A stretch of DNA of 64,000 nt from Ancylobacter amanitiformis (GTDB lineage: Bacteria; Pseudomonadota; Alphaproteobacteria; Rhizobiales; Xanthobacteraceae), in NCBI RefSeq assembly GCF_030814815.1, contig NZ_JAUSVR010000003.1, positions 186,001 through 250,000 on the forward strand, read 5' to 3'. Below are positions 1 to 64,000 of the stretch, one piece after another (within the stretch, counting starts at the first letter, position 1; each line of letters opens with the position of its first letter). The notes under the pieces were generated by a model. That model was not told the origin of the DNA. It saw nothing but the letters and a program-made list of their open reading frames with translations, and did no database searches. A program made the translations under genes and the position numbers.

Positions 1-39
1 TTCATGGCGTGGGGATTGCCGGTTCCCAACGAGAACTGA
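1..39 (+). CDS. Possible 3' end of an upstream gene (partial)
   Basis: Read from base 1, the + frame stays open and ends with a TGA at 37-39, giving a C-terminal dozen residues ending PVPNEN. Nothing in so short a tail identifies a family, and it could be chance. It is listed only because the left edge of the window may cut a gene here. Confidence 0.2.
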   Translation, partial: FMAWGLPVPNEN

Positions 40-376
40 AGCATCGTCCGCGAGCGGCGGTGAGATGGTAGAGAGCCCGCGAGAACGTTTTTGCCGGGCG
101 TTACCGACTTTCCGCTGCCGGACATCGTGAATTCCCGGTTTCCGCGCGTTTTCAACACGTCATGACTGCGAAGCGCCTCCCTGTCGGGACGCGTAGGCGC
201 GGCATGTCCGGACATTCGGCAATGCCTGTGCACCGCGATGCATGCGCACGGGTGCACGGCGATGCGCGGCGGAGCCATGCATCGAATGCAAGGTTGGTAT
301 TTGGCATTAGGTATACCAGAAACTCCAGGGGTCGATTAGGTTACAGTGCAACAGGATCGAGACTTGGAGACTGCAG
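40..376. other. Stretch without a recognised gene
   Basis: I see no convincing coding frame here. The open frames lack a ribosome binding site and have arginine-rich shadow composition. The only structured element is the GntR-type operator at 301-318, which makes this the likely promoter region for the small ORF that starts at 377. Confidence 0.5.
301..318 (+). promoter_or_regulatory. Putative FCD/GntR operator, site A
   Basis: TTGGCATTAGGTATACCA matches 15 of 18 positions of the operator found upstream of the gntR-oxc operon (16319-16336). It keeps the dyad TGGNAT-N5-ATNCCA. A further TTGGTAT half-site lies immediately upstream at 294-300. It stands 58 bp before the ATG of the 42-residue ORF. 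Confidence 0.55.
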
Positions 377-505
377 ATGTTGGAAACGGTTTTCCCCGTG
401 CTGCCGCTGCTGATTGTGTGCCATGCATGGATGACCATCCTTCTCGCGCAGACTCTGGAGAGCGATGAGATGGCCGTGCTGCCGCCCGAGTGCTTCCCGG
501 TCTGA
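377..505 (+). CDS. Possible 42-residue membrane miniprotein in the oxalate regulon
   Basis: ATG at 377 has a GGAGA sequence a few bases upstream (366-370) and opens a 43-codon frame ending in TGA at 503-505. Residues 5-25 (VFPVLPLLIVCHAW and following) are hydrophobic enough for one transmembrane helix. The tail is short and polar, with acidic residues and one cysteine. No family is recognised. The reason to take it seriously is position: site A of the GntR-type operator lies just upstream, as it does for the known oxalate genes. It could equally be a chance ORF. Confidence 0.3.
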   Translation: MLETVFPVLPLLIVCHAWMTILLAQTLESDEMAVLPPECFPV

Positions 506-664
506 GGGCGCGGCTTCCGGGAATTCCCCGAGCGTTGCCGGTGGCGTTACGGCGTGCGAACGGGCGCTGTCCCGCACCTTCCGATCAGGGGTGCACGATC
601 TCGGCCCGGTTCGTTCCTCGGATCAGCCCGACTTGCCGCCATCATGGATTGGCGGCGGCGCAAA

Positions 665-702
665 GAAAAACCCCGCGTCGGCCCAAGGCCGGCACGGGGT
701 TC
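665..702 (-). terminator. Rho-independent terminator of the panE2-FAH-sucCD operon
   Basis: On the minus strand, AACCCCGTGCCGGCC pairs with GGCCGACGCGGGGTT across a two-base loop and is followed by TTTTTCTTT. It begins about 25 bp after the sucD stop. Confidence 0.9.
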
Positions 703-726
703 TCAATTGCCAAGGCGCGCGAAGCG

Positions 727-1623
727 TCAGGCCGCGACGCGCTTGTTGAGCACATCGACCAGCGTCTTGCCGAGGCGCGCGGGGGAGGGGGAGACCACGA
801 TGCCGGCCTCTTCCATCGCCGCGATCTTGTCTTCCGCGCCGCCCTTGCCGCCGGAGATGATCGCGCCGGCATGACCCATGCGACGGCCGGGAGGGGCGGT
901 GCGACCGGCGATGAAGCCGACCATCGGCTTCTTGCGGCCGCGCTTGGCTTCGTCCTTGAGGAACTGCGCCGCATCTTCCTCGGCCGAGCCGCCGATCTCG
1001 CCGATCATCACGATCGATTCGGTGGCGTCATCGGCAAGGAACAGTTCGAGCACGTCGATGAACTCGGTGCCCTTCACCGGATCGCCGCCAATGCCGACCG
1101 CCGTGGTCTGGCCGAGGCCTTCCTGGCTGGTCTGGAACACCGCTTCATAGGTCAGCGTGCCCGAGCGCGAAACGACGCCGACCGAGCCCTTCTTGAAGAT
1201 ATTAGCCGGCATAATGCCGATCTTCGATTCTCCGGCGGTCACGATGCCGGGGCAGTTCGGCCCGATGAGGCGCGACTTCGAGGCGTCGAGCGCGCGGCGC
1301 ACCTTCACCATGTCGAGCACCGGGATACCCTCGGTGATGCACACGATGAGCGGAATCTCGGCGGCGATCGCCTCGAGAATCGCGTCGGCCGCGCCGGGTG
1401 GGGGCACATAGATGACCGAGGCGTCGGCCCCGGTCCTGTCGCGCGCCTCGGCGACGGTGTCGAACACCGGCAGGCCGAGATGGGTGCTGCCGCCCTTGCC
1501 GGGCGAGGTGCCGCCGACGATCTTGGAGCCGTAGGCGAGGGCCTGCTCGGAATGGAACGTGCCGTTCTTGCCGGTGAAGCCCTGGGTAATGATCTTGGTG
1601 TCTTTGGTCAGCAGGACGGACAT
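727..1623 (-). CDS. sucD: Succinate--CoA ligase alpha subunit
   Basis: The 298-residue protein is the CoA-binding, phosphohistidine subunit of succinyl-CoA ligase (succinate + CoA + NTP to succinyl-CoA). The N-terminal CoA-binding Rossmann domain begins [16 protein letters not shown]. The catalytic histidine lies in [10 protein letters not shown] (His251, equivalent to E. coli His246). It overlaps sucC by one base, so the two are translationally coupled. The genes are not beside mdh or sucAB as is common in alphaproteobacteria; they end an operon headed by panE2. This suggests a supply of succinyl-CoA for oxalate activation, or simply relocation of the only TCA copy. A malate thiokinase (MtkB) role is less likely because the sequence reads as ordinary SucD. 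Confidence 0.93.
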
Positions 1624-2822
1624 CAGGCGGCTCCCTTCACGGCCTTGACGATCTTCTGGGCGGCGTCGTCGAGGTCGTCCGCCGGGATGACGTTCAGGCC
1701 GCTGTCGCGGATGATCTGTTTGCCTTCCTCGACATTTGTTCCCTCAAGCCGCACCACCAGCGGAACTTCGAGCCCGACCGCCTTCACCGCGGCGATGACG
1801 CCGCGCGCGATGACGTCGCATTTCATGATGCCGCCGAAGATGTTGACGAGGATGCCCTTCACCTGCGGATCGGAGGTGATGATCTTGAACGCCGCCGTCA
1901 CTTTCTCTTCCGTTGCGCCGCCGCCGACATCCAGGAAGTTGGCCGGCGATTCACCGTAGAGCTGGATGATGTCCAGCGTCGCCATGGCGAGGCCGGCGCC
2001 GTTGACCATGCAGCCGATCGTGCCATCGAGCGCGATATAGGCGAGGTCATACTTGGACGCCTCGATTTCCTTGGCGTCTTCCTCGGTCTCGTCGCGCAGG
2101 GCGACGATATCGGGATGACGGTAGAGCGAGTTCGAATCGAAGGAGATCTTGGCGTCGAGGCACTTCAGCTCGCCGGTCTTGGTCACGACCAGCGGGTTGA
2201 TTTCCAGCATCGCCATGTCCTTGGCGACGAAGGCCTTGTAAAGCTTGTCGACCAGCGCGCCGGCCTGCTTGGCGAGGTCGCCGGTGAGGCCGAGCGCCTG
2301 CGCCACCGTGCGGCCGTGATGGGGCATCACGCCAGTGACGGGGTCGACGGCAAAGGTGTGGATCTTCTCCGGCGTCGAATGCGCGACTTCCTCGATATCC
2401 ATGCCGCCTTCCGTGGAGACCACGAAGGCAACGCGCGAGGTGGCGCGGTCGACCAGCGCCGAGAGGTAGAACTCCTTGTCGATGTCGGAGCCTTCCTCGA
2501 TATAGACGCGGTTGACCTGCTTGCCGGCGGGGCCGGTCTGGATCGTTACCAGCGTCTTGCCGAGAATCTGCTTGGCATTGGCGGCGGCGTCCGCCGCGGA
2601 CTTGACGACGCGCACGCCGCCCTTCTCGCCGGCATCGGCCTCCGTGAACTTGCCCTTGCCGCGACCGCCGGCATGGATCTGGCTCTTCACCACCCACACG
2701 GGGCCGGGAATCTTTGCCGCCGCGTCATCGGCCTCGGCCGCATTCAGGATGGCAATGCCGTTGGGCACCGGGACTCCGAATTCGCGGAGCACTCCCTTTG
2801 CCTGATATTCATGGATATTCAT
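1623..2822 (-). CDS. sucC: Succinate--CoA ligase (ADP-forming) beta subunit
   Basis: The 399-residue length is normal for SucC. The N-terminal ATP-grasp domain carries HAGGRGKG (about residues 51-58), MLEINPLVV marks the metal and nucleotide site, and the C-terminal ligase domain has NFLDVGGGA and LVNIFGGI. It begins at an ATG preceded by GGAGGAGCGGGATTA. It partners with sucD (one-base overlap) in the TCA-cycle ligase. A 113-bp gap separates it from the FAH-family gene upstream and could hold an internal promoter. In this context it could recharge CoA released by the CoA-transferases; that is inference. Confidence 0.93.
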
Positions 2823-2935
2823 TAATCCCGCTCCTCCACAACCGGATGGCCGAGAGGGCGCATGGCGCGAGGCGGCATGGCTCTCCCGTCGATTGGCGTA
2901 TCCTATTTCCCTATAGGCGCAAGCGCGCCAGGACG

Positions 2936-3709
2936 CTACTGCACGAAAGTGTTGCTGAGCGTCCCGATCCCCTCGATCACGATTTCCACCGTGTTGGAGG
3001 GATCCTTCATGGTGCCGACACCGACCGAGGTGCCGCAGCAGATGACATCGCCGGGATTGAGCGTCATGTCATGCGAGATCCGGCTCACCAACTGGCGGGC
3101 GGAGAAGATCATGTCGCTGATCGGGTAGTTCTGGCGTTCCTGCCCGTTGAGCACCGTGCGCACCACCAGGCTGGCCGGGTCGATATCGGTCGCGACCACC
3201 GGACCGAAGGGTCCGAAGCCGTCGAAGCTCTTGGCCCGCACCCACTGGGCGAAGGTGGCGTCCTTGTTGATGATATCGGCGGCGGTGATGTCGTTCACGC
3301 AGGTATAGCCGAAGATGCAGGCGCCGGCTTCCTCCTCGGAGACGCTGCTCGCGCGCGCGCCGATGACGATGCCGAGCTCGCCCTCATAGACCACCTTGCC
3401 GTCATAGGAGGCCGGACGGCGCACCACCGCGCCGGGGCTGGTGAGCGAGGAGCCGGCCTTGAGCAGATAGAGCGGGTCGGCCGGCACGGGCGAGTTGAGC
3501 TTGGCGGCCAGCGCATGGAAATTGTTCCACAGCGCGATGACCTTGGTCGGCTCGGTTGGGGCGAGCAGCGCGACCTCGGAGAGCGCGAGGCGCTCTCCGG
3601 TCGGCTGGGCGCCATTGAACATGTTACCGGTGTGAACGGTGATGGATGCCCCGTCGAGCGTGCCGAAGCCGGTCACGCCCGCGTGGCTGAAACGAACCCA
3701 ATGCGCCAT
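2936..3709 (-). CDS. Fumarylacetoacetate hydrolase-family protein of the oxalate cluster
   Basis: This 257-residue protein is of the FAH/YcgM (FAHD1-like) type. The metal triad is visible as Glu109 and Glu111 ([10 protein letters not shown]) and Asp140 ([10 protein letters not shown]), and the C-terminal [13 protein letters not shown] loop is typical. Family members are acylpyruvate hydrolases, oxaloacetate decarboxylases or diketo-acid hydrolases, all acting on C-C bonds beside a keto acid. It begins 12 bases after the panE2 stop, so it is cotranscribed with the presumed oxalyl-CoA reductase and is likely to act on an oxalate- or glyoxylate-derived metabolite. The true substrate cannot be read from sequence. 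Confidence 0.85.
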
Positions 3710-3721
3710 TGTTAGTCGACT

Positions 3722-4699
3722 CTAGTTATAGCAGCCGGCGATCTGCGCGCGCTGGCGGACCAGGGCGAGCACGATGTCGATGGTGGGGGTCGGGATGCCG
3801 GCGAGGCGACCCATTTCCTGCACAACGGTGACGAGCGGGTCGATCTCCATGGCGCGCGACCGCTCGAGGTCCTGCAGCATGGAGGTCTTGTGCGCGCCCA
3901 CCGCGCCGGCGCCGTCAATGCGGCGCTCGACGCCGACGCGGAAATTGACGCCGGACTGGATGGCGATTTCCTGCGCTTCCAGCATCATCGACTTGGCCAC
4001 CGCGCGGGTGCCGGGATCGGAGGCGATGGTGTCGAGCGTGGCGTGGGTCAGCGCGCTGATCGGGTTGAAGCAGAGGTTGCCCCACAGCTTCAGCCACAAT
4101 TCGTCACGGATGTTGGGCAGCACGGGCGCGCGCATACCGCCGGCGGCGAAGGCGTCCGAGAGCTTGGTCACGCGGTCGGTGATCTCGCCCGAGGGCTCGC
4201 CGAGCGGGAACTTGTCGCCATAGACGTGCTTGATGACGCCCGGCTCGACCACTTCGGTCGCGGGATAGACGATGCAGCCGATGGCGCGCTCCGGACGCAG
4301 GCCATTCCACTGCTTGCCGCCGGGATCGACGCTTTCCAGCGTGCGGCCCTCGAGATGGTCGCCGTGCTTGTAATAGTACCAGTAGGGCACGCCGTTGACG
4401 GCGGTGACGACCGCCGTGTCGTTGCCCAGCAGCGGCTGCATGGCATCGACCACGCCCGGCACCGAATGGCCCTTCAGCGCGACGATGACATAATCCTGCG
4501 GGCCCAGATCGGCCGGATTGTCGGAACAGGGGATGTGCTCGACGCGCTCTTCGCCGTCGATCAACAGCTTGAGGCCGTTGCGCTTCATCGCTTCGAGATG
4601 GGGGCCACGGGCGACCAGGCTGACGTCGACGCCGGCGCGCTTCAACTGAACGCCGACATAGCCGCCGATGGCGCCGGCACCATAGATGCAGACCTTCAT
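3722..4699 (-). CDS. panE2: PanE/ApbA-family reductase, probable oxalyl-CoA reductase
   Basis: The 325-residue protein belongs to the 2-dehydropantoate 2-reductase family. The N-terminal NADP-binding fold starts with GAGAIGGYVG, a lysine sits in VALKGHS (Lys76), and NIRDELWLKLWGN carries the family's catalytic lysine (Lys204). In Methylobacterium extorquens a PanE homologue (PanE2) reduces oxalyl-CoA to glyoxylate, the preferred oxalate assimilation route. Clustering with oxc, frc, oxlT and the glyoxylate carboligase genes supports that role over pantothenate synthesis. The start has a strong AAGGAGG. It heads an operon panE2-FAH-sucC-sucD, with an operator and promoter immediately upstream. 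Confidence 0.82.
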   Translation of the reverse strand: MKVCIYGAGAIGGYVGVQLKRAGVDVSLVARGPHLEAMKRNGLKLLIDGEERVEHIPCSDNPADLGPQDYVIVALKGHSVPGVVDAMQPLLGNDTAVVTAVNGVPYWYYYKHGDHLEGRTLESVDPGGKQWNGLRPERAIGCIVYPATEVVEPGVIKHVYGDKFPLGEPSGEITDRVTKLSDAFAAGGMRAPVLPNIRDELWLKLWGNLCFNPISALTHATLDTIASDPGTRAVAKSMMLEAQEIAIQSGVNFRVGVERRIDGAGAVGAHKTSMLQDLERSRAMEIDPLVTVVQEMGRLAGIPTPTIDIVLALVRQRAQIAGCYN

Positions 4700-4748
4700 G
4701 GGACTCCCTCCTTATGTTCGCGCCAACTCCCGCGTCGGGCGAACCTTG

Positions 4749-4766
4749 TTGGTATTTTGTATGCCA
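4749..4766 (+). promoter_or_regulatory. FCD/GntR operator, site B (panE2 promoter)
   Basis: TTGGTATTTTGTATGCCA differs at one of 18 positions from the site upstream of the gntR-oxc-frc operon. It lies 50-67 bp upstream of the panE2 ATG, directly downstream of the predicted -10, so a bound repressor would cover the transcription start. Confidence 0.75.
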
Positions 4767-4794
4767 TGATTAGGGATGAAAGGGCCCTAGTCAA
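4767..4794 (-). promoter_or_regulatory. Predicted sigma-70 promoter of the panE2 operon
   Basis: On the minus strand, TTGACT (complement of 4789-4794) and TAATCA (complement of 4767-4772) are separated by 16 bp and point toward panE2. The operator abuts the -10. Found by eye only. Confidence 0.5.
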
Positions 4795-5014
4795 GAGCGT
4801 ATGCGGTGGGCGTGATAATACGTCGCGCATGTGAGGCCGCATCGCGGGCTAGGCGGGGCGTGTTTGCGACATGTCTGACAGGTTACGTCGTCAGATGACC
4901 GTTTGTCCACGGTGTATAGGGCAGAACAATTGTCTCTCGGACTACGCAAAAGACTGTCGAGGCAGCGAAAATCCACTATCGTGGCAGCAAGGCTTACTTA
5001 TCTTTCCAAACGAA
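4795..5014. other. Intergenic stretch between glxR and the panE2 promoter
   Basis: I see no gene here. The open frames in this stretch have no ribosome binding site. The stretch completes the roughly 370-bp gap whose other contents are the panE2 promoter and operator on the left and the glxR terminator on the right. Confidence 0.5.
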
Positions 5015-5046
5015 TCGGGGGCGCAATGCGCCCCCGAAGCTCAATC
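5015..5046 (-). terminator. Terminator after the gcl-hyi-glxR operon
   Basis: A perfect 10-bp stem, TCGGGGGCGC pairing with GCGCCCCCGA around a three-base loop (5015-5037), lies downstream of the glxR stop on the minus strand. A moderately T-rich tail (TTCGTTTGG) follows. Confidence 0.7.
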
Positions 5047-5069
5047 AGAATGCCTAATGCGGTGCCGGG

Positions 5070-5960
5070 TCAGGCGTCCGGCGTTACCGTGTGGTTGGCC
5101 AGCAGTTCCAGCGCCTTGACCAGCGCGGAATGGTCCAGCGCGGCGCCACCATGGGCGGCGACCGAGGAGAACAACTGCTGCGCCAGCGCGGTGGAGGGCA
5201 GCGACATCTGCAGCTGGCGCGCGCCGGTGAGCGCGAGGTTCAGGTCCTTCTGGTGCAGCTCGATACGGAAGCCGGGATTGAAGGTACGGTTCACCATGCG
5301 CTCGCCATGTACTTCCAGGATGCGCGAATTGGCGAAGCCGCCCATCAGCGCCTGACGAACCTTGGCCGGATCGGCACCCGCCTTGGACGCGAAGAGCAGC
5401 GCCTCGCCGACGGCGAGAATGTTCAGCGCCACGATGATCTGGTTCGCCACCTTGGTGGTCTGGCCATCGCCATTGCCGCCGACGAGCGTGATGTTCTTGC
5501 CCATCTTCTCGAAAAGCGGCTTCACTGTCTCGAAAGCCGCTTCCGGGCCGCCGACCATGATGGTGAGCGAGGCGGCCTTGGCGCCGACTTCGCCGCCCGA
5601 CACCGGCGCATCGAGATAGTCGCAGCCGAGCGCGTTGATCTTCGCGGCGAATTCCTTGGTCTCGACCGGGGCGATCGACGACATGTCGACGACGATCTTG
5701 CCCGCCGTCAGGCCGGCCGCGATGCCGTTCTCGCCGAACAGCGCGGCGGCCACATGCGGGGTATCCGGCACCATGGTGATGATAATGTCGGCATGGCTGG
5801 CGACTTCGGTGCCGGTGGCGCAGGCGACGCCGCCCTTGCCCGTCAGCTCGGCGGGAATCGGCTTGATGTCATAGAGATAGAGCGTGTGGCCCGCGTCGAT
5901 CAGGTGGCCGGCCATGGGGGTGCCCATGATGCCGAGACCGACAAATCCAACTTTAGCCAT
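5070..5960 (-). CDS. glxR: 2-hydroxy-3-oxopropionate (tartronate semialdehyde) reductase
   Basis: The protein reduces tartronate semialdehyde to D-glycerate with NAD(P)H, the last step of the Gcl branch. Its 296 residues match the beta-hydroxyacid dehydrogenase family. The nucleotide-binding GLGIMGTPMAGHL opens the protein, DAPVSGGEVGA is the substrate loop, and GDGQTTKVANQ carries the catalytic lysine. The start is supported by GAGGA. It is the last gene of gcl-hyi-glxR, 77 bp after hyi, and a hairpin terminator follows. No glycerate kinase is found in the window. Confidence 0.93.
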   Translation of the reverse strand: MAKVGFVGLGIMGTPMAGHLIDAGHTLYLYDIKPIPAELTGKGGVACATGTEVASHADIIITMVPDTPHVAAALFGENGIAAGLTAGKIVVDMSSIAPVETKEFAAKINALGCDYLDAPVSGGEVGAKAASLTIMVGGPEAAFETVKPLFEKMGKNITLVGGNGDGQTTKVANQIIVALNILAVGEALLFASKAGADPAKVRQALMGGFANSRILEVHGERMVNRTFNPGFRIELHQKDLNLALTGARQLQMSLPSTALAQQLFSSVAAHGGAALDHSALVKALELLANHTVTPDA

Positions 5961-6037
5961 CGTCTTTTCCTCGTTTTCCTAGAATGAGTTTCTTGGAATG
6001 CGCCGGTCGAGGCCGCGCGACCTCGACCGGCGTAGCC

Positions 6038-6823
6038 TCACGCCGCGTCGGTGAGGCTCTTCAGCCAGCCGAGGCCGGCCGCGGTCTCGCCCTTGGGCTT
6101 GTATTCGCACCCGACCCAGCCGGCATAGCCGATGGCGTCGAGGTGGCGGAACAGGAAGGGGTAGTTGATCTCGCCGGTGCCCGGCTCATTGCGGCCCGGA
6201 TTGTCGGCAAGCTGGATATGCGCGATGGCGGCCAGGTTGGCCTCGATGGTGCGGGCGAGATCGCCCTCCATGATCTGCATGTGGTAGATGTCGTACTGGA
6301 TGAACAGGTTGTCCGAGCCGACTTCCTCGATGATTGCCTTGGCCTGCTTCGTATAATTCAGGAAGAAACCGGGAATGTCGCGCGTGTTGATCGGCTCGAT
6401 CAGCAGCTTGAGGCCGGCTTCCTGGATGCGCGGAGCAGCGTATTTCAGGTTCTCGACAAAGGTCTTGTGCAGCACGTCGCGCTCGACGCCGACGGGGGCG
6501 ATGCCGGCGAGGATGTTGACCTGCGGGCAGCCCAGCGCGGTGGCGTAGGTGATGGCCTTGTCGACCCCGGCGCGGAACTCGTCCACGCGGTCCGGCAGAA
6601 TGGCGATGCCGCGCTCGCCGCCGCCCCAATTGCCGGCGGGCAGATTGTGCAGCACCTGCTCGAGGTTGTTGTCCTTCAGCTTGGCGACCAGTTCCTCGAC
6701 CGGAAAGTCATAGGGGAAGAGGTACTCGACCCCGGTGAAGCCGGCGCTGGCGGCCTTCTCGAAGCGGTCGAGGAAGGGCACCTCGTTGAACAGCATGGTC
6801 AGATTGGCGGCGAAACGGGGCAT
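6038..6823 (-). CDS. hyi: Hydroxypyruvate isomerase
   Basis: This 261-residue TIM-barrel protein of the Hyi family interconverts hydroxypyruvate and tartronate semialdehyde in the glyoxylate-to-glycerate route. MPRFAANLTMLF at the N-terminus, LLIEPINTRDIPGFF (metal-binding glutamate), QYDIYHMQIMEGDL and GCEYKPKG near the C-terminus (second glutamate) are family hallmarks. AGGAG precedes the ATG. It sits between gcl and glxR on the same strand, the order known from enteric glyoxylate clusters. The 158-bp gap to gcl contains TTCCGCGTTCC on the minus strand, at best a half-site resembling the IclR dyads upstream of gcl. Confidence 0.93.
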   Translation of the reverse strand: MPRFAANLTMLFNEVPFLDRFEKAASAGFTGVEYLFPYDFPVEELVAKLKDNNLEQVLHNLPAGNWGGGERGIAILPDRVDEFRAGVDKAITYATALGCPQVNILAGIAPVGVERDVLHKTFVENLKYAAPRIQEAGLKLLIEPINTRDIPGFFLNYTKQAKAIIEEVGSDNLFIQYDIYHMQIMEGDLARTIEANLAAIAHIQLADNPGRNEPGTGEINYPFLFRHLDAIGYAGWVGCEYKPKGETAAGLGWLKSLTDAA

Positions 6824-6981
6824 GGACCGCTCCTGGGCTGAGTTTGATTGTTTATGGAACGCGGAACCCGCCGCGTGCGGCAGGCCCTCGCGACGATAGG
6901 GGCATACTCACCCTGACGATGGCATGAAAGCGCCAGAGATTCCCGCGACGCCGGGGGCGCCGCGGTCTCGAAAGGCGCCGC

Positions 6982-8748
6982 TCACGCCGGCTCGGTGGCG
7001 CTGGGCAGCGGCAGGTCGAGCACGTCCTCGAACTCGTTGACGGCGTCGATCTCCACACCCATGGCGATGTTGGTGACGCGCTCGAGGATGAACTCCATCA
7101 CCACCGGCACCTGATGCTCGGCCATCAGCGCCTTGGCGCGGGTGAAGGCGTCCTTGAACTCGTTGGGCGAGGACACGCGCACCGCCTTGCAGCCGAGGCC
7201 CTCGGCCACCGCGACATGATCGACGCCGTAGCCGGCATTCTCGGCGGCGTTGATGTTGTCGAAGGCGAGCGAAACCTCGAAATCCATGTTGAAGCCGCGC
7301 TGCGCCTGACGGATCAGCCCGAGATAGGAGTTGTTCACGACCACGTGGATGTAGGGCAGCTTGTGCTGGGCGCCGACCGCCAGTTCCTCGATGAGGAACT
7401 GGAAATCGTAGTCGCCCGACAGCGCCACGATCTCGGCATCCGGGTCCGCGGCGCGCACGCCGAGCGCCGCCGGCAGGGTCCAGCCGAGCGGGCCGGCCTG
7501 GCCGCAATTGATCCAGTTGCGCGGCTTGTAGACGTGGAGCATCTGCGCGCCGGCGATCTGGCTGAGGCCGATGGTCGAGACGTAGCGGGTGTCCCGGCCG
7601 AAGGCTTCGTTCATCTCTTCATAGACGCGCTGGGGCTTGAGCGGCACGTTGTCGTAATGCGTCTTGCGCAGCATGGTCTGCTTGCGGCCGAGGCATTCCC
7701 CGGCCCAGGCCGCGCGGTCCTTCAGCGTGCCGGCGGCCTTGTATTCCTTGGCCACCTCGATGAAGAGCTGCAGCGCCGCCTTGGCATCCGACACGATGCC
7801 GAGATCCGGGCCGAACACGCGGCCGATCTGGGTCGGCTCGATGTCGACATGGATGAATTTGCGGCCCTTGGTGTAGACGTCGACCGAGCCGGTATGGCGG
7901 TTCGCCCAGCGATTGCCGATGCCGAACACGAAGTCCGAGGCCAGCATCGTCGCGTTGCCGTAGCGGTGCGATGTCTGCAGGCCGCACATGCCGGCCATCA
8001 GGTCGTGATCGTCCGGGATGGTGCCCCAGCCCATCAGGGTCGGAATGACCGGCACGCCGGTGAGTTCGGCGAACTCGACCAGCAGGTCGGACGCGTCCGC
8101 GTTGATGATGCCGCCGCCCGAGACGATGAGCGGACGCTCCGCCTCGTTCAGCATGGCAATGGCCTTTTCGGCCTGCTTGCGGGTGAGCTTGGGCTTGTAG
8201 ACTTCCAGCGGCTCGTAGGTGTCCTCGTCGAACTCGATTTCGGCGAGTTGGACGTCGATCGGCAGGTCGATCAGCACCGGGCCGGGACGGCCGGAGCGCA
8301 TGACATGGAAGGCCTGCTGGAACACCATCGGCACCAGGGCCGGCTCGCGGACCATGACGGCCCATTTGGCGAGCGGCTTGGCGATCGATTCGATGTCGAC
8401 GGCCTGGAAGTCTTCCTTGTAGAGGCGCGCGCGCGGCGCCTGGCCGGTAATGCACAGGATCGGGATCGAATCGGCGGCAGCCGAATAGAGGCCGGTGATC
8501 ATGTCGGTGCCGGCCGGCCCGGAGGTGCCGATGCACACGCCGATATTGCCCGGCTTGGCGCGGGTGTAACCCTCGGCCATGTGGGAGGCGGCCTCGACAT
8601 GACGCGCGAGGATGTGACGGGTTTTCCCGTGGGCGCGCATGGCGGAATAGAACGGATTGATCGCGGCACCCGGGACACCGAAGGCGACGGTGACGCCTTC
8701 CTTCTCGAGAACGCGGATCGCGGCATCGACGGCACGCATCTTGGCCAT
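6982..8748 (-). CDS. gcl: Glyoxylate carboligase (tartronate-semialdehyde synthase)
   Basis: This ThDP-dependent enzyme condenses two glyoxylates to tartronate semialdehyde and CO2. At 588 residues it is close to E. coli Gcl. The decisive residue is Val51 in [15 protein letters not shown]: almost all ThDP enzymes have glutamate there (RHE), and Gcl is the known exception with valine at the same number. The C-terminal [17 protein letters not shown] is the ThDP/Mg site. I chose the ATG at 8748 because AGGAGGA lies just upstream and the family motif begins ten residues later; a longer in-frame reading exists but would cross the promoter. It is divergent from iclR. Confidence 0.95.
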
Positions 8749-8917
8749 GGCACTTCCTCCTGCGTCGTTGGCGCCGGCGCGGGCAGTCGCCCCGCTCAGG
8801 GGCTGGCGGTGCCCGGCACCGGCCTTCGAATCTCTTTCAAACCCCGGTTCGGTCGCCGCCGGCCTGCGGGCGGGGAGGCACGCTCCCCGCGCGGCATGCT
8901 GCAAAGCGGCATCGTTC

Positions 8918-8934
8918 TTCCCGCAATGCGGGAT
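8918..8934. promoter_or_regulatory. IclR-type operator 1
   Basis: TTCCCGCAATGCGGGAT is an inverted repeat (TCCCGCAaTGCGGGA core) nearly identical to the copy at 8975-8991. Confidence 0.6.
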
Positions 8935-8937
8935 GAA

Positions 8938-8955
8938 TTTCCGAAAGCGCGGAAA
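8938..8955. promoter_or_regulatory. IclR-type operator 2
   Basis: TTTCCGAAAGCGCGGAAA has 6-bp inverted arms TTTCCG/CGGAAA around six bases. It lies between the two stronger dyads. Confidence 0.5.
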
Positions 8956-8974
8956 ACATGCCACGCTCCTCGCA

Positions 8975-8991
8975 TTTCCGCAATACGGGAT
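8975..8991. promoter_or_regulatory. IclR-type operator 3
   Basis: TTTCCGCAATACGGGAT matches operator 1 at 15 of 17 positions, spaced 57 bp from it and about 100 bp before the iclR start. Confidence 0.6.
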
Positions 8992-9094
8992 ATATTTCTG
9001 GTTTGCGAAAAAATCGGAGATGCGCCTTTATGCTGAGGCGGCCTCCCGAACGACCGATGGCATAAGCAACATGCGGACGGACGGAGGGTGTGGG

Positions 9095-9937
9095 ATGGAA
9101 GACGCGGGAGAAGACATGCCGACCACCGACGCCGTCTCGACGACACGCCGCCGTGGCCGCCCCTCCGGCGGGGGAGCCGAGACGGGCGGCGAGGTGCAGT
9201 CGCTCGATCGTGCCATCGCGCTGCTCGAAGTGCTCGCCCGGTCCGATGGGCTGACACTGAGCGAGGTGGCCCGCGCGGCGGAACTGCCGACCTCCACCGT
9301 GCACCGCCTGCTCACCACGCTGGAGCGTCGCGGCCTGGTGGGGCACGATGCCTCGACCGGGCAATGGATGGTTGGGCTCGGGCTGTTCCGCGTCGGCTCG
9401 GCTTACCTGCGCATCCGCAAATTGCCGGAAATCGGCCGCGTATTGCTGCGCGAACTTTCGCATGGCGTCGACGAGACCGTGAATCTCTCGCTCATCGACG
9501 GGCCGCATCTCATCTGCGTGGCGCAGGTGGAAAGCCACGCGGCGGTGCGCGCCTTCTTCCGCATCGGGGGGGATCTGCCGATCCATGCCTCGGGCGGCGG
9601 CAAGGCGATCCTCGCGGCGATGAACCCGGAGGCGCGGCGCGCCTGGCTCGGGGGCGACCAGCTGCCGCGCTATACCGAGCACACCCATGTCAGCCGGCGG
9701 GCCTTGCAGGCCGATCTCGCGGATATCGCGACGCGCGGCTTCGCCATTGATGACGAGGAGCACACGCCCGGCATGCGCTGCGTCGCCGCCGCCGTGCTGG
9801 ACGAGTGGCGCGAGCCGGTCGGCGCCATCTCGATCTCCGCGCCCACCGTGCGCATGTCGCCCGAGCGCATCGTGGATCTCGGCGCAAAGGTGAAGGATGC
9901 CGCGCGCCGGCTCACCATGCGCTATTCCGGGCTTTGA
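9095..9937 (+). CDS. IclR-family regulator of the glyoxylate genes
   Basis: The 280-residue regulator has an N-terminal winged helix (VQSLDRAIALLEVLARSDGLTLSEVARAAELPTSTVHRL begins the domain) and a C-terminal IclR effector domain ending in GAISISAPTVRMSPERI. IclR proteins beside gcl (AllR/GclR type) are often controlled by glyoxylate or related two-carbon ligands; by analogy this one likely represses gcl-hyi-glxR and itself through the three dyads upstream. I chose ATG 9095 for its GGAGGG at 9083-9088; ATGs at 9071 and 9116 are alternatives. An RRRGRPS stretch precedes the DNA-binding domain. Confidence 0.88.
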   Translation: MEDAGEDMPTTDAVSTTRRRGRPSGGGAETGGEVQSLDRAIALLEVLARSDGLTLSEVARAAELPTSTVHRLLTTLERRGLVGHDASTGQWMVGLGLFRVGSAYLRIRKLPEIGRVLLRELSHGVDETVNLSLIDGPHLICVAQVESHAAVRAFFRIGGDLPIHASGGGKAILAAMNPEARRAWLGGDQLPRYTEHTHVSRRALQADLADIATRGFAIDDEEHTPGMRCVAAAVLDEWREPVGAISISAPTVRMSPERIVDLGAKVKDAARRLTMRYSGL

Positions 9938-10376
9938 GGCTCCGGCCTCTCCGCGCCGTCATCCCCGCCAAGCATGAAAGAGAATGGCGGATCGCTGATG
10001 CTTTGCGATGCGGCGGCCGGTGTGTGAAATCCCGATGCCCCGCGCGGATGTCGCCGGGACGTAGCCGCCATGCGTGGGCGCTCCACGCTCTGTGTCGGCG
10101 GCCTTCATCCGTCAAAAAAATGCCGACGGCCCGCTCTCCGGGTCCGTCGGCATCAGTCGCCTAGGAGGAACCGAACGTCGGGCAAACCCTTCGTTCCGCT
10201 CCGGGAGGCTCGAAGACCCGTCCCGCTCCCTGCCGGCACTACCGGGCGAGGGAACGGTCGAGGGTCGATCCGTGCCGCGGGTTTCCCCGCGGGGGAGGGC
10301 GGCGCACCAAGCGTGCCGCCCCTAAGGGCCGAGATCAGCCGAAAGAAATCAGACGGCCGAAATCAGACCGTCGAAA
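9938..10376. other. Convergent intergenic stretch between iclR and frc-1
   Basis: I find no gene here. It contains a strong minus-strand terminator (10114-10153) and a 14-bp tandem repeat abutting the frc-1 stop (10345-10386). The short open frames are arginine-rich and lack ribosome binding sites. Confidence 0.5.
10114..10153 (-). terminator. Terminator of the gntR-oxc-frc operon
   Basis: On the minus strand, ATGCCGACGG pairs perfectly with CCGTCGGCAT around a 14-base loop and runs directly into seven T residues. It lies about 220 bp past the frc-1 stop. Confidence 0.92.
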
Positions 10377-10386
10377 TCAGACGGCC
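10345..10386. repeat. Three tandem copies of a 14-bp unit at the 3' end of frc-1
   Basis: GAAATCAGACGGCC occurs at 10345-10358 and 10373-10386, with a two-mismatch copy between them at 10359-10372. The last copy (reading +) contains the frc-1 stop codon, so the array repeats the end of the gene. Confidence 0.8.
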
Positions 10387-11627
10387 TTGGCGTCGTGCAG
10401 GGCGACGATTTCTTCCTGCGTGTAGCCGAGATCCGCGAGCACTTCGTTGGTGTGCTGGCCGAGCAGCGGCGACGCCGTGATCTCGACGGTGACGTCCGAG
10501 AACTTGATCGGCGAGCCGACGGTCAGGTACTTGCCGAGCTTGGGGTGATCGACCTCGACCACGGTGCCGCTCTTGCGCAGCGACGGGTCGTTGGCGATTT
10601 CCTTCATCGACAGCACCGGCGCGCAGGGAATGTCGAACTTGCGCAGGATGTCGATGGCCTCGAACTTCGTCTTGTCGGCGAGCCAGCTCTCGATGAAGGC
10701 GAAGATATCGAAGATTTTGTCCTGGCGAGCCTCGGCGGTGTTGTACGCCGTGTCCTCGATCCATTCCGGCTTACCCAGCGCCTTGCAGATCGGCGCCCAG
10801 GCATGGCCCTGGATGGTGAAGTAGATATAGGCGTTCGGGTCGGTCTCCCAGCCCTTGCACTTCAGCACCCAGCCCGGCTGGCCGCCGCCGCCGGCATTGC
10901 CGCCGCGCGGAACGACATCCGAGAACTCGCCATGCGGGTACTGCGGGTATTCTTCGAGGTAGCCCAGCGCATCGAGGCGCTGCTGGTCGCGCAGCTTCAC
11001 GCGGCACAGGTTCAGCACCGAATCCTGCATCGACACGGCGACCTTCTGGCCCTTGCCGTTCTTCGTCTTCTGGTGAAGCGCGGTGAGGATGCCGATGGCG
11101 AGGTGCATGCCGGTGTTGCTGTCGCCGAGCGCGGCGGCCGACACGGTCGGCGGGCCATCCCAGAAGCCGGTGGTGGAGGCGGCGCCGCCGGCGCACTGCG
11201 CGACGTTCTCGTAGACCTTCAGGTCCTCATAGGCGTGGCCTTCCGAGAAGCCCTTCACCGAGGCGAGGATCATGCCCGGGTTGAGCTCCTGGATGTGCTC
11301 CCAGGTGAAGCCCATGCGGTCGAGCGCGCCGGGGCCGAAATTCTCGACCATCACGTCCGACTCCTTGATCAGCTTGGTCAGGACTTCCTTGCCCTGGGCT
11401 GTCTTGGTGTCGAGGGTGAGCGAACGCTTGTTGGAGTTCAGCATGGTGAAGTACAGCGCGTCGGCGTCCTTGACGTGGCGCAGCTGCGAGCGCGTGACGT
11501 CGCCCGCGCCGGGGCGCTCAACCTTGATCACGTCGGCGCCGAACCACGCGAGAAGCTGCGTGCAGGCGGGACCCGCCTGAACATGCGTGAAATCGATGAT
11601 CTTAATACCTTCGAGCGGCTTGGACAT
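10377..11627 (-). CDS. frc: Formyl-CoA:oxalate CoA-transferase (copy 1)
   Basis: This class III CoA-transferase moves CoA from formyl-CoA to oxalate, making oxalyl-CoA and formate. At 416 residues it lines up closely with Oxalobacter Frc. The catalytic Asp169 (ALGDSNTG) falls at the same number, Gln17 (FTHVQAG) is kept, and the tetraglycine loop (NAGGGGQPG, about residues 244-252) is intact. It is the last gene of the leftward oxc operon, downstream of the PAS gene, with terminator 10114-10153 beyond it. A 9-bp hairpin (11694-11716) sits 67 bp before its ATG. The intact loop suggests this is the orthodox Frc of the two copies. Confidence 0.94.
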
Positions 11628-11693
11628 CTCGGTCGACTTCCTTTTCAGCGTTAACAGTCCGGATGCAGGCTCACCCTGCCGCCGGATTGAGAA

Positions 11694-11716
11694 TTTCCAT
11701 CCCTCTTGGATGGAAA
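11694..11716 (-). other. Intergenic hairpin upstream of frc-1
   Basis: TTTCCATCC and GGATGGAAA form a perfect 9-bp stem with a 5-base loop between the PAS gene and frc-1. There is no T tract, so it is probably not a terminator. It could stabilise or process the operon mRNA. Confidence 0.5.
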
Positions 11717-11807
11717 GCCTTAACTCTCCCCAAGCTCCGTATCCCCTGGAGGGACGGGGCTACTCCCAGGTGGCGCATCAACTTCTGGTCTTGAAGTCCC
11801 GACATGG

Positions 11808-12248
11808 TCAGGACTTCGTTTCGCTCACCCTGGCCTCACACTCCGCCAGACGCCGGCGCAGATCGCGCTCTTCCGTCCAGCGGACTGTCTCGTCGCGAAT
11901 GACGGCCACGATCGCATGGGCGGCATTCGCTTCATCCGTCAGGAGGGCGACCGTGAACGCGATCGACAGCGCCCGCCCATCCTTGTGCACCGCCGGCACG
12001 CGCAGGAGCTGCGTGCCGTATTTCGTCACCCCCGAGCGCATCGTCTCGTCATAGCCATCCCAGTGCCGCTTGCGCAGCCGCTCCGGGATGATCAGGTCGA
12101 GCGACTGGCCGAGCGCCTCGTCCTCGCCGAAGCCGAACATGGCCGTCGCCGCCGCGTTCCACAGCGTGATGCGGCCTTCGGCATCCGACACCACGACGGC
12201 ATCGCCGATCGCCGCCACGAGCTGGGCGCAGTCGACCTCGGTCCGCAT
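11808..12248 (-). CDS. Stand-alone PAS-domain protein
   Basis: The 146-residue protein is one PAS domain with a short coiled C-terminal helix. AIGDAVVVSDAEGRITLWNAAA, followed by MFGFGEDEALGQSLDLIIPERLR, is the classic PAS N-terminal half, and VAVIRDETVRWTEE ends it. No kinase, GGDEF or DNA-binding output domain is present. It lies between the two frc genes on the same strand, so it is probably expressed with oxc and frc and may sense an oxalate, redox or ligand state or modulate a regulator. I chose ATG 12248 over the GTG at 12257 because the GAGAG element is better spaced. Function unknown. Confidence 0.8.
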   Translation of the reverse strand: MRTEVDCAQLVAAIGDAVVVSDAEGRITLWNAAATAMFGFGEDEALGQSLDLIIPERLRKRHWDGYDETMRSGVTKYGTQLLRVPAVHKDGRALSIAFTVALLTDEANAAHAIVAVIRDETVRWTEERDLRRRLAECEARVSETKS

Positions 12249-12261
12249 TGGCTTCACTCTC

Positions 12262-12292
12262 TCGACTGTCTGCGTTCGGCTGTCTGCGTTCG
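12262..12292. repeat. Short tandem repeat before the PAS gene
   Basis: CTGTCTGCGTTCGG occurs twice in succession in the leader of the PAS gene. It may be a slipped duplication with no evident function. Confidence 0.45.
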
Positions 12293-12349
12293 GTCGTCTT
12301 CACTCGGCCGCCCGCGCGCGGCGGGTGGCTCGGGAAAGGCATGTGGATT

Positions 12350-12381
12350 GACCCGCCGGCACGGCTGCGCGCCGGCGGGTC
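12350..12381 (-). other. Hairpin between frc-2 and the PAS gene
   Basis: GACCCGCCGGC and GCCGGCGGGTC form a perfect 11-bp stem with a 10-base loop just after the frc-2 stop. The minus strand lacks a T tract, so it may be a weak terminator or mRNA 3'-end stabiliser. Confidence 0.55.
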
Positions 12382-12385
12382 GATT

Positions 12386-13663
12386 TCATTCCGCCGCGAG
12401 GCGCACCGGCTGGCCGACGGCGCCGGATGCCTTGACCCGCTCCAGTTCCGCACCGCTGAGGCCGAGCACGTTGGCGAGGATCTCGTCGGTGTGTTCGCCC
12501 AGAAGCGGCGAGCGCTCGACCTCGACATCATTGTCCGACAGCTTGATCGGGTTGCCGACCGTCAGGTACTTGCCGCGGGTGGGGTGGTCGATCTCGACCA
12601 GCGTGCCGGTGGCGTAGAGCGAGCGATCCTCGGCGATCTCCTTCATGGAGAGCACCGGGCCGCACGGAATGTCGTACTTGTTGAGGATCTCCATCGCCTC
12701 GAACTTGGTGTGGGCCATGGTCCACGATTCGATGCGGGTGAAGATCTCGTTGAGATGGGGCAGGCGCGCGGCCGGCGTGGCATAGGCCGGGTTGGTCTTC
12801 CAGTCCGGCTCGTGGATGACATCGCAGATCTTCTCCCAGACCGGGGCCTGGGTGATGAAATAGATGTAGGCGTTGGGGTCGGTCTCCCAGCCCTTGCACT
12901 TGAGGATGCGGCCCGGCTGGCCACCGCCCGAATCATTGCCCGCGCGCGGCACGGCGTCGCCGAAGGGGATGCCCTCGCCGAACTGGCTGTATTCGCGCAG
13001 CGGACCGCGATCGAGCCGCTGCTGGTCGCGCATCTTCACGCGGCACAGGTTCAGCACGGCGTCCTGCATGGCGCAGAGCACCTTCTGGCCCTTGCCCGTC
13101 AGCGTGCGCTGGTAGAGCGCGGTGACGATGCCGAGCGCGAGATGCAGCCCCGTTCCCGAATCGCCGATCTGGGCGGCGGTGACGAGCGGCAGGCCATCGC
13201 GGAAGCCGGTGGTGGAGGCGGAGCCGCCGGTGCACTGGGCGACGTTCTCATAGACCTTGCAGTCTTCGAACGGCCCGGGGCCAAAACCCTTCACCGAGGC
13301 GAGGATGATGCGCGGGTTGAGCTCCTGGATGCGCTCCCAGCTGAAACCCATGCGGTCGAGCGCGCCGGGGGCGAAGTTCTCGACCATCACGTCGCAGATC
13401 TTCACCAGATCCTCGAGGACCTTCTTGCCCTCCGGATTCTTGGTGTCGAGCGTGATGGAGCGCTTGTTGGAGTTGAGCATCGTGAAATAAAGACTGTCCG
13501 CATTCGGGACATCACGAAGCTGCGCACGCGTAACGTCGCCTTCGCCCGGACGTTCAACCTTGATCACATCGGCTCCGAACCATGCAAGCAGCTGCGTGCA
13601 GGTCGGTCCCGACTGAACATGGGTGAAATCGAGGACGCGGACTCCGTCCAAAGCCTTTCCCAT
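12386..13663 (-). CDS. Formyl-CoA:oxalate CoA-transferase paralogue (copy 2)
   Basis: This 425-residue class III CoA-transferase is clearly paralogous to copy 1. FTHVQSG keeps Gln17, and the catalytic aspartate is Asp168 (IGDSGTG) after a one-residue deletion. The glycine loop reads NDSGGGQPG, so the first glycine of the four is serine, and GFWDG of copy 1 is GFRDG here. These changes touch loops that cover the active site during catalysis, so donor or acceptor preference may differ (formyl-CoA versus succinyl-CoA or acetyl-CoA). It follows oxc directly on the same strand, with SD AGAGGA. It could equally be a redundant Frc. Confidence 0.88.
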
Positions 13664-13723
13664 GGCATTTCCTCTCGAGGTGATTCGACGTTTTTCCGTC
13701 GCTTTTTTGTTGGCTGCGGTAAT

Positions 13724-13759
13724 GGGACGGGCGGGGCGGGGAGACCTCCCGCCCGTCCC
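13724..13759 (-). other. GC-rich hairpin between oxc and frc-2
   Basis: GGGACGGGCGGG pairs with CCCGCCCGTCCC (12 bp, perfect) just downstream of the oxc stop. On the minus strand no T tract follows, so this is likely a stability element or partial terminator that sets the oxc:frc-2 ratio. Confidence 0.6.
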
Positions 13760-13765
13760 CGTGAC

Positions 13766-15505
13766 TTACTTCTTCTTGACGATGCTCTGCGGGTTGAGGC
13801 TGCCGATATTGCCGCTCTCGCTGCCGGCGGCCGGGTCGATCACCGCGTTGATGAGCGCGGGCTTGCCCGAGTTCATCGCCTCGTCGACGGCCTTCTTCAG
13901 CTCGTCGGGGGTGGTGACGTGGTAGCCGGCGCCGCCGAAGGCTTCCATCATCTTGTCGTAGCGGCTGTCCTTCACGAACACGGTCGTGCCGGGGTCGCGG
14001 CCGGTCGGGTCGGTGTCGAGGCCGCGATAGATGCCGTTATTGTTGAAGATGACGATGGTGACGGGCAGTTCGTAGCGGCAGATGGTCTCGACTTCCATGC
14101 CGGAGAAGCCGAAGGCCGAATCACCCTCGACCGCCAGCACCGGCTTGCCGGTCTCGACCGCCGCGCCGATGGCGTAGCCCATGCCGATGCCCATCACGCC
14201 CCAGGTGCCGACATCGAGGCGCTTGCGCGGCTCGTACATGTCGATGACGCCGCGGGCGAGGTCGAGCGTGTTGGCGCCCTCGTTGACCAGGATCGCGTCC
14301 GGGCGCTCCTTGATGACCTGCTTCAGCGCGCCGAGCGCCGAGTGGAAGTCCATCGGGGTGGAATTCTTGAGCAGGCGCTGCGACATCTTGCCGATGTTCA
14401 CTTCCTTGCGCGCCTTGATCTCGTTGATCCAGCTGGCCGGGGGAGCCTGCCAGCCGGAGGACACGCCGGCATTGAGCGCGGCGACCACCGAGCCGATGTC
14501 GCCGACCAGCGGCGCCACGATCTCGACGTTCGAATCCATTTCCTTCGGCTCGATGTCGATCTGGATGAACTTCTTCGGAGCGTCGCCCCAGGTCTTGCCC
14601 TTGCCGTGCGACAGCAGCCAGTTGAGGCGCGCGCCGATCAGCAGCACGACGTCCGAATCCTTCAGAACGGTCGAGCGCGCGGCGCCGGCCGACTGGGGAT
14701 GGGTGTCGGGCAGCAGGCCCTTGGCCATCGACATCGGCAAGAAGGGAATGCCGGTCGTCTCGATGAAGGAGCGGATTTCCTCGTCGGCCTGCGCGTAGGC
14801 GGCGCCCTTGCCGAGGATGATGAGCGGCTTCTTGGCCGACTTCAGCACGTCCAGCGCGCGATCGAGAGCGGCCTTGGAGGGGATCTGCTCCGGGGCGGCG
14901 TCGATCACCTTGACGAGCGACTTGGCGCCGGCATCGGCGTCCATCACCTGCGAGAACAGCTTGGCCGGCAGGTCGAGATAGACGCCGCCGGGGCGGCCGG
15001 ACACCGCCGCGCGGATGGCGCGAGCCACGCCGATGCCGATATCGGCGGCGTGCAGCACGCGGAAGGCGGCCTTGCACAGCGGCTTGGCGATGGCGAGCTG
15101 GTCCATCTCCTCATAGTCGCCCTGCTGCAGGTCGACGATCTCGCGCTCGGACGAGCCGGAGATGAGGATCATCGGGAAGCAGTTGGTGGTGGCGTTGGCC
15201 AGCGCCGTCAGGCCGTTGAGGAAGCCGGGCGCCGATACCGTGAGGCAGATGCCGGGCTTCTTCGTGAGAAAGCCGGCAATGGCGGCGGCGTTGCCCGCGT
15301 TCTGCTCGTGGCGGAACGAGATGACGCGAATGCCCTCGGCCTGCGCCATGCGTCCCAGATCCGTGATCGGAATGCCGGGCACGCCGTAGATCGTCTCGAT
15401 ACCGTTAAGTTTAAGTGCATCAATGACGAGGTGGAAGCCGTCGGTGAGCTCCTGCTCGGTCTCGGCGGCTGCGTTTACGTCGATCACTTGTGCGACTGCG
15501 GACAT
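13766..15505 (-). CDS. oxc: Oxalyl-CoA decarboxylase
   Basis: This ThDP enzyme converts oxalyl-CoA to formyl-CoA and CO2, regenerating the CoA donor for Frc. At 579 residues it is slightly longer than Oxalobacter (568) and E. coli (564) Oxc. [10 protein letters not shown] carries the ThDP-activating glutamate (Glu67), and [20 protein letters not shown] is the metal-diphosphate motif. ATG 15505 has GGAGG upstream; a start seven codons earlier is less well placed. Only about 40 bp separate it from the gntR-1 stop, so the two are probably cotranscribed from the operator-bearing promoter at 16.3 kb. Confidence 0.95.
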
Positions 15506-15548
15506 CCCGTATTCCCTCCCAAACATTCCTTCGGCGGGTTTTGCCGCC

Positions 15549-16274
15549 CTAATCTAACTGTACGTGGCTCTCGACATGCCGCGCGAGCCGGAGCGTGTGG
15601 TCTCGCACCAGACGCTCGGCGCGGTCCGCGTCCCGCGCCTCGAGTGCCGAGATGATCTCGCGATGGTCGGCCGCCGAACGTTGCGCCCGGTCCATCTCGA
15701 AGATCGTTCGATGGCGGATGGCCCGTACATGAAAGAACAGGTTGTCCGTCATCGCCGCGAGCAGGCTGGAGCCGCTCAGCCGGATCAGCGCCTGGTGAAA
15801 CGCGATATTCGCACCCGAATATTCGTCACACCGGTCACGCTCGATCCGCGAGAGGTCGAACTCCTTGAACAAGGCCCTCAGTTCGGCGATCGCCTCGTCG
15901 CTCGCGCGCTGAGTGGCGAGGCGTGCCGCCATGCTTTCCAGTGCCGCCCAGGCCTCGATCATCTCGATGATCTCGGCTTTCGAGCGGCGAACCACCATTA
16001 TGCCCCGCCTCGGGACCGCGCGGAGCAGGCCTTCCTGCTCAAGCATCGCGACCGCCTCGCGGACGGGCGTCCGGCTTGCGCCCAGACGCTCGGAAATATC
16101 CCGCTCATCAAGCAGCATCGGCTCATCCGAGCCGTAAATATTCATGTTGGTGATGGCTTCCTTGAGTGCGGCGTAGGCCTTGCTCTTGAAGCTCTCCTTG
16201 GCTGGCAGGCGTTCGATGGTCAGACCATGGTCTCCACCGTGCCAGCGCTTGCTCACAATTTCCTTGCTGCTCAC
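15549..16274 (-). CDS. FCD-domain GntR-family regulator 1 (oxalate operon)
   Basis: The 241-residue protein has a GntR winged helix ([31 protein letters not shown]) followed by an all-helical FCD ligand domain with metal-site histidines ([29 protein letters not shown]). It leads the operon gntR-oxc-frc and has a near-perfect operator 45-62 bp upstream, which suggests autoregulation and control of oxalate genes, probably relieved by oxalate or a CoA/glyoxylate product. Two GTG codons are possible starts: the one at 16280 abuts AAAGGA, while that at 16274 has proper spacing and is chosen. It is paralogous to regulator 2. Confidence 0.9.
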
Positions 16275-16318
16275 GGACACTCCTTTGCGGAAGCTCCGCC
16301 CGCGGATGCTGAGGAATT

Positions 16319-16336
16319 TGGCATACCAAATACCAA
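16319..16336 (-). promoter_or_regulatory. FCD/GntR operator, site C (gntR-oxc-frc promoter)
   Basis: Read on the minus strand it is TTGGTATTTGGTATGCCA, one mismatch from site B. A -35-like TTGACA (complement of 16339-16344) is immediately upstream, so the operator fills the promoter spacer. Confidence 0.78.
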
Positions 16337-16816
16337 CATGTCAATCCGGATGCCCCTGTCGTCGGGGCGCGGCGCTCCTCACTCCCTCGTCTCCAGACTG
16401 GCGCCGCACCTTACTGGCGAAGGCTTTGCGACCGTGTACACCAACCTACGTATGCAATATACCACACTGCGCCATGGCTTGGCGAGACCAGCTGAACAGT
16501 TTGCGACACGTCATGATCAAAAGTTCGCGTCGGGCGCCCCGGTTGCACGAGGGAGGGGCGGGCGACGGGTGGAATCGTGCCGGCCGCCGCTCGCCCTCGC
16601 CGGACGGAGGCCGGGTGGGCGACTGCCTTCTTCGTCATATTCTGGCAGACGGGGAGGGTGGCGTGCCATCGGGTCCGGGCGAGGGCGCCATAAGGGCCGA
16701 CGCGCGCTTCCATCACGTCGAGCTGCCGCACCCGGCAGCGTCGGCCGATCGACGGCCATCCGCGCGCCGGTCGCTTCGACGGATGCCTGCCTCTGCCGCG
16801 TTCCGCGAACGGGTGC
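16337..16816. other. Stretch between the two gntR genes
   Basis: These 480 bp contain the TTGACA element and a weaker operator-like site at 16448-16465. The rest shows no supportable coding frame. Long frames over it merely extend the shadow of gntR-2. Confidence 0.5.
16448..16465 (-). promoter_or_regulatory. Operator-like site D
   Basis: On the minus strand TGGTATATTGCATAC matches 12 of 15 positions of site B. It lies about 115 bp upstream of site C and could allow looping or cooperative binding. Confidence 0.4.
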
Positions 16817-17518
16817 TCAGGAGGGGAACCGGCCGTGCTTCTCCACATGGGCGGCGAGGCCGAGCGTGTGCTCGCGCACGAGGCGTTCGGCAAGGTCCGC
16901 GTCGCGCGCGACCAGCGCGGCGATGATCGCCCGGTGCTCCTGCAGCGAGCGCTCGGAGCGGTTTTCCTGGCGCACCGATACCGCGCGGATGCCGCGAATA
17001 TGGATGAACAGGTTCTCCGTCATCTCGCCGATCATCGCGCAGCCGGAGAGGCGAATGACGGTCTGGTGGAAGCGGATATTGGCGTCCGAGTATTCGTTCA
17101 TGTGCTCGGCCGGGGCGCCCGGCTCGAAATCGTGGAACATCTCGCGCAGGCTGGCCAGATCGCGATCCGTGGCGCGGGCGGCCGCCAGCCGGGCGGCCAT
17201 GCTCTCCAGCGCGGCCCAGACGATGATCATGTCGATGATCTCGCGCTTGGATTTGCGCACCACGAAGATGCCGCGCCGCGGTACCGAGCGCACGAAGCCT
17301 TCTTGCTCCAGCACGGTGAGCGCCTCGCGAATGGGCGTGCGGCTGACGCCGAGATCCTGCGACAATTGGCGCTCGTCCAGCCGGATCTCGCTCTCCTGGC
17401 CATACATGTCCATCTCGGTGATGGCTTTCTTGATGGCGTCATAGGCAAGGGTCCGCAGGCTGGTATTCGCGGCGAGCGGCGCGATGTTCAGGCGGGTATG
17501 GGGATCGGCGCTTTCCAC
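16817..17518 (-). CDS. FCD-domain GntR-family regulator 2
   Basis: The 233-residue protein is a clear paralogue of regulator 1, with the same architecture: winged helix (IRLDERQLSQDLGVSRTPIREALTVLEQEGFVRSVPRRGIFVVRKS) then an FCD domain (FHQTVIRLSG, LQEHRAIIAAL, VREHTLGLAAHVEKHG). It starts at GTG 17518, which has AGGA five bases upstream; a GTG at 17560 is poorer. It is divergent from oxlT-1 across a 537-bp AT-richer region. Two paralogues side by side suggest separate ligand or target control of transport and catabolism, or a heterodimer. Confidence 0.88.
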   Translation of the reverse strand: MESADPHTRLNIAPLAANTSLRTLAYDAIKKAITEMDMYGQESEIRLDERQLSQDLGVSRTPIREALTVLEQEGFVRSVPRRGIFVVRKSKREIIDMIIVWAALESMAARLAAARATDRDLASLREMFHDFEPGAPAEHMNEYSDANIRFHQTVIRLSGCAMIGEMTENLFIHIRGIRAVSVRQENRSERSLQEHRAIIAALVARDADLAERLVREHTLGLAAHVEKHGRFPS

Positions 17519-18055
17519 GGGCTTCCTCGTCGGTCCAGTACATTCTTGTTGTTGACGCACCTCACGGCGGGAAGCGGGTCTGGCTGTCCGTCGAAGCGAT
17601 GCATGGCCGTTCTCGCGTGATTCTCAGGTCACCCGGTTCGGCTCGGCAGCGTTATATAACATATACTGGATGTCCATCGCGCCGCCGTTTCGGCCGCGCT
17701 GGCCCTCGTTCGGGCCTCGCACGCAGCTCTTTTCCCGCTCCGAACACCATCGGGCTCGTCCGTGCCCGTCCCCGCCCGTCTCCAGCCGGCCGCGCGGTCG
17801 GCGCGGGTGCGTCTCCGTGACTTCCCATAGGTAAGCAATATTCAAGTATTCCCTTGGGGAAGATGACCTTGCGTAATATTCAGTCCACATATTTATGGAT
17901 GGCTGGTATGCAAAATTTTGCATAATCAGAAAAACATAGTATGTTCCCCAGCAGTCATGGGGTGGTGCCCTTGCGTGGGGTTCGCGCAGAGGGCGAGCTC
18001 GTCAAGAAAAACAATAAGACTGACATTCATTACTATGGAAACGCGCGAGGAAAAA
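17519..18055. promoter_or_regulatory. gntR-2 / oxlT-1 divergent control region
   Basis: No gene is supported in these 537 bp; one 99-codon minus frame lacks family resemblance and a ribosome site. The region is AT-richer than its surroundings and has a 16-bp palindrome (17908-17923), a TATATAACATATACTGG segment (17653-17669) loosely resembling the operator, and repeated AATATTCA at about 17843 and 17875. Confidence 0.55.
17904..17923. promoter_or_regulatory. Palindrome with GntR half-site upstream of oxlT-1
   Basis: TGGTATGCAAAATTTTGCAT contains the TGGTATGC half-site of the cluster operator and a perfect 16-bp dyad ATGCAAAATTTTGCAT (17908-17923). It lies about 130 bp before the oxlT-1 start. 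Its spacing differs from sites A-C. Confidence 0.5.
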
Positions 18056-19357
18056 ATGACATCTGACGCAACGTCATCCTTGAATAGGACCCGTTGGCTC
18101 CAGCTGGTATTCGGCGTGATCTGCATGTGCATGATCGCGAACATGCAGTATGGCTGGACGTTCTTCGTGAACCCGATGCAGGAACGCCACGGCTGGGACC
18201 GTGCCGCGATTCAGGTCGCGTTCTCGATCTTCATCGTCACCGAGACCTGGCTGGTGCCGGTCGAGGGTTGGTTCGTCGATAAATACGGCCCGCGCATCGT
18301 CGTGCTGTTCGGCGGCGTGTTCTGCGGCCTTGCCTGGGTGCTGAATTCCTACGCCACCTCGCTGACGACGCTGTACATCGCGGCGGCGCTGGGCGGCATT
18401 GGCGCGGGCGCGGTCTACGGCACCTGCGTCGGCAACTCGCTCAAGTGGTTCCCGGATCGTCGCGGCCTTGCCGCCGGCATTACCGCGGCCGGCTTCGGCG
18501 CGGGCTCGGCGCTGACCGTGATTCCGATCCAGAACATGATCAAGAATCAGGGCTACGAGGCGGCGTTCTTCTATTTCGGCCTCGGCCAGGGCATCGTGAT
18601 AACCGTTCTGGCGCTGTTCCTGATGGCGCCGAAGAAGGCGCAGATCGCGGCCGTGGCGGCCAAGGTCGCCGCCAGCGTCAAGCAGTCCGTGCGTGAGTTC
18701 ACGCCCAAGGAAATGCTGACCACCCCGCTATTCTGGGTCATGTATGCGATGTTCGTCATGATGGCCGCCGGCGGCCTGATGGCGACCGCCCAGCTCGGCC
18801 CGATCGCCAAGGATTTCGGCATCGCCGACATCCCGGTCAGCCTGATCGGCATCACCCTGCCGGCGCTCACCTTCGCCGCCGCGATCGACCGCGTGCTGAA
18901 CGGCCTCACCCGCCCGTTCTTCGGCTGGGTGTCGGACCAGATCGGCCGCGAGAACACGATGTTCGTGGCCTTCGCCATCGAGGGCGTCGGCATCTACGCG
19001 CTCAGCGTGCTCGGCCAAAACCCGGTGATGTTCGTCATCCTCACCGGCCTCGTGTTCTTCGCCTGGGGCGAGATCTACTCGCTGTTCCCCGCCATGTGCG
19101 GCGACGCCTTCGGCTCGAAGTTCGCCACCACCAATGCCGGCCTGCTCTATACCGCCAAGGGCACGGCGGCGCTGATCGTGCCGTTCACCAGCATCATCAC
19201 CACGATGACGGGCAGCTGGCACGCGGTGTTCATCATCGCGGCGGCGCTCAACATCATTGCCGCCGTCATGGCGCTCGCGGTGCTCAAGCCGCTGGCATCC
19301 TCCCACGGCAAGCGCGCCCGCGCGCAGGGGGCGACGAAGCCGGTCGCGGCCGAATAA
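18056..19357 (+). CDS. oxlT: Oxalate/formate antiporter, MFS family (copy 1)
   Basis: The 433-residue protein has 12 predicted membrane segments and exchanges external oxalate for internal formate at the inner membrane. It has the MFS loop FPDRRGLAAG and the charged residues that bind oxalate in Oxalobacter OxlT: an arginine in NGLTRPFFGW (OxlT Arg272) and a lysine in LLYTAKGTAAL (OxlT Lys355). ATG 18056 is chosen because GCGAGG lies five bases upstream; a frame extension to 17918 would run through the promoter palindrome. A strong terminator follows, so it is monocistronic. Confidence 0.92.
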   Translation: MTSDATSSLNRTRWLQLVFGVICMCMIANMQYGWTFFVNPMQERHGWDRAAIQVAFSIFIVTETWLVPVEGWFVDKYGPRIVVLFGGVFCGLAWVLNSYATSLTTLYIAAALGGIGAGAVYGTCVGNSLKWFPDRRGLAAGITAAGFGAGSALTVIPIQNMIKNQGYEAAFFYFGLGQGIVITVLALFLMAPKKAQIAAVAAKVAASVKQSVREFTPKEMLTTPLFWVMYAMFVMMAAGGLMATAQLGPIAKDFGIADIPVSLIGITLPALTFAAAIDRVLNGLTRPFFGWVSDQIGRENTMFVAFAIEGVGIYALSVLGQNPVMFVILTGLVFFAWGEIYSLFPAMCGDAFGSKFATTNAGLLYTAKGTAALIVPFTSIITTMTGSWHAVFIIAAALNIIAAVMALAVLKPLASSHGKRARAQGATKPVAAE

Positions 19358-19383
19358 GCCGCCCGATCCATCACCCGGCCTTC

Positions 19384-19415
19384 AAGGGCGCGCCGCGAGG
19401 CGCGCCCTTTTTGTT
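19384..19415 (+). terminator. Terminator of oxlT-1
   Basis: GGGCGCGCC-GCGA-GGCGCGCCC (19386-19407) is a perfect 9-bp stem with a tetraloop followed by TTTTTGTTTG. Confidence 0.93.
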
Positions 19416-20022
19416 TGTCCGGAGGACGCGGATCGGCTCGTCCGAAGGGCGCCGCGCGGTCCGTTTTGCACCCGTTCATAGAAACGTGAACGTAAATTTC
19501 ATGCGATCCATGCGCCCTCCAGTGATCAGGGTGCAGATGGAGAGATGTGGTGAAACAGTGCGCGTTGGGATTTTTGCTCGGTTATTCCTTTGGGTTAACT
19601 TTCATACTTTCGTCGAAATCGTAGATGGCGCGCAGCGTAAGCCGCCGAATAGTGGTGCATAGATTTCCGATAACGATGTTGTGCGCTGCAATATCGAATA
19701 TTTATACGTTGCCTTACGCTGCTGTATAACCTTCACAAATGCGATTGGCATACATAATATTGTGGATTATGCTTCAGCATTAAGCGGGTCGGGTCCAACG
19801 CCCCTGCGTCAATCCAGGCTGCCTTTGGCGGGGGATGACGGAGCGGGCCGAGGGAGCCGCACAACCTATTTGGAACGGACACGCCGCCCGAGCGGCCGCT
19901 GGGGGAGGGAAGGTTCCGCCCCTGGCCAACGAACAGCCGGCGCACGGCCCCCCGAGGGCTGCAGCGACCGCAACAACAAGCCGATCCGCGGCGAATATTG
20001 ATTAGGGATTAGGAGAGCGCCC
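19416..20022. other. Leader region upstream of oxlT-2
   Basis: About 600 bp with no supported gene. The first half is AT-rich and carries site G and a promoter. The remaining 250 bp form a long 5' leader before the TTG start and could hold further control that I cannot define. Confidence 0.5.
19745..19773 (+). promoter_or_regulatory. Predicted oxlT-2 promoter overlapping operator site G
   Basis: TTGGCA (19745-19750) and TATGCT (19768-19773) are spaced by 17 bp. The operator at 19746-19763 covers the -35 and spacer. On the minus strand it reads ACAATATTATGTATGCCA, matching 13 of 18 positions of site B with the right half fully conserved. Confidence 0.5.
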
Positions 20023-21360
20023 TTGAGCACGTATACCCCCACGCCGGCGGCCCTCGGGCCCGGCAAGGACTTTTCCGAAAGCCGCCGCTGGCTGCAGCTG
20101 GTCGTCGGCGTCGTCTGCATGGTGGCGACCGCCAACATCCAGTACGCCTGGACCCTGTTCGTTCCCGAGATCCAGCAGACCTTCGGCTGGGAACGCGCCT
20201 CGATCCAGATCGCCTTCACCATCTTCGTGCTGGTGCAGACCTGGCTCGCGCCCATCGAGGGCTTCTTCATCGACAAGTTCGGCCCGCGCCTGATGGTGGC
20301 GTTCGGCGCGCTGTTCATCGGCACCGCCTGGGTCATCAACTCGCAGGCCACCTCGCTGTTCGGCTTCTATGTCGGCGCGGCGATCGGCGGCATCGGCGTC
20401 GGCTCGATCTACGCGACCTGCATCAACAACGCGCTGAAGTGGTTCCCGGACCGTCGCGGCCTCGCCGTCGGCCTCACCGCGGGCGGCTATGGCGCGGGTT
20501 CCGCCGCCACCATCCTGCCCATCGCGGCGATGATCGAATCGTCGGGCTTCCAGGAAACCTTCTTCTTCTTCGGCCTGCTGCAGGGCGGTCTCGCCTTCGT
20601 CGCGGCGTGGTTCCTGCGCTCGCCCAAGGCCGGCCAGGTGAAGGCGTCCGACAAGCTCAACCAGAGCCGTCGCGACTACACGCTGAAGGAAGCGCTGAAC
20701 ACCAAGCTGTTCTGGCTGATGTTCCTCATGTTCATCTGCGTCGTCACCGGCGGCATGATGGCTGTCGCCCAGCTCGGCGTCATCGCGCAGGATCTCGGCG
20801 TGAAGGAGTTCAAGGTCGACCTGTACTTCTTCGTCATGGCCGCCCTGCCGCTCGCCCTGATGCTCGACCGCGTCATGAACGGCATCTCGCGTCCGCTGTT
20901 CGGCTGGATCTCCGACCATATCGGCCGTGAGAAGACCATGGTTATCGCCTTCACCCTCGAAGGCCTCGGCATCATCGCGCTCGGCGCCTTCGGCCACAAT
21001 CCGTGGGCGTTCCTGATCCTGTCCGGCGTCGTGTTCCTGGCCTGGGGCGAAGTCTACTCGCTGTTCTCGGCGCTGGCCGGCGACGCCTTCGGCACCAAGC
21101 ATATCGGCAAGATCTACGGCGTGCTGTACACCGCCAAGGGTATCGGCGCGCTGTTCGTGCCGGTCGGCAACCTGCTGATGGAGGCCACCGGCACCTGGTC
21201 GACCGTGCTCTATACGGTCGCGGGCATGGACCTGTTCGCCGCCTTCCTGGCCATCGCGGTGCTGCCGCGTGTGTTCAAGGCTCATGTCGCCCGGTCCGGA
21301 GGCGTGGCGTCGCCGCCGTCGCCGCTCGGCCCGAAGGGTGCGGCCCAGGCCCACGCCTGA
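20023..21360 (+). CDS. oxlT: Oxalate/formate antiporter, MFS family (copy 2)
   Basis: This 445-residue paralogue of copy 1 has 12 membrane segments. It keeps FPDRRGLAVG, the arginine in NGISRPLFGW and the lysine in VLYTAKGIGAL that contact oxalate in OxlT, and a longer Pro/Gly/Ser C-tail. The start is TTG 20023 with AGGAG seven bases upstream; rare-start use may limit synthesis. A second porter may differ in affinity or favour the reverse reaction (formate or other dicarboxylate). A terminator follows directly. Confidence 0.9.
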   Translation: MSTYTPTPAALGPGKDFSESRRWLQLVVGVVCMVATANIQYAWTLFVPEIQQTFGWERASIQIAFTIFVLVQTWLAPIEGFFIDKFGPRLMVAFGALFIGTAWVINSQATSLFGFYVGAAIGGIGVGSIYATCINNALKWFPDRRGLAVGLTAGGYGAGSAATILPIAAMIESSGFQETFFFFGLLQGGLAFVAAWFLRSPKAGQVKASDKLNQSRRDYTLKEALNTKLFWLMFLMFICVVTGGMMAVAQLGVIAQDLGVKEFKVDLYFFVMAALPLALMLDRVMNGISRPLFGWISDHIGREKTMVIAFTLEGLGIIALGAFGHNPWAFLILSGVVFLAWGEVYSLFSALAGDAFGTKHIGKIYGVLYTAKGIGALFVPVGNLLMEATGTWSTVLYTVAGMDLFAAFLAIAVLPRVFKAHVARSGGVASPPSPLGPKGAAQAHA

Positions 21361-21386
21361 ACCTGACATCGCTCCGGCGAGCATGG

Positions 21387-21421
21387 ATGCGGGCTTCCCT
21401 GTGAAGCCCGCATTTCTGTTT
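21387..21421 (+). terminator. Terminator of oxlT-2
   Basis: ATGCGGGCTTC and GAAGCCCGCAT form a perfect 11-bp stem around five bases, followed by TTCTGTTTG. Confidence 0.88.
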
Positions 21422-21450
21422 GTGGCGGGCCCCGCAGGGGCGTCCGGCAC

Positions 21451-21885
21451 CTAATCGGCGCGTCCAGGGCTGGTCAGGGCAAGGTCGGCGAGATAGGCCA
21501 CCTTGGCGCTGGCGCTCCGCCCCAGCGAGAGGACCTGTGCCATGTCGAACCAGCGCGCCTCCAGCGCGTCGTCGGCGGCAACCGCCTCGCCCGCCCGCCA
21601 GCGGCACAGCACGGCGATCATCGCGAAATGATGGGCGAGCCGGCCGTCCCCGTCATGCTCGATGAAGTCGAGTACGGTGATCAGCCGCGGCGCATCCGCC
21701 ACGATGCCGGTTTCCTCGTCGAGCTCGCGCAGCGCCGCCGCGAGATGGCTCTCGCCTCTCTCCATGCGCCCGCCGGGAAATCCCCACAGGCCCTGATCCG
21801 GCGGATTGGCGCGCCGCACCAGCAGCACCGCATCCGCACGCACGACCAGGGCGAGCACGGCGGGAATGGCGCGCACCCCGCTCAT
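21451..21885 (-). CDS. Nudix hydrolase
   Basis: The 144-residue protein carries a complete Nudix box: GGRMERGESHLAAALRELDEE followed by TGI, matching GX5EX7REUXEEXGU. Such enzymes hydrolyse nucleoside diphosphates linked to another group; the substrate (ADP-ribose, NADH, 8-oxo-dGTP or others) cannot be assigned from the motif. Its ATG overlaps the stop of the PfpI-family gene by four bases, so the pair is translationally coupled. A role in cleaning damaged nucleotides or glycated metabolites would fit the partner. Confidence 0.88.
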   Translation of the reverse strand: MSGVRAIPAVLALVVRADAVLLVRRANPPDQGLWGFPGGRMERGESHLAAALRELDEETGIVADAPRLITVLDFIEHDGDGRLAHHFAMIAVLCRWRAGEAVAADDALEARWFDMAQVLSLGRSASAKVAYLADLALTSPGRAD

Positions 21886-22586
21886 GTGAGGGATACCGCC
21901 CCGGCGGCATGTGCCGCGAGCGCGTCGGCCGCGCGCTGGGCCGCCTCCCGCCGCCTCTGCTGGAAGGGAGCCGTCTCCGCGCGAATCAGCGCGGCAAGCG
22001 CGGGCTCGCTGGTGCGCGGTGTGCCGCCGGCAAAGGGCGGGGCGGGGTCATATTCCATGAAGAGCTGCGCATGCCGGGCCCGCGGCTCGCCGAATAGCAG
22101 TGCCGCGAGGGTGAGGGCGAAATCGATCCCTGACGTGACGCCGGCGCCGGTCACGACCGAACCGTCGACAACCACGCGCTCATCGACCGGTTCGACGCCG
22201 AACAGGCGCAACTGCTCCAGCGACAGCCAGTGCGAGGTGGCCCGGTGCCCCGTGAGCAGGCCGGCCGCCGCCAGCACCAGCGAGCCGGTGCAGACCGAGG
22301 TGACGTAGCGCGCGCCGGCGGCCTGCCGGCGCAGGAAGTCCAGCACCTCGCCATCCTCCATCAATGCCAGCTGGCCGGGTCCGCCCGGCACGAAGAGAAT
22401 GTCGGCCGGTGGACACTGCGCGAGCGTGACGCTCGGCAGCAGCCGGAGCCCGCCACTGTCGGTGACGGGATCGAGCGTCTTCCAGGCAAGGTGCCGCTGG
22501 AGCTCGGGAAACCGGGCGAAGACGTCGAACGGACCGGTCAGGTCGAGCTGCGTCAGCCCGGGATAGAGCAGCATGACGATGTTCAT
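21882..22586 (-). CDS. DJ-1/PfpI-family protein
   Basis: This 234-residue protein is of the DJ-1/PfpI superfamily, nearest to the isocyanide hydratase/AraC-amidase-like branch but without a DNA-binding domain. MLLYPGLTQLDLTGPFDVF opens the domain. TSVCTGSLVLAAAGLL carries the nucleophile-elbow cysteine, followed by GHRATSHW. I place the start at the ATG 22586, where the fold begins, rather than 30 codons upstream. Family functions include isonitrile hydration and glyoxalase-like or deglycase activity. It overlaps the Nudix gene. Confidence 0.82.
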   Translation of the reverse strand: MNIVMLLYPGLTQLDLTGPFDVFARFPELQRHLAWKTLDPVTDSGGLRLLPSVTLAQCPPADILFVPGGPGQLALMEDGEVLDFLRRQAAGARYVTSVCTGSLVLAAAGLLTGHRATSHWLSLEQLRLFGVEPVDERVVVDGSVVTGAGVTSGIDFALTLAALLFGEPRARHAQLFMEYDPAPPFAGGTPRTSEPALAALIRAETAPFQQRRREAAQRAADALAAHAAGAVSLT

Positions 22587-22705
22587 CGCGTATCCGGTCT
22601 CCCTAGGATCGAGGGGCATCCTGCACCGGTCGTCGCCTCTGGTGAAGGCGGTGTTTCGGCGCCATTGTGGTGCCAACGAATCCGGAGCGAGGGCGAGGAA
22701 GCATC

Positions 22706-23938
22706 ATGGCGACGATCAGCAGGGCAGGTCTGGCGGGTATCGCCCTCCTCATCGGCACGGCGGTGGCGGCGGGCCCGGCGCTGGCCCAGTCACAGCCCTG
22801 CGGCAATTCGGGCGCCGGGTTCAACGAGTGGCTGGAGGGCTTCAAGCGGCAGGCGGTGGCGCAGGGCGTTTCCGCGCGCACCGTGGCGACGGCGCTGAAC
22901 GGCATCACCTATGACGCCAACGTGGTCGGCACCGATCGGGGCCAGAAGGTGTTCGGCCAGAGCTTCTTCGAGTTTTCCGACCGCATGGTCGCTAATTACC
23001 GCATCCAGCAGGGCCGGGCGCTGATCCAGAAGAATCAGGCGCTGTTCGACCGCATCGAGCAGCAATTCGGCGTGCCCGGCGCGGTGCTGGTGGCCTTCTG
23101 GGGGCTGGAGACGGATTTCGGCGCCTTCATGGGCGACAAGAACACGCTGCGCTCGGTGGCCTCGCTGGCCTGGGACTGCCGGCGGGCGGAGGTGTTCCGC
23201 ACGCAGCTGCTCTCCGCGCTGAAGATCATCGACCGCGGCGACCTGACGCCGGCCACCATGCGCGGCCCGTGGGCCGGCGAACTCGGGCAGTTCCAGTTCC
23301 TGCCCGACCATTATTTCAACTATGGCGTCGATTTCGACGGCGACGGCCGGGTCGACCTGCTGCGCTCCACGCCGGACGCGCTGGCCTCGGCCGCGAACTA
23401 TATCAAGGCGCTCGGCTGGCAGCGCGGGCAGCCCTGGTTGGAAGAGGTGCGCGTGCCGGCGAACCTGCCCTGGGACCAGGCGGATCTCTCCATCAAGCTG
23501 CCGCGCGCGCAATGGGCGCGATTCGGCGTGGTGCGCGCCAACGGGTCGGCGCTTCCCGCCGACAACCTGACCGGCTCGGTGCTGCTGCCAATGGGGCGCA
23601 ACGGGCCCGCCTTCCTCGTCTATCCCAATTTCAACATCTTCACCGAGTGGAACAACTCGCTCACCTACGCGACCTCGGCCGCCTATCTCGCCGCGCGCGT
23701 GGCGGGGGCGGGGGCCTATAGTCGCGGGCAGGGCAAGGCGATCCCGGTACTGTCGCAGGCGCAGGTGATCGAGCTGCAGCGGCTGCTCAATGCGCGCGGG
23801 CATCATGTGGGCCGGGTCGACGGCATTGCCGGCGCCGCCACCCGGCAGGCGATCAAGGTCGAGCAGATGCGGCTCGGCCTGCCGGCCGATTCCTATCCCA
23901 GCCCGGAGCTTCTGGCTGCCCTGAAGGCGGGGCGCTGA
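22706..23938 (+). CDS. MltB-type lytic murein transglycosylase with peptidoglycan-binding domain
   Basis: This 410-residue exported enzyme cleaves peptidoglycan glycan strands to 1,6-anhydro products. A Sec signal peptide spans about residues 1-27 (ending AGPALAQS). The catalytic glutamate is Glu135 in WGLETDFGAFMG, and GELGQFQFLPDHYFNYGVDFDGDG is the family's central motif. A PG_binding_1 repeat is at the C-terminus (VIELQRLLNARGHHVGRVDGIAG). ATG 22706 follows GAGGAAG. It is divergent from the PfpI gene. No lipobox is seen, so it is probably soluble in the periplasm. Confidence 0.92.
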   Translation: MATISRAGLAGIALLIGTAVAAGPALAQSQPCGNSGAGFNEWLEGFKRQAVAQGVSARTVATALNGITYDANVVGTDRGQKVFGQSFFEFSDRMVANYRIQQGRALIQKNQALFDRIEQQFGVPGAVLVAFWGLETDFGAFMGDKNTLRSVASLAWDCRRAEVFRTQLLSALKIIDRGDLTPATMRGPWAGELGQFQFLPDHYFNYGVDFDGDGRVDLLRSTPDALASAANYIKALGWQRGQPWLEEVRVPANLPWDQADLSIKLPRAQWARFGVVRANGSALPADNLTGSVLLPMGRNGPAFLVYPNFNIFTEWNNSLTYATSAAYLAARVAGAGAYSRGQGKAIPVLSQAQVIELQRLLNARGHHVGRVDGIAGAATRQAIKVEQMRLGLPADSYPSPELLAALKAGR

Positions 23939-24008
23939 GAGCGCACCTCCAACTCGGCTCCCCCCGGGCTTCACGGCGGCCGGGAGGGCTGACAGGGGGA
24001 CAAGGCGG

Positions 24009-24896
24009 CTACAGAACCGGAATGCCGAGCTGCTTGGCCTTCACCTCGGGCTCGACATGGATGTTGACGAGCACGTCGGCCACTTCGGCTTCCAGCGCAT
24101 CCTCGATCCGGTCGCAGATCGCATGGGCCTCGCTCACCGCCATCTCGCCCGGCACGACCAGATGGAAGTCGACGAAGATCATGCGCCCGGCCTGCCGGGT
24201 GCGCAGGTCATGCGCCTCGATGGCGCCGGTCGCCTCTGCCGCGATGACGGTGCGGATGCGCCCCAGCGTGTCGGACGGCACGGCCTGGTCCATCAGCCCG
24301 CCGACGCTTTCCTTCAGCACTTTCCAGCCCGACCACAGGATATTGACCGCCACCAGCCCGGCGAGGATGAGGTCGAGCTTCTCCCATCCCGAGACCATGG
24401 CGAGGGCGACGCCGATCAGCACGCCGGCGGAGGAGATCACATCGGTGAGCAGATGCTGGGCATCGGCGATCAGCGCGGGCGAGCGCGCGCGCCGGCCGCT
24501 GCGGAACAGCACGACGCACCACACCGCATTGATGATTCCGGCGCCCGCATTGATCATCAGCCCCTGCGGCGCGGCGTCGAAGCTGTGCGCCTCGAACCAG
24601 TTGAGATAGACCTCGCGAAAGATCGAGACTGCCGCGACCACGATGAGCACGCCGACGATGACGGCCGAGAAATACTCGGCCTTGGCATAGCCATAGGGAT
24701 GGTTCGCATCGGCGGGCTTGGCGCTGACGCGCAGCGCCAGCACGGCGGCGACCGAGGTCGCGACATTGACGATGCTTTCCAGCGCGTCCGAATAGAGCGC
24801 GATGCTGCCGGTGAGCAGATAGGCCACATATTTCAGCCCCAGCACCGCGATGCTGACGCCGACATTGATCAATGCGATCCGTGAGGACAGTCCCAT
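24009..24896 (-). CDS. Cation diffusion facilitator (CDF) metal exporter
   Basis: The 295-residue protein has six predicted membrane segments and a cytosolic ferredoxin-like C-terminal domain. The metal site shows as IALYSDALES in helix 2 and ADAQHLLTDVISS in helix 5. Family members export Zn2+, Fe2+, Co2+ or Mn2+ in exchange for protons. I start it at ATG 24896 (MGLSSRIAL), where homologues begin; a GTG 16 codons upstream would add a basic arm. A perfect 14-bp palindrome (24980-24993) lies upstream and may be its operator. Metal choice cannot be told by eye. Confidence 0.88.
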   Translation of the reverse strand: MGLSSRIALINVGVSIAVLGLKYVAYLLTGSIALYSDALESIVNVATSVAAVLALRVSAKPADANHPYGYAKAEYFSAVIVGVLIVVAAVSIFREVYLNWFEAHSFDAAPQGLMINAGAGIINAVWCVVLFRSGRRARSPALIADAQHLLTDVISSAGVLIGVALAMVSGWEKLDLILAGLVAVNILWSGWKVLKESVGGLMDQAVPSDTLGRIRTVIAAEATGAIEAHDLRTRQAGRMIFVDFHLVVPGEMAVSEAHAICDRIEDALEAEVADVLVNIHVEPEVKAKQLGIPVL

Positions 24897-24979
24897 ACGC
24901 GCCGCCGTGCTGTTTCCGGCGCCGCGCGCCCTGCGGCGGACCACTAGTGCCTCGGGAAAGGAAAATCAAGTAAGCTCAA

Positions 24980-24993
24980 TAACTTGCAAGTTA
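24980..24993. promoter_or_regulatory. Perfect palindrome upstream of the CDF gene
   Basis: TAACTTGCAAGTTA is self-complementary over 14 bp and lies 84 bp upstream of the chosen CDF start. It may bind a metal- or stress-responsive dimeric regulator. Confidence 0.45.
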
Positions 24994-25045
24994 GTCGCAG
25001 AAGCGTTCGCAAATGCCCGCGGCGGTGGCGCCCTGCGGGCTCGCG

Positions 25046-25954
25046 TCAGGCATTGGCGGTGCGGGGCAGGATGGCGCCGCGGTGGCGGATGACGAGCCCG
25101 GCCAGCGCATGGCCGGCCTGCGCCGCCTCCACCGGGGCCGCGCCCTGCAGCCGGGCGGCGAGATAGGCGGCATTGAAGCTGTCGCCGGCCGCCGTGGTAT
25201 CGACGGGTTCCACCGGCGCGGGGATGGGCACCAGATGCGAGGACCCTTCCGTGAAGACCAACGCCCCTTCCGCGCCGTTCTTCACCACGATTTCCGGCAC
25301 GCCGAACGTGGCGAGGCGCTCGGCGGTGGCGGCGGGCGAGCCGTCGCCCCACAGCATCGCCTCGTCCTCGAAGGTGGGCAGGGCGATCGAGCAGCGCTTG
25401 AGTGCCTGCGCGTAGACGGTGCGGGCGCGGGCGACATCGCCGCCCCAGCCGCGGGGACGGAAATTGCCGTCGAACACGATGCGGGTGCCCCGTTCGCGGG
25501 CGAATTCCAGCGTCGCCAGCAGCCGGCCGAGGCCGATATTGGAATAGAGCGACAGCGTGATGCCGGAGAGATAGACCACGCTCGCCTCGATGACCTGCTC
25601 GGCGATCGTCTCCCAGCCCGTCAGTTCGAACAGTTCGCGGGCCGGCGAGGTGTCGCGCCAATAGGTGAAGCTGCGCTCGCCACGCGAATCGGTATCGATG
25701 ACATAAAGGCCCACGGTGCGGCCGGCGACGCGTGCCATGGTGCGCGTGTCGATGCCCTCGGCTTCCGCGGCGGCGCGGATCGCCTCGGAATAGGTATCGT
25801 CGCCGAGCGCGGTGGCATAGCCGACGGAGACCCCGGCTCGGGCGAGATAGACGGCGGTATTGAACGTGTCGCCACCATAGGCCGCGCCGTAGCGGCCATC
25901 GGCGCCACGCGCGAATTCCGCCATGACCTCGCCGATCGAGATGACCTTTGCCAT
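25046..25954 (-). CDS. kdgK: PfkB-family sugar kinase, probable 2-keto-3-deoxygluconate kinase
   Basis: This 302-residue ribokinase-fold protein begins KVISIGEVMAEF. GGDTFNTAVYLARAG is the sugar-binding signature, and EPVDTTAAGDSFNAAYLAAR is PfkB signature 2 with the catalytic aspartate (AAGDS). The length and the YGGDTFNTA motif fit KDG kinase, which phosphorylates 2-keto-3-deoxygluconate for the Entner-Doudoroff route. ATG 25954 follows GGAGGG; the frame extends 40 codons upstream without support. It lies 175 bp after an SDR oxidoreductase on the same strand, a common pairing in sugar-acid catabolism. Confidence 0.85.
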   Translation of the reverse strand: MAKVISIGEVMAEFARGADGRYGAAYGGDTFNTAVYLARAGVSVGYATALGDDTYSEAIRAAAEAEGIDTRTMARVAGRTVGLYVIDTDSRGERSFTYWRDTSPARELFELTGWETIAEQVIEASVVYLSGITLSLYSNIGLGRLLATLEFARERGTRIVFDGNFRPRGWGGDVARARTVYAQALKRCSIALPTFEDEAMLWGDGSPAATAERLATFGVPEIVVKNGAEGALVFTEGSSHLVPIPAPVEPVDTTAAGDSFNAAYLAARLQGAAPVEAAQAGHALAGLVIRHRGAILPRTANA

Positions 25955-26062
25955 ACCGCCTGCCCTCCGTTCGCGCTGCGATTCGGGCGGGAGGGTCACC
26001 CTATTTGCGCGCGAGGGCAAGTTTGGGTGGCGAAGGTGGCGGGCGGGGCGCGTTCGCCACGC

Positions 26063-26109
26063 CGCCCCGCGCAAGACTGCCCCGGGCGCAGGCGGCCTTG
26101 CGCGGGGCG
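26063..26109 (-). other. Hairpin between the SDR gene and kdgK
   Basis: CGCCCCGCGCAAG and CTTGCGCGGGGCG are perfect 13-bp inverted arms with a 21-base loop downstream of the SDR stop. No T tract follows on the minus strand. Confidence 0.5.
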
Positions 26110-26129
26110 ATCTTGCGCGGATGCGCGGA

Positions 26130-26891
26130 TCAGAGCTGGACGCCGCGCGTCAGCGCCCCGTCCACCACGAGGTTGGTTCCATAGACGAAGCTCGCCGCCG
26201 GGCTGGCCAGGAACACCGCCGCATTGGCGATTTCCTGCGGGGTCGCCATGCGGCCGGTGGGGTTCAGCGCCAGCGCGTCGGCAAACAGCGTGGGGTTGCC
26301 CTGCTCGATCTGGTCCCACACGCCGCCCTTGAAATAGGTATTGCCGGGCGAGACCGTGTTGGCGCGGATCTTCTTCGGCGCGAGGGTGAAGGCGAGGCCC
26401 TGCGTGTAATGCACCAGCGCTGCCTTGAACACGCCATACGGGCCGGCGGCGAAGTCGATCTCGCGGCCGGAGACCGAGGAAATGGTGACGATGGCCGCCG
26501 CATCGCTGGTCTCAAGATAGGGCAGGGCAGCGTCCACCAGCCGCACCGTGCCCATCAGGTCGGTCTGGAAACCCTTGTTCCAGCTTTCCTCGTCATTGCC
26601 GATGGCCAGCGCGCTGACATTGGCGACCACGATGTCCAGCCCGCCGAACGCCGCCGCGGCCTGCTCGACAAAGGCAGCGAGCGCCGGGCCGTCGGAGACG
26701 TCGACGCCCGCTCCAAAGGTTTTCACGCCCTTTTCGGCGAGCCGGGCGGCGGTGGCTTCCGCCTCGCCCGCATTGCGGCTGCACAGGGCGACATCGGCCC
26801 CTTCCGCTGCCAGCGTCTCGGCGATGGCGAGGCCGATGCCCTTGGTGCCGCCGGTGACGATGGCGCGCAGGCCTTTCAGTCCGAGGTCCAT
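26130..26891 (-). CDS. Short-chain dehydrogenase/reductase
   Basis: The 253-residue protein is a classical SDR. TGGTKGIGLAIA is the nucleotide-binding motif, ANVSALA replaces the usual NNAG, TISSVSGREIDFAAGPYGVFKAAL holds the catalytic Ser and the YxxxK pair, and SPGNTYFKGG follows. It is preceded by GGAAG. It probably oxidises or reduces a hydroxyl group of a sugar or hydroxyacid and is likely cotranscribed with the sugar kinase downstream. The substrate is not determinable. Confidence 0.87.
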   Translation of the reverse strand: MDLGLKGLRAIVTGGTKGIGLAIAETLAAEGADVALCSRNAGEAEATAARLAEKGVKTFGAGVDVSDGPALAAFVEQAAAAFGGLDIVVANVSALAIGNDEESWNKGFQTDLMGTVRLVDAALPYLETSDAAAIVTISSVSGREIDFAAGPYGVFKAALVHYTQGLAFTLAPKKIRANTVSPGNTYFKGGVWDQIEQGNPTLFADALALNPTGRMATPQEIANAAVFLASPAASFVYGTNLVVDGALTRGVQL

Positions 26892-27024
26892 GTCTCGTCT
26901 TCCTTCATGGGGGCTATTTCGCTGGCGAATGATTCCCCCAAGCGAGCGGGCGCGGCAAGTCGCCCGTTGCGATTATCGGCAGGGAACCGGCACGGCCGGC
27001 GCGTTTGCGCGCGCGAGCGGACGC

Positions 27025-27771
27025 TCAGGGCAGGATGATGCGCACCGAGCCGGGCGGCGTGTCGCTCGCCCGCGGCGCCTCGGCCGGCGCGGTGACGGGG
27101 AGCGCACCGCCGGAGGGGGGAGCGGGTGATGCGGCGCGCGCCGCCGCCGGTGTGGGCGGCGCGGGCGCGGGCGGATTGGACGCGGGCGGAGCGGCTATGG
27201 CGGTGGGGCTGTTTGCCGGCGGCTCCGGCGGGGGCAGATGGGCGGGGATTTGGTAGCGCCGCTCGATATCGGCGGCGCGCGCGTCGTTGAGGCTGGTGAG
27301 GCAGGTGATGCGCTGCTCAATCACCGCGGCGCCGCCGAGCCGGCCGCCCACCGTCTTCTCACCCGCGCCCCCCTCATAAGGGGCGATGCTCTGGCATTCG
27401 AAATTGCGCCAGTTCACGAACCGGCTCTGCGATTCGTTGAACAGGGCGATCCAGCGCCTGCGCTGCGGCGCCTGCAATTCCTGCCGTGCCTCAATCCCGG
27501 CCAACGCGGCGGCCACCGCCTGGTCCAGACGCTGCTCGCCTGCCTTCTGAACCTGGTTCAGGCAATCGAGATAGCTGCGCGCATCCTTGCCCTTCACGCA
27601 TTCGCCCTCGGGCGCGGCGATGGCGGAATGCCCGGACACCGCCAGCATCAGGGCCAGCGTCGCCGCGGCGATGCCGTGCTCGAACAGCCGGCGCCCGGAA
27701 AGAACATGTCCGGAAAGCGGGTGTGCGGAAGGGACACGCCCGGGAACACGACGCTTGGCGGCACGGTGCAT
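27025..27771 (-). CDS. Exported DUF1311 (LprI-like) protein with Pro/Ala-rich tail
   Basis: The 248-residue protein has a basic leader and a hydrophobic segment (ATLALMLAVSGHSAIAAPEG) that looks like a signal peptide or anchor. A DUF1311 domain follows, with four cysteines (GECVKGK, LDCLNQ, FECQSIAPYEGGAGEKTVGG, TCLTSLNDARA) and the family's RWIALFNESQSRFVNWR helix. The last 75 residues are Pro/Ala-rich, like a wall-spanning linker. DUF1311 includes the lysozyme inhibitor LprI, so a cell-envelope defence role is possible. It starts 12 bases after the aminotransferase stop, so it is probably in the same transcript. Confidence 0.75.
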   Translation of the reverse strand: MHRAAKRRVPGRVPSAHPLSGHVLSGRRLFEHGIAAATLALMLAVSGHSAIAAPEGECVKGKDARSYLDCLNQVQKAGEQRLDQAVAAALAGIEARQELQAPQRRRWIALFNESQSRFVNWRNFECQSIAPYEGGAGEKTVGGRLGGAAVIEQRITCLTSLNDARAADIERRYQIPAHLPPPEPPANSPTAIAAPPASNPPAPAPPTPAAARAASPAPPSGGALPVTAPAEAPRASDTPPGSVRIILP

Positions 27772-27783
27772 GGCACGACTCCG

Positions 27784-28989
27784 TCAGGCGGCAGGGCGCT
27801 CGTTGAGGAAGCGACCCATGCGTTCGAGGGCGCGGAGAATATTCTCGGCCGAGTTGGCGTAGGAGAGGCGGATATACCCTTCGCCGTGCACGCCGAAATC
27901 AGGACCACCGATGGTAGCAACGCCGGTCTCGTCGAGCAAGGCCGAGGCCAGTTTCTTCGCCGATTTCCAACCCGTTCCCGCCACGTTGGGAAAGGCATAG
28001 AACGCGCCGCGCGGCGTGGCGCAGGATAGGCCGGGCAGCGCGTTGAGCCCCTCGACCACGATCGCGCGCCGGCGCTCGAACTCGGCCAGCATCGCGCCGA
28101 CGCAATCCTGTGGGCCGGTGAGCGCGGCGAGCGCGGCGAATTGGGCCGGCGCGTTGACGCAGGACCAGGCATTGACCGCCAGCTTGCGCATCGGATCGTA
28201 AAGCCCTTCCGGCCACAGCGACCAGCCGAGCCGCCAGCCGGTCATCGCGTAGGTCTTCGACCAGCCGTTGAGCAGGATCAGCCGGTCGCGGATCTCGGGA
28301 TAGGCCAGCAGCGTGGTGTGCGCCTCGCCATCGAACAGGAACTGGTCGTAGATCTCGTCGGAGAGGATGACGACCTGCGGGTGCTCCGCCAGCCCCGCCA
28401 CCAGCTTGTCGATCTCGGCCTTGGGCGTGACGCCGCCGGTGGGGTTGGCGGGCGAGTTGAGGATGAGGAGGCGGGTGGCCGGGGTGATGAGGGACAGCGT
28501 CTCCTCCGCCGAGAAGGCGAAGCCGTTCGCCTCGCGGATCGGCACCGGCACCGGGGTGGCGCCGGTGAACTCGATCATCGAGCGGTAGATGGGAAAGCCG
28601 GGGTCGGGATAGAGGATTTCCGCCCCCGGCTCGCCCAGCATGAGGATGGCGCTGAACATCGTCACCTTGCCGCCGGGCACGATGACCACGCGGCCCGGGT
28701 CGATCTCGACCGCGAAGCGGCGGTTGACGTCCGCCGCCACCGCCACCCGCAACGGCTCGATGCCCACCGAGGGTGTGTAGCCGTGATGGCCGTCGCGCAG
28801 CGCCTGGATCGCGGCCTCGACAATGTGCTCCGGCGTCGCGAAATCCGGCTGGCCGATGCCCAGATTGATGATGTCGCGCCCCTGCGCCGCCAGCGCGGCG
28901 GCCCGCGCCAGCACGGCGAAGGCGTTTTCCTCGCCGATGCGGTCGAAGGCGGGTATCGGGTGCGGCCGGAAGCGGGCAACTGGCGTCAT
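27784..28989 (-). CDS. Class I/II PLP-dependent aminotransferase
   Basis: The 401-residue fold-type I aminotransferase is of the aspartate aminotransferase Ibeta type. INLGIGQPDFATPEHI lies near the N-terminus and SPANPTGGV carries the cofactor asparagine. SDEIYDQFLF holds the pyridine-N aspartate, and NGWSKTYAMTGWRLGW has the Schiff-base lysine followed by the phosphate-binding region. I start it at ATG 28989 with GGAGGACCCG upstream; the open frame runs on to 30276 only because it overlaps the divergent GNAT gene. The amino donor cannot be fixed from sequence. It is divergent from the GNAT gene. Confidence 0.9.
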   Translation of the reverse strand: MTPVARFRPHPIPAFDRIGEENAFAVLARAAALAAQGRDIINLGIGQPDFATPEHIVEAAIQALRDGHHGYTPSVGIEPLRVAVAADVNRRFAVEIDPGRVVIVPGGKVTMFSAILMLGEPGAEILYPDPGFPIYRSMIEFTGATPVPVPIREANGFAFSAEETLSLITPATRLLILNSPANPTGGVTPKAEIDKLVAGLAEHPQVVILSDEIYDQFLFDGEAHTTLLAYPEIRDRLILLNGWSKTYAMTGWRLGWSLWPEGLYDPMRKLAVNAWSCVNAPAQFAALAALTGPQDCVGAMLAEFERRRAIVVEGLNALPGLSCATPRGAFYAFPNVAGTGWKSAKKLASALLDETGVATIGGPDFGVHGEGYIRLSYANSAENILRALERMGRFLNERPAA

Positions 28990-29124
28990 CGGGTCCTCCG
29001 GATTGGCTCTGCGGCCAGATAGCGAGAAATCGCTTGTAGTTTGAGCCAAGCTGTCACACGGACAGCGCGGGTGTTCAAGGGCCGCGCGGAGGCCGTTTCG
29101 TGCTGCCGAAAAAGGGGAAGAGCC

Positions 29125-30297
29125 ATGCCGCCGGTCGACACGCAAAATCCTCTCGGCGACGTGGTCGACACGACGCCGGCCCAGCGGCCCACCCGCGTGA
29201 TGATCTCCGGCTCGCATGTCGATCTCGTCCCGTTCGACGCGACCGCGCACGGCCCCGCGCTCTACGCGGCCGCGCACGGGGCGCAGAAAGAGGCGATCTG
29301 GGCCTATCTGCCCAACGGTCCCTATGAGGACCCCGCCGCCTTCGATGCCCATTATCAGGCGGCCGCGCTGCGCGAGGATCCGCTGATGTTCGCGATTGTC
29401 GACAAGGCGAGCGGCGTCGCGGTGGGGCACGCGACCTATCTGCGGATCGACCCGGCCAACCGGACGATCGAGGTCGGGCACATCCTCTACACTCCGGCGC
29501 TGATGCGCACGCCGGGCGGCACCGAGGCGATGTACCTGATGGCGCGCCACGTCTTCGAGGATCTCGGCTACCGGCGCTACGAGTGGAAGTGCAACGCGCT
29601 CAACGCCCCCTCGCGCCGGGCGGGCTTGCGCTACGGCTTCCGTTTCGAGGGCCTTTTCCGCCACCACATGATCGTCAAGGGCCGCAACCGCGATACCGCG
29701 TGGTTCGCCATGCTGGAGGAGGAGTGGCCGCAGATCGCGGGGGCCTTCGAAAGCTGGCTTGCGCCGACGAATTTCGATGCCGAGGGGCGGCAGGTCGTGC
29801 CGCTGGGCCTTCTCAATGCCGAGCGGCTGGAAGTGGGCACGCGCACGCTGCGGCGGGCCAGCCTCGCGGACCGCGCCGCGGTCGAAGCGGTGCAGCACGG
29901 GGCCTATGCGCGCAACCGCCTGCTGCTGGGCGTCGAGCCGGTGCCGCTGCTGTGGGACTATGCCCGCGTCTTCCGCGAGCGCGAGGTGTGGGTGCTGGAA
30001 AGTGCCTCCGGCGCATCCGGCCTCGACGGGGTGCTGATTCTGCACAACCGGGCGGACGACCTCTTGACCGATAGCCTCGCCGTGGCGCCGCAGGCGCAGG
30101 CCGGCGGCGTCGGCAACCTGCTGCTCGCGGCGGGGGAAGCGCGCGCCCGCGCGCTCGGCCGGCGCATGGTGCGGCTCTATACCGGCGAGCCGCTTTCGGC
30201 CAACATCCACTGGTACCGGCGCAAGGGCTACTCGATCGAGCGGGTGGAGCAACTGCCCGACCGCCGGCTGGTGCACCTGGCGAAGGCGCTGGACTGA
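29125..30297 (+). CDS. Tandem GNAT-domain protein
   Basis: The 390-residue protein joins two acetyltransferase folds. Residues about 25-215 resemble RimJ/RimL-type N-acetyltransferases (VDLVPFDATAHG, VGHATYLRIDPANRTIEVGHI, LGYRRYEWKCNALNAPSRRAGLRYGFRFEGLFRHHMIVKGRNRDTAWF, read in sections). Residues about 245-390 form a standard GNAT (LRRASLADRAAVEAV, DSLAVAPQAQAGGVGNLLLAA for CoA binding, ANIHWYRRKGYS). ATG 29125 has GGGGAAGAG. The natural acceptor is unknown; such fusions may acetylate two substrates or use one domain for recognition. Confidence 0.82.
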   Translation: MPPVDTQNPLGDVVDTTPAQRPTRVMISGSHVDLVPFDATAHGPALYAAAHGAQKEAIWAYLPNGPYEDPAAFDAHYQAAALREDPLMFAIVDKASGVAVGHATYLRIDPANRTIEVGHILYTPALMRTPGGTEAMYLMARHVFEDLGYRRYEWKCNALNAPSRRAGLRYGFRFEGLFRHHMIVKGRNRDTAWFAMLEEEWPQIAGAFESWLAPTNFDAEGRQVVPLGLLNAERLEVGTRTLRRASLADRAAVEAVQHGAYARNRLLLGVEPVPLLWDYARVFREREVWVLESASGASGLDGVLILHNRADDLLTDSLAVAPQAQAGGVGNLLLAAGEARARALGRRMVRLYTGEPLSANIHWYRRKGYSIERVEQLPDRRLVHLAKALD

Positions 30298-30410
30298 GGG
30301 AGCGGGATTGAACGCGCGGCGGGCGCGCCATCACGGGCGCCTATCCTGCGTTTCTTGCGTGTGGCGGCAGATTGCTTACATTCTCGGTAAGCTCTCGGAC
30401 TGGACGTGTG

Positions 30411-31244
30411 ATGATGAATTATGTGGAGGCGGCCACCGCGCCGCTGCGCAAGACGGGCCATATCAAGCTGCACGGGCCCGAGGGCTTCGCCGGCATGCGC
30501 AAGGCGGGCCGGTTGACCGCCGAGGCGCTGGACCTGGTGCACGAAATGGTGCGGCCGGGCCTGTCGACCGAGGCGATCGACAATGCCGTGTTCGAGTTCG
30601 CCATGGATCACGGCGCGCTGCCGGCGACGCTGATGTATCGCGGCTACCGCAAGTCCACCTGCACCTCGATCAACCATGTCGTCTGCCACGGCATCCCCAA
30701 CGACAAGCCGCTGCGTGAGGGCGACGTCGTCAATGTCGACGTGACGCTGATCGTCGATGGCTGGTACGGCGATTCGAGCCGCATGTTCCCGGTGGGCGAG
30801 ATTCCCCGCCGCGCCGAGCGGCTGCTCGACGTGACCTACGAATCGCTGATGCGCGGCATTGCCGAGGTGAAGCCGGGTCATCATGTCGGCGATATCGGCG
30901 CGGCGATCCAGGAATTCGTCGAGCCGCTGCACATGAGCGTGGTACGCGATTTCTGCGGACATGGCGTGGGCCAACTGTTCCACGACGAGCCGAACATCGT
31001 CCATGTCGGGCGGCGCGGCGAAGGCCCGGAACTGCTGCCGGGCATGATCTTCACCATCGAACCGATGATCAATCTCGGCCGGCCGCATGTGAAGGTGCTC
31101 TCCGACGGCTGGACGGCGGTCACGCGCGACCGGTCGCTCTCGGCGCAGTTCGAGCATGCGGTGGGGGTGACGGAGACGGGTTGCGAGATCTTCACGCTCT
31201 CGCCCAAGGGCTACCACAAGCCGATCTTCGGACATCACGACTGA
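30411..31244 (+). CDS. map: Type I methionine aminopeptidase
   Basis: The enzyme removes the initiator methionine from nascent proteins. Its 277 residues include the dimetal ligands: Asp in [20 protein letters not shown] (two aspartates), His in [17 protein letters not shown], Glu in [10 protein letters not shown] and Glu in [11 protein letters not shown] put the start at ATG 30411 or the adjacent ATG 30414; no clear ribosome site is seen. It is followed at 16 bp by radC, a pair often conserved in alphaproteobacteria. Confidence 0.95.
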
Positions 31245-31260
31245 ACGGTTTGGGGCCCGC

Positions 31261-32025
31261 ATGGCGCGGAAAAAGGCAACGCCCGAGGGCTGCGCGGATC
31301 CGGAGGGCTGTCGATCCGATTCGCCTCCCGGCGTGACCGGCTTCAGCGAGACGACATCGCATTTTGTCGGCCACCGCGAACGGCTGCGCGACCGGTTCCG
31401 GCTGGGCGGGGCGGATGCGATGCCCGACTATGAACTGCTGGAACTGGTGCTGTTCCGCGCCGTGCCGCGCGCGGATGTGAAGCCGCTGGCCAAGGCGCTG
31501 GTCGACCGCTTCGGCTCCTTCGCCGAGGTCATCACCGCCTCGCCCGGTCGGCTGCGCGAGGTGAAGGGCGTCGGCGACGCGATCATCACCGAGTTCAAGG
31601 TGATCGGCGCCGCGGTGGAGCGGGTGACGCGGGAGCGGCTGCGGGCGCGCCCGGTGCTCTCCTCCTGGAGCGCGGTGATCGCCCATTGCCGGGCCTCGAT
31701 GGCCTATGCCGAGCAGGAGCAGTTCCGCATCCTGTTCCTCGACAAGCGCAACCAGCTCATTCTCGACGAGGTTCAGCAGCGCGGCACGGTGGACCACACC
31801 CCGGTCTATCCGCGCGAGGTGGTGAAGCGGGCGCTGGAAGTGGCCGCCAGCGCTCTCATTCTCGTCCACAACCACCCGAGCGGTGATCCCACCCCCTCCA
31901 ATGCCGATATCCAGATGACCAAGACGATCATCGACGTGGCCAGGCCGCTCGGCATCGAGGTGCATGATCACATCATCGTGGGCAAGGACGGGCATGCCAG
32001 CCTGAAAGGGCTGCGGCTGATTTGA
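31261..32025 (+). CDS. radC: RadC-family JAB/MPN protein
   Basis: The 254-residue protein has an N-terminal helix-hairpin-helix region ([31 protein letters not shown]) and a C-terminal JAB metalloprotease-like domain with [14 protein letters not shown] as the zinc-binding motif. The family is widespread, and its supposed DNA-repair role has not held up well experimentally. It shares a transcript with map. Confidence 0.93.
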
Positions 32026-32149
32026 GACCGATGGATGGGGGCGGGGCGCGGATAGGATCCCATTGCCTCGCCGCACGCGGTGTGGGATGGCAGGGCCAGC
32101 CGGAGACCGCGCCGCGGGGCTGCCGTGCGCCGAAGGTAAGCGCGTCCTC

Positions 32150-33088
32150 ATGACTTCCTCCGTGGCCGATCGCGGCCCCGCACCGGCCATTCCGCTCTCC
32201 GCCTATATCCATCTCGTCATCATCTATGTGGTCTGGGGCGGCTCCTATCTCGCGGTGAAGGTCAGCCTGTCGGGGCCGGCGGCGATCACCGTGCTGCAGC
32301 TGCAATCCTCGCGCCTGTGGTGCGCCTCGCTTCTGCTCGGCGCGGTCACGCTGGCGCGCTATGGCTGGCCGCCTTTGCCCAACCGACGCGATCTCGCGTT
32401 GTGCGCGGTGAGCGGCCTGTTCATGTGGATGGGCGGAAACGGGCTGGCGACGCTCGCCGCGCGCCACGCCTCATCCAGCTTCATCGTCATGATGATGGGG
32501 GCCATCCCGCTCTGGGCCTGCCTGCTCGATCTCATCATCGGGCGGACGATTCCCTCGCTGCGGGTGGTGCTCGGCATCCTGCTCGGCCTTGCCGGCCTGT
32601 TCCTGGTCGTTTCGCCGGCGCTGCTCGAGACGCACCGCGCCATTATCGAGCCGGGCTATACCGGGTTCACCATCCTGCTCGTGGTCGCGGCGGGTCTGAG
32701 CTGGTCGCTCGGCACCATCATCCAGCGCCCGCTGATGCGGCGGATCCGGCCGGACTGGGCGGCATCCTTCCAGATGTTCGTCTCGGCCATCGTGCTCAGT
32801 TCGCTGGCGCTGTACGAAAGCGCGCCGCTGCCTGTCGACCCGAGCACCCGGCAATGGCTGGCCTTCGGCTTTCTCACCGTGTTTGCCTCGGTGATCGGGC
32901 TCAGTTCCTACCTCAAGGTGCTGACCAGTTTCAGCCCGGTGGTCGCCTCCACCTTCGCCTATGTGAACCCGATCGTCGGCGTGCTGCTCGGCTGGATGAT
33001 TCTCGGTGAGGAACTCTCGGCCGTCTCGCTGCTGGGGCTGGCGGTGGTGCTCGCCAGCATCGCCATCGTGCTGCGCCGACGGCGCTGA
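32150..33088 (+). CDS. EamA/DMT-family permease
   Basis: The 312-residue protein has about ten hydrophobic segments in two EamA repeats (IHLVIIYVVWGGSYLAVK at the start; PGYTGFTILLVVAAGLSWSLGTII begins the second). The family exports amino acids, purines or other metabolites. ATG 32150 is chosen because the first membrane helix follows at normal distance; a frame 29 codons longer has no support. It is separated from radC by 124 bp and is probably its own unit. Confidence 0.87.
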   Translation: MTSSVADRGPAPAIPLSAYIHLVIIYVVWGGSYLAVKVSLSGPAAITVLQLQSSRLWCASLLLGAVTLARYGWPPLPNRRDLALCAVSGLFMWMGGNGLATLAARHASSSFIVMMMGAIPLWACLLDLIIGRTIPSLRVVLGILLGLAGLFLVVSPALLETHRAIIEPGYTGFTILLVVAAGLSWSLGTIIQRPLMRRIRPDWAASFQMFVSAIVLSSLALYESAPLPVDPSTRQWLAFGFLTVFASVIGLSSYLKVLTSFSPVVASTFAYVNPIVGVLLGWMILGEELSAVSLLGLAVVLASIAIVLRRRR

Positions 33089-33121
33089 ACAGCCCGCCAG
33101 AGGCGCGTTTCTCCGGGCCGA

Positions 33122-33931
33122 TCAGGGAGCGCGGCTGAGCAGGAGCGGGCGGCTATCCTCGGGCACCTTGGCCCAGGCCCCATCCTCGCTGGAGGCGAAG
33201 CGCACGCGGTTGCCACCGGCGGTTTCCAGCACGAGATCGCCGCCATCGAGCCGCCAGCGGTCCGGGAGGGTGCGCCCCAGCAGGGCCGCGCAGGCGGGAT
33301 CCGGCGCGAGGCGGTACACGCCGGGCTTCAACGTCTCCTCCGCCAGCCGCACGCGGCAGGCCGGGGTGCCGGTGGCATCCGCCAGTTCCCACAACCCGAC
33401 CAGATCGCCCGGCTGGGTGGTGGCGGAATCGGCAAGGCGCGGATTGACCAGGAAATAGACGCCGTCTCCCTCGCGCAGTGCTTCCCAATTGCCGCCGACG
33501 CCCTCGGTGAACTCGGCCACCAGCTGCCCGGCGCCATTGAGGAGATGGATGGAATTGCCGGCTCCGGGTGCCCAGCTGGCAATGTCGGCGCTGAACAGGA
33601 TCGCGGCGGCGCAGGCCGGCCGGTCGAAATCGATGGCGAAGGAAGCGCCCAGGGGCGCGGCCGCGCCCGGCCCGCTCGCGGCCGCGCCCCTGGGCGCTTC
33701 CTTCGCCCGCTTGACGGACAGGGTGAGCGGGCAGACGCGGTCACCATCGGCATTGGTCAGCCGATAGGCGTCCGCCAGCTGCCCGGCAGCCTCCGCCGGC
33801 GTGCCGCTTCCCGCGCCCTGCGCCCCCGCGCTGGAACCGAGCGTGGAGACCAGCAGGGCGGCGGCGAACAGCGCCGGGGCGATTTTCCCGAGCAGGCGGG
33901 AGGAGATGAGCGGGCCGTGCGCCTGTGGCAT
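33122..33931 (-). CDS. Exported Inh/Omp19-type protease inhibitor with two domains
   Basis: The 269-residue protein has an N-terminal signal segment (about 1-38, ALFAAALLVSTLGSSAGAQG) and two tandem AprI/Inh-like beta-barrel domains. The first holds CPLTLS and DRPACAAAILFSADIASW. The second is LVGLWELADATGTPACRVRL followed by DPACAALLGRTLPDRWRLDGGDLVL. Each has the paired cysteines and internal Trp of the family. Inh proteins block secreted serralysin-type or host proteases from the periplasm. The coding sequence contains a perfect 31-bp inverted repeat that inserts about 24 Ala/Gly/Pro-rich residues into domain 1. AGGAGG precedes the ATG, 11 bases after the dehydrogenase stop. Confidence 0.8.
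   Translation of the reverse strand: MPQAHGPLISSRLLGKIAPALFAAALLVSTLGSSAGAQGAGSGTPAEAAGQLADAYRLTNADGDRVCPLTLSVKRAKEAPRGAAASGPGAAAPLGASFAIDFDRPACAAAILFSADIASWAPGAGNSIHLLNGAGQLVAEFTEGVGGNWEALREGDGVYFLVNPRLADSATTQPGDLVGLWELADATGTPACRVRLAEETLKPGVYRLAPDPACAALLGRTLPDRWRLDGGDLVLETAGGNRVRFASSEDGAWAKVPEDSRPLLLSRAP
33635..33707. repeat. Perfect 31-bp inverted repeat inside the Inh gene
   Basis: The arms are 33635-33665 and 33677-33707, exact reverse complements across 31 bp with an 11-base spacer. They encode KEAPRGAAASGPGAAAPLGA and flanks in frame. The structure looks like an inserted palindromic element rather than normal coding drift. Confidence 0.9.
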
Positions 33932-33942
33932 GGCGCGCCTCC

Positions 33943-34932
33943 TCAGCCGGGCCCCGGCACCGGTGTTTCGGGCACCGGCGTCAGCGGGCCGCGCCCGTCG
34001 AACCAGGCGAGGAGATTGTCGACCACCAGCTGGCCCATGGCGTTGCGCGTCACATGGGTGGCGGAGGCGATGTGCGGCAGCAGCACGGCATTGTCCAGCG
34101 CGATCAGATCCGCCGGCACGTTGGGCTCATGGGCGAACACGTCGAGCCCCGCGCCAGCGATGGTGCCGTCCTTCAGCGCGCGGATGAGCGCCTCCTCGTC
34201 CACCACCGAGCCGCGCGCGACATTGATGAGAATGCCGGTGGGACCCAGCGCCGAGAGCACCTCGGCATTGATCAGGTGGTTGGTCTCGGGTCCGCCGGGA
34301 AGGATGGCGATGAGCACGTCGACGTCACGCGCCAGTGCGACGAGATCAGGGTAATGGGGATAGGGCAGATCCTCCACCGGACGCCGGCTATGATAGGCGA
34401 TGGGGCGCCCGAAGCCGGCAAGCCGCCGGGCGATGGCCTGGCCGATGCGGCCCATGCCAATGAGGCCGATGGAACGATCACGCAGGGTCGGGCTCAGCGG
34501 AAACCCACCCTTCGGCCACAGCCCGGCGCGCAGATGGCGTTCCGCCTGGGGAATCCGCCGCACGGTCGCCAGCAGCAGGCCGATGGTGAGATCGGCCACT
34601 TCGTCATCGAGCACACCGGGCGTGTTGGTGACGACGATGCCGCGGGCGGCGGCGGCGGCGACTTCCACCGAATCATAGCCCACGCCGAAATTGGCGACGA
34701 TCTCTACCCTGGGCAGCCGGGCGAGCAGAGCCTGCGTCACCCTTCGGGCGCCGCCGGCCGTCGAGCCGACGCCGGTGGCGACGGCGCGGATACGCCCGCC
34801 GGCCTCGGCAAGCTGCGCCTCCGCGTCCGGCGCATCGAGCCGGTGGACGATGAAATGCTGCGACAGCTGCGCCTCGATCATCGGCATCATCGGGCCGGTC
34901 TGCAGCAGTTCGGGACGGGCGGCATCGGCCAT
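33943..34932 (-). CDS. D-2-hydroxyacid dehydrogenase
   Basis: The 329-residue protein is of the glyoxylate/hydroxypyruvate reductase (GhrB-like) group. The NAD(P) motif is GMGRIGQAIARRLAGFG with HSRRP following, a basic pair suggesting NADPH preference. Catalytic residues are the arginine in INVARGSVVDE, glutamate in FAHEPNVP and histidine in LPHIASATH. It would reduce glyoxylate or hydroxypyruvate, linking to the glyoxylate metabolism of the oxalate island, though it is 25 kb away from gcl. Downstream on the strand is the Inh gene (11 bp). Confidence 0.87.
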   Translation of the reverse strand: MADAARPELLQTGPMMPMIEAQLSQHFIVHRLDAPDAEAQLAEAGGRIRAVATGVGSTAGGARRVTQALLARLPRVEIVANFGVGYDSVEVAAAAARGIVVTNTPGVLDDEVADLTIGLLLATVRRIPQAERHLRAGLWPKGGFPLSPTLRDRSIGLIGMGRIGQAIARRLAGFGRPIAYHSRRPVEDLPYPHYPDLVALARDVDVLIAILPGGPETNHLINAEVLSALGPTGILINVARGSVVDEEALIRALKDGTIAGAGLDVFAHEPNVPADLIALDNAVLLPHIASATHVTRNAMGQLVVDNLLAWFDGRGPLTPVPETPVPGPG

Positions 34933-35021
34933 GGGACATGCTCCTGGGCGGCAGGGAGCGTATTCGTCATCAAAGCGCGCGCGGTTTCAAGCCCGCCGCA
35001 GCGCTGCCCCCCGCCTTCGTC

Positions 35022-35519
35022 TCAGGCGGTTTCGTCGACGGGTTCGGGCTCATCCTCGGCCTCGGTCTCGGCTTCGGGGGCGATGCCGAGCTGGCTCGTC
35101 AGGTTCTTCTCGATCTTGCGCAGCAGCTTGCGCAGGCGCTTGCGGTCCTTGCCGTCGAGCCCGGCGACGGTCACGTCCTCCAGCGAATCCCAGATGCCGT
35201 CAATGGCGCCGGCGCGGGTGCGGCCTTCGTCGGTGAGGTGCACGCGCACCAGCCGGGCATCGCCATCCGAGGCACGCCGCTCCAGCAGCCCCTGAGCCGA
35301 GAGGCGGCCCACCGTCTTGGAGGCGGTGGGCGGGCGCACGCGCAGCGCGGCGGCCAGTTCGGTCATGGTCCGCCCGTCCGATTCGGCGAGCAGTTTCAGC
35401 GCGGTCTCCTGGCCCGGAAACAACCCGAGTTCCTGAAGCCGCCGCGCCGCCAGCGCGCGCTGCAGGCGAGCGGCATGGTGAAGCCGATGGCCGATGCTCT
35501 TCTCGTAGCCGTCCTTCAT
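35022..35519 (-). CDS. MarR-family regulator
   Basis: The 165-residue winged-helix regulator contains MTELAAALRVRPPTASKTVGRLSAQGLLERRASDGDARLVRVHLTDEG as its recognition helix and wing, and an acidic C-tail (EAETEAEDEPEPVDETA). It begins at ATG 35519; an ATG five codons earlier is possible. It lies between the hydroxyacid dehydrogenase and the flavodoxin-fold oxidoreductase on the same strand, so its targets may be either. The ligand is unknown. Confidence 0.85.
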   Translation of the reverse strand: MKDGYEKSIGHRLHHAARLQRALAARRLQELGLFPGQETALKLLAESDGRTMTELAAALRVRPPTASKTVGRLSAQGLLERRASDGDARLVRVHLTDEGRTRAGAIDGIWDSLEDVTVAGLDGKDRKRLRKLLRKIEKNLTSQLGIAPEAETEAEDEPEPVDETA

Positions 35520-35636
35520 GGGGGTACCCATCATGTGGCCGCAACGACGACTCGGTGCTGCAACTCAAGCGCGATGCCGTGACAGGAACATGGCTGTAAT
35601 CCACTTCGCCGTCAAAGTGTTGGGAAATTGCTTCCT

Positions 35637-36230
35637 CTAGGGCCGCAGCGCGGCGAATTTCGCTTCCACGCGGGCGAGGAAGCCGGCGCGCCGGGCCGCG
35701 CTGGCCGAATCCATGCTGTGCAAGGCCAGCCACAGCTTGCGCGCCCGCGGATGAATGATGCCGCCCAGCCCTTCCAGCAGGATGCGCCGCCCGGGCTGGC
35801 CGACCCAGAGCCACCAATACCAGGGCGAGCCGAGCGTGGAGACGGCGGCGAGGACGCGGATATTGGTGAGCCGGCGCTCCAGCGGACGAAAGGGCTGCGG
35901 TATGCCGAAGGTCTCGAACGGCACCAGAACGCGGTCGAGCCAGCCTTTCAGCATAGCCGGCGGCCCATACCACCAGGTAGGCGCGACGAAGACCAGCGCT
36001 TCCGCCGCCTTCACCCGCGCCAGATGGTCGGCGATGGCGCGCGTGTTCTCGCCGGGCGTGTGATAGGCGAGCCGCTCCTGCCGGCTCATCACCGCCTCGA
36101 AGCCGGAGGCGTAGAGGTCGATCAGGTCCACCTCGTGGCCCGCCCGCGCGAGGCCGCGGATCGCCGCGTCGCGCACCGCGGCGGTGAAGCTCTCCTCGAC
36201 CGGATGGCAGTAGACCACAAGCACGCGCAT
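35637..36230 (-). CDS. Flavodoxin-fold NAD(P)H-dependent oxidoreductase
   Basis: The 197-residue protein is of the NQO/MdaB-like family (RVLVVYCHPVEESFTAAVRDAA at the start, VFVAPTWWYGPPAMLKGWLDRVL for FMN/FAD binding). Such enzymes reduce quinones or nitro and azo groups by two electrons. It starts 24 bp after the FAD-oxidase stop and is the last gene of the long leftward ABC transporter operon. It may recycle a product of that pathway or guard against quinones; this is uncertain. Confidence 0.85.
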   Translation of the reverse strand: MRVLVVYCHPVEESFTAAVRDAAIRGLARAGHEVDLIDLYASGFEAVMSRQERLAYHTPGENTRAIADHLARVKAAEALVFVAPTWWYGPPAMLKGWLDRVLVPFETFGIPQPFRPLERRLTNIRVLAAVSTLGSPWYWWLWVGQPGRRILLEGLGGIIHPRARKLWLALHSMDSASAARRAGFLARVEAKFAALRP

Positions 36231-36254
36231 TGCCCGTCTCCTCAGGCTTTCTCG

Positions 36255-37661
36255 TCACGCCTGCGCCGACAGGCCGGGGAAGAGATAGGTCCGCCCGGTG
36301 GCGAAGTCGAAGTCCGGGTTCTCCCAGGCGATCATCTTGCCGGGGTTGAGCAGGCCGGCCGGGTCCGTCTCGCGCTTGAAGGCGAGCTGGACGGCGTCGG
36401 TCTGCTTCATGCCGCCTTCCTCCAGCGTGTAGCGGTGCGGGTTGAACACGGGAATGCCCAGCGCCTCGTGCCGCGCGATGATCGCCTCCAGCCGTGCCTC
36501 GTCCGTGAAACGCACCAGCGGCAGGCCGAAACAGGTGATCTTGCCGTCGAACCGCACGAATTCGAGATGAGCCGGCACCTCGTCGCCCAGTTCCTCGTGG
36601 ATGCGGGCGACAAGCGCGAGCTGGTCGGGAAACGGATAGAGCGTCTGCAGATAGGTGATGGCCGGGTCGACACGCAGCGCGCGCAGCGTCGTGTGGTTCC
36701 AGGCGAGTTCGTAGAGCGGCGGCAGGCCGCGGGCCTCCTCGGTGCCGGCGCGGTCGGAGTGGAACAGCACATTCCCGCCCCAGCGCGCGGTGAAGCTGTC
36801 GAAGGCGGCGCTGGCGATCGGCGCGATCATCGCCAGCACCACATGCTGACCGGCCGGCAGATACTTGCGGTGGCGCAGGAAATAGTCCTGCGGCAGCGGC
36901 GCTGCTATCACCGACAGGAGCTTCTTGAGGATGGCGTCCTGTTCGCCCAGCGCATTGGCGAAGGCGGCGGCACGATTGAGGTCCTCGAAGCCGATGATCG
37001 CCTCGATCCAGTCATAGGCCGGGGCGAGCGGCATCTCGACCTCCAGGATGATGCCGTTGGTGCCGTAGGCGTGGGCGACCTTCTCCACCTCCTCGCCGGA
37101 CAGTTCCAGAAGCCGCGGAGTGGCTTCCAGCGTGGCGATGCGCAGGCGGATGATGTTGCCGAGATCGCGCAGCCCGCCCCAGGTGATGGAGCCGACCCCG
37201 CCGGAGCCGCCGGCGATGAAGCCGCCGATCGAGGCGGTGCGGTAGGTGGAAGGGTGCAGACGCACTTCCTGGCCCGAGGAGCGGCAGGCCGTATCGATAT
37301 CGGCGATGATGGCGCCGGCCTGCGCCCGCACGCGGCCGGGCGCCACTTCCAGCACCTTGTCGAGGCCCGACATATCCAGCACCAGCCCGCCGGCCAGCGG
37401 CATGGCCTGCCCGTAATTGCCCGTGCCGGCGCCGCGCGGCGTGACCGGAATGCCGAGCGCGAAACAGGCTTCAAGAATGCGCAGCACCTCGCCCTCGCTC
37501 GACGGCGTGGCGATGATCTCGCCCGCCACGGTGTCGAGCTGGCGCTTGAGCGTTGGCGAATACCAGAAGAAATCGCGGCTCTTCTGGCGCACGAGCGCCG
37601 GGTTGTCCTCCAGCGCGATGCCCGCCAACCGGGCCTTCAGAGCGGCGATGTCGTGAGCCAT
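36255..37661 (-). CDS. FAD-binding PCMH-type oxidase
   Basis: The 468-residue protein is of the GlcD/vanillyl-alcohol-oxidase family. The PCMH FAD domain includes GIPVTPRGAGTGNYGQAMPLAGGLVLDM (seen in two halves) and STYRTASIGGFIAGGSGGVGSITWGGLRD, and the C-terminal cap ends with DPAGLLNPGKMIAW. It probably oxidises a hydroxy acid or alcohol, passing electrons to the membrane or O2. ATG 37661 follows GAGG; the frame extends 188 codons upstream only through the amidohydrolase gene. It sits 26 bp after the amidohydrolase in an ABC transporter operon for an unknown nitrogen compound. Confidence 0.87.
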   Translation of the reverse strand: MAHDIAALKARLAGIALEDNPALVRQKSRDFFWYSPTLKRQLDTVAGEIIATPSSEGEVLRILEACFALGIPVTPRGAGTGNYGQAMPLAGGLVLDMSGLDKVLEVAPGRVRAQAGAIIADIDTACRSSGQEVRLHPSTYRTASIGGFIAGGSGGVGSITWGGLRDLGNIIRLRIATLEATPRLLELSGEEVEKVAHAYGTNGIILEVEMPLAPAYDWIEAIIGFEDLNRAAAFANALGEQDAILKKLLSVIAAPLPQDYFLRHRKYLPAGQHVVLAMIAPIASAAFDSFTARWGGNVLFHSDRAGTEEARGLPPLYELAWNHTTLRALRVDPAITYLQTLYPFPDQLALVARIHEELGDEVPAHLEFVRFDGKITCFGLPLVRFTDEARLEAIIARHEALGIPVFNPHRYTLEEGGMKQTDAVQLAFKRETDPAGLLNPGKMIAWENPDFDFATGRTYLFPGLSAQA

Positions 37662-37687
37662 GTACAACCTCGTCCTCAGCCTCGTCC

Positions 37688-39028
37688 TCAGCCTCTTGCG
37701 TCTTTCGGCGCCATCCGGTCGTCGAGTTCGCCATAATCGGGCAGCGCGCGGTCGATCGCCTTGCCCGCGCGCAACACGATGCGGTCGGCCTGCGGGCGGG
37801 TGAGCACCTCGTTGAGGCTGCGCGCCGTGAACACCAGAAGGTCCGCCCGCGCGCCGGGGGCCAGCGTGCCGGCCGCCACGCCCATGTGCCGCGCCGGCGT
37901 GCGGGCGATGATCGCGGGCCAGTCGCCGAACGGGTGGTCGAGATGGGCGATGCGGTTGGCCTCGCGCCAGACCTCGACAAGGTCCAGGTCGCCATAGGCA
38001 TAGAAGGGATCGCGGGTATTGTCGCTCGCCACCATCACCTCGATGCCGCGCGCCGCCATTTCGTGCAGCAGGGTGATGCCGCGCCAGCGCGGGGTGCGCG
38101 CGGCGCTGCGGTCCTGCAGATAGAGATTGCACAGCGGCAGCGCGACGACGGCGATGCCCGCCTGCGCCACGAGGTCCAGCGTGCGGTCGATTTCCGCCTC
38201 GTCCTTCAGCGCCAGCGCGCAGCAATGGCCGGCGAGGATCGGGCCTTCGAAGCGGCGACGCAGCGTGAGCACGGCGATGTCGTGCAGGGCGCGGGCCTCG
38301 CTGTCGCGCTCGTCAATATGCAGATCGAGCGCGAGGCCGAAGCGCTCGGCCGCGTCGAACAGGCGCTCCAGCCCGGCATCGAGATGGGGCGTGACATAGG
38401 TGTAGGTGCCGAGCCGCCCGCCATGTTCGCGCACCAGCCCGATGAGCCGGTCCACGGCCGCCGCGTCGAGCATGCGCTCGATCGGCATCAGCCCCACCGC
38501 CTGGAGATCGATGCGCCCGGCCCATCGGTCGCGCATATCCGCGAACACCCGCCACGCCGCCTCCGCCGGCTCGCCATCGGAATCGAGATGGGTGCGGATG
38601 GCCACCGTGCCGTGCGCATAGGCGCAGCGCAGCGCGAAATCGAAGCGGCGGGCGATATCCTCCTCGCTCCAGTTGACCCGGTCGGCCAGCACGGCGCGGA
38701 CGGCGCCCTCGAAGGAGCCGTCCGGATTGGGCGCGCGCGGCCAGATGAAGCCCTTGTCGAGATGGGTGTGGATGTCGACGAGGCCCGGCAGTGCGAGGCG
38801 CCCGGCGAGGGGCAGGCGTGGCAGGTCCTGCCCGCCCGCGCCGGGGGGCGTGAGCGCGGCGATCCGGCCGTCCGTAATGGCGATGTCGAGGGCGACGAGG
38901 CCCTCCGCATCGGCCGGGCCCGACCTTTCGGCCAGCAGGCAGGCGGGCACGCGCGCATTGGCGAGCACGTAAGAGGCGGGCAGATGGGCGGCGGGCGACG
39001 GATCGAGGGCAGGGGGCATGGGTTTCAT
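37688..39028 (-). CDS. Cytosine-deaminase-like amidohydrolase
   Basis: This 446-residue metal-dependent hydrolase of the CodA/atrazine-hydrolase type has HTHLDKGFIWPRA (metal HxH motif), LHIDERDSE (His/Glu), LAGHCCALA (His) and MVASDNTRDPFYAYGDLDLVEVWR (catalytic Asp). The family deaminates or hydrolyses cyclic amidines and imides such as cytosine, creatinine or s-triazines. ATG 39028 overlaps the permease stop by four bases, so it is coupled to the transporter and likely acts on the imported compound. Confidence 0.88.
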   Translation of the reverse strand: MKPMPPALDPSPAAHLPASYVLANARVPACLLAERSGPADAEGLVALDIAITDGRIAALTPPGAGGQDLPRLPLAGRLALPGLVDIHTHLDKGFIWPRAPNPDGSFEGAVRAVLADRVNWSEEDIARRFDFALRCAYAHGTVAIRTHLDSDGEPAEAAWRVFADMRDRWAGRIDLQAVGLMPIERMLDAAAVDRLIGLVREHGGRLGTYTYVTPHLDAGLERLFDAAERFGLALDLHIDERDSEARALHDIAVLTLRRRFEGPILAGHCCALALKDEAEIDRTLDLVAQAGIAVVALPLCNLYLQDRSAARTPRWRGITLLHEMAARGIEVMVASDNTRDPFYAYGDLDLVEVWREANRIAHLDHPFGDWPAIIARTPARHMGVAAGTLAPGARADLLVFTARSLNEVLTRPQADRIVLRAGKAIDRALPDYGELDDRMAPKDARG

Positions 39029-39822
39029 CCCGCGCCCAGCTCGCTCTCGTGCCAGCGCCGCAGCGCCAGCCAGGAGACGAGGCTCAATACGCCATAGATC
39101 AGGATGCCGGCGAAGGAGATCAGCAGCAGGCTGGCGAAGAGCCGCGGAATATTGAGCCGGTAGGCCGATTCGACGATGCGGAAGGCGAGGCCCGAGCCTT
39201 GCCCGGCCGATCCCGCCGCAATCTCGCCGACCACGGCGCCGATCAGCGCCAGCCCGCCGGCAATGCGCAGGCCGCCGAGGAAATAGGGCAGGGCGGTGGG
39301 CAGCTTCAGCTGCACCAGCGTCTGCCAGCCCGAGGCGCCGGACAGGCGAAACAGGTCGCGCAGGTTCGGATCGATCGATTTCAGCCCCAGCGTGGTGTTG
39401 GCCAGCACGGGGAAGAAGGCGACGATCCACGCGCAGACCAGAACCGCCGTGTCGGTGGAGAGATAGATCAGCATCAAGGGCGCGATGGCGATGATCGGCG
39501 TCACCTGCAGGATCACCGCGATGGGAAACAGCGAGAACTCGACGATGCGTGAGGAAGCGAAGACCAGCGCCAGCCCGACGCCGCCAAGCACCGCGAAGGC
39601 CAGCGCCAGAACCGTGGTGTGCAGCGTCACCAGCATGGACTGGAACAGCACGACGCGGTCCTTCACCAGCGTCTGCGCCACCAGAAGCGGGCTCGGCAGG
39701 ATATAGGGCGGCAGCTGGTTGAGGCGCACCACCAGTTCCCAGGCGAGCACCAGGAGCGCCAGCACGGCGGCGGGCAGCAGCCAGCGGAAGGGGGAGCGTT
39801 CCATGCCCATGCCGATACCCAT
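39025..39822 (-). CDS. ABC transporter permease (SsuC/ThiX type)
   Basis: The 265-residue inner-membrane permease has about six hydrophobic helices. The coupling loop is recognisable as LFRLSGASGWQTLVQLKLPTALPYFLGGLRIAGGLALIGAVVGE, viewed in sections. Several in-frame ATGs occur in a Gly-Met repeat; 39822 has GGGAG at a good distance. It forms the importer with the ATPase (39834-40673) and the binding protein (40801-41832). Close linkage to amidohydrolase genes points to uptake of a pyrimidine, creatinine or similar base. Confidence 0.88.
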   Translation of the reverse strand: MGIGMGMERSPFRWLLPAAVLALLVLAWELVVRLNQLPPYILPSPLLVAQTLVKDRVVLFQSMLVTLHTTVLALAFAVLGGVGLALVFASSRIVEFSLFPIAVILQVTPIIAIAPLMLIYLSTDTAVLVCAWIVAFFPVLANTTLGLKSIDPNLRDLFRLSGASGWQTLVQLKLPTALPYFLGGLRIAGGLALIGAVVGEIAAGSAGQGSGLAFRIVESAYRLNIPRLFASLLLISFAGILIYGVLSLVSWLALRRWHESELGAG

Positions 39823-39833
39823 GCCCATCTCCC

Positions 39834-40673
39834 TCAGCCCGCGCCCGCATCCATCGCGCTGGCGAGCGCGGTGGAGGCCCGGCGGCAGAGGCCGGCATAT
39901 TCCGGCGAGGTGCGGAAGGCATCGTCGCGCGGCTGCGCCGGGTCGATCGAAACTTCCGCGAACACCCGGCCGGGGCGGGCGCGGAAGACGAGGATCCGCG
40001 AGGACAGGAACACCGATTCGAACACCGAATGGGTGACGAACACGATGGTGCAGCCCAGTTGCCGCCACAGCTGCAGCAGGTCGTTGTTCAGCTTGAAGCG
40101 GGTAATCTCGTCGAGCGCGGCGAAGGGCTCGTCCATCAGCAGCAGGCGCGGTTTGGTGACGAGCGCGCGGGCGATGGAGACGCGCATCTTCATGCCGCCG
40201 GAAAGTTCGCGCGGATAAGCCTCGCGGAAGGCGGACAGGCCGACCATTTCCAGCGCCTCGAGGATGGCGGGCTCGGCCGCGCGGCGGGAGACGCCGGAAA
40301 GGCGCAGCGGCAGATGGACATTGGCGAACACGTTCGCCCAGGGCATCAGCGTCGGTTCCTGGAACACGAAGCTGATGGCGCCCGCGCCGCTCACGCCCGC
40401 GCCACCCGCGCGGCGCGGGGCATCCGCGCCGTTCCACGCGATGCGCCCGGCGGTGGGCTCGGACAGGCCGGCAATGAGCCGCAGCGCGGTCGACTTGCCG
40501 CAGCCGGAGGGGCCCAGCAGCGAGAGAAACTCGCCCTGCCGCACCTGCATGTCGAGCCCGTCAAGCGCGGTGACGGCATTGGCGAAACGCTTGCCCACCC
40601 CGCTCAGCGCGAGCAGGGGGGCGTCTGTGGCGGAATGGATCTCGTCGGCAGGCGGTGTCATTCTACGTGTCAT
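39834..40673 (-). CDS. ABC transporter ATPase (SsuB/TauB type)
   Basis: This 279-residue cytosolic ATPase energises the importer. Walker A is LLGPSGCGKST, the Q-loop is FVFQEPTLMPW, the signature is ELSGGMKMRVSIARAL, Walker B is LLLMDEPFAALD, and the switch histidine is in FVTHSVFE. A run of Ala/Gly residues (RRAGGAGVSGAGAI) is inserted before the Q-loop. The start is uncertain among ATGs at 40673 and 40661. It precedes the permease by about ten bases. Confidence 0.92.
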   Translation of the reverse strand: MTRRMTPPADEIHSATDAPLLALSGVGKRFANAVTALDGLDMQVRQGEFLSLLGPSGCGKSTALRLIAGLSEPTAGRIAWNGADAPRRAGGAGVSGAGAISFVFQEPTLMPWANVFANVHLPLRLSGVSRRAAEPAILEALEMVGLSAFREAYPRELSGGMKMRVSIARALVTKPRLLLMDEPFAALDEITRFKLNNDLLQLWRQLGCTIVFVTHSVFESVFLSSRILVFRARPGRVFAEVSIDPAQPRDDAFRTSPEYAGLCRRASTALASAMDAGAG

Positions 40674-40741
40674 TCCGGCCGAAGAGCCCGGATCGCTCTC
40701 CACCTGCGAGCCAACCCGGATCGGCGGTGCGGCCGTCCGGG
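40672..40741. repeat. REP-like palindromic segment
   Basis: CCGGCCG...CCCGGATCG...CGATCCGGG-type inverted words similar to the elements around 53.0 and 56.0-56.4 kb occur between the SBP and ATPase genes. I see family resemblance only, not a precise copy. Confidence 0.4.
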
Positions 40742-40800
40742 ATAACGCAACATGGGCATGCCGAGGCCGCCGTCTGCGGCTTCGCCGGCGTCACAGCCCG

Positions 40801-41832
40801 CTATTTCGCCAGTTCCTTGCCGACACCCTTGTCGACGAATTGCAGCGTATAGGACTTGGCGTAGTCGATGGTCGGGTCCACCACCTTGGCGCGCGCCATC
40901 TTGTCGAAGAAGCTCTTGATCTTGGCATCCGTCATGGCGCCGATGCCGAGCGTCTTGGCCTCGCCGGAATCGACGATGCCATATTCCTTCAGCTTGTCGA
41001 TCGAGAAGGCGATCATCTCATCCGTCATTTCCGGATTGTCACGCTTGATCAGCGCGTTGGCCTTGGTGTTGTCGCCGTAGAGATAATTGTACCAGCCGAT
41101 GATCGAGGCATCGACGAAGCGCTGCACGAGGTCGGGATTGCGCTTCACCAGTTCGGTGCGGGTCTCGATCGTGGTGGAATAGGTGTCGAAGCCCTGATCG
41201 GCGAGCAGGAAGAGCTTGGGCTTGAAGCCGCCCTGCTTCTCCACCGCATAGGGCTCGGAGGTGATGTAGCCCTGCATGGCGCTGTTCTTGTCCGCCAGGA
41301 ACGGAGCGGCGTTGAAGGTGTAGGGCTTCACCTGGTTTTCGCTGAAGCCGAAATCGGCGACCAGCCACTGGTAGTAGCTCGCCAGACCTTCCTTGGAGAT
41401 GAACAGGGTGCGGGTCTTCAGATCCTCGAAGGTCGCCACGTCCGGGTGGGCGATCAGCACCTGCGGGTCCTTCTGGAACATTGCCGCGACGATGATCGTG
41501 GGAATGCCTTCCACCACGGAGGAGAAGGCCTGCAGCATGTTGGCGCCCATGTAGAAGTCGATCTTGCCGACGGGCAGGAGCAGGCGGTTATTGGCCTGCG
41601 GGCCGCCGGGCACGATGGTCACGTCCAGCCCGTATTTCGCGTAGGTGCCGTCCACCACCGCCTGGTAGAAGCCGCCATGCTCGGCCTGGGCGACCCAGTT
41701 GGTGCCGAACGTGACCTTGTCCGCCGCCTTCGCGTGCGTCGCGAAACCAAGGACGGCGAGAGCGAGGGTGGCCAGGGCGGGCAGGCAGGAGCGCAGGCTG
41801 GGCAGGCACATGTGGGGAAGGCGAAGGCGCAT
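40801..41832 (-). CDS. NMT1/THI5-like ABC substrate-binding protein
   Basis: The 343-residue periplasmic protein has a Sec signal peptide (about 1-27, LATLALAVLGFATHAKA). The mature domain begins DKVTFGTNWVAQAEHGGFYQAVVDGTYAKYGLDV, the hallmark of the THI5/SsuA-type family that binds pyrimidines, formylaminopyrimidine or sulfonates. ATG 41832 has GGAG six bases upstream; an ATG four codons earlier lacks one. It heads the operon and is divergent from ridA. The ligand is likely a small nitrogen heterocycle. Confidence 0.88.
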   Translation of the reverse strand: MRLRLPHMCLPSLRSCLPALATLALAVLGFATHAKAADKVTFGTNWVAQAEHGGFYQAVVDGTYAKYGLDVTIVPGGPQANNRLLLPVGKIDFYMGANMLQAFSSVVEGIPTIIVAAMFQKDPQVLIAHPDVATFEDLKTRTLFISKEGLASYYQWLVADFGFSENQVKPYTFNAAPFLADKNSAMQGYITSEPYAVEKQGGFKPKLFLLADQGFDTYSTTIETRTELVKRNPDLVQRFVDASIIGWYNYLYGDNTKANALIKRDNPEMTDEMIAFSIDKLKEYGIVDSGEAKTLGIGAMTDAKIKSFFDKMARAKVVDPTIDYAKSYTLQFVDKGVGKELAK

Positions 41833-41955
41833 CGATGTCTCCATCGCGGGACGATGAACGGTGTGCGAGATTGCCGGCATGATAGGCGAGCTTAATCTGG
41901 ATGCACATATGTGCTGACGCTTCCTACGCAGATTCCCCCAGTCTGGATCTTCGCC

Positions 41956-42345
41956 ATGCTCCGCCATTTGCTGCCCGCCGCCATTCGCCGCCCCTTTGCC
42001 CGCTACAGCCACGCCGTCGAGGTGCCGGCCGGCGCGCGGCTGCTGCTGGTCTCCGGCCAGCTTGGAATCTCCGCGCAGGACGACATCCCCGAAAGCGCGG
42101 AGGCGCAGGCCGATCTGTGCTTCGCCGCCATCGCGGCCTGCCTCGCGCAGGCGCGCATGGGAGCCGCCGACATCGTCCGGCTCAACGCCTATGTGACGGA
42201 GCGCGCCCACATGGAAGGCTACATGGCGGCGCGCGACCGGTTCATTGCCGATCCGCCGCCGGCTTCCACGCTGATGATCGTTTCCGGCTTCACCCGGCCC
42301 GAGTTCAAGGTGGAGATCGAGGCGCTGGCGGCCCGGCGCGATTGA
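41956..42345 (+). CDS. ridA: RidA (YjgF)-family enamine/imine deaminase
   Basis: The 129-residue trimeric RidA-fold protein has FARYSHAVEVPAGARLLLVSGQLGI near the N-terminus and STLMIVSGFTRPEFKVEIEALA at the C-terminus, containing an arginine near the active site. RidA hydrolyses reactive imines from amino acid or amine oxidation to keto acids and ammonia. I start it at ATG 41956; 15 extra upstream codons lack support. It opens the rightward operon with a creatininase and a dehydrogenase, suggesting an imine intermediate in the pathway. Confidence 0.87.
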   Translation: MLRHLLPAAIRRPFARYSHAVEVPAGARLLLVSGQLGISAQDDIPESAEAQADLCFAAIAACLAQARMGAADIVRLNAYVTERAHMEGYMAARDRFIADPPPASTLMIVSGFTRPEFKVEIEALAARRD

Positions 42346-42382
42346 GCCTAAAAGCCCGACTTTGCCGCCCCGGAGCCTCGCC

Positions 42383-43201
42383 ATGCCGCCCAAACGCTTC
42401 TGGACCGAAATGAGCTGGACCGATTTCGCCGCGGGCGATGTCGGCAACTGGATTGCCATATTGCCCGTAGCGGCGGTGGAGCAGCATGGGCCGCATCTGC
42501 CGGTGGGCGTCGACAGCTTCATCGCCGAGGGTTATCTCAAGGAAGTGGCGCGGCTGCTGCCGGACGAGACGCCGGCCGTGTTCCTGCCCGTGCAGTCGAT
42601 CGGCAAGTCGAACGAGCACGTCGATTTTCCCGGCACGCTGACGCTCTCGGCCGAGACGGTGATCCGCGCCTGGACGGAAATCGGCGAGAGCGTGCACCGG
42701 GCGGGGGTGCGCAAGCTGGTCATCGTCAATTCGCATGGCGGCAATGTGCCGATTCTCGACATCGTGGCTCGTGACCTGCGGGCCCGGCTCGGCATGCTGG
42801 CGGTGACGGTCTCCTGGCACCGCTTCGGCTATCCCGAGGGGCTGTTCTCCGCGCAGGAGCGCCAGCACGGCATTCATGCCGCCGGGGTCGAGACCTCGCT
42901 CATGCTCGCGTTCCGCCGCGACACGGTGAAGGAAGGCGAGGTGCGCGACTTCGCCCCCGTCACCCTCGCCATGGAGCAGGAATTCTCCTTCCTGCGCGCC
43001 GGCACGCCGGCCGGCTTCGGCTGGATGGCGCAGGATATCCAGCCGAGCGGGGCGATGGGTGACGCCACGCAGGCGAGCCTGGAGAAGGGGGAGGCCTGCG
43101 CGCTCTATGGTGCGCGTGCCTTCGTCGAACTGCTGGCCGACGTCCACCGCTTCGACCTCGGGCGCCTGGCCGCCGGGCCGCTCGGCGGCGGCGGCGCGTG
43201 A
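42383..43201 (+). CDS. Creatininase-family amidohydrolase
   Basis: The 272-residue protein carries the family metal motifs: VAAVEQHGPHLPVGVDSFIAE (Glu, His, Asp), VNSHGGN (His) and HAAGVETSLMLAF (Glu). Creatininase-type enzymes open cyclic amides (creatinine, formamidopyrimidines, cyclic imides). The start ATG 42383 has GGAG seven bases upstream; a TTG eight codons earlier is unlikely. It is 37 bp after ridA, and its stop overlaps the ATG of the next gene. In a pathway with a CodA-like deaminase, it would open a ring. Confidence 0.9.
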   Translation: MPPKRFWTEMSWTDFAAGDVGNWIAILPVAAVEQHGPHLPVGVDSFIAEGYLKEVARLLPDETPAVFLPVQSIGKSNEHVDFPGTLTLSAETVIRAWTEIGESVHRAGVRKLVIVNSHGGNVPILDIVARDLRARLGMLAVTVSWHRFGYPEGLFSAQERQHGIHAAGVETSLMLAFRRDTVKEGEVRDFAPVTLAMEQEFSFLRAGTPAGFGWMAQDIQPSGAMGDATQASLEKGEACALYGARAFVELLADVHRFDLGRLAAGPLGGGGA

Positions 43202-44241
43202 TGGAGGCCTTGCCTGCCGTGCCGGCCTTCCACGACCTTCATCTGAGCCTCGACGCGGCGCGCGCCCATGCGGCCGGGGTTCTCGCCCATTTCGGCACGG
43301 GCACCGAAAATGCGCGCCGCACCGCCGAGGCGCTGGTGGCGGCGGAGGCGGATGGGCTGGGCACGCACGGCCTCGCCCGGCTGCCGAGCTATGGCGCCAT
43401 GGTCGCGAGCGGCAAGATCGACGGCCATGCCGAGCCCGCGCTGCACCGGGTCGCGCCGTCGGTGATCGCGGTGGATGCCGGCAACGGCTTCGCCTATCCC
43501 GCCATCGAGTTGGGCCTGCCGCGGCTGGCCGAGGTCGCGCGCGAGACCGGCATCGCCATGATGGCGATCCGCCGCTCCAGCCATTTCGGCGTCGCCGGCC
43601 AGCCGGTGGAAAAGCTGGCGGGCGAGGGGCTGGTGGGGCTCGCCTTCTCGAACGCACCGGCTTCCATCGCGCCGTGGGGTGGCAAGCGCGCGGTGTACGG
43701 CACAAACCCGATCGCCTTCGCGACGCCGCTGAAGGGGCGCCCGCCGGCACTGGTCGACCTGTCAGTGGCGAAAGTGGCGCGCGGCAACCTGCTCGCCGCC
43801 GTGCAGCGGGGCGATAGCAGCATTCCCGAGGGCTGGGCGCTCGATTGCGACGGCAACCCGACCACCGACGCCAAGGCGGGCCTTGCCGGCACGATGGTGC
43901 CGATGGGCGAGGCCAAGGGCACGGCGCTGGCCTTCATGATCGAGGTGATGGCGGCGGCGCTGACCGCCTCCACTTTCGCCTTCGACGCGCCGAGCTTCTT
44001 CGACGGCAAGGGCCCCCCGGCGGCGGTAGGCCATGTCGTCATCGCCATCGATCCCGGGGTCGTCGCGGGCGACGCTTATCTCGACCATCTGGAGCGGCTG
44101 GCGCACGCCATCGAGCAGGAGCCGGGCGCGCGCCTGCCGGGCACGCGCCGGCTGGTGAACCGTGCGCGCGCGGCGCGCGAGGGCGTGGTGCTCGGCGCCA
44201 GCCTGCAGAAGGCGCTGGCCGGGATGGGGTTTCCCGGCTGA
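43201..44241 (+). CDS. Ldh-family (malate/L-lactate-type) NAD(P)-dependent dehydrogenase
   Basis: This 346-residue protein is of the YlbC/AllD/DpkA superfamily with its unusual NAD fold. EADGLGTHGLARLPSYGAM carries the catalytic histidine, RRSSHFGVAGQPVEKLA the cofactor region, and GTNPIAFATPLKG the dinucleotide site. Members act on ureidoglycolate, 2,3-diketogulonate, sulfolactate or cyclic imines (delta-1-piperideine/pyrroline-2-carboxylate). Beside RidA and creatininase a cyclic-imine or 2-oxo-acid substrate is plausible. ATG 43201 overlaps the creatininase TGA. Confidence 0.9.
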   Translation: MEALPAVPAFHDLHLSLDAARAHAAGVLAHFGTGTENARRTAEALVAAEADGLGTHGLARLPSYGAMVASGKIDGHAEPALHRVAPSVIAVDAGNGFAYPAIELGLPRLAEVARETGIAMMAIRRSSHFGVAGQPVEKLAGEGLVGLAFSNAPASIAPWGGKRAVYGTNPIAFATPLKGRPPALVDLSVAKVARGNLLAAVQRGDSSIPEGWALDCDGNPTTDAKAGLAGTMVPMGEAKGTALAFMIEVMAAALTASTFAFDAPSFFDGKGPPAAVGHVVIAIDPGVVAGDAYLDHLERLAHAIEQEPGARLPGTRRLVNRARAAREGVVLGASLQKALAGMGFPG

Positions 44242-44247
44242 GACGGC

Positions 44248-44967
44248 TCAGGCTGGCATCGTCGACCAGTCCGGTGCCCAGCCGCCCTCGACCTTGCGGA
44301 ACAGGGGGCAACGGATCGGCGCCCGGACGAGGCCCGGCCAGGCGGGATCGATGGCACTGAGCGTCTTCTGCCAGACATTGGTTTCCTGGATGGCGGTGGC
44401 GACGCCGACCACGTTGGCGCCGATCCGCTTCATCAGTTCCAGCTCGGCCGAGACGGTGCCGCCGGTGGAGATGACATCCTCGACCAGCAGCACGCGCTTG
44501 TCCTCCAGCCGCTCCAGCAGGCGCGGATCGATGAACACGGTTTTCGGCTTGAGCGGGCTGGTGATGGAGATGACGGGAATGGACAGTTCGTCCTCGAACC
44601 AGAACTTGCGCGAATAGCTCAGCGGCACGTAGTGCGGATGGCCGAGCTTCTTCGCCACCGAGGCGGCGAGCACCATGCCCAGCGTCGGCATGCCGACCAC
44701 CACGTCGGGTTCGAGGTCGCGGACTACCTCGACCATGGCCGAGGACAGGCGGTCTTCCAGCGCGAACGAGTTTTCGGTGATGCAGAGATAGGCGATCGCC
44801 GTATCGAAATCGGGCGGCAGGGCGAGGAAGGGCAGGTCCGCCCAATCGCCATCCGGCAGTTTCACGGGATAGCTGTCCGTGTAGGGCGGCTCGCCGGGAC
44901 CCGAGAGGTCGGCGGCGGGGATGAGGCGGTCGCGATAGCAACCGCGATCGGTGAAATTGAGCGGCAT
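44248..44967 (-). CDS. Phosphoribosyltransferase
   Basis: This 239-residue protein of the type I PRTase fold has VLLVEDVISTGGTV as the PRPP-binding loop and VGMPTLGMVLAASVAKKLG as the PPi loop region. It resembles orotate/adenine PRTases but has a longer N-terminal extension of about 80 residues. It would attach phosphoribose to a nucleobase. It is convergent with the catabolic operon and may salvage a related base; its acceptor is unclear. GGAG precedes the ATG. Confidence 0.82.
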   Translation of the reverse strand: MPLNFTDRGCYRDRLIPAADLSGPGEPPYTDSYPVKLPDGDWADLPFLALPPDFDTAIAYLCITENSFALEDRLSSAMVEVVRDLEPDVVVGMPTLGMVLAASVAKKLGHPHYVPLSYSRKFWFEDELSIPVISITSPLKPKTVFIDPRLLERLEDKRVLLVEDVISTGGTVSAELELMKRIGANVVGVATAIQETNVWQKTLSAIDPAWPGLVRAPIRCPLFRKVEGGWAPDWSTMPA

Positions 44968-45015
44968 GGGAACTCCGGAACGCGAGACGCGCGGTCCGCA
45001 GCAAGCGCGATGCCA

Positions 45016-45046
45016 AGAAGCCGCCCGCGCGGCGCGGGCGGCTTCT
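45016..45046 (-). terminator. Hairpin after ppa
   Basis: AGAAGCCGCCCGC and GCGGGCGGCTTCT pair perfectly over 13 bp with a GC-rich apex, about 45 bp after the ppa stop. The T tract is weak, so this could be a hairpin-assisted terminator. Confidence 0.6.
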
Positions 45047-45091
45047 GAACTCTGTTCATGTAAGGGCGCGGGCTCCGGGGGCGGGCGCGCC

Positions 45092-45619
45092 TCACTTCTT
45101 GGCGGCGTCGATACCCTTCAGAATGACCTCGCCCGCCCCGGCCGCGTCCTTCCAGCCGGCAATGTTGACGGTCTTGCCCTTCTCCAGGTCCTTGTAGTGG
45201 GTGAAGAAATGGGCGACCTGGTCGACGATGATCGGCGGCAGGTCCGTGTAGTTGGTCACGCCCGAGTGGTAGGGGTAGACCGAGTTGGCCGGTACGGCGA
45301 GGATCTTCTCGTCGCCGCCCTTCTCGTCGGTCATCATCAGCACGCCCACCGGGCGGGCGGCGATGACGCAGCCGGCCAGCAGCGGAATCGGCGAGATGAC
45401 GATCACGTCGAGCGGATCGCCGTCATCGCCGAGCGTCTGCGGGATGAAGCCGTAATTGCCGGGGTAGAACATCGGCGTGTGCAGGAAACGGTCGACGAAG
45501 AGCGCGCCCGATTCCTTGTCGAGCTCATATTTCACCGGCGCGCCGCCGGCCGGAATTTCGATGATGACGTTGATTTCGTCAGGCGGATTCGATCCGGCCG
45601 AAATGCGGGAAATGTCCAT
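45092..45619 (-). CDS. ppa: Inorganic pyrophosphatase
   Basis: This soluble family I pyrophosphatase (175 residues) hydrolyses PPi to two phosphates. YGFIPQTLGDDGDPLDVIVIS carries the aspartate-rich catalytic signature (DGDPLDV), and MFYPGNYG precedes it. ATG 45619 has GGAG upstream; a frame extension of 78 codons is unsupported. It lies between the PRTase and the zinc operon. Confidence 0.95.
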   Translation of the reverse strand: MDISRISAGSNPPDEINVIIEIPAGGAPVKYELDKESGALFVDRFLHTPMFYPGNYGFIPQTLGDDGDPLDVIVISPIPLLAGCVIAARPVGVLMMTDEKGGDEKILAVPANSVYPYHSGVTNYTDLPPIIVDQVAHFFTHYKDLEKGKTVNIAGWKDAAGAGEVILKGIDAAKK

Positions 45620-45801
45620 GAACGGGCTCCAGAACGAACAGGCCGGCGTCGCCGGCGAGCAAGGCGCCTTCTCATAAGGCGCGGCGGGCGCGCCGTCGAG
45701 ACAGGCCGCCCCATCAATTCGGCCGACGCGCTGTCGCAGGCGGCGCCCCACCGCGCCAGGGCGGCAATCGGGTAGGGAGCCGGGCGGAGACATACCGGCC
45801 C

Positions 45802-45814
45802 GATATAATGTATC
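45802..45814. promoter_or_regulatory. Putative Zur box 1 of the znu operon
   Basis: GATATAATGTATC is a dyad GATA-N5-TATC, AT-rich in a GC-rich genome, similar to the known alphaproteobacterial Zur motif GATATGTTATA. A related copy lies 37 bp further. Confidence 0.55.
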
Positions 45815-45838
45815 GTGAGCGGGTGGACGCTGCTGTCC

Positions 45839-45851
45839 GATATGTTGTATC
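45839..45851. promoter_or_regulatory. Putative Zur box 2 of the znu operon
   Basis: GATATGTTGTATC matches box 1 at 11 of 13 positions and lies 24-36 bp before the start of the His-rich gene. Zur would repress the operon when zinc is ample. Confidence 0.6.
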
Positions 45852-45874
45852 ACTCCGACCCACGGAGTTCACCC

Positions 45875-46237
45875 ATGCCTGCTTCGCCTGCCCCCGCCGC
45901 GCCGCCCCTGCTCGATCCCGCCACGCGGCGTGACCCGGGCGACGGGCACGCCCACGCCCACTCCCACGCCAAGGGGCGCGATCCTGATCATGGCCATGCC
46001 CACGATCATGGCCATGGCGAGGAGGGCGTCGCCATTCCCGCGCATCGCGCAGGGGCATCCCATTCTCATTCCCCGTCGCACCGCCATTCGCACGGGCCGG
46101 GGCGGCGTCATCCGCCGGCGCGGCCGGGATTCTCGCTGCTGCGGCTTTCCGCCGTGCAGCGCCTCGCCATCGCGCTGCCGCTGGCCGCGCTGATCTGGGC
46201 GCTGGCGCTGGCGGTGCTGGCCGCGGGCGGCGCGTGA
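45875..46237 (+). CDS. Histidine-rich membrane protein of the zinc operon
   Basis: The 120-residue protein has about 30 residues of Pro/Ala-rich N-terminus. A histidine-rich segment follows (16 His between roughly residues 24 and 80, e.g. HGHAHDHGHGEE and SHSHSPSHRHSHG), then one C-terminal membrane helix (LAIALPLAALIWALALAVLAAGG). It probably binds zinc at the membrane and hands it to or buffers it for the ABC importer. ATG 45875 is preferred (GGAG upstream) over a GTG at 45815 that overlaps the Zur boxes. The next gene begins 11 bp on. No known family is recognised beyond His-rich metal binders. Confidence 0.75.
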   Translation: MPASPAPAAPPLLDPATRRDPGDGHAHAHSHAKGRDPDHGHAHDHGHGEEGVAIPAHRAGASHSHSPSHRHSHGPGRRHPPARPGFSLLRLSAVQRLAIALPLAALIWALALAVLAAGGA

Positions 46238-46248
46238 GGAGGCCGATG

Positions 46249-47043
46249 ATGGAAAACAAGGCAGCGAAAGCGGGAGGCAAATCCATGGGCGACGTGCTGG
46301 CCTTCCGCGACCTGACGCTCGGCTATGATCGCCACCCGGCGGTGCATCACCTTGACGGCGTGGTGCCCGAGGGGGCGCTGCTCGCCGTGTGCGGGCCGAA
46401 CGGGGCGGGCAAGTCCACCCTGCTCAAGGGCATTGTCGGCATTCTCCCCGCCCTTGCCGGCCGGATCGAGTGCCGCGTGCCGGAGCGCGAGGTCGCCTAT
46501 CTGCCGCAGGCGGCGGAGATCGACCGCACCTTTCCCATCGAGGTGTTCGACCTGGTCTCGACCGGCCTGTGGCGGCGCACCGGGCTGTTCGGCGGCATCG
46601 GCAAGGCCGACCGCGCCCGTATCGAGGCGGCGATTGCCGCGGTGGGGCTGGAGGGCTTCGAGGCCCGGCCGATCGGCACCCTCTCGGGCGGGCAGATGCA
46701 GCGCACGCTGTTCGCCCGGCTGCTGCTGCAGGAGGCGCGGCTGATCCTGCTCGACGAGCCGTTCACCGCGCTCGATGCCGGCACCACGGCCGACCTCATC
46801 GCGCTCATCGAGCGCTGGAACGGGGAGGGGCGCACCGTGCTCGCCGTGCTGCACGACATGGAACTGGTGCGCGATCATTTTCCGCAGACGCTGCTGCTGG
46901 CGCGCGAGACGGTGGGCTGGGGGGTGACGCGCGAGGTGCTCACCCCCGCCAATCTCATCGAGGCCCGCCGCATGTGCGAGGCGTGGGACGATGGGGCACC
47001 GGCCTGCGCGCCCGGCTCACCGGCAGTGGAGCGGGCGGCATGA
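46249..47043 (+). CDS. znuC: Zinc ABC transporter ATPase
   Basis: The 264-residue ATPase has Walker A CGPNGAGKST, signature TLSGGQMQR, Walker B LILLDEPFTALD and switch histidine VLHDMELV. Its ZnuC-type features are the AYLPQAAEIDRTFPIEVFDLV loop. ATG 46249 has GAGGAGG six bases ahead; ATG 46285, with its own GGAGG, is a real alternative. It overlaps the permease gene by four bases, so the complex is coupled in translation. Confidence 0.92.
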   Translation: MENKAAKAGGKSMGDVLAFRDLTLGYDRHPAVHHLDGVVPEGALLAVCGPNGAGKSTLLKGIVGILPALAGRIECRVPEREVAYLPQAAEIDRTFPIEVFDLVSTGLWRRTGLFGGIGKADRARIEAAIAAVGLEGFEARPIGTLSGGQMQRTLFARLLLQEARLILLDEPFTALDAGTTADLIALIERWNGEGRTVLAVLHDMELVRDHFPQTLLLARETVGWGVTREVLTPANLIEARRMCEAWDDGAPACAPGSPAVERAA

Positions 47044-47909
47044 TCTACGATTATCTCATCGCTCCCTTCGCCGAGTTCGATTTCATGCGCCGGGCGCTGG
47101 TCGGCGTGCTGGCGCTCGGCCTCGGCGCCGGGCCGGTCGGTGTGCTGATGATGCTGCGGCGCATGAGCCTGGCCGGCGACGCCATGGCGCATGCCATTCT
47201 GCCGGGCGCGGCGATCGGGTTCCTCGCCGCCGGGCTGAACCTGTTCGCCATGACCCTTGGCGGGCTGGTCGCCGGCTTCGCGGTGGCGCTGGGCGCCGGG
47301 GCGGTGGCGCGCGCCACGCAGATGAAGGAGGACGCGGCGCTGGCCGCCTTCTATCTCGTCTCGCTGGCGCTCGGCGTGCTGCTGGTCTCGCTGCGCGGCT
47401 CCAATGTCGACCTGCTGCACGTGCTGTTCGGCACCGTGCTGGCGCTGGACGACGCGACGCTGCTGCTCATCACCGCCATCTCCAGCTTCACCCTCGTCGT
47501 GCTCGCCGTGCTGTGGCGGCCGCTGGTGCTGGAAAGCGTCGATCCCGGCTTCCTGCGTTCGGTCAGCCGGGCGGGGGCGCCGACCCATCTCGCCTTCCTG
47601 GCGCTGGTGGTGCTCAATCTGGTTGGCGGCTTCCATGCGCTCGGCACGCTTCTGGCGGTCGGCATGATGATGCTGCCGGCCGCGAGCGCGCGGTTCTGGA
47701 CCCGCGAACTGACCGTGATGGTCGGCTGCGCGGTGCTGATCGCCTGCGCCTCCGGCGTGATCGGCCTCTTGGTTTCCTACCATTGGGGCGTGCCGTCCGG
47801 GCCCGCCATCATCCTGGTGGCCGGTGGCGCCTATGCGCTGTCGGTCCTGTTCGGCCCGGTGGGCGGGCTCCTTCCCCGCCTCGCGCCGCGCCGTCATCTC
47901 GAAGCCTGA
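47040..47909 (+). CDS. znuB: Zinc ABC transporter permease
   Basis: This 289-residue ABC-3 family permease has about eight membrane helices (GVLALGLGAGPVGVLMMLRRMSLAGDAMAHAILPG near the N-terminus; LVVLNLVGGFHALGTLLAVGMMMLPAASARFW later). It imports Zn2+ together with ZnuC and ZnuA. The ATG overlaps the znuC stop. znuA follows at 18 bp. Confidence 0.93.
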   Translation: MIYDYLIAPFAEFDFMRRALVGVLALGLGAGPVGVLMMLRRMSLAGDAMAHAILPGAAIGFLAAGLNLFAMTLGGLVAGFAVALGAGAVARATQMKEDAALAAFYLVSLALGVLLVSLRGSNVDLLHVLFGTVLALDDATLLLITAISSFTLVVLAVLWRPLVLESVDPGFLRSVSRAGAPTHLAFLALVVLNLVGGFHALGTLLAVGMMMLPAASARFWTRELTVMVGCAVLIACASGVIGLLVSYHWGVPSGPAIILVAGGAYALSVLFGPVGGLLPRLAPRRHLEA

Positions 47910-47927
47910 ATTCGGAGATTGAAGCTC

Positions 47928-48962
47928 ATGCGTTCCGTCAGCATCTCCCGGCGCCGCGCCCTTCTGGCCGGGCTGGCCGCAACTCTGGCCGCCGGCCTCC
48001 CGCTGGCCACCCCCGCGCTCGCGCAGGATGCCGCGCCCCATCCCCTGCCGGTTGTCGCCACCTTCTCGATCCTCGGCGACATCGTGAAGAATGTGGGCGG
48101 CGACCGCATCTCGGTGGTCACGCTGGTCGGCCCCAATGGCGACACCCATGTCTACCAGCCCACCCCTCAGGCCGCGAAGGAGGTGGCGGAGGCCGCCGTC
48201 GTGTTTGAGAACGGCCTCGGACTGGAGGGCTGGATGGATCGCCTGGTCAAGGCGTCGGGCACCAAGGCGGAACTCGTGGCCGTCACGCAGGGCGTGACGC
48301 CGCGCTACCGCACCGCCAGCGAGCCGCAGGACGATGACGAGGAGGAGGGGCATGACGCGGCCGGCCAGAGCGCGGCCGGGCATGATCATGCCGAAGCCGC
48401 CCCCGCCGAGGCGCACAAGGGCCACGACCACGGGCCGCTCGACCCGCATGCCTGGCAGAACGTGGCCAATGTGGAGATCTACGCGGCCAATATCCGCGAC
48501 GCGCTGATCAAGGCCGATCCGGCCGGCGCGGAGGCCTACAAGGCGCAGGCGGCCGCCTATATCGAGAAGCTCAAGGTGCTGGACGCGCAGGTGCGCACCG
48601 CCATGGCCGGCATTCCCGTCAAGCAGCGCCGCATCATCACCTCGCATGACGCGTTCGGCTATTTCGGCGATGCCTACGGGCTGAAGCTGCTGGCGCCGCA
48701 GGGCGTGTCGACCGAGGCGGAGGCCTCCGCCAAGGATGTCGGCCGCATCATCCGGCAGATCAAGTCGCAGAAGATCCCCGCCGTGTTCCTGGAGAACATC
48801 GCCGATCCGCGGCTGGCCCAGCGCATCGCCAAGGAATCGGGCGCGCGCGTCGGCGGCGAGCTTTATTCCGATGCGCTCTCCGATGACAAAGGCCCGGCGA
48901 GCACCTACATCGACATGATACAGAGTAACGTCCGCGAGCTCTCCTCGGCGCTGTCGAGCTGA
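47928..48962 (+). CDS. znuA: Zinc-binding periplasmic protein
   Basis: The 344-residue cluster A-I metal-binding protein has an N-terminal SRRRALLAG segment with twin arginines followed by a hydrophobic stretch (LAATLAAGLPLATPALAQD), suggesting Tat or Sec export. Zn ligands include His in NGDTHVYQ, His in LDPHAWQN, and His in TSHDAFGYF. Between them lies an acidic, His-rich loop (DDDEEEGHD ... AGHDHAEAAPAEAHKGHDHG), which in ZnuA collects zinc. ATG 47928 is chosen; a TTG at 47919 is possible. It completes the znuCBA operon. Confidence 0.93.
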   Translation: MRSVSISRRRALLAGLAATLAAGLPLATPALAQDAAPHPLPVVATFSILGDIVKNVGGDRISVVTLVGPNGDTHVYQPTPQAAKEVAEAAVVFENGLGLEGWMDRLVKASGTKAELVAVTQGVTPRYRTASEPQDDDEEEGHDAAGQSAAGHDHAEAAPAEAHKGHDHGPLDPHAWQNVANVEIYAANIRDALIKADPAGAEAYKAQAAAYIEKLKVLDAQVRTAMAGIPVKQRRIITSHDAFGYFGDAYGLKLLAPQGVSTEAEASAKDVGRIIRQIKSQKIPAVFLENIADPRLAQRIAKESGARVGGELYSDALSDDKGPASTYIDMIQSNVRELSSALSS

Positions 48963-48970
48963 GGCGGTGA

Positions 48971-49086
48971 CAGCTCCCTCTCGCTGAGGGGGAGCCGGTC
49001 GGGGTGAGGGGCTTTCCGGCGTCCGGCGCCGGTTTCCTCCCCGATCCGCTTCGCGGACCGCTTCTCCCCGACGGGGAGAGGGAAGA
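48971..49086. repeat. GC-rich palindromic repeat between znuA and the COG0523 gene
   Basis: Two reciprocal segments, CTCCCTCTCGCTGAGGGGGAG and CTCCCCGACGGGGAGAGGG, with GATCCGCTTCGCGGA between them, resemble the dispersed intergenic repeats common in Hyphomicrobiales. It may act as a processing hairpin between znuA and the GTPase gene. Confidence 0.5.
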
Positions 49087-49106
49087 CAAGGATTGGAGCG
49101 ACCCAG

Positions 49107-50096
49107 ATGCCCGAGACCAAGCCGAACGAGACGCAGCCCGCCAAGATTCCCGTCACCGTGCTGACCGGCTATCTCGGCGCCGGCAAGACCACGCTGCTCA
49201 ACCGCATTCTCTCCGAGCCGCACGGCAAGAAATTCGCCGTCGTCGTCAACGAGTTCGGCGAGATCGGCATCGATAACGACCTCGTCGTCGGCGCCGACGA
49301 GGAAGTGTTCGAGATGAATAACGGCTGCATCTGCTGCACCGTGCGCGGCGATCTGATCCGCATCATCGACGGCCTGCTGCGCCGCAAGGGCGATTTCGAC
49401 GGCATCATCGTCGAGACCACCGGCCTCGCCGATCCCGCGCCCGTGGCACAGACCTTCTTCGTCGACGAGACGGTGGGCGCCAAGACGACGCTCGACGCGG
49501 TGGTGACGGTGGCCGACGCCAAGTGGCTGAAGGACCGGCTGAAGGACGCGCCCGAGGCGAAGAACCAGATCGCCTTCGCCGATGTCATCCTGCTCAACAA
49601 GACGGACCTCGTCTCGGAAACCGAGCTGAAGGACGTCGAGATGCGCATCCGCGCCATCAATCCGTTCGCGCGGATCCACCGCACGCACAAATCCGACATC
49701 GCCATCGACAAGGTGCTGGGGCAGGGGGCGTTCGACCTCGACCGCATCCAGGCGCTCGACCCGGATTTTCTCGAAGGCGGCCACAAGCATTTCCACGACG
49801 AAGACATGAAGTCGGTGTCCTTCTCCACCGACAAGCCGCTCGACCCCGACAAGTTCTTCCCGTGGATCCAGGAACTGACCCAGACGGAAGGGCCGAATAT
49901 CCTGCGCTCGAAGGGCATCCTCGCCTTCAAGGATGACCCCGACCGCTTCGTGTTCCAGGGCGTCCACATGATCCTCGACGGCGATCACCAGCGCCCCTGG
50001 CGCGCCGACGAGGCGAAGGTGAGCCGCATCGTCTTCATCGGCCGTCAGCTCGGCACGATGAAGCTGGAGCAAGGCTTCCTCGCCTGCGTGGCGTGA
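49107..50096 (+). CDS. COG0523 (CobW-type) GTPase, probable zinc metallochaperone
   Basis: The 329-residue G3E GTPase has Walker [21 protein letters not shown] (switch), the metal-binding [19 protein letters not shown] and NKTD. A His-rich loop ([10 protein letters not shown]) precedes the C-terminal CobW domain. Zur-regulated members (ZigA/ZagA-type) deliver zinc to client enzymes under starvation; position beside znuCBA supports this. The proximal ATG 49107 has no perfect ribosome site but is the first residue before the Walker region. Confidence 0.9.
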
Positions 50097-50148
50097 GGCA
50101 TCCCGCCGGCGGCGCCCTCCCTTTGCCGGGGCGGGTGCCGCCGGGCGT

Positions 50149-51024
50149 TCAGAGTTGCTTCTCGAAGAACACGTCGGGATAGGGATCGTCGTTGAAGCGC
50201 TCGATCTCGGTCCAGCCGGTCTTGCGATATAGCTGCACCGCCTCCGGCAGGGCGCTGCTGGTATCGAGGCGCAGGACACGGATCGACAGGTCCCGCGCGG
50301 CCTTCTCGGCCGCCGTCATCAGCTGCCGGGAAATGCCGAGGCCGCGTGCCGAGGGCGCCACCCACAGGCGCTTGATTTCCGCGAGGCCGCCCCCCGTTCC
50401 CTTCACGCCGACGCAGCCCAGCGGCAGCCCGTCCAGCAGCGCGACGATGAACGCGCCGCGCGGGCGGATCATGTCGCGCGCGTCCGGATCGCGTGATCGC
50501 GCGACGTCGAAGCCCATTTCGAAACGCTGCGCCAATTCGGCATAATACTGGCCGAGGCAATGGCGGGCGGTCTCGCCGCGCGGGTCCACCTCTTGGAGAG
50601 ACAGGCGATCGCGCCCCAGCGCCACGGCGATCAGGTCCATCGCCGCCAGCAGCGCCTCGCGGTGCGGATAGCGGGCCAGAATCGTGGTGGCCTGCGCATC
50701 GGAAAGCTCCTCGTAGGCGCGGAATTCACGCTCCCCTTCCTCGGTGAGGGTCGCCAAGCGCCGGCGCCCGTCATCCGGGTGGGTGTACGTGCGAACGAGA
50801 CCCTCCTCTTCCAGTCCCCGCAGCAGGCGGCTCATCAGCCCGGAATCCAGCCCGAGATCGTCGCGCAGATGCGCCACGTCCGACCGGCCCCTGCCGATCG
50901 CGTTGAGCACGCGGGCGGCACCGAGCGGCCGGCCGCGGCCAAGGAACGAGGTGTCGAGCGCGCCGACCTCGCGGGTGACGGCGCGGCTGAAACGGCGGAA
51001 GCGTGCATTGGCATCGATTGGCAT
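50149..51024 (-). CDS. MarR-GNAT fusion protein
   Basis: The 291-residue protein has an N-terminal MarR winged helix (DVAHLRDDLGLDSGLMSRLLRGLEEEGLVRTYTHPDDGRRRLATLTEEG) and a C-terminal GNAT domain (AEIKRLWVAPSARGLGISRQLMTAAEKAA for acetyl-CoA). Such fusions occur across proteobacteria, and the substrate is generally unknown. A perfect 14-bp palindrome lies 6-19 bp upstream of the ATG and is a likely autoregulatory site. It is divergent from the WD40 gene. Confidence 0.88.
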   Translation of the reverse strand: MPIDANARFRRFSRAVTREVGALDTSFLGRGRPLGAARVLNAIGRGRSDVAHLRDDLGLDSGLMSRLLRGLEEEGLVRTYTHPDDGRRRLATLTEEGEREFRAYEELSDAQATTILARYPHREALLAAMDLIAVALGRDRLSLQEVDPRGETARHCLGQYYAELAQRFEMGFDVARSRDPDARDMIRPRGAFIVALLDGLPLGCVGVKGTGGGLAEIKRLWVAPSARGLGISRQLMTAAEKAARDLSIRVLRLDTSSALPEAVQLYRKTGWTEIERFNDDPYPDVFFEKQL

Positions 51025-51029
51025 AATGT

Positions 51030-51043
51030 CTGACTTAAGTCAG
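51030..51043. promoter_or_regulatory. Operator palindrome of the MarR-GNAT gene
   Basis: CTGACTTAAGTCAG is a perfect palindrome between the MarR-GNAT start and the WD40 gene. Its size and place fit a MarR dimer site. Confidence 0.65.
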
Positions 51044-51166
51044 GTAAATCTCCCTGTCAAACCGCTCCGTGCGCCGGTCGGGGGAGGCGTCGGTGCGGCC
51101 GGGTCGTGACGCGGGGCGCAAATTCGGTTACGCCCTCATCCATCCCTGCAGAAAGCCGGTAGTGCC

Positions 51167-52162
51167 ATGGCCGCCCTGTCCTCCACGCCCTCCTCGATCA
51201 CCTCCAAGCTGCGCCGGCTCGATCTCGGGTCCGGCGTGGTCGGTGTCCGCTTTCTCGGCACTACCGCCGCCTTCGCGCTGGGCGAGGGCGACGTGGTGCT
51301 GGCCGGCCATGAGGAGACGCGGGTCGACGCGCACAAGGGCGCCATCCTCTCCCTGGCCAGCGACGGCAAGCGCCTGGTGACGGCTGGCGATGACGGGCGC
51401 GTGGTGGCGACGCGGCTGGATGGGTCGAGCGAGACGCTGTTCGAGCAGAAGGGCCGCTGGATCGACCATGTGGCGGTGGCGACGGATGGCGCCTTCGCCT
51501 TCTCGGTCGGCAAGAGCGCGCATTTCCAGCCGGTGAAGGGCGAGCGGAAATCGCTCGACCTGCCCTCCACCGTCGGCGGGCTGGCCTTCGCGCCCAAGGG
51601 CACGCGGCTCGCCATCGCCCATTATGGCGGCGCGACGCTGTGGTTCCCCAATGCGCAGGCCAAGCCCGAAGTGCTGGAGTGGAAGGGCTCGCATCGCGGC
51701 ATCCTCTGGCATCCGGAAGCCCGCTTCATCGTCACCACGATGCAGGAGGCAGCGCTGCATGGCTGGCGCCTGCCGGACGGCGCGCATATGCGCATGTCGG
51801 GCTATCCCTCCCGCGTGCGCTCGATGGAATTCACGCCCGGCGGGCGCTATCTCGCCACCTCCGGCTCGACCGAGGTCATCCTCTGGCCGTTCGTGGCCAA
51901 GGAGGGCCCGATGGGCAAGCAGCCGACCATGCTTGCCCCGCGCGACGTGCGCGTCTCGGCGGTGGCCGCCCATCCCAAGGACGAGGTCATCGCCTGCGGC
52001 TACGAGGACGGGATGGTGCTGCTGGCGCGCATCTCGGACGGGGCGGAAATCCTCGCCCGCGCGCCGGCCGGCGGGCCGGTGAGCGCGCTGGCCTGGCGGG
52101 CCGATGGCGGGGCGCTCGCCATCGGCACGGAAGACGGCGCGGGCGGGCTCATCGTGCTGTGA
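51167..52162 (+). CDS. WD40 beta-propeller protein
   Basis: This 331-residue protein without signal peptide or membrane helix is composed of weak WD40 repeats: HKGAILSLASDGKRLVTAGDDGRVVATR, GLAFAPKGTRLAIAHYGGATLWF, SMEFTPGGRYLATSGSTEVILWPF and SALAWRADGGALAIGTEDGAGGL are visible units. WD40 proteins are scaffolds. Proximity to a COG0523 GTPase may indicate a shared zinc-related role, but that is guesswork since a MarR-GNAT gene separates them. Confidence 0.8.
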   Translation: MAALSSTPSSITSKLRRLDLGSGVVGVRFLGTTAAFALGEGDVVLAGHEETRVDAHKGAILSLASDGKRLVTAGDDGRVVATRLDGSSETLFEQKGRWIDHVAVATDGAFAFSVGKSAHFQPVKGERKSLDLPSTVGGLAFAPKGTRLAIAHYGGATLWFPNAQAKPEVLEWKGSHRGILWHPEARFIVTTMQEAALHGWRLPDGAHMRMSGYPSRVRSMEFTPGGRYLATSGSTEVILWPFVAKEGPMGKQPTMLAPRDVRVSAVAAHPKDEVIACGYEDGMVLLARISDGAEILARAPAGGPVSALAWRADGGALAIGTEDGAGGLIVL

Positions 52163-52245
52163 AGGTATGGTGACGCGGTTCGTGCTGTTGCGGCGCGGCA
52201 TCCTCGACTAGGCTCCCGGCATCTGTCAGCCACGAGGTATTCGCC

Positions 52246-52986
52246 ATGAAGATCGAGGACGTCCGCCGCACCGCCTATTCCATGCCGCTGACCAACCCGT
52301 CCTATCCCAAGGGTCCCTATCGCTTCTTCAACCGCGAATTTTTCGTCATCACCTATCGCACCGACCTCGAAGCGCTGCAGAAGGTGGTGCCCGAGCCGCT
52401 GAAGGTGGTGGAGCCGATCGTCAAGTATGAGTTCATCCGCATGCCGGATTCGACCGGCTTCGGCGATTACACCGAGACGGGGCAGGTGATCCCGGTCGAA
52501 CTGAATGGCGTGAAGGGCGGTTACGTCCATTCCATGTATCTCGACGACGAAGGCCCCATCGCCGGCGGGCGCGAATTGTGGGGCTTCCCCAAGAAATATG
52601 CCAAGCCGACCTTCGAGGTGGAAAGCGACACGCTGGTCGGCAAGCTGCATTATGGCAGCGTCCTCGTGACCAGCGCCACCATGGGCTACAAGTTCGCGGA
52701 GCTCGACAAGGAGGCCCTGCACAAGTCGCTGCTGGCGCCGAACTGGATGCTCAAGATCATCCCCCATGTCGACGGTTCGCCGCGCGTGCTCGAACTGGTC
52801 GAGTACTATCTGGAAGACCTCGTCGTGAAGGAAGCCTGGACCGGCCCGGCCGCGCTCGGCCTGTTCCCGCATGCGCTGGCGGACGTGTCCAAACTGCCGG
52901 TGCTCGAGGTTCTGTCGGCGGCGCATTTCCGCACCGACCTCACCCTTGGCCTCGGCAAGGTGGTGCACGACTATCTCGAAGACTGA
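52246..52986 (+). CDS. adc: Acetoacetate decarboxylase
   Basis: The 246-residue protein decarboxylates acetoacetate to acetone and CO2 through a Schiff base. The catalytic lysine and its neighbour are Lys116-Lys117 in [13 protein letters not shown], matching the Lys115-Lys116 pair of Clostridium Adc. Glu in [17 protein letters not shown] completes the pocket. It may link to the PHB/3-hydroxybutyrate genes further right. It has no operon partner on its strand. Confidence 0.93.
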
Positions 52987-53003
52987 GCGGCTCTCTCTGC
53001 CTT

Positions 53004-53039
53004 GCGATCCCGGATCGGCCTCGGGCCGTCCGGGATCGC
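53004..53039. terminator. Bidirectional hairpin between adc and nicO
   Basis: GCGATCCCGG and CCGGGATCGC pair perfectly, and the inner GGCC and GGCC also pair. It lies between two convergent genes and shares words with the REP-like elements near 56 kb. Confidence 0.5.
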
Positions 53040-53049
53040 GGCGTCAACC

Positions 53050-54012
53050 TCACCCGAGGCTCAGCCGCTCGCTCGCCATGAAGCCGAAGGTGAGCGCCAG
53101 GCCGAAGGCGACCAGCGCCAGCGCGGCGAGGAATTCCACGCCCACCAGCAGGACCGCCCGGCTTGAACCCGGACGGTTCGCGGCCAGCCGCACCGCGGTG
53201 CGCTTGGCGAAGACCGCGATGGCGGCAATGGCGCTCACGGTGATGGCCGTGCCCGCGCCCATCAGCAGTGTCGAGGCGGCCCCGACCCAGAATATGCCTT
53301 GCGTCAGCGCGAAGACCAGCACGAGGATCGCGCCGGAGCAGGGCCGCAGGCCCACCGAGAGCACCGCCCCCCACCATTCGCGCCAGCCGCGGCCCTTGGG
53401 CAGGTCCTGCGGCGCCAGCATATGGGCGTGCTCGTCCCCGCAATCGCAATCGGCGCCATGAAGATGGCCCGGCGTGCCGCGCCAGGTGGCGAGGAGCGCG
53501 CGGCCCTTGATGAAGGCGAGGCGCAGGCCGATCAGCACGATCAGCGCATAGGCGGTCAGCTCGATGATGAAGACCGCGCGGCTCATGGTCGCCGCCGTGG
53601 CGCCGAGCACCACCGCGAAAATGCCGGCCACCAGGATGGCGGTGAGCGCCTGCGCGAAGGCGCTGGCGAAGGCGAGGCCGATGCCGCGCTTCAGCGTCGC
53701 CTCGTTGGCCAGGAGGTAGGAGGAGATCACCGCCTTGCCATGGCCGGGGCCGGCGGCGTGGAAAATGCCATAGGCGAAGGAGATGCCCCCCAGCAGGGCA
53801 AGCGCGTGGCCATCCTGCCGGGATTGGCGCACCGCGCTGGTGAGCAGCCGGTAGAATTCCGCCTGCTTGGCGAGGATGAAGCCGGCAATGCCGCCGACAT
53901 CGCCCGGAGGGGAGCGGGCGCCGACGCCGAACGGGCTCTGCGCCAGCGCCGGGTGAAGCGCGGCGGCACCCATGACCAGGGCGAGGGCCGCGAGAACGAG
54001 CCGGCGGTTCAC
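53050..54012 (-). CDS. NicO/RcnA-family nickel-cobalt (zinc) transporter
   Basis: The 320-residue protein has an N-terminal signal segment, about six membrane helices and a His/Cys-rich loop (HLHGADCDCGDEHAHM) between helices. GIFHAAGPGHGKAVISSYLL is the transmembrane metal motif HX4GHGK of the family, and SVGLRPCSGAILVLVFAL is a second conserved motif. Coupled to DUF1007 it resembles ZevB of Haemophilus, involved in zinc uptake; nickel or cobalt export is an alternative. It overlaps DUF1007 by four bases. Confidence 0.85.
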   Translation of the reverse strand: MNRRLVLAALALVMGAAALHPALAQSPFGVGARSPPGDVGGIAGFILAKQAEFYRLLTSAVRQSRQDGHALALLGGISFAYGIFHAAGPGHGKAVISSYLLANEATLKRGIGLAFASAFAQALTAILVAGIFAVVLGATAATMSRAVFIIELTAYALIVLIGLRLAFIKGRALLATWRGTPGHLHGADCDCGDEHAHMLAPQDLPKGRGWREWWGAVLSVGLRPCSGAILVLVFALTQGIFWVGAASTLLMGAGTAITVSAIAAIAVFAKRTAVRLAANRPGSSRAVLLVGVEFLAALALVAFGLALTFGFMASERLSLG

Positions 54013-54644
54013 GAGCAGCTCACCGTGACGCGGTTGGCGAATTGCGAGCCGTAATTGCTCGCCGTGGTGAGGGCGTTGAAGAAGCCCTCGGTGAGGTTGG
54101 TGGTGTTGACCGCCGCCGGGTCCGGCCGATGCAGGGTGAGCGTGCAGCCGCCCGCGGCGCCCGCGAGCTTGACCGGATCGGTATCGGCCAGCTGGAAGGC
54201 GACGAAATAGGTGGGGTCGTAGACGTCCAGCGTCATCGTCCCCTTCTTCGCCACCGGCTGGGCGAAGGGCAGGGTGAAGTGGAGCGTCAGCGACGTGCCG
54301 TCATAGGTCAGGGAATAGTCCTTCGGCGGCAGCAGGGAAAGCGCCTCCTTGCCGCGCTTGGGGTAGGTGAAATAGTCGAACTCCTTGAGGGAATCGATGT
54401 TCACCTGGGCCAGTTCCTTGAGGGTCTTCTCGGTCGGCTTGCCGTCCGGCCCGTTCTCGAGCCCCTGCAGCGCGTAGCTGGAGAAGCCTTCATCGAAGGT
54501 CCAGTCGTGGCGGATGCCGGTGAGCGTGCCGTCGGGCGCGTAGTCGAGCCGGGATTCCACGCTCACCCAGACATGGGGATGGGCGAGGGCCGGGCCCATC
54601 AGGGCGGCGAGGGCGAAGGCCGCCGCCAGAAATCGTTTGAGCAT
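54009..54644 (-). CDS. DUF1007 periplasmic protein (ZevA-like)
   Basis: The 211-residue protein has a signal peptide (LKRFLAAAFALAALMGPALA) and then HPHVWVSVESRLDYAPDGTL, the family hallmark, where histidines could bind metal at the mature N-terminus. In Haemophilus ZevA pairs with ZevB for zinc acquisition. The start may be eight codons upstream at 54668. It is translated just before nicO. Confidence 0.82.
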   Translation of the reverse strand: MLKRFLAAAFALAALMGPALAHPHVWVSVESRLDYAPDGTLTGIRHDWTFDEGFSSYALQGLENGPDGKPTEKTLKELAQVNIDSLKEFDYFTYPKRGKEALSLLPPKDYSLTYDGTSLTLHFTLPFAQPVAKKGTMTLDVYDPTYFVAFQLADTDPVKLAGAAGGCTLTLHRPDPAAVNTTNLTEGFFNALTTASNYGSQFANRVTVSCS

Positions 54645-54714
54645 CCGTGTCACCGAAGCAGACCGCATTGAGGGATTCGTGGCGGTGCAGTTCGGCGGAA
54701 AGGTGACAGCTATT

Positions 54715-54748
54715 CGTGAAACGACAACGGCCGCCCGAAGGCGGCCGT
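54715..54748 (-). terminator. Terminator of asd
   Basis: ACGGCCGCC-CGAA-GGCGGCCGT is a perfect 9-bp stem (54727-54748) about 80 bp after the asd stop; on the minus strand it is followed by TGTCGTTTC. Confidence 0.75.
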
Positions 54749-54826
54749 CAAAGATGCATCACGTTCCGGTGCTTCAGCGTGATGGCGCGCGCGTGCGCCG
54801 CCTCGCAAGAAGCCGCGCGAGCCGGC

Positions 54827-55864
54827 TCACGCCGCCTTCTGGGACTTCGGCAGCAGCAGCTTGCGGTTCACCAGCACTTCGGCGATCTGCACCGCGTTGA
54901 GCGCGGCGCCCTTGCGCAGGTTGTCCGACACGCACCAGAAGGAGAGGCCGTTTTCCACCGTCGCGTCCTCGCGGATGCGCGAGACATAGGTGGCGTCCTC
55001 GCCGGCCGCTTCATACGGCGTGATGTAGCCACCGGGCTCGCGCTTGTCGACCACCAGCACGCCCGGCGCGGCACGCAGGGCCTCGGTGGCTTCCTCGACG
55101 GTGATCGGCTTCTCGAACTCGACGTTCACGGCTTCCGAGTGCGAGATGAACACGGGAACGCGGACGGCGGTGCAGGTGAGCTTGATCTTGGGATCCAGGA
55201 TCTTCTTGGTCTCCACCATCACCTTCCACTCCTCCTTCGTGTAGCCGTCTTCCATGAAGACGTCGATCTGAGGAATGACGTTGAAGGCGATGCGCTTGGG
55301 GAACTTCTTCGCCTCCACCGGGTCCGAGACGAACACCGCGCGGGTCTGCGAGAACAGTTCGTCCATGGCGTCCTTGCCGGCGCCGGAGACGGATTGATAG
55401 GTCGCCACCACCACGCGCTTGATGGTCGCCAGATCATGCAGCGGCTTGAGGGCCACGACGAGCTGGGCGGTCGAGCAGTTCGGGTTGGCGATGATGTTCT
55501 TCTTGGTGAAGCCCTTCACCGCATCGGCATTCACTTCCGGCACGATCAGCGGCACGTCGCTGTCATAGCGGAAGGCCGAGGAATTATCGATCACCACGCA
55601 GCCCTGGCGGCCGATCTTGGGCGACCATTCCCTGGACACGTCGCCGCCGGCCGACATCAGGCAGATGTCGGTGTCGGCGAAGTCGTAATTCTCCAGAGCT
55701 TTGATCTTGAGCGTCTTGTCGCCGAAGGAAACCTCCGTCCCGACCGAACGGCGGGAAGCGAGCGCGACCACCTCATCCGCGGGAAAGCCCCGTTCGGCGA
55801 GGATGTCGAGCATTTCGCGGCCCACATTGCCTGTGGCTCCGACGATGGCGACCTTGTAGCCCAT
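54827..55864 (-). CDS. asd: Aspartate-semialdehyde dehydrogenase
   Basis: The enzyme reduces beta-aspartyl phosphate to aspartate semialdehyde for lysine, methionine, threonine and diaminopimelate synthesis. At 345 residues it is standard. VGATGNVGREMLDIL is the NADP site, NPNCSTAQLVVAL holds the catalytic cysteine, and EGDG-type residues are in VFISHSEAVNVEF (catalytic histidine region). The ATG at 55864 has AGGAG seven bases upstream; another ATG two codons earlier is too close. A frame extension of 63 codons is unsupported. Confidence 0.96.
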   Translation of the reverse strand: MGYKVAIVGATGNVGREMLDILAERGFPADEVVALASRRSVGTEVSFGDKTLKIKALENYDFADTDICLMSAGGDVSREWSPKIGRQGCVVIDNSSAFRYDSDVPLIVPEVNADAVKGFTKKNIIANPNCSTAQLVVALKPLHDLATIKRVVVATYQSVSGAGKDAMDELFSQTRAVFVSDPVEAKKFPKRIAFNVIPQIDVFMEDGYTKEEWKVMVETKKILDPKIKLTCTAVRVPVFISHSEAVNVEFEKPITVEEATEALRAAPGVLVVDKREPGGYITPYEAAGEDATYVSRIREDATVENGLSFWCVSDNLRKGAALNAVQIAEVLVNRKLLLPKSQKAA

Positions 55865-55961
55865 GATCATTCTCCTGAAAGCCCTGCCATTCACAGGCTC
55901 GGGCGAGCGCGGGCTTTTACGCGATAAGGGGGAGAAGGGCAAGGATGGGGCGCCCTTGGCC

Positions 55962-55997
55962 GTCATCCCGGCCGCAGCGTAGCGGAGAGCCGGGATC
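55962..55997. repeat. REP-like palindrome, copy 1
   Basis: The 36-bp GTCATCCCGGCCGC...GAGAGCCGGGATC has inverted ends GATCCCGGC/GCCGGGATC. An inverted copy with three mismatches is at 56336-56371. It lies 28 bp beyond the 3' end of the GIY-YIG gene. Confidence 0.85.
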
Positions 55998-56025
55998 GTC
56001 CGCGACCGGCGATGCTTTCCGTCCA

Positions 56026-56316
56026 TCACATTGCGATATCGGGAAAGCGGTCGCGCCATTCGGGATTATCCGTTTCGATAAGCGTAATCTTCCATTCGCG
56101 CCGCCATCGCTTTATCCGCTTCTCGCGCAGAATTGCGTTGCCGGCATCATCATGGGCCTCGAACCAGACGAGGCGATCCACATTGTACCGAGCGGTGAAG
56201 CCGGAGATAGCGTGGGAGCGGTGCTCGGCGATGCGCTTGGGGAGATCACTGGTGACGCCGACATAGAGCGGGCCGTCCTTGCGGGTCGCGAGCATGTAGA
56301 CGAAGAAGCGCTTCAT
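56026..56316 (-). CDS. GIY-YIG nuclease-domain protein
   Basis: The 96-residue protein is a minimal GIY-YIG nuclease (COG2827 type). FFVYMLATRKDGPLYVGVTSDLPKRIAEHR carries the VYM...LYVG variant of the GIY-YIG signature and the arginine. YNVDRLVWFEAHDDAGNAILREKRIKRWRREWK carries the catalytic glutamate. These stand-alone genes are frequent and of unknown function. It sits between inverted REP-like repeats (55962-55997 and 56336-56371), 28 and 19 bp from its ends, a cassette-like arrangement. Confidence 0.9.
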   Translation of the reverse strand: MKRFFVYMLATRKDGPLYVGVTSDLPKRIAEHRSHAISGFTARYNVDRLVWFEAHDDAGNAILREKRIKRWRREWKITLIETDNPEWRDRFPDIAM

Positions 56317-56335
56317 CCGCTCCAGACCTTCACGC

Positions 56336-56371
56336 GATCCCGGCTCTTCGCTGCGCTTCGGCCGGGATGAC
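56336..56371. repeat. REP-like palindrome, copy 2 (inverted)
   Basis: GATCCCGGCTCTTCGCTGCG...GGCCGGGATGAC is the reverse complement of copy 1 with three mismatches in 36 bp. It lies 19 bp before the GIY-YIG start codon. Confidence 0.85.
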
Positions 56372-56373
56372 TC

Positions 56374-56562
56374 TTACCAAACACGCCAAAGGATAAAGGC
56401 ACGCAAAATCAAATTGCAGAGCGATGCAAGGGCAAGAAAGCTCGCGACGCGACCTATCTGATCACCAAGGTCGCGAATTTCTTTCTGCAAATTCCATGTC
56501 GCCAGTATCGAGTCGTCTGATGGGGGATTGTATTGAGGCGTAACAATATTCCTGTTGGCCAA
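56374..56562 (-). CDS. Possible small membrane protein coupled to ispG
   Basis: A TTG at 56562, two bases after the ispG TGA and preceded by GGAG, opens a 62-codon frame. The C-terminal 25 residues (VASFLALASLCNLILRAFILW) form a likely membrane helix, and the middle is a charged helix (WNLQKEIRDLGDQIGR). Base composition is lower in GC than neighbours. No family recognised. TTG start and short length leave it uncertain. Confidence 0.4.
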   Translation of the reverse strand: MANRNIVTPQYNPPSDDSILATWNLQKEIRDLGDQIGRVASFLALASLCNLILRAFILWRVW

Positions 56563-56563
56563 T

Positions 56564-57862
56564 TCACTCCGCCGCGTCCGCTCCGGCCGCCGCACGGCCC
56601 ACCCCGAAGCGCTTCGCCACATAGTCCTCGACGATCTTCTTGAAGTCGTCGCGCAGGCTGGGACCGCGCAGGGTCATCGCCTTCTTGCCGTCGAGATAGA
56701 CCGGGGCGGTGGGGAATTCGCCGGTGCCGGGCAGCGAGATGCCGATATCGGCGTGCTTGCTCTCGCCCGGTCCGTTCACGATGCAGCCCATGACCGCGAC
56801 GTTCAGCGTCTCGACGCCGGGATAGCGCTTCTTCCATTCCGGCATCGAGGTGCGGATGAAGTCCTGCACCTCGAAGGCCAGTTCCTGGAAGGTGGTGGAC
56901 GTCGTGCGGCCGCAGCCGGGGCAGGCGGCGACCAGCGGCACGAAGGTGCGCAGGCCCATCGTCTGCAACATCTCCTGCGCCACCGTCACCTCGCGGGTGC
57001 GGTCGCCGCCCGGCTCAGGGGTCAGCGAGACGCGGATGGTGTCGCCGATGCCTTGTTGCAAAAGCACGCCCATGGCGGTGGAGGAAGCGACGATGCCCTT
57101 CGAGCCCATGCCCGCCTCGGTCAGGCCGAGATGCAGTGCATAGTCGGCGCGGCGCGCCAGCTCGGCATAGACGGTGATCAGGTCCTGCACCGCCGAGACC
57201 TTGGCGGAGAGGATGATCTTGGTCCTGGGCAGGCCGATCTCCTCGGCCAATGCCGCCGAGAGCAGCGCCGAGCGCACCAGCGCCTCGCGGGTGACGGCGC
57301 GGGCCTCCGCCGGGCGGGGCAGTTTCGCGTTGGCGTCCATCAGCGCGGTGAGCAGATCGTCGTCGAGCGAGCCCCAGTTGGCACCGATGCGCACCGGCTT
57401 GTCGTGCTTGATCGCCTGCTCGACGATGGTGGCGAAGTGCCGGTCGCGCTTCTGCCCGAAGCCGACATTGCCGGGATTGATGCGGTATTTGTCGAGCGCC
57501 GCCGCGCAGTCGGGGAATTTCGTCAGCAGCAGATGGCCATTATAGTGGAAGTCGCCGACGATGGGGGTGTTCAGCCCCATCTTCAGCAGGCGCTCCTTGA
57601 TCTCGGGCACGGCGGCGGCAGATTCGTCGCGGTCCACCGTGATGCGCACGATCTCCGAACCGGCACGGGCGAGCTGGGCGATCTGCCGCGCCGTGCCTTC
57701 CGCATCCGCCGTGTCGGTATTGGTCATGGACTGCACGACCACCGGCGCGCCGCCGCCGACCATGACCTTGCCGACGCGCACGGCCACCGTATGCCGCCGC
57801 GCGGCGGGGCCGGCGGCCTCCAGATCGGGGGCGACGATGGGGGGGGCGGTCAGGGCATCCAT
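56564..57862 (-). CDS. ispG: (E)-4-hydroxy-3-methylbut-2-enyl-diphosphate synthase
   Basis: This 432-residue enzyme of the MEP isoprenoid pathway converts MEcPP to HMBPP with a [4Fe-4S] cluster. The three cluster cysteines are in CPGCGRTT and [11 protein letters not shown], and [11 protein letters not shown] opens the TIM barrel. The start at ATG 57862 follows GAGAGA; the frame extends 13 codons upstream. zur lies 130 bp upstream on the same strand. Regulation is not apparent. Confidence 0.95.
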
Positions 57863-57992
57863 GCGGCATCTCTCGGCGGCGAGCATCTTGCGGGCGAGCA
57901 TCTGGCTGCGGCGCGGCGATCGGTCCTGCGCTCCCGCGCCATCGGCGCCGCGTCCCGCAGCTTCATCGGGTTAAGCCGGGTGCCCGGCCGCG

Positions 57993-58571
57993 TCAACGGG
58001 CCGATTCCGGGGCGGGTTCCGATGCCTGTTCCCCGGCGGGGGGCTCGATCGCCGCCGCCGCCGTGGCGCGGCAGCGCGCGCAGGTGCCGGGAATCTCGAT
58101 CACCGAGGCGCGCGGCGCGAAGCCGGCGGCGCGCGCCGCCCAGGCCAGATCGCGACCGATGGCGTGCGAGGCGACCTCGGAGGTCAGCCCGCAGCTCTCG
58201 CAGATGAGGAACACGATCACGTCATCGGCGCCGTGGGTGCTTCCGCAGGCGATATAGGCGTTGCGGCTCTCGATGCGATGGGCGAGCCCTTCCGCGACGA
58301 GGAAGTCGAGCGCGCGGTAGACCGACATGGGCGGCGGCTTGTCGCCCGTGCTGCCGAGCCGTTCGACCAGCTCATAGGCGCCAAGCGGCACATGGCTGTC
58401 GGCCAGGCCTTCCAGCACGCGGCGACGCAGCGGGGTAAGGCGCGCGCCGCGCTCGCCGCAGCTCGCCTCCGCCCGCGCCAGCGCGACGGCGACGCAGGCG
58501 CCATGGTCGTGGTCGTGGTGGCTGTCATGCCCCGAGGGGGGCGGACGAGGGGGAGCGCGGGAAGGTGTCAT
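57993..58571 (-). CDS. zur: Zinc uptake regulator, Fur family
   Basis: The 192-residue Fur-family repressor has a winged helix (RLTPLRRRVLEGLADSHVPLGAYELVERL, MSVYRALDFLVAEGLAHRIES) and structural zinc cysteines in ICESCGLT and GTCARCRAT. The N-terminus is His/Asp-rich (SGHDSHHDHDHG), unusual for Fur proteins. Zn-loaded Zur would repress the znu operon through the GATATnnTGTATC pair at 45.8 kb, and perhaps the COG0523 and ZevAB-like genes. It is 9 kb from the transporter genes rather than adjacent. Confidence 0.92.
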   Translation of the reverse strand: MTPSRAPPRPPPSGHDSHHDHDHGACVAVALARAEASCGERGARLTPLRRRVLEGLADSHVPLGAYELVERLGSTGDKPPPMSVYRALDFLVAEGLAHRIESRNAYIACGSTHGADDVIVFLICESCGLTSEVASHAIGRDLAWAARAAGFAPRASVIEIPGTCARCRATAAAAIEPPAGEQASEPAPESAR

Positions 58572-58754
58572 AACGTCATCTTAACCTGCGGCTAGGGATG
58601 CGAAAACCACGCAGCCGCATCCAGGTGATGCACCGCGATAAAAGCTTTGCACGCCATGCGACCGTGCTAGCCTAGTTGATGTGGGAATTCCAATGGCATG
58701 GCGCGAGGCCCTGGGGGCTCCGCCGGCCTCGACACATGTGCAGGAGCGCCTTCG

Positions 58755-59537
58755 ATGCTTAAGGGTAAGAACGCCGTCGTCACCGGCTCCACCAGCGGGA
58801 TCGGCCTCGCCATCGCCCGTGCGCTCGCTGCGGAAGGCGTGAATGTCACGCTGAACGGCTTCGGCGATGCGACGGCGATCGAGACGGAGCGCTCCGCGAT
58901 CGAGAGCGAATTCGGCGTCAAGGCGATCTATTCCGCCGCCGACCTCACCAAGGGCTCGGAATGCGCGGGCCTGGTGAAGTTTGCCGAGGACACGCTCGGC
59001 TCGGTCGACATTCTGGTCAACAATGCCGGCGTGCAGCATGTCGCGCCCATCGAGGAATTCCCGGACGACAAGTGGGACCTCATCATCTCGCTGAACCTGT
59101 CGGCCGCTTTCCACGCCACCAAGGCTGCCGTGCCGGGCATGAAGGCGCGCAAATGGGGCCGCATCATCAACACCGCCTCGGCGCACGCGCTGGTCGCCTC
59201 GCCGTTCAAGTCGGCCTATGTCGCGGCCAAGCACGGCATTGCCGGCCTGACCAAGACCGTGGCGCTGGAGACCGCCACCTTCGGCATCACCTGCAACGCC
59301 ATCTGCCCCGGCTATGTCTGGACCCCGCTGGTGGAAAAGCAGGTGCCCGAGCAGGCCAAGGCGCGCGGCATCACCGAGGAGCAGGTCAAGCATGACGTGC
59401 TGCTGGCGGCGCAGCCCACCAAGGAATTCGTCACGGTCGAGCAGGTCGCCGCGCTCGCGGTATTCTTGTGCGGCGACAATGCCAAGTCGATCACCGGCTC
59501 GATGCAGCAGATCGACGGCGGCTGGGTCGCCGAATAA
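58755..59537 (+). CDS. hbdH: 3-hydroxybutyrate dehydrogenase
   Basis: The 260-residue SDR has the canonical size of bacterial 3-hydroxybutyrate dehydrogenase. It has TGSTSGIGLAIARALAAEG, NNAGVQHVAPIEEFPDDKW, and catalytic Ser/Tyr/Lys in NTASAHALVASPFKSAYVAAKHG. CNAICPGYVWTPLVEKQVPEQAK (in two sections) is specific for the family. It interconverts 3-hydroxybutyrate and acetoacetate in PHB turnover. ATG 58755 has AGGAG upstream. The patatin gene begins 21 bp later. Confidence 0.95.
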   Translation: MLKGKNAVVTGSTSGIGLAIARALAAEGVNVTLNGFGDATAIETERSAIESEFGVKAIYSAADLTKGSECAGLVKFAEDTLGSVDILVNNAGVQHVAPIEEFPDDKWDLIISLNLSAAFHATKAAVPGMKARKWGRIINTASAHALVASPFKSAYVAAKHGIAGLTKTVALETATFGITCNAICPGYVWTPLVEKQVPEQAKARGITEEQVKHDVLLAAQPTKEFVTVEQVAALAVFLCGDNAKSITGSMQQIDGGWVAE

Positions 59538-59558
59538 GCCCGGGAACGGAGACGCCGC

Positions 59559-61214
59559 ATGGCTGAAACCCCGAAGAAGCCGGTGCGGCGCGGCCGCGCC
59601 AAAGCCGCTGCCGATACTGCCGCCGACAGCGTCGCCAGCCCGGCGACGGAGACACCTGCCATCGCCGCGCCGGCCGCTGCGCCGGCCGTGCCGGCGGATG
59701 TCCCTGCGGAAATGACGGCGCCGGTTGAGGCCGGTACGCTGGAGGCGGGTTCTGCGGAGGCCGTGCCGCGTGAGCCGGCGGACGACGCGCCGGTCGCCGC
59801 GTCTCCCGAACCTGAAGCCGACGCGGCGCCCGCGCCCCGGCGGGGGCGCCGGCCCGCCACGAAAACGGTGGCGGCCGATCCCGCGTCCTCCGGAGAAGCC
59901 GTGGAGCCGGCCGACCCCGTGGCCACCACGACGGAAGAGCCCGCGTCCCTCGATACGGCGCCCGCCAAGCCGGCGCCCCCCAAGAATGCGCGGTCCAGGA
60001 CAGCGCCGGCCGAGAGCAGGCCCGCTGCGCGCAAGCCCGCCGCGCGCCGGGCCGCGAAGGCGGCGACCACGCCGGTCGAAACCGTCGCCGCGGCGCTGGC
60101 CACCCCGGCCGGCACGGGCGAGGTCCGGCACACGCCCGGACCCGCGGCCGAGGCCAAGGCGGCGTCCGGCGCCAAGGGGCCGGAACTCAAGCCGATCAAC
60201 CTGGGACTTCAGGGTGGCGGCGCGCATGGCGCCTTCACCTGGGGCGTGCTCGACCGGCTGCTGGAAGATGGACGCATCGCTGTCGAGGGGATTTCCGGCA
60301 CCAGCGCCGGCGCGATGAACGCCGCGGTGCTGGCGACTGGTCTGGCGCGTGGCGGAAACCAGGGCGGTCGCGAGGCGCTCGACCGCTATTGGCGCGCGGT
60401 TTCCAAGGACGGGCGCACCAGCCCGCTGCAGCGCACGCTGCTCGACCGGCTGATGGGCAACTGGTCGCTCAACGGCAATCCCACCTACATCGCCTTCGAC
60501 ATGATGAGCCGGTTCCTGTCGCCCTACGATCTCAACCCGCTCAACATCAATCCGCTGATGGAGCTGATCGAGGAACATGTCGACTTCAAGGAACTGCAGT
60601 CCTGCAATCATGTCCACGTGTTCGTGTCCGCCACGAATGTGCACACCGGCAAGGCACGGGTCTTCGCCAAGCACGAATTGACCGCGCAGGCGATCATGGC
60701 CTCGGCCTGCCTGCCCTTCATGTTCCAGGCGGTGGAAATCGACGGCGTTCCCTATTGGGACGGCGGCTATATGGGCAATCCGGCGCTTTATCCGTTCTAT
60801 AACGCGGTGAAGACCGACGACATTCTGCTGGTACAGATCAACCCGATCATCCGCCGCGAGACGCCGAAGACGGCGCGCGACATCAACAACCGGATGAACG
60901 AGATCACCTTCAACGCCTCGCTGCTGGCCCAGTTGCGCGCGGCCGAGTTCGTCACCCGCCTGCTGGACAGTGGCAAGCTGAAGAAGAAGGGCGGCGGCGT
61001 GGATGGCTATCGCGACCTGCGCCTGCACCGCATCGACGGGGCGGAAAAGCTGGTCAATCTCGACGCCTCGACCAAGATGAATGCCGAGTGGGAATTCCTA
61101 GTCTACCTCAAGGCCATCGGCCGGGAGGCGGCCGAGGCCTTCCTGGAAGCCCATTTCGACGATATCGGCGTGCGCTCGACGCTCGACGTCCGCGAGGAGC
61201 TTCGCCGCGGCTAG
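59559..61214 (+). CDS. Patatin-like phospholipase with long disordered N-terminus
   Basis: Of the 551 residues, the first 210 or so are Ala/Pro/Glu-rich with basic repeats (RRGR, RKPAARRAAK) and no predicted fold. The patatin domain starts at about residue 214 (NLGLQGGGAHGAFTWGVLDRL). The nucleophile is the serine in GTSAG, near residue 248, and the aspartate lies in DGGYMGNP near 400. It is cotranscribed with hbdH, as seen in other PHB-making alphaproteobacteria, which suggests action on PHB granules or membrane lipid. The basic N-terminus could bind DNA or granules. Confidence 0.87.
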   Translation: MAETPKKPVRRGRAKAAADTAADSVASPATETPAIAAPAAAPAVPADVPAEMTAPVEAGTLEAGSAEAVPREPADDAPVAASPEPEADAAPAPRRGRRPATKTVAADPASSGEAVEPADPVATTTEEPASLDTAPAKPAPPKNARSRTAPAESRPAARKPAARRAAKAATTPVETVAAALATPAGTGEVRHTPGPAAEAKAASGAKGPELKPINLGLQGGGAHGAFTWGVLDRLLEDGRIAVEGISGTSAGAMNAAVLATGLARGGNQGGREALDRYWRAVSKDGRTSPLQRTLLDRLMGNWSLNGNPTYIAFDMMSRFLSPYDLNPLNINPLMELIEEHVDFKELQSCNHVHVFVSATNVHTGKARVFAKHELTAQAIMASACLPFMFQAVEIDGVPYWDGGYMGNPALYPFYNAVKTDDILLVQINPIIRRETPKTARDINNRMNEITFNASLLAQLRAAEFVTRLLDSGKLKKKGGGVDGYRDLRLHRIDGAEKLVNLDASTKMNAEWEFLVYLKAIGREAAEAFLEAHFDDIGVRSTLDVREELRRG

Positions 61215-61459
61215 GGCCGGAATCGGCCAGATAGAACCCGGCGGATCGGTCAATCCGCCCCCAAGCCCGCGATGGAGCCCGCGTCGATTCACGTGCAGCG
61301 CCATCAGATCGAGGCGGGCTGCAGAGTGTGTCGCGGGACGGCGGCACCAGAATCCCCGCGAAAATGCTGCCGGTCGCCGAGGCCGCGCATCACCCGGGCG
61401 GATGATGCGCGGGAGGTCGGGGTCTCGACGCCTCGACGCTTTTGTGGTGTGACGGCGTC

Positions 61460-62218
61460 ATGAGCCTCCCCGATCCCCCCCTCGCGGCCGCCCCTTTCGA
61501 CATCGCCGCCCGCGTGCTGCATCGCGACGGCATGATGCTGGTCATCGACAAGCCGCCGGGACTGGCCGTGCACAAGGGTCCCAAGGGCGGGGAGACGCTG
61601 GCCGATCATCTCGACGCGCTGCGCTTCGGCCTGCCGGGCGCCCCCGAACTCGCGCATCGGCTGGACAAGGACACGTCCGGCTGCCTCGTGCTCGGCCGCC
61701 ACCGCAAGGCGCTGGCCGAGCTGGGCAAGGCCTTCGCCGGTGGCACGGTGGGCAAGACCTACATGGCGGTGGTGCGCGGCGTGCCGCGCGAGGCGCGCGG
61801 GCGCATCGAGCTGAAGCTGGCCAAGCGTTCGCCCACGCGCGGCTGGTGGATGGCGGTCGATCCGCGCGGGCAGGAAGCCATCACCGAATGGGAGAGCATC
61901 GCTACCGGCGAGGGCCTCGCCGTGCTGGCGCTCTCGCCGCTCACCGGCCGCACGCACCAGCTGCGGGTGCATCTCGACGCGATCGGCCATCCGATCCTGG
62001 GCGACAGCATCTATGGCGGGGCCTCGCGCCTGCCCGGCGGCCCGATCCTGCATCTTCATGCGCGCCGCGTGGTGGTCCCGCAGCGACAGGGCCATCCGCC
62101 GATCGATGTGCGGGCGCCGCTGCCCGGCCACATGCGGGCGACGCTGGAGCGCGCCGGCCTCGACCCCGCCACGCTGGAAGCCGCGGCCGATGCGATCGCC
62201 TTCTCGAAGCTCGGCTAG
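61460..62218 (+). CDS. RluA-family RNA pseudouridine synthase
   Basis: The 252-residue enzyme converts uridine to pseudouridine in rRNA or tRNA. The catalytic aspartate is in AHRLDKDTSGCLV, DKPPGLAVHKG is motif I, and LTGRTHQLRVHL and HPILGDSIYGG follow. There is no S4 domain. The RluA/RluC/TruC substrate class cannot be fixed by eye. ATG 61460 is chosen over a TTG 18 bases upstream. Confidence 0.9.
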   Translation: MSLPDPPLAAAPFDIAARVLHRDGMMLVIDKPPGLAVHKGPKGGETLADHLDALRFGLPGAPELAHRLDKDTSGCLVLGRHRKALAELGKAFAGGTVGKTYMAVVRGVPREARGRIELKLAKRSPTRGWWMAVDPRGQEAITEWESIATGEGLAVLALSPLTGRTHQLRVHLDAIGHPILGDSIYGGASRLPGGPILHLHARRVVVPQRQGHPPIDVRAPLPGHMRATLERAGLDPATLEAAADAIAFSKLG

Positions 62219-62236
62219 AGCCGTCTTCGGGCCGCT

Positions 62237-63199
62237 CTAGCCCACCGATAGAGCCCGCGCCAGGCTGGCACCGACCTGACCGGCGCCGAGAAGGCCCGGC
62301 GTCGGGTGGGTGATGACCGATACCGGCGTCGCGGCGAGGCGCTCATCGAAGGGTGGGTGCTCCAGGAAAGCCTCCATGAATGGCGAGCCCGCGAAGAGCG
62401 GGACGAGGCCCGCCGAGACGCCGCCGGCCAGGAACACGCCGCCGCGCGCGTCGAACAGCAAAGCGAGGTCGCCCGCGATGCGGCCGAATACCCGCAGGAA
62501 GATGTGGCAGCTTTCCAGCGCCTCTTCATCGCCCGCCTCCGCCGCGGCGATGACGGCATGCGATTCCAGCCGATCGCCGGAAAACACCTGATGCACGCGG
62601 GCGAGCCCGGAGCCGGACAGCACGTTCTCGACGCTCACCGTGCCGCCGAAGGCGCGCGACAGATGGGCGAGCAGGCGGGCCTCCTGCACGTTGACGGCGC
62701 CGAGCCGCACATGACCACCCTCGCCCTTGACAACGGTCGCATCGCCCGGCGTGCGCACCAGCGCGGCCGTGCCGAAGCCGGTGCCGGGACCACAGGCGAG
62801 GCAGGGGGCATCCGGTGCGGCATGGCCGGGATTGATCGTCACCACGTCGTCCGCGCCGAGCGCCGGCACGCCATGGGCCAGGGCCTCGAAATCGTTGAGC
62901 ACGGCAAGCCGGTCCCAGCCGAAGCGCGCGCTTAATTCCGGGCGGGTGAAGGCCCAGTCGCGATTGGTCAGTCTCACCTCGGCGATGTCCACCGGGCCGG
63001 CAATGGCCAGCACCGCGCCGCGCACCGCCTGGGCGGCGGCCGGATCGCGCGCGGCGAGGTCGGCCTCGATCATTGATTCGAAGCCAGCGAACGAATCATT
63101 GCGATGGATCTGGACATCGCGCGGCACGCCATCGACGCCCACCAGGGCAAGGCGCGAGGAGGTTCCGCCGATATCGGCGATCAGGATCAGATGGGACAT
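62237..63199 (-). CDS. glk: Glucokinase
   Basis: This 320-residue Glk-family kinase phosphorylates glucose with ATP. ILIADIGGTSSRLAL is the phosphate-1 loop, LNDFEALAHG holds the catalytic aspartate, and CGPGTGFGTA and KGEGGHVRLG follow. It is convergent with the RluA gene and divergent from rsmB. It would feed glucose to the Entner-Doudoroff pathway, which kdgK at 25 kb also suggests. Confidence 0.93.
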   Translation of the reverse strand: MSHLILIADIGGTSSRLALVGVDGVPRDVQIHRNDSFAGFESMIEADLAARDPAAAQAVRGAVLAIAGPVDIAEVRLTNRDWAFTRPELSARFGWDRLAVLNDFEALAHGVPALGADDVVTINPGHAAPDAPCLACGPGTGFGTAALVRTPGDATVVKGEGGHVRLGAVNVQEARLLAHLSRAFGGTVSVENVLSGSGLARVHQVFSGDRLESHAVIAAAEAGDEEALESCHIFLRVFGRIAGDLALLFDARGGVFLAGGVSAGLVPLFAGSPFMEAFLEHPPFDERLAATPVSVITHPTPGLLGAGQVGASLARALSVG

Positions 63200-63366
63200 G
63201 AAACCAGCGCTGCGGAGACGGCCTCGGGATGAGGAAAGGATAGGAGACGATCTTGCCCGCTTTCACAAGGGAGGCGGTGCGACGTGGCGTCATCCTTCCC
63301 CTTCCGGGCGCCTTGCGGCCATCGCGATGTTGCCTTCGCGCGCGTGCCGGCCTAGTGCCATCGACG

Positions 63367-64000
63367 ATGAACACGAAATCACCTGCACCGCGCCGTTCCC
63401 GCGCGAACGCTCCCGCCGGCACCCGGCCTCCCGAGGCGCCGGGCCTCGCCGTGCGCCGCGCCGCCGCCGAGGCGATCGACGCGGTGCTGGAAAGAGCCCG
63501 CCCGCTCGAAGAGGTGATCGAGCGGGCGGCACGCGGCCTCGACGAGCGCGACCGGGCGCTGGCCCGCATGATCGCCGCCACCGTGCTGCGCCGTCTCGGC
63601 AGCCTGCGCGCGCTGGTGCGCTCCATGCTGGAGCGCGCCCTGCCGGAGAAGGCGCGCCGGGTGGAGACGCTGCTGCTCATCGGCGCCGCGCAGATCCTGT
63701 TCATGGACGTGCCGGACCATGCCGCGGTGGCGACCAGCGTCGAACTGGCCGGCGAGGATCAGTCGACGGCCGGTTTCAAGGGGCTGGTCAATGCCGTGCT
63801 GCGGCGGATCGCCCGCGAGGGCCGGGCGGTGCTCCCCGACGTGGCCGACCAGCCGCCATGGTTGATCGACGGCTGGGCCAACGCCTATGGCGCGCCGATG
63901 GCGCAGGCCATTTCCCGCGCGCTGGCCAGCGAGGCGGCGCTCGATCTCACCGTCAAGGGCGATGCCGCCGGCTGGGCCGAGCGGTTGGGCGGGCGGTTGC
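63367..64000 (+). CDS. rsmB: 16S rRNA (cytosine(967)-C(5))-methyltransferase, 5' part
   Basis: The ATG at 63367 opens a frame that runs through the window end without a stop (at least 211 codons). After about 28 basic, disordered residues, a NusB-like domain follows: VRRAAAEAIDAVLERARPLEEV, DERDRALARMIAATVLRRLG, LLIGAAQILFMDVPDHAAVATSVELA and GFKGLVNAVLRRIARE are its typical helices. Then comes the linker PPWLIDGWANAYGAPMAQAI before the methyltransferase domain, which lies outside. RsmB methylates C967 of 16S rRNA. Confidence 0.9.
   Translation, partial: MNTKSPAPRRSRANAPAGTRPPEAPGLAVRRAAAEAIDAVLERARPLEEVIERAARGLDERDRALARMIAATVLRRLGSLRALVRSMLERALPEKARRVETLLLIGAAQILFMDVPDHAAVATSVELAGEDQSTAGFKGLVNAVLRRIAREGRAVLPDVADQPPWLIDGWANAYGAPMAQAISRALASEAALDLTVKGDAAGWAERLGGRL

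Follow-up and report, generated by a model that had tools for sequence, protein, structure and literature searches.

The Ancylobacter oxalate locus, its apparent capture of the only succinyl-CoA synthetase and a possible role of SucCD in thioester recharging

Gene content and conservation of the block

The window analysed here is a stretch of 64,000 nucleotides from Ancylobacter amanitiformis (contig NZ_JAUSVR010000003.1, positions 186,001 to 250,000). Between positions 727 and 21360 it holds, contiguously and as intact open reading frames, the genes for SucCD, an FAH-family protein, a PanE-family reductase, Gcl, Hyi, GlxR, two Frc proteins, Oxc and two OxlT proteins (Table 1). Family assignments are based on NCBIfam scores (in bits) against curated cut-offs, and on Pfam cut-offs for the FAH-family protein, the IclR-family regulator and both GntR-family regulators. 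A preliminary description of the block is confirmed in part: the enzymes and transporters it named are contiguous and pass these cut-offs, but in place of the four signalling proteins it listed the interval encodes three regulators, one IclR and two GntR. The gcl and oxlT1 genes probably begin at 8748 and at about 18056, respectively, rather than at the starts of the longest open reading frames.

Table 1. Positions in the window, strands and supporting evidence for the genes and sequence elements of the locus
Feature	Position	Strand	Evidence
GntR-type palindrome GGCATTAGGTATACC, beyond sucD, upstream of 42-aa ORF	303..317	+	
Short ORF without annotation (42 aa), convergent to sucD, with a single hydrophobic stretch	377..505	+	
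sucD, succinyl-CoA synthetase alpha	727..1623	-	NF004230 456 bits vs cut-off 336; GHAGA and IGEIG motifs
sucC, succinyl-CoA synthetase beta	1623..2822	-	NCBIfam 581 bits vs 370; only SucC-family gene found in genome
FAH-family protein	2936..3709	-	PF01557 and PF10370, Rv2993c-like N-terminus; over Pfam, under every NCBIfam cut-off
panE, proposed oxalyl-CoA reductase (PanE2/ApbA2 type)	3722..4699	-	NCBIfam 523 bits vs 223
GntR-type palindrome, panE upstream region	4751..4765	+	GGCATACAAAATACC at -60 to -72, 30/30 Ancylobacter
Second conserved block AGAACAATTGTCT, panE upstream region	4923..4935	+	
glxR, tartronate semialdehyde reductase	5070..5960	-	TIGR01505 405 bits vs 341
hyi, hydroxypyruvate isomerase type	6038..6823	-	TIGR03234 397 bits; NF043033 2-oxo-tetronate isomerase 399 vs 325
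gcl, glyoxylate carboligase, 588 aa from conserved start	6982..8748	-	TIGR01504 1180 bits vs 711
Two IclR-type palindromes, gcl-iclR intergenic	8918-8935 and 8975-8992	+	Box in 10/12 Ancylobacter gcl upstream regions
iclR, IclR-family regulator near BhcR	9095..9937	+	Pfam cut-off passed; BhcR 298 bits, below 350 cut-off; putative start
frc2, formyl-CoA:oxalate CoA-transferase, YfdW-like, GGGGQ loop	10377..11627	-	NCBIfam 727 bits vs 504
frc1, second Frc, SGGGQ loop	12386..13663	-	NCBIfam 725 bits vs 504
oxc, oxalyl-CoA decarboxylase	13766..15526	-	TIGR03254 1027 bits vs 739
gntR1, GntR/FCD-family regulator	15549..16280	-	PF00392 and PF07729, Pfam cut-offs only
Overlapping GntR-type palindromes upstream of gntR1-oxc-frc1	16313..16334	+	5/5 Ancylobacter with the region
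gntR2, GntR/FCD-family regulator	16817..17560	-	PF00392 and PF07729, Pfam cut-offs only
oxlT1, oxalate/formate antiporter	18056..19357	+	TIGR04259 671 bits vs 335; putative start
oxlT2, oxalate/formate antiporter	20023..21360	+	TIGR04259 581 bits vs 335

The Frc/Oxc/OxlT set for oxalate dissimilation is present above curated cut-offs, and the set leading to glycerate and beyond comprises Gcl, Hyi and GlxR in the block together with a PF13660 protein encoded elsewhere (C3:61926), a family that we take to be that of glycerate kinases. Formate dehydrogenase is encoded outside the block, and the genome also encodes RuBisCO. The block is found in all 30 Ancylobacter genomes, in seven of which it is split by contig ends. 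PanE lies less than 4 kb from SucC, and Gcl less than 10 kb from Oxc, in 30/30; PanE and Gcl are less than 6 kb apart in 23/30 and on separate contigs in the other seven. These proximities show that the clustering is no accident. Repeat overlap was rejected as the cause of the contig breaks in hyi/glxR, since the six genomes compared show no shared 20-mer.

A GntR-type palindrome is common to the regions upstream of panE and of gntR1-oxc-frc1, and the same pattern is seen again past sucD, at a distance of no more than 900 bp, in 14 of the 17 Ancylobacter genomes inspected, being missing in three. The palindromes are evident at the sequence level; which regulator would bind them is inferred. 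The gap between glxR and panE is of near-constant length; its candidacy as a known RNA was rejected, as positions 1-24000 of the window contain no Rfam match at gathering score and those within the gap are all sub-threshold. When aligned, it is an upstream region carrying conserved blocks. The 42-aa reading frame beyond sucD is present in 17/17 Ancylobacter genomes inspected, at 53-100% identity, and its codon changes are concentrated at the third position (0.49, versus 0.20 and 0.16 at the others, in 11 ungapped rows). It has no match in Pfam, and probably encodes an undescribed protein with a predicted membrane span.

Displacement of sucCD from the mdh operon

In related Hyphomicrobiales, sucC and sucD belong to an mdh-sucC-sucD-sucA-sucB operon, and mdh is beside sucC in 19/19 of the genomes fetched from outside the genus. 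Ancylobacter retains mdh followed by sucA (30/30), but sucCD has gone from the interval between them and sucC is in the oxalate block; in the present genome mdh, sucA, sucB and lpd are on a different contig. The order panE-FAH-sucC is colinear in 30/30 genomes, the FAH-family gene directly following panE and sucC lying just downstream. A genome search with SucC, rather than SucD, returned one match at E<=1e-30, that in the block; the match is likewise unique in 28/30 Ancylobacter genomes, an extra one occurring in G003 (37% identity) and in G029 (35%). SucCD scores above the succinyl-CoA synthetase cut-offs with conserved motifs that are those of mdh-operon copies, and nests with the operon copies of near relatives (clade support 100/95). 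The gene content, the single SucC, the altered mdh-sucA operon, the shared palindrome and the relocation of the captured sucCD can all be read from the genome sequences themselves. The preliminary description remarked on neither the sole SucC copy nor the housekeeping appearance of the pair.

Two other candidate roles were rejected: a paralogue dedicated to the island is at odds with the single SucC match and with a tree position apart from the oxalate-linked copies of Afipia and Bradyrhizobium, and a direct oxalyl-CoA ligase with an SucC motif of the mdh-operon type. In 7 of the 34 PanE-bearing genomes from outside the genus, PanE has a SucC-type gene no more than 12 kb away, against 0.4 expected (uncorrected for relatedness). 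Of these seven neighbours, four are a divergent ligase set among different genes, and three are canonical, one of them at 11.7 kb. The divergent protein (33-39% identity, GGGMQxCDT motif) occurs in G039, G044, G094 and G096. In G039 and G044 its gene follows those for a BhcA-like glyoxylate aminotransferase and for a 2-hydroxyacid dehydrogenase, with serine hydroxymethyltransferase also present in G044, and the loci of these two genomes represent a different design. SucCD with canonical motifs occurs in the panE stretch, the part inspected, of Afipia, a Bradyrhizobium, Propylenella, Cupriavidus pauculus and Cupriavidus sp. D384; G045 and G053 have canonical SucCD in this stretch and a second SucC elsewhere.

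With regard to the meaning of the relocation, a single rearrangement could have parked the housekeeping genes beside panE-FAH, leaving SucCD in service of the TCA cycle alone under its own promoter and the oxalate pathway otherwise the same. Tree and motifs do mark SucCD as a housekeeping pair, one event could account for the whole genus, and the FAH-sucC gap holds a conserved block; in the 101-190 bp of this gap sucCD may have the promoter of its own that a TCA gene would need. Against this stand the linkage held in 30/30 Ancylobacter genomes, the SucC-PanE neighbourhood above chance expectation and the canonical SucCD near panE in Afipia, Bradyrhizobium, Propylenella, the two Cupriavidus, G045 and G053, and we regard a bystander role for SucCD as rather unlikely. 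Among the matches listed in a literature search whose coverage left out most subscription journals, no title or abstract opening named sucCD inside an oxalate locus.

PanE and the two oxalate routes

PanE is placed in the tree among mostly oxalate-linked homologues, those of Cupriavidus included. In the tree, 70 of the 97 homologues are no more than 12 kb from an oxc, frc or oxlT gene, a label that is clustered, partly through near-copies. PanE is 70-73% identical to Cupriavidus homologues near frc/oxc, which are the sequences compared rather than ApbA2 or PanE2 themselves. Both kinship and linkage are as expected of an oxalyl-CoA reductase (PanE2/ApbA2), and the reduction of oxalyl-CoA to glyoxylate is the predicted specificity. 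Because oxalyl-CoA is a 2-oxoacid analogue, an enzyme with the PanE fold could reduce it without need of a cysteine, and the resulting hemithioacetal would break into glyoxylate and CoA. The nearest solved sequence (3ghy) is named 'ketopantoate reductase protein'. The NCBIfam subfamily carries the name ketopantoate reductase, and PanE is the sole apbA_panE-family protein above the TIGR00745 cut-off in the genome, so it may still serve pantothenate synthesis. That it is simply the cell's ketopantoate reductase, positioned here by chance, is nevertheless very improbable given the 70 oxalate-linked homologues, the presence of the gntR1-oxc-frc1 palindrome before panE in 30/30 genomes and the part that its family member ApbA2 plays in oxalate growth, according to the available portion of the source (PMC7486775).

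The preliminary interpretation, that both oxalate routes are combined in one locus and bypass the serine cycle, is partly supported. The first half stands, as the dissimilatory OxlT/Frc/Oxc genes lie together with the assimilatory genes for PanE and Gcl-Hyi-GlxR, and PanE has both its kinship and a palindrome common with gntR1-oxc-frc1. PanE2 of M. extorquens is reportedly a PanE-family oxalyl-CoA reductase beside Frc/Oxc dissimilation, and oxalyl-CoA reduction is said to feed a variant of the serine cycle there; the glyoxylate of Ancylobacter would instead enter Gcl. The bypass finds no support: malate-CoA ligase of the MtkA type, the one serine-cycle enzyme sought, was not found, with no second SucC/MtkA-type subunit at E<=1e-30; and RuBisCO is encoded. 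A point against this argument is the complete serine pathway reported for the genus member Starkeya novella in the part of the study available (PMC3797975). S. novella is also listed as an oxalate grower.

The pathway itself is not new. In Cupriavidus necator H16, Frc/Oxc, the PanE2 homologue ApbA2 and Gcl-Hyi-Tsr are used for oxalate, with the same enzymes and order of steps, and the behaviour of mutants on oxalate supports each arm of the combination (PMC7486775, as far as available). In that material gcl-hyi2-tsr and frc-oxc are separate operons, apbA2 is near frc-oxc and SucCD is unmentioned, whereas Ancylobacter has one block with a single SucCD. In Pseudomonas fluorescens, acylating glyoxylate dehydrogenase, oxalate CoA-transferase and succinyl-CoA synthetase tie oxalyl-CoA to succinyl-CoA and ATP through the same three activities as proposed for Ancylobacter, but there, under aluminium stress, the set converts glyoxylate to oxalate and makes ATP, and the available portion gives no gene block (PMC2752808). 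This oxalate-making direction, together with the presence of RuBisCO, could be taken to argue for a role of the Ancylobacter locus other than oxalate growth. Such a role is improbable: two OxlT proteins and a palindrome in common with gntR1-oxc-frc1 are in keeping with oxalate growth, and in the C. necator work, so far as accessible, cells without apbA2 grow more slowly on oxalate and the oxalyl-CoA route lies outside phosphoglycolate salvage (PMC7486775).

Thioester balance and the proposed role of SucCD

In the proposed pathway, OxlT1/2 would bring oxalate in and carry formate out, Frc would use formyl-CoA as the CoA donor for oxalate, and Oxc would convert oxalyl-CoA to formyl-CoA and CO2, with formate used for energy. 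In the biomass arm, PanE would make glyoxylate, Gcl would join two glyoxylates and GlxR would yield glycerate, with Hyi serving a hydroxypyruvate side branch. The Frc/Oxc cycle would merely pass CoA round, while each turn of PanE would free CoA at the cost of one thioester that Frc/Oxc cannot remake, and an ATP-using source of acyl-CoA would therefore have to replace it. SucCD, encoded just downstream of panE-FAH, could supply succinyl-CoA at the expense of ATP, and the CoA of succinyl-CoA would then be handed to oxalate (EC 2.8.3.2 activity) by Frc1, by Frc2 or by some other transferase. Alternatively, the recharging could come from acetyl-CoA or from an AMP-forming oxalyl-CoA synthetase. We lean towards the reading that the oxalate locus of the genus has drawn in what is apparently its only succinyl-CoA synthetase, and that SucCD does the recharging.

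Both Frc1 and Frc2 score above the formyl-CoA transferase cut-offs, and their residues do not settle the use of succinyl-CoA. In one published study, the two oxalate CoA-transferases assayed with succinyl-CoA, YfdE and UctC, yielded no product; Frc1 and Frc2 belong to another subgroup. The W-to-R changes of Frc1 were considered as a mark of succinyl-CoA use and rejected as uninformative, being spread over other genera. A tally of 93 Frc sequences found the unusual residues of Frc1 in 40, and at 23 of the loci involved the fetched stretch has no frc gene other than one of Frc1 type; such residues are therefore no mark of a succinyl-CoA enzyme. A fuller version of the recharging reading is put forward tentatively, as possible rather than probable: the genus placed its only TCA-cycle succinyl-CoA synthetase in the oxalate locus, an Frc paralogue passes succinyl-CoA to oxalate and so pays for the thioester spent by PanE, and the locus also includes the undescribed, probably membrane-spanning 42-aa protein behind a palindrome of the same type.

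Reduction of oxalyl-CoA for biomass drains the thioesters of Frc/Oxc, and the locus raises the question of how aerobes that use oxalate cover this loss. The locus is also a warning that clustered SucCD genes can be the housekeeping ones. In soil, bacterial consumption of oxalate matters for carbon storage in the oxalate-carbonate pathway. If SucCD does pay, a TCA-cycle enzyme would have been wired to a niche substrate through gene position, and growth on oxalate would depend on SucCD.

The oxalate block across Ancylobacter

All the enzymes that the preliminary description placed in the block were identified, but three regulators (iclR, gntR1 and gntR2) were counted where it gave four signalling proteins. 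In a search of 30 Ancylobacter genomes, match coordinates place PanE less than 4 kb from SucC and Gcl less than 10 kb from Oxc in all 30, and PanE less than 6 kb from Gcl in 23, the two lying on separate contigs in the remaining 7. The block is a genus trait of Ancylobacter; G010 is among the genomes that carry it. Draft assemblies are broken at hyi/glxR in 7 of the 30 (G007, G014, G017, G020, G024, G025, G029), and no 20-mer was common to the contig ends in the 6 genomes compared. Outside the block, the 4.84-Mb genome of the window (G000) encodes formate dehydrogenase, RuBisCO and a PF13660 protein, which we take to be glycerate kinase.

Features of the oxalate locus and its surroundings, genes listed in their order along the window
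Feature	Window position	Strand
Unannotated 42-aa ORF	377-505	plus
sucD	within 727-2822	minus
sucC	within 727-2822	minus
FAH-family gene	2936-3709	minus
panE	within 727-21360	minus
glxR-panE gap	4700-5069	
Assembly breaks at hyi/glxR	about 5000-6900	
glxR	within 727-21360	minus
hyi	within 727-21360	minus
gcl	within 727-21360	minus
iclR	within 727-21360	plus
frc2	within 727-21360	minus
frc1	within 727-21360	minus
oxc	within 727-21360	minus
gntR1	within 727-21360	minus
gntR2	within 727-21360	minus
oxlT1	within 727-21360	plus
oxlT2	within 727-21360	plus
GGNATN5ATNCC	upstream of panE	
GGNATN5ATNCC (two, overlapping)	before gntR1-oxc-frc1	
GGNATN5ATNCC	beyond sucD	
GGNATN5ATNCC	40966	

The oxalate pathway of the block is already known. 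The oxalate-growth enzymes of Ancylobacter may have been described by Chandra and Shethna 1977, whose title names Thiobacillus novellus. For the serine cycle, which the island had been proposed to bypass, the search in G000 covered the MtkA type and turned up no such subunit; the 47-54% SucC matches in other genomes presumably belong to that type. Starkeya novella is among the species recorded as oxalate growers in an excerpt of PMC3570799, and a serine pathway is reported for S. novella (PMC3797975, in part). According to the available portion of PMC7486775, C. necator apbA2 was found through its similarity to M. extorquens panE2, lies close to frc-oxc and is required for normal growth on oxalate; deletion of gcl-hyi2-tsr has an effect on this growth similar to apbA2 loss, and deletion of frc-oxc abolishes it. 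A 2026 survey likewise draws oxalate assimilation via oxalyl-CoA reductase and Gcl (PMC12927642, in part).

Origin of the sucCD pair

With SucC alone as the query, G000 yielded one match, the island copy; a single match was found in 28 of 30 Ancylobacter genomes, and a second in G003 (37% identity) and G029 (35%). The mdh, sucA, sucB and lpd genes of G000 (the last two named from position and matches in relatives) lie on a different contig from the block, with sucA directly after mdh. In all 30 genomes sucA comes next after mdh, and the gap contains no sucC or sucD match; 28 genomes have a gap of 232-367 bp, the other 2 one of about 1.3 kb. In all 19 non-genus genomes fetched (71 available), mdh adjoins sucC. 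In a tree built from 48 rows, each joining SucC and SucD, the 17 from Ancylobacter form one clade (support 100/99), nested in a 100/95 clade with mdh-operon copies of G042, G035, G079 and G070 and a PanE-linked Propylenella copy; the oxalate-linked SucCD found in Afipia, Bradyrhizobium, G045 and G053 fall into a separate clade. On these results, Ancylobacter sucCD looks like the housekeeping pair relocated into the oxalate locus, although it could instead represent replacement by a copy from a near relative. The panE, FAH and sucC genes are colinear in all 30 Ancylobacter genomes (FAH-sucC gap 101-190 bp); their co-transcription is possible, as is a separate promoter for sucCD. Many other loci likewise have an FAH-family gene after panE.

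Outside the genus, a SucC-type gene lies within 12 kb of PanE in 7 of 34 PanE-bearing genomes (gaps of 1.1-11.7 kb), against 0.395 expected from random placement, which takes no account of relatedness or contig breaks. Canonical SucCD is found in three (G045, G047 and G053, that of G047 being cut by a contig end and left out of the tree) and a divergent ligase in four (G039, G044, G094, G096). Both SucC and SucD lie inside the fetched stretch in 9 of 67 non-Ancylobacter named loci (L091, L108, L122, L128, L131, L142, L151, L153 and L154; L128 comes from the same genome as G045).

PanE neighbourhoods and shared putative regulatory sites

The window PanE is the sole G000 protein above the apbA_panE cut-off. 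Its closest named match is from A. tetraedralis (L076, 99%), and the best 13 named ones (93-99%) comprise 9 Ancylobacter, 3 Xanthobacteraceae and 1 labelled Bosea sp. 117. It is likened to ApbA2/PanE2 indirectly, by way of Cupriavidus and Pandoraea homologues near frc and oxc (70-78% identity). In 70 of the 97 rows of a PanE tree (short search, modest support), oxc, frc or oxlT lies within 12 kb of panE, and this label changes 13 times against a shuffled mean of 23.6, a difference to which near-copies contribute. Gcl lies within 30 kb of PanE in G045, G052 and G053, is distant in G042, and is on a different contig in G035. In L102, L115 and L120 (Rhizobiales YIM 77505 and two Alsobacter), panE stands beside gcl and iclR, with frc/oxc absent from the fetched stretch and hyi also present in L102 and L120.

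The window holds five copies of the palindrome GGNATN5ATNCC against 1.02 expected, a count reached in 1 of 100 shuffles. The site upstream of panE reads GGCATACAAAATACC in all 30 Ancylobacter genomes, and the pattern precedes gntR1 in all 5 examined. In other genera it precedes gntR1-type genes in 13/43 loci and panE in 16/93, several of these loci coming from closely related strains or from one genome counted twice; as a rough control, it lies upstream of frc1 in 0/47, oxc in 1/39 and FAH in 1/44 of such loci. Judged from these sites, panE and the oxalate genes are linked in their regulation, through a putative binding protein. Of 12 Ancylobacter gcl regions, 10 have an IclR-type box between gcl and iclR; of 9 gcl regions outside the genus, 1 has it when both orientations are counted. 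Among the 27 Ancylobacter genomes with both ends visible, 23 have a glxR-panE gap of 366-374 bp, and the gap holds several conserved blocks beyond the GntR-type palindrome, including ACAATTGT and CGCGACGT. Downstream of a GntR-type palindrome, the 42-aa ORF encodes one hydrophobic stretch, returned no Pfam match, and is present in 17 of 17 Ancylobacter genomes examined (of 30) with an excess of third-codon-position changes; its product may be a small membrane protein that belongs to the oxalate regulon.

Proposed recharging of oxalyl-CoA

Through Frc and Oxc, a single CoA would alternate between the formyl and the oxalyl group with zero net thioester gain, and PanE would withdraw oxalyl-CoA and release CoA; one thioester would therefore be spent per glyoxylate. 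SucCD together with succinyl-CoA:oxalate CoA-transfer would restore it at the cost of one ATP. P. fluorescens offers a biochemical precedent, but one running in the reverse direction (PMC2752808, in part). Counting against recharging, a portion of PMC3720670 reports that neither YfdE nor UctC uses succinyl-CoA when oxalate is the acceptor; Frc1 and Frc2, however, fall in another subgroup. The GGGGQ loop of Frc2 closely matches YfdW. Frc1 carries SGGGQPGR and GFRDG, which were rejected as a substrate marker: they assign no substrate because they are common to 40 of 93 Frc sequences tallied, and at 23 of those loci the fetched stretch shows no Frc of another type. Two further Frc-family CoA-transferases, under all NCBIfam cut-offs, are encoded elsewhere in G000.

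In two further genomes that belong to the same family, panE stands in an unbroken series with genes for a BhcA-like glyoxylate aminotransferase (before it), a 2-hydroxyacid dehydrogenase and a divergent SucC/SucD-type ligase (L068, 6148-12919, preceded by serine hydroxymethyltransferase; L067, 7795-13355). This ligase is possibly an ADP-forming oxalyl-CoA ligase.
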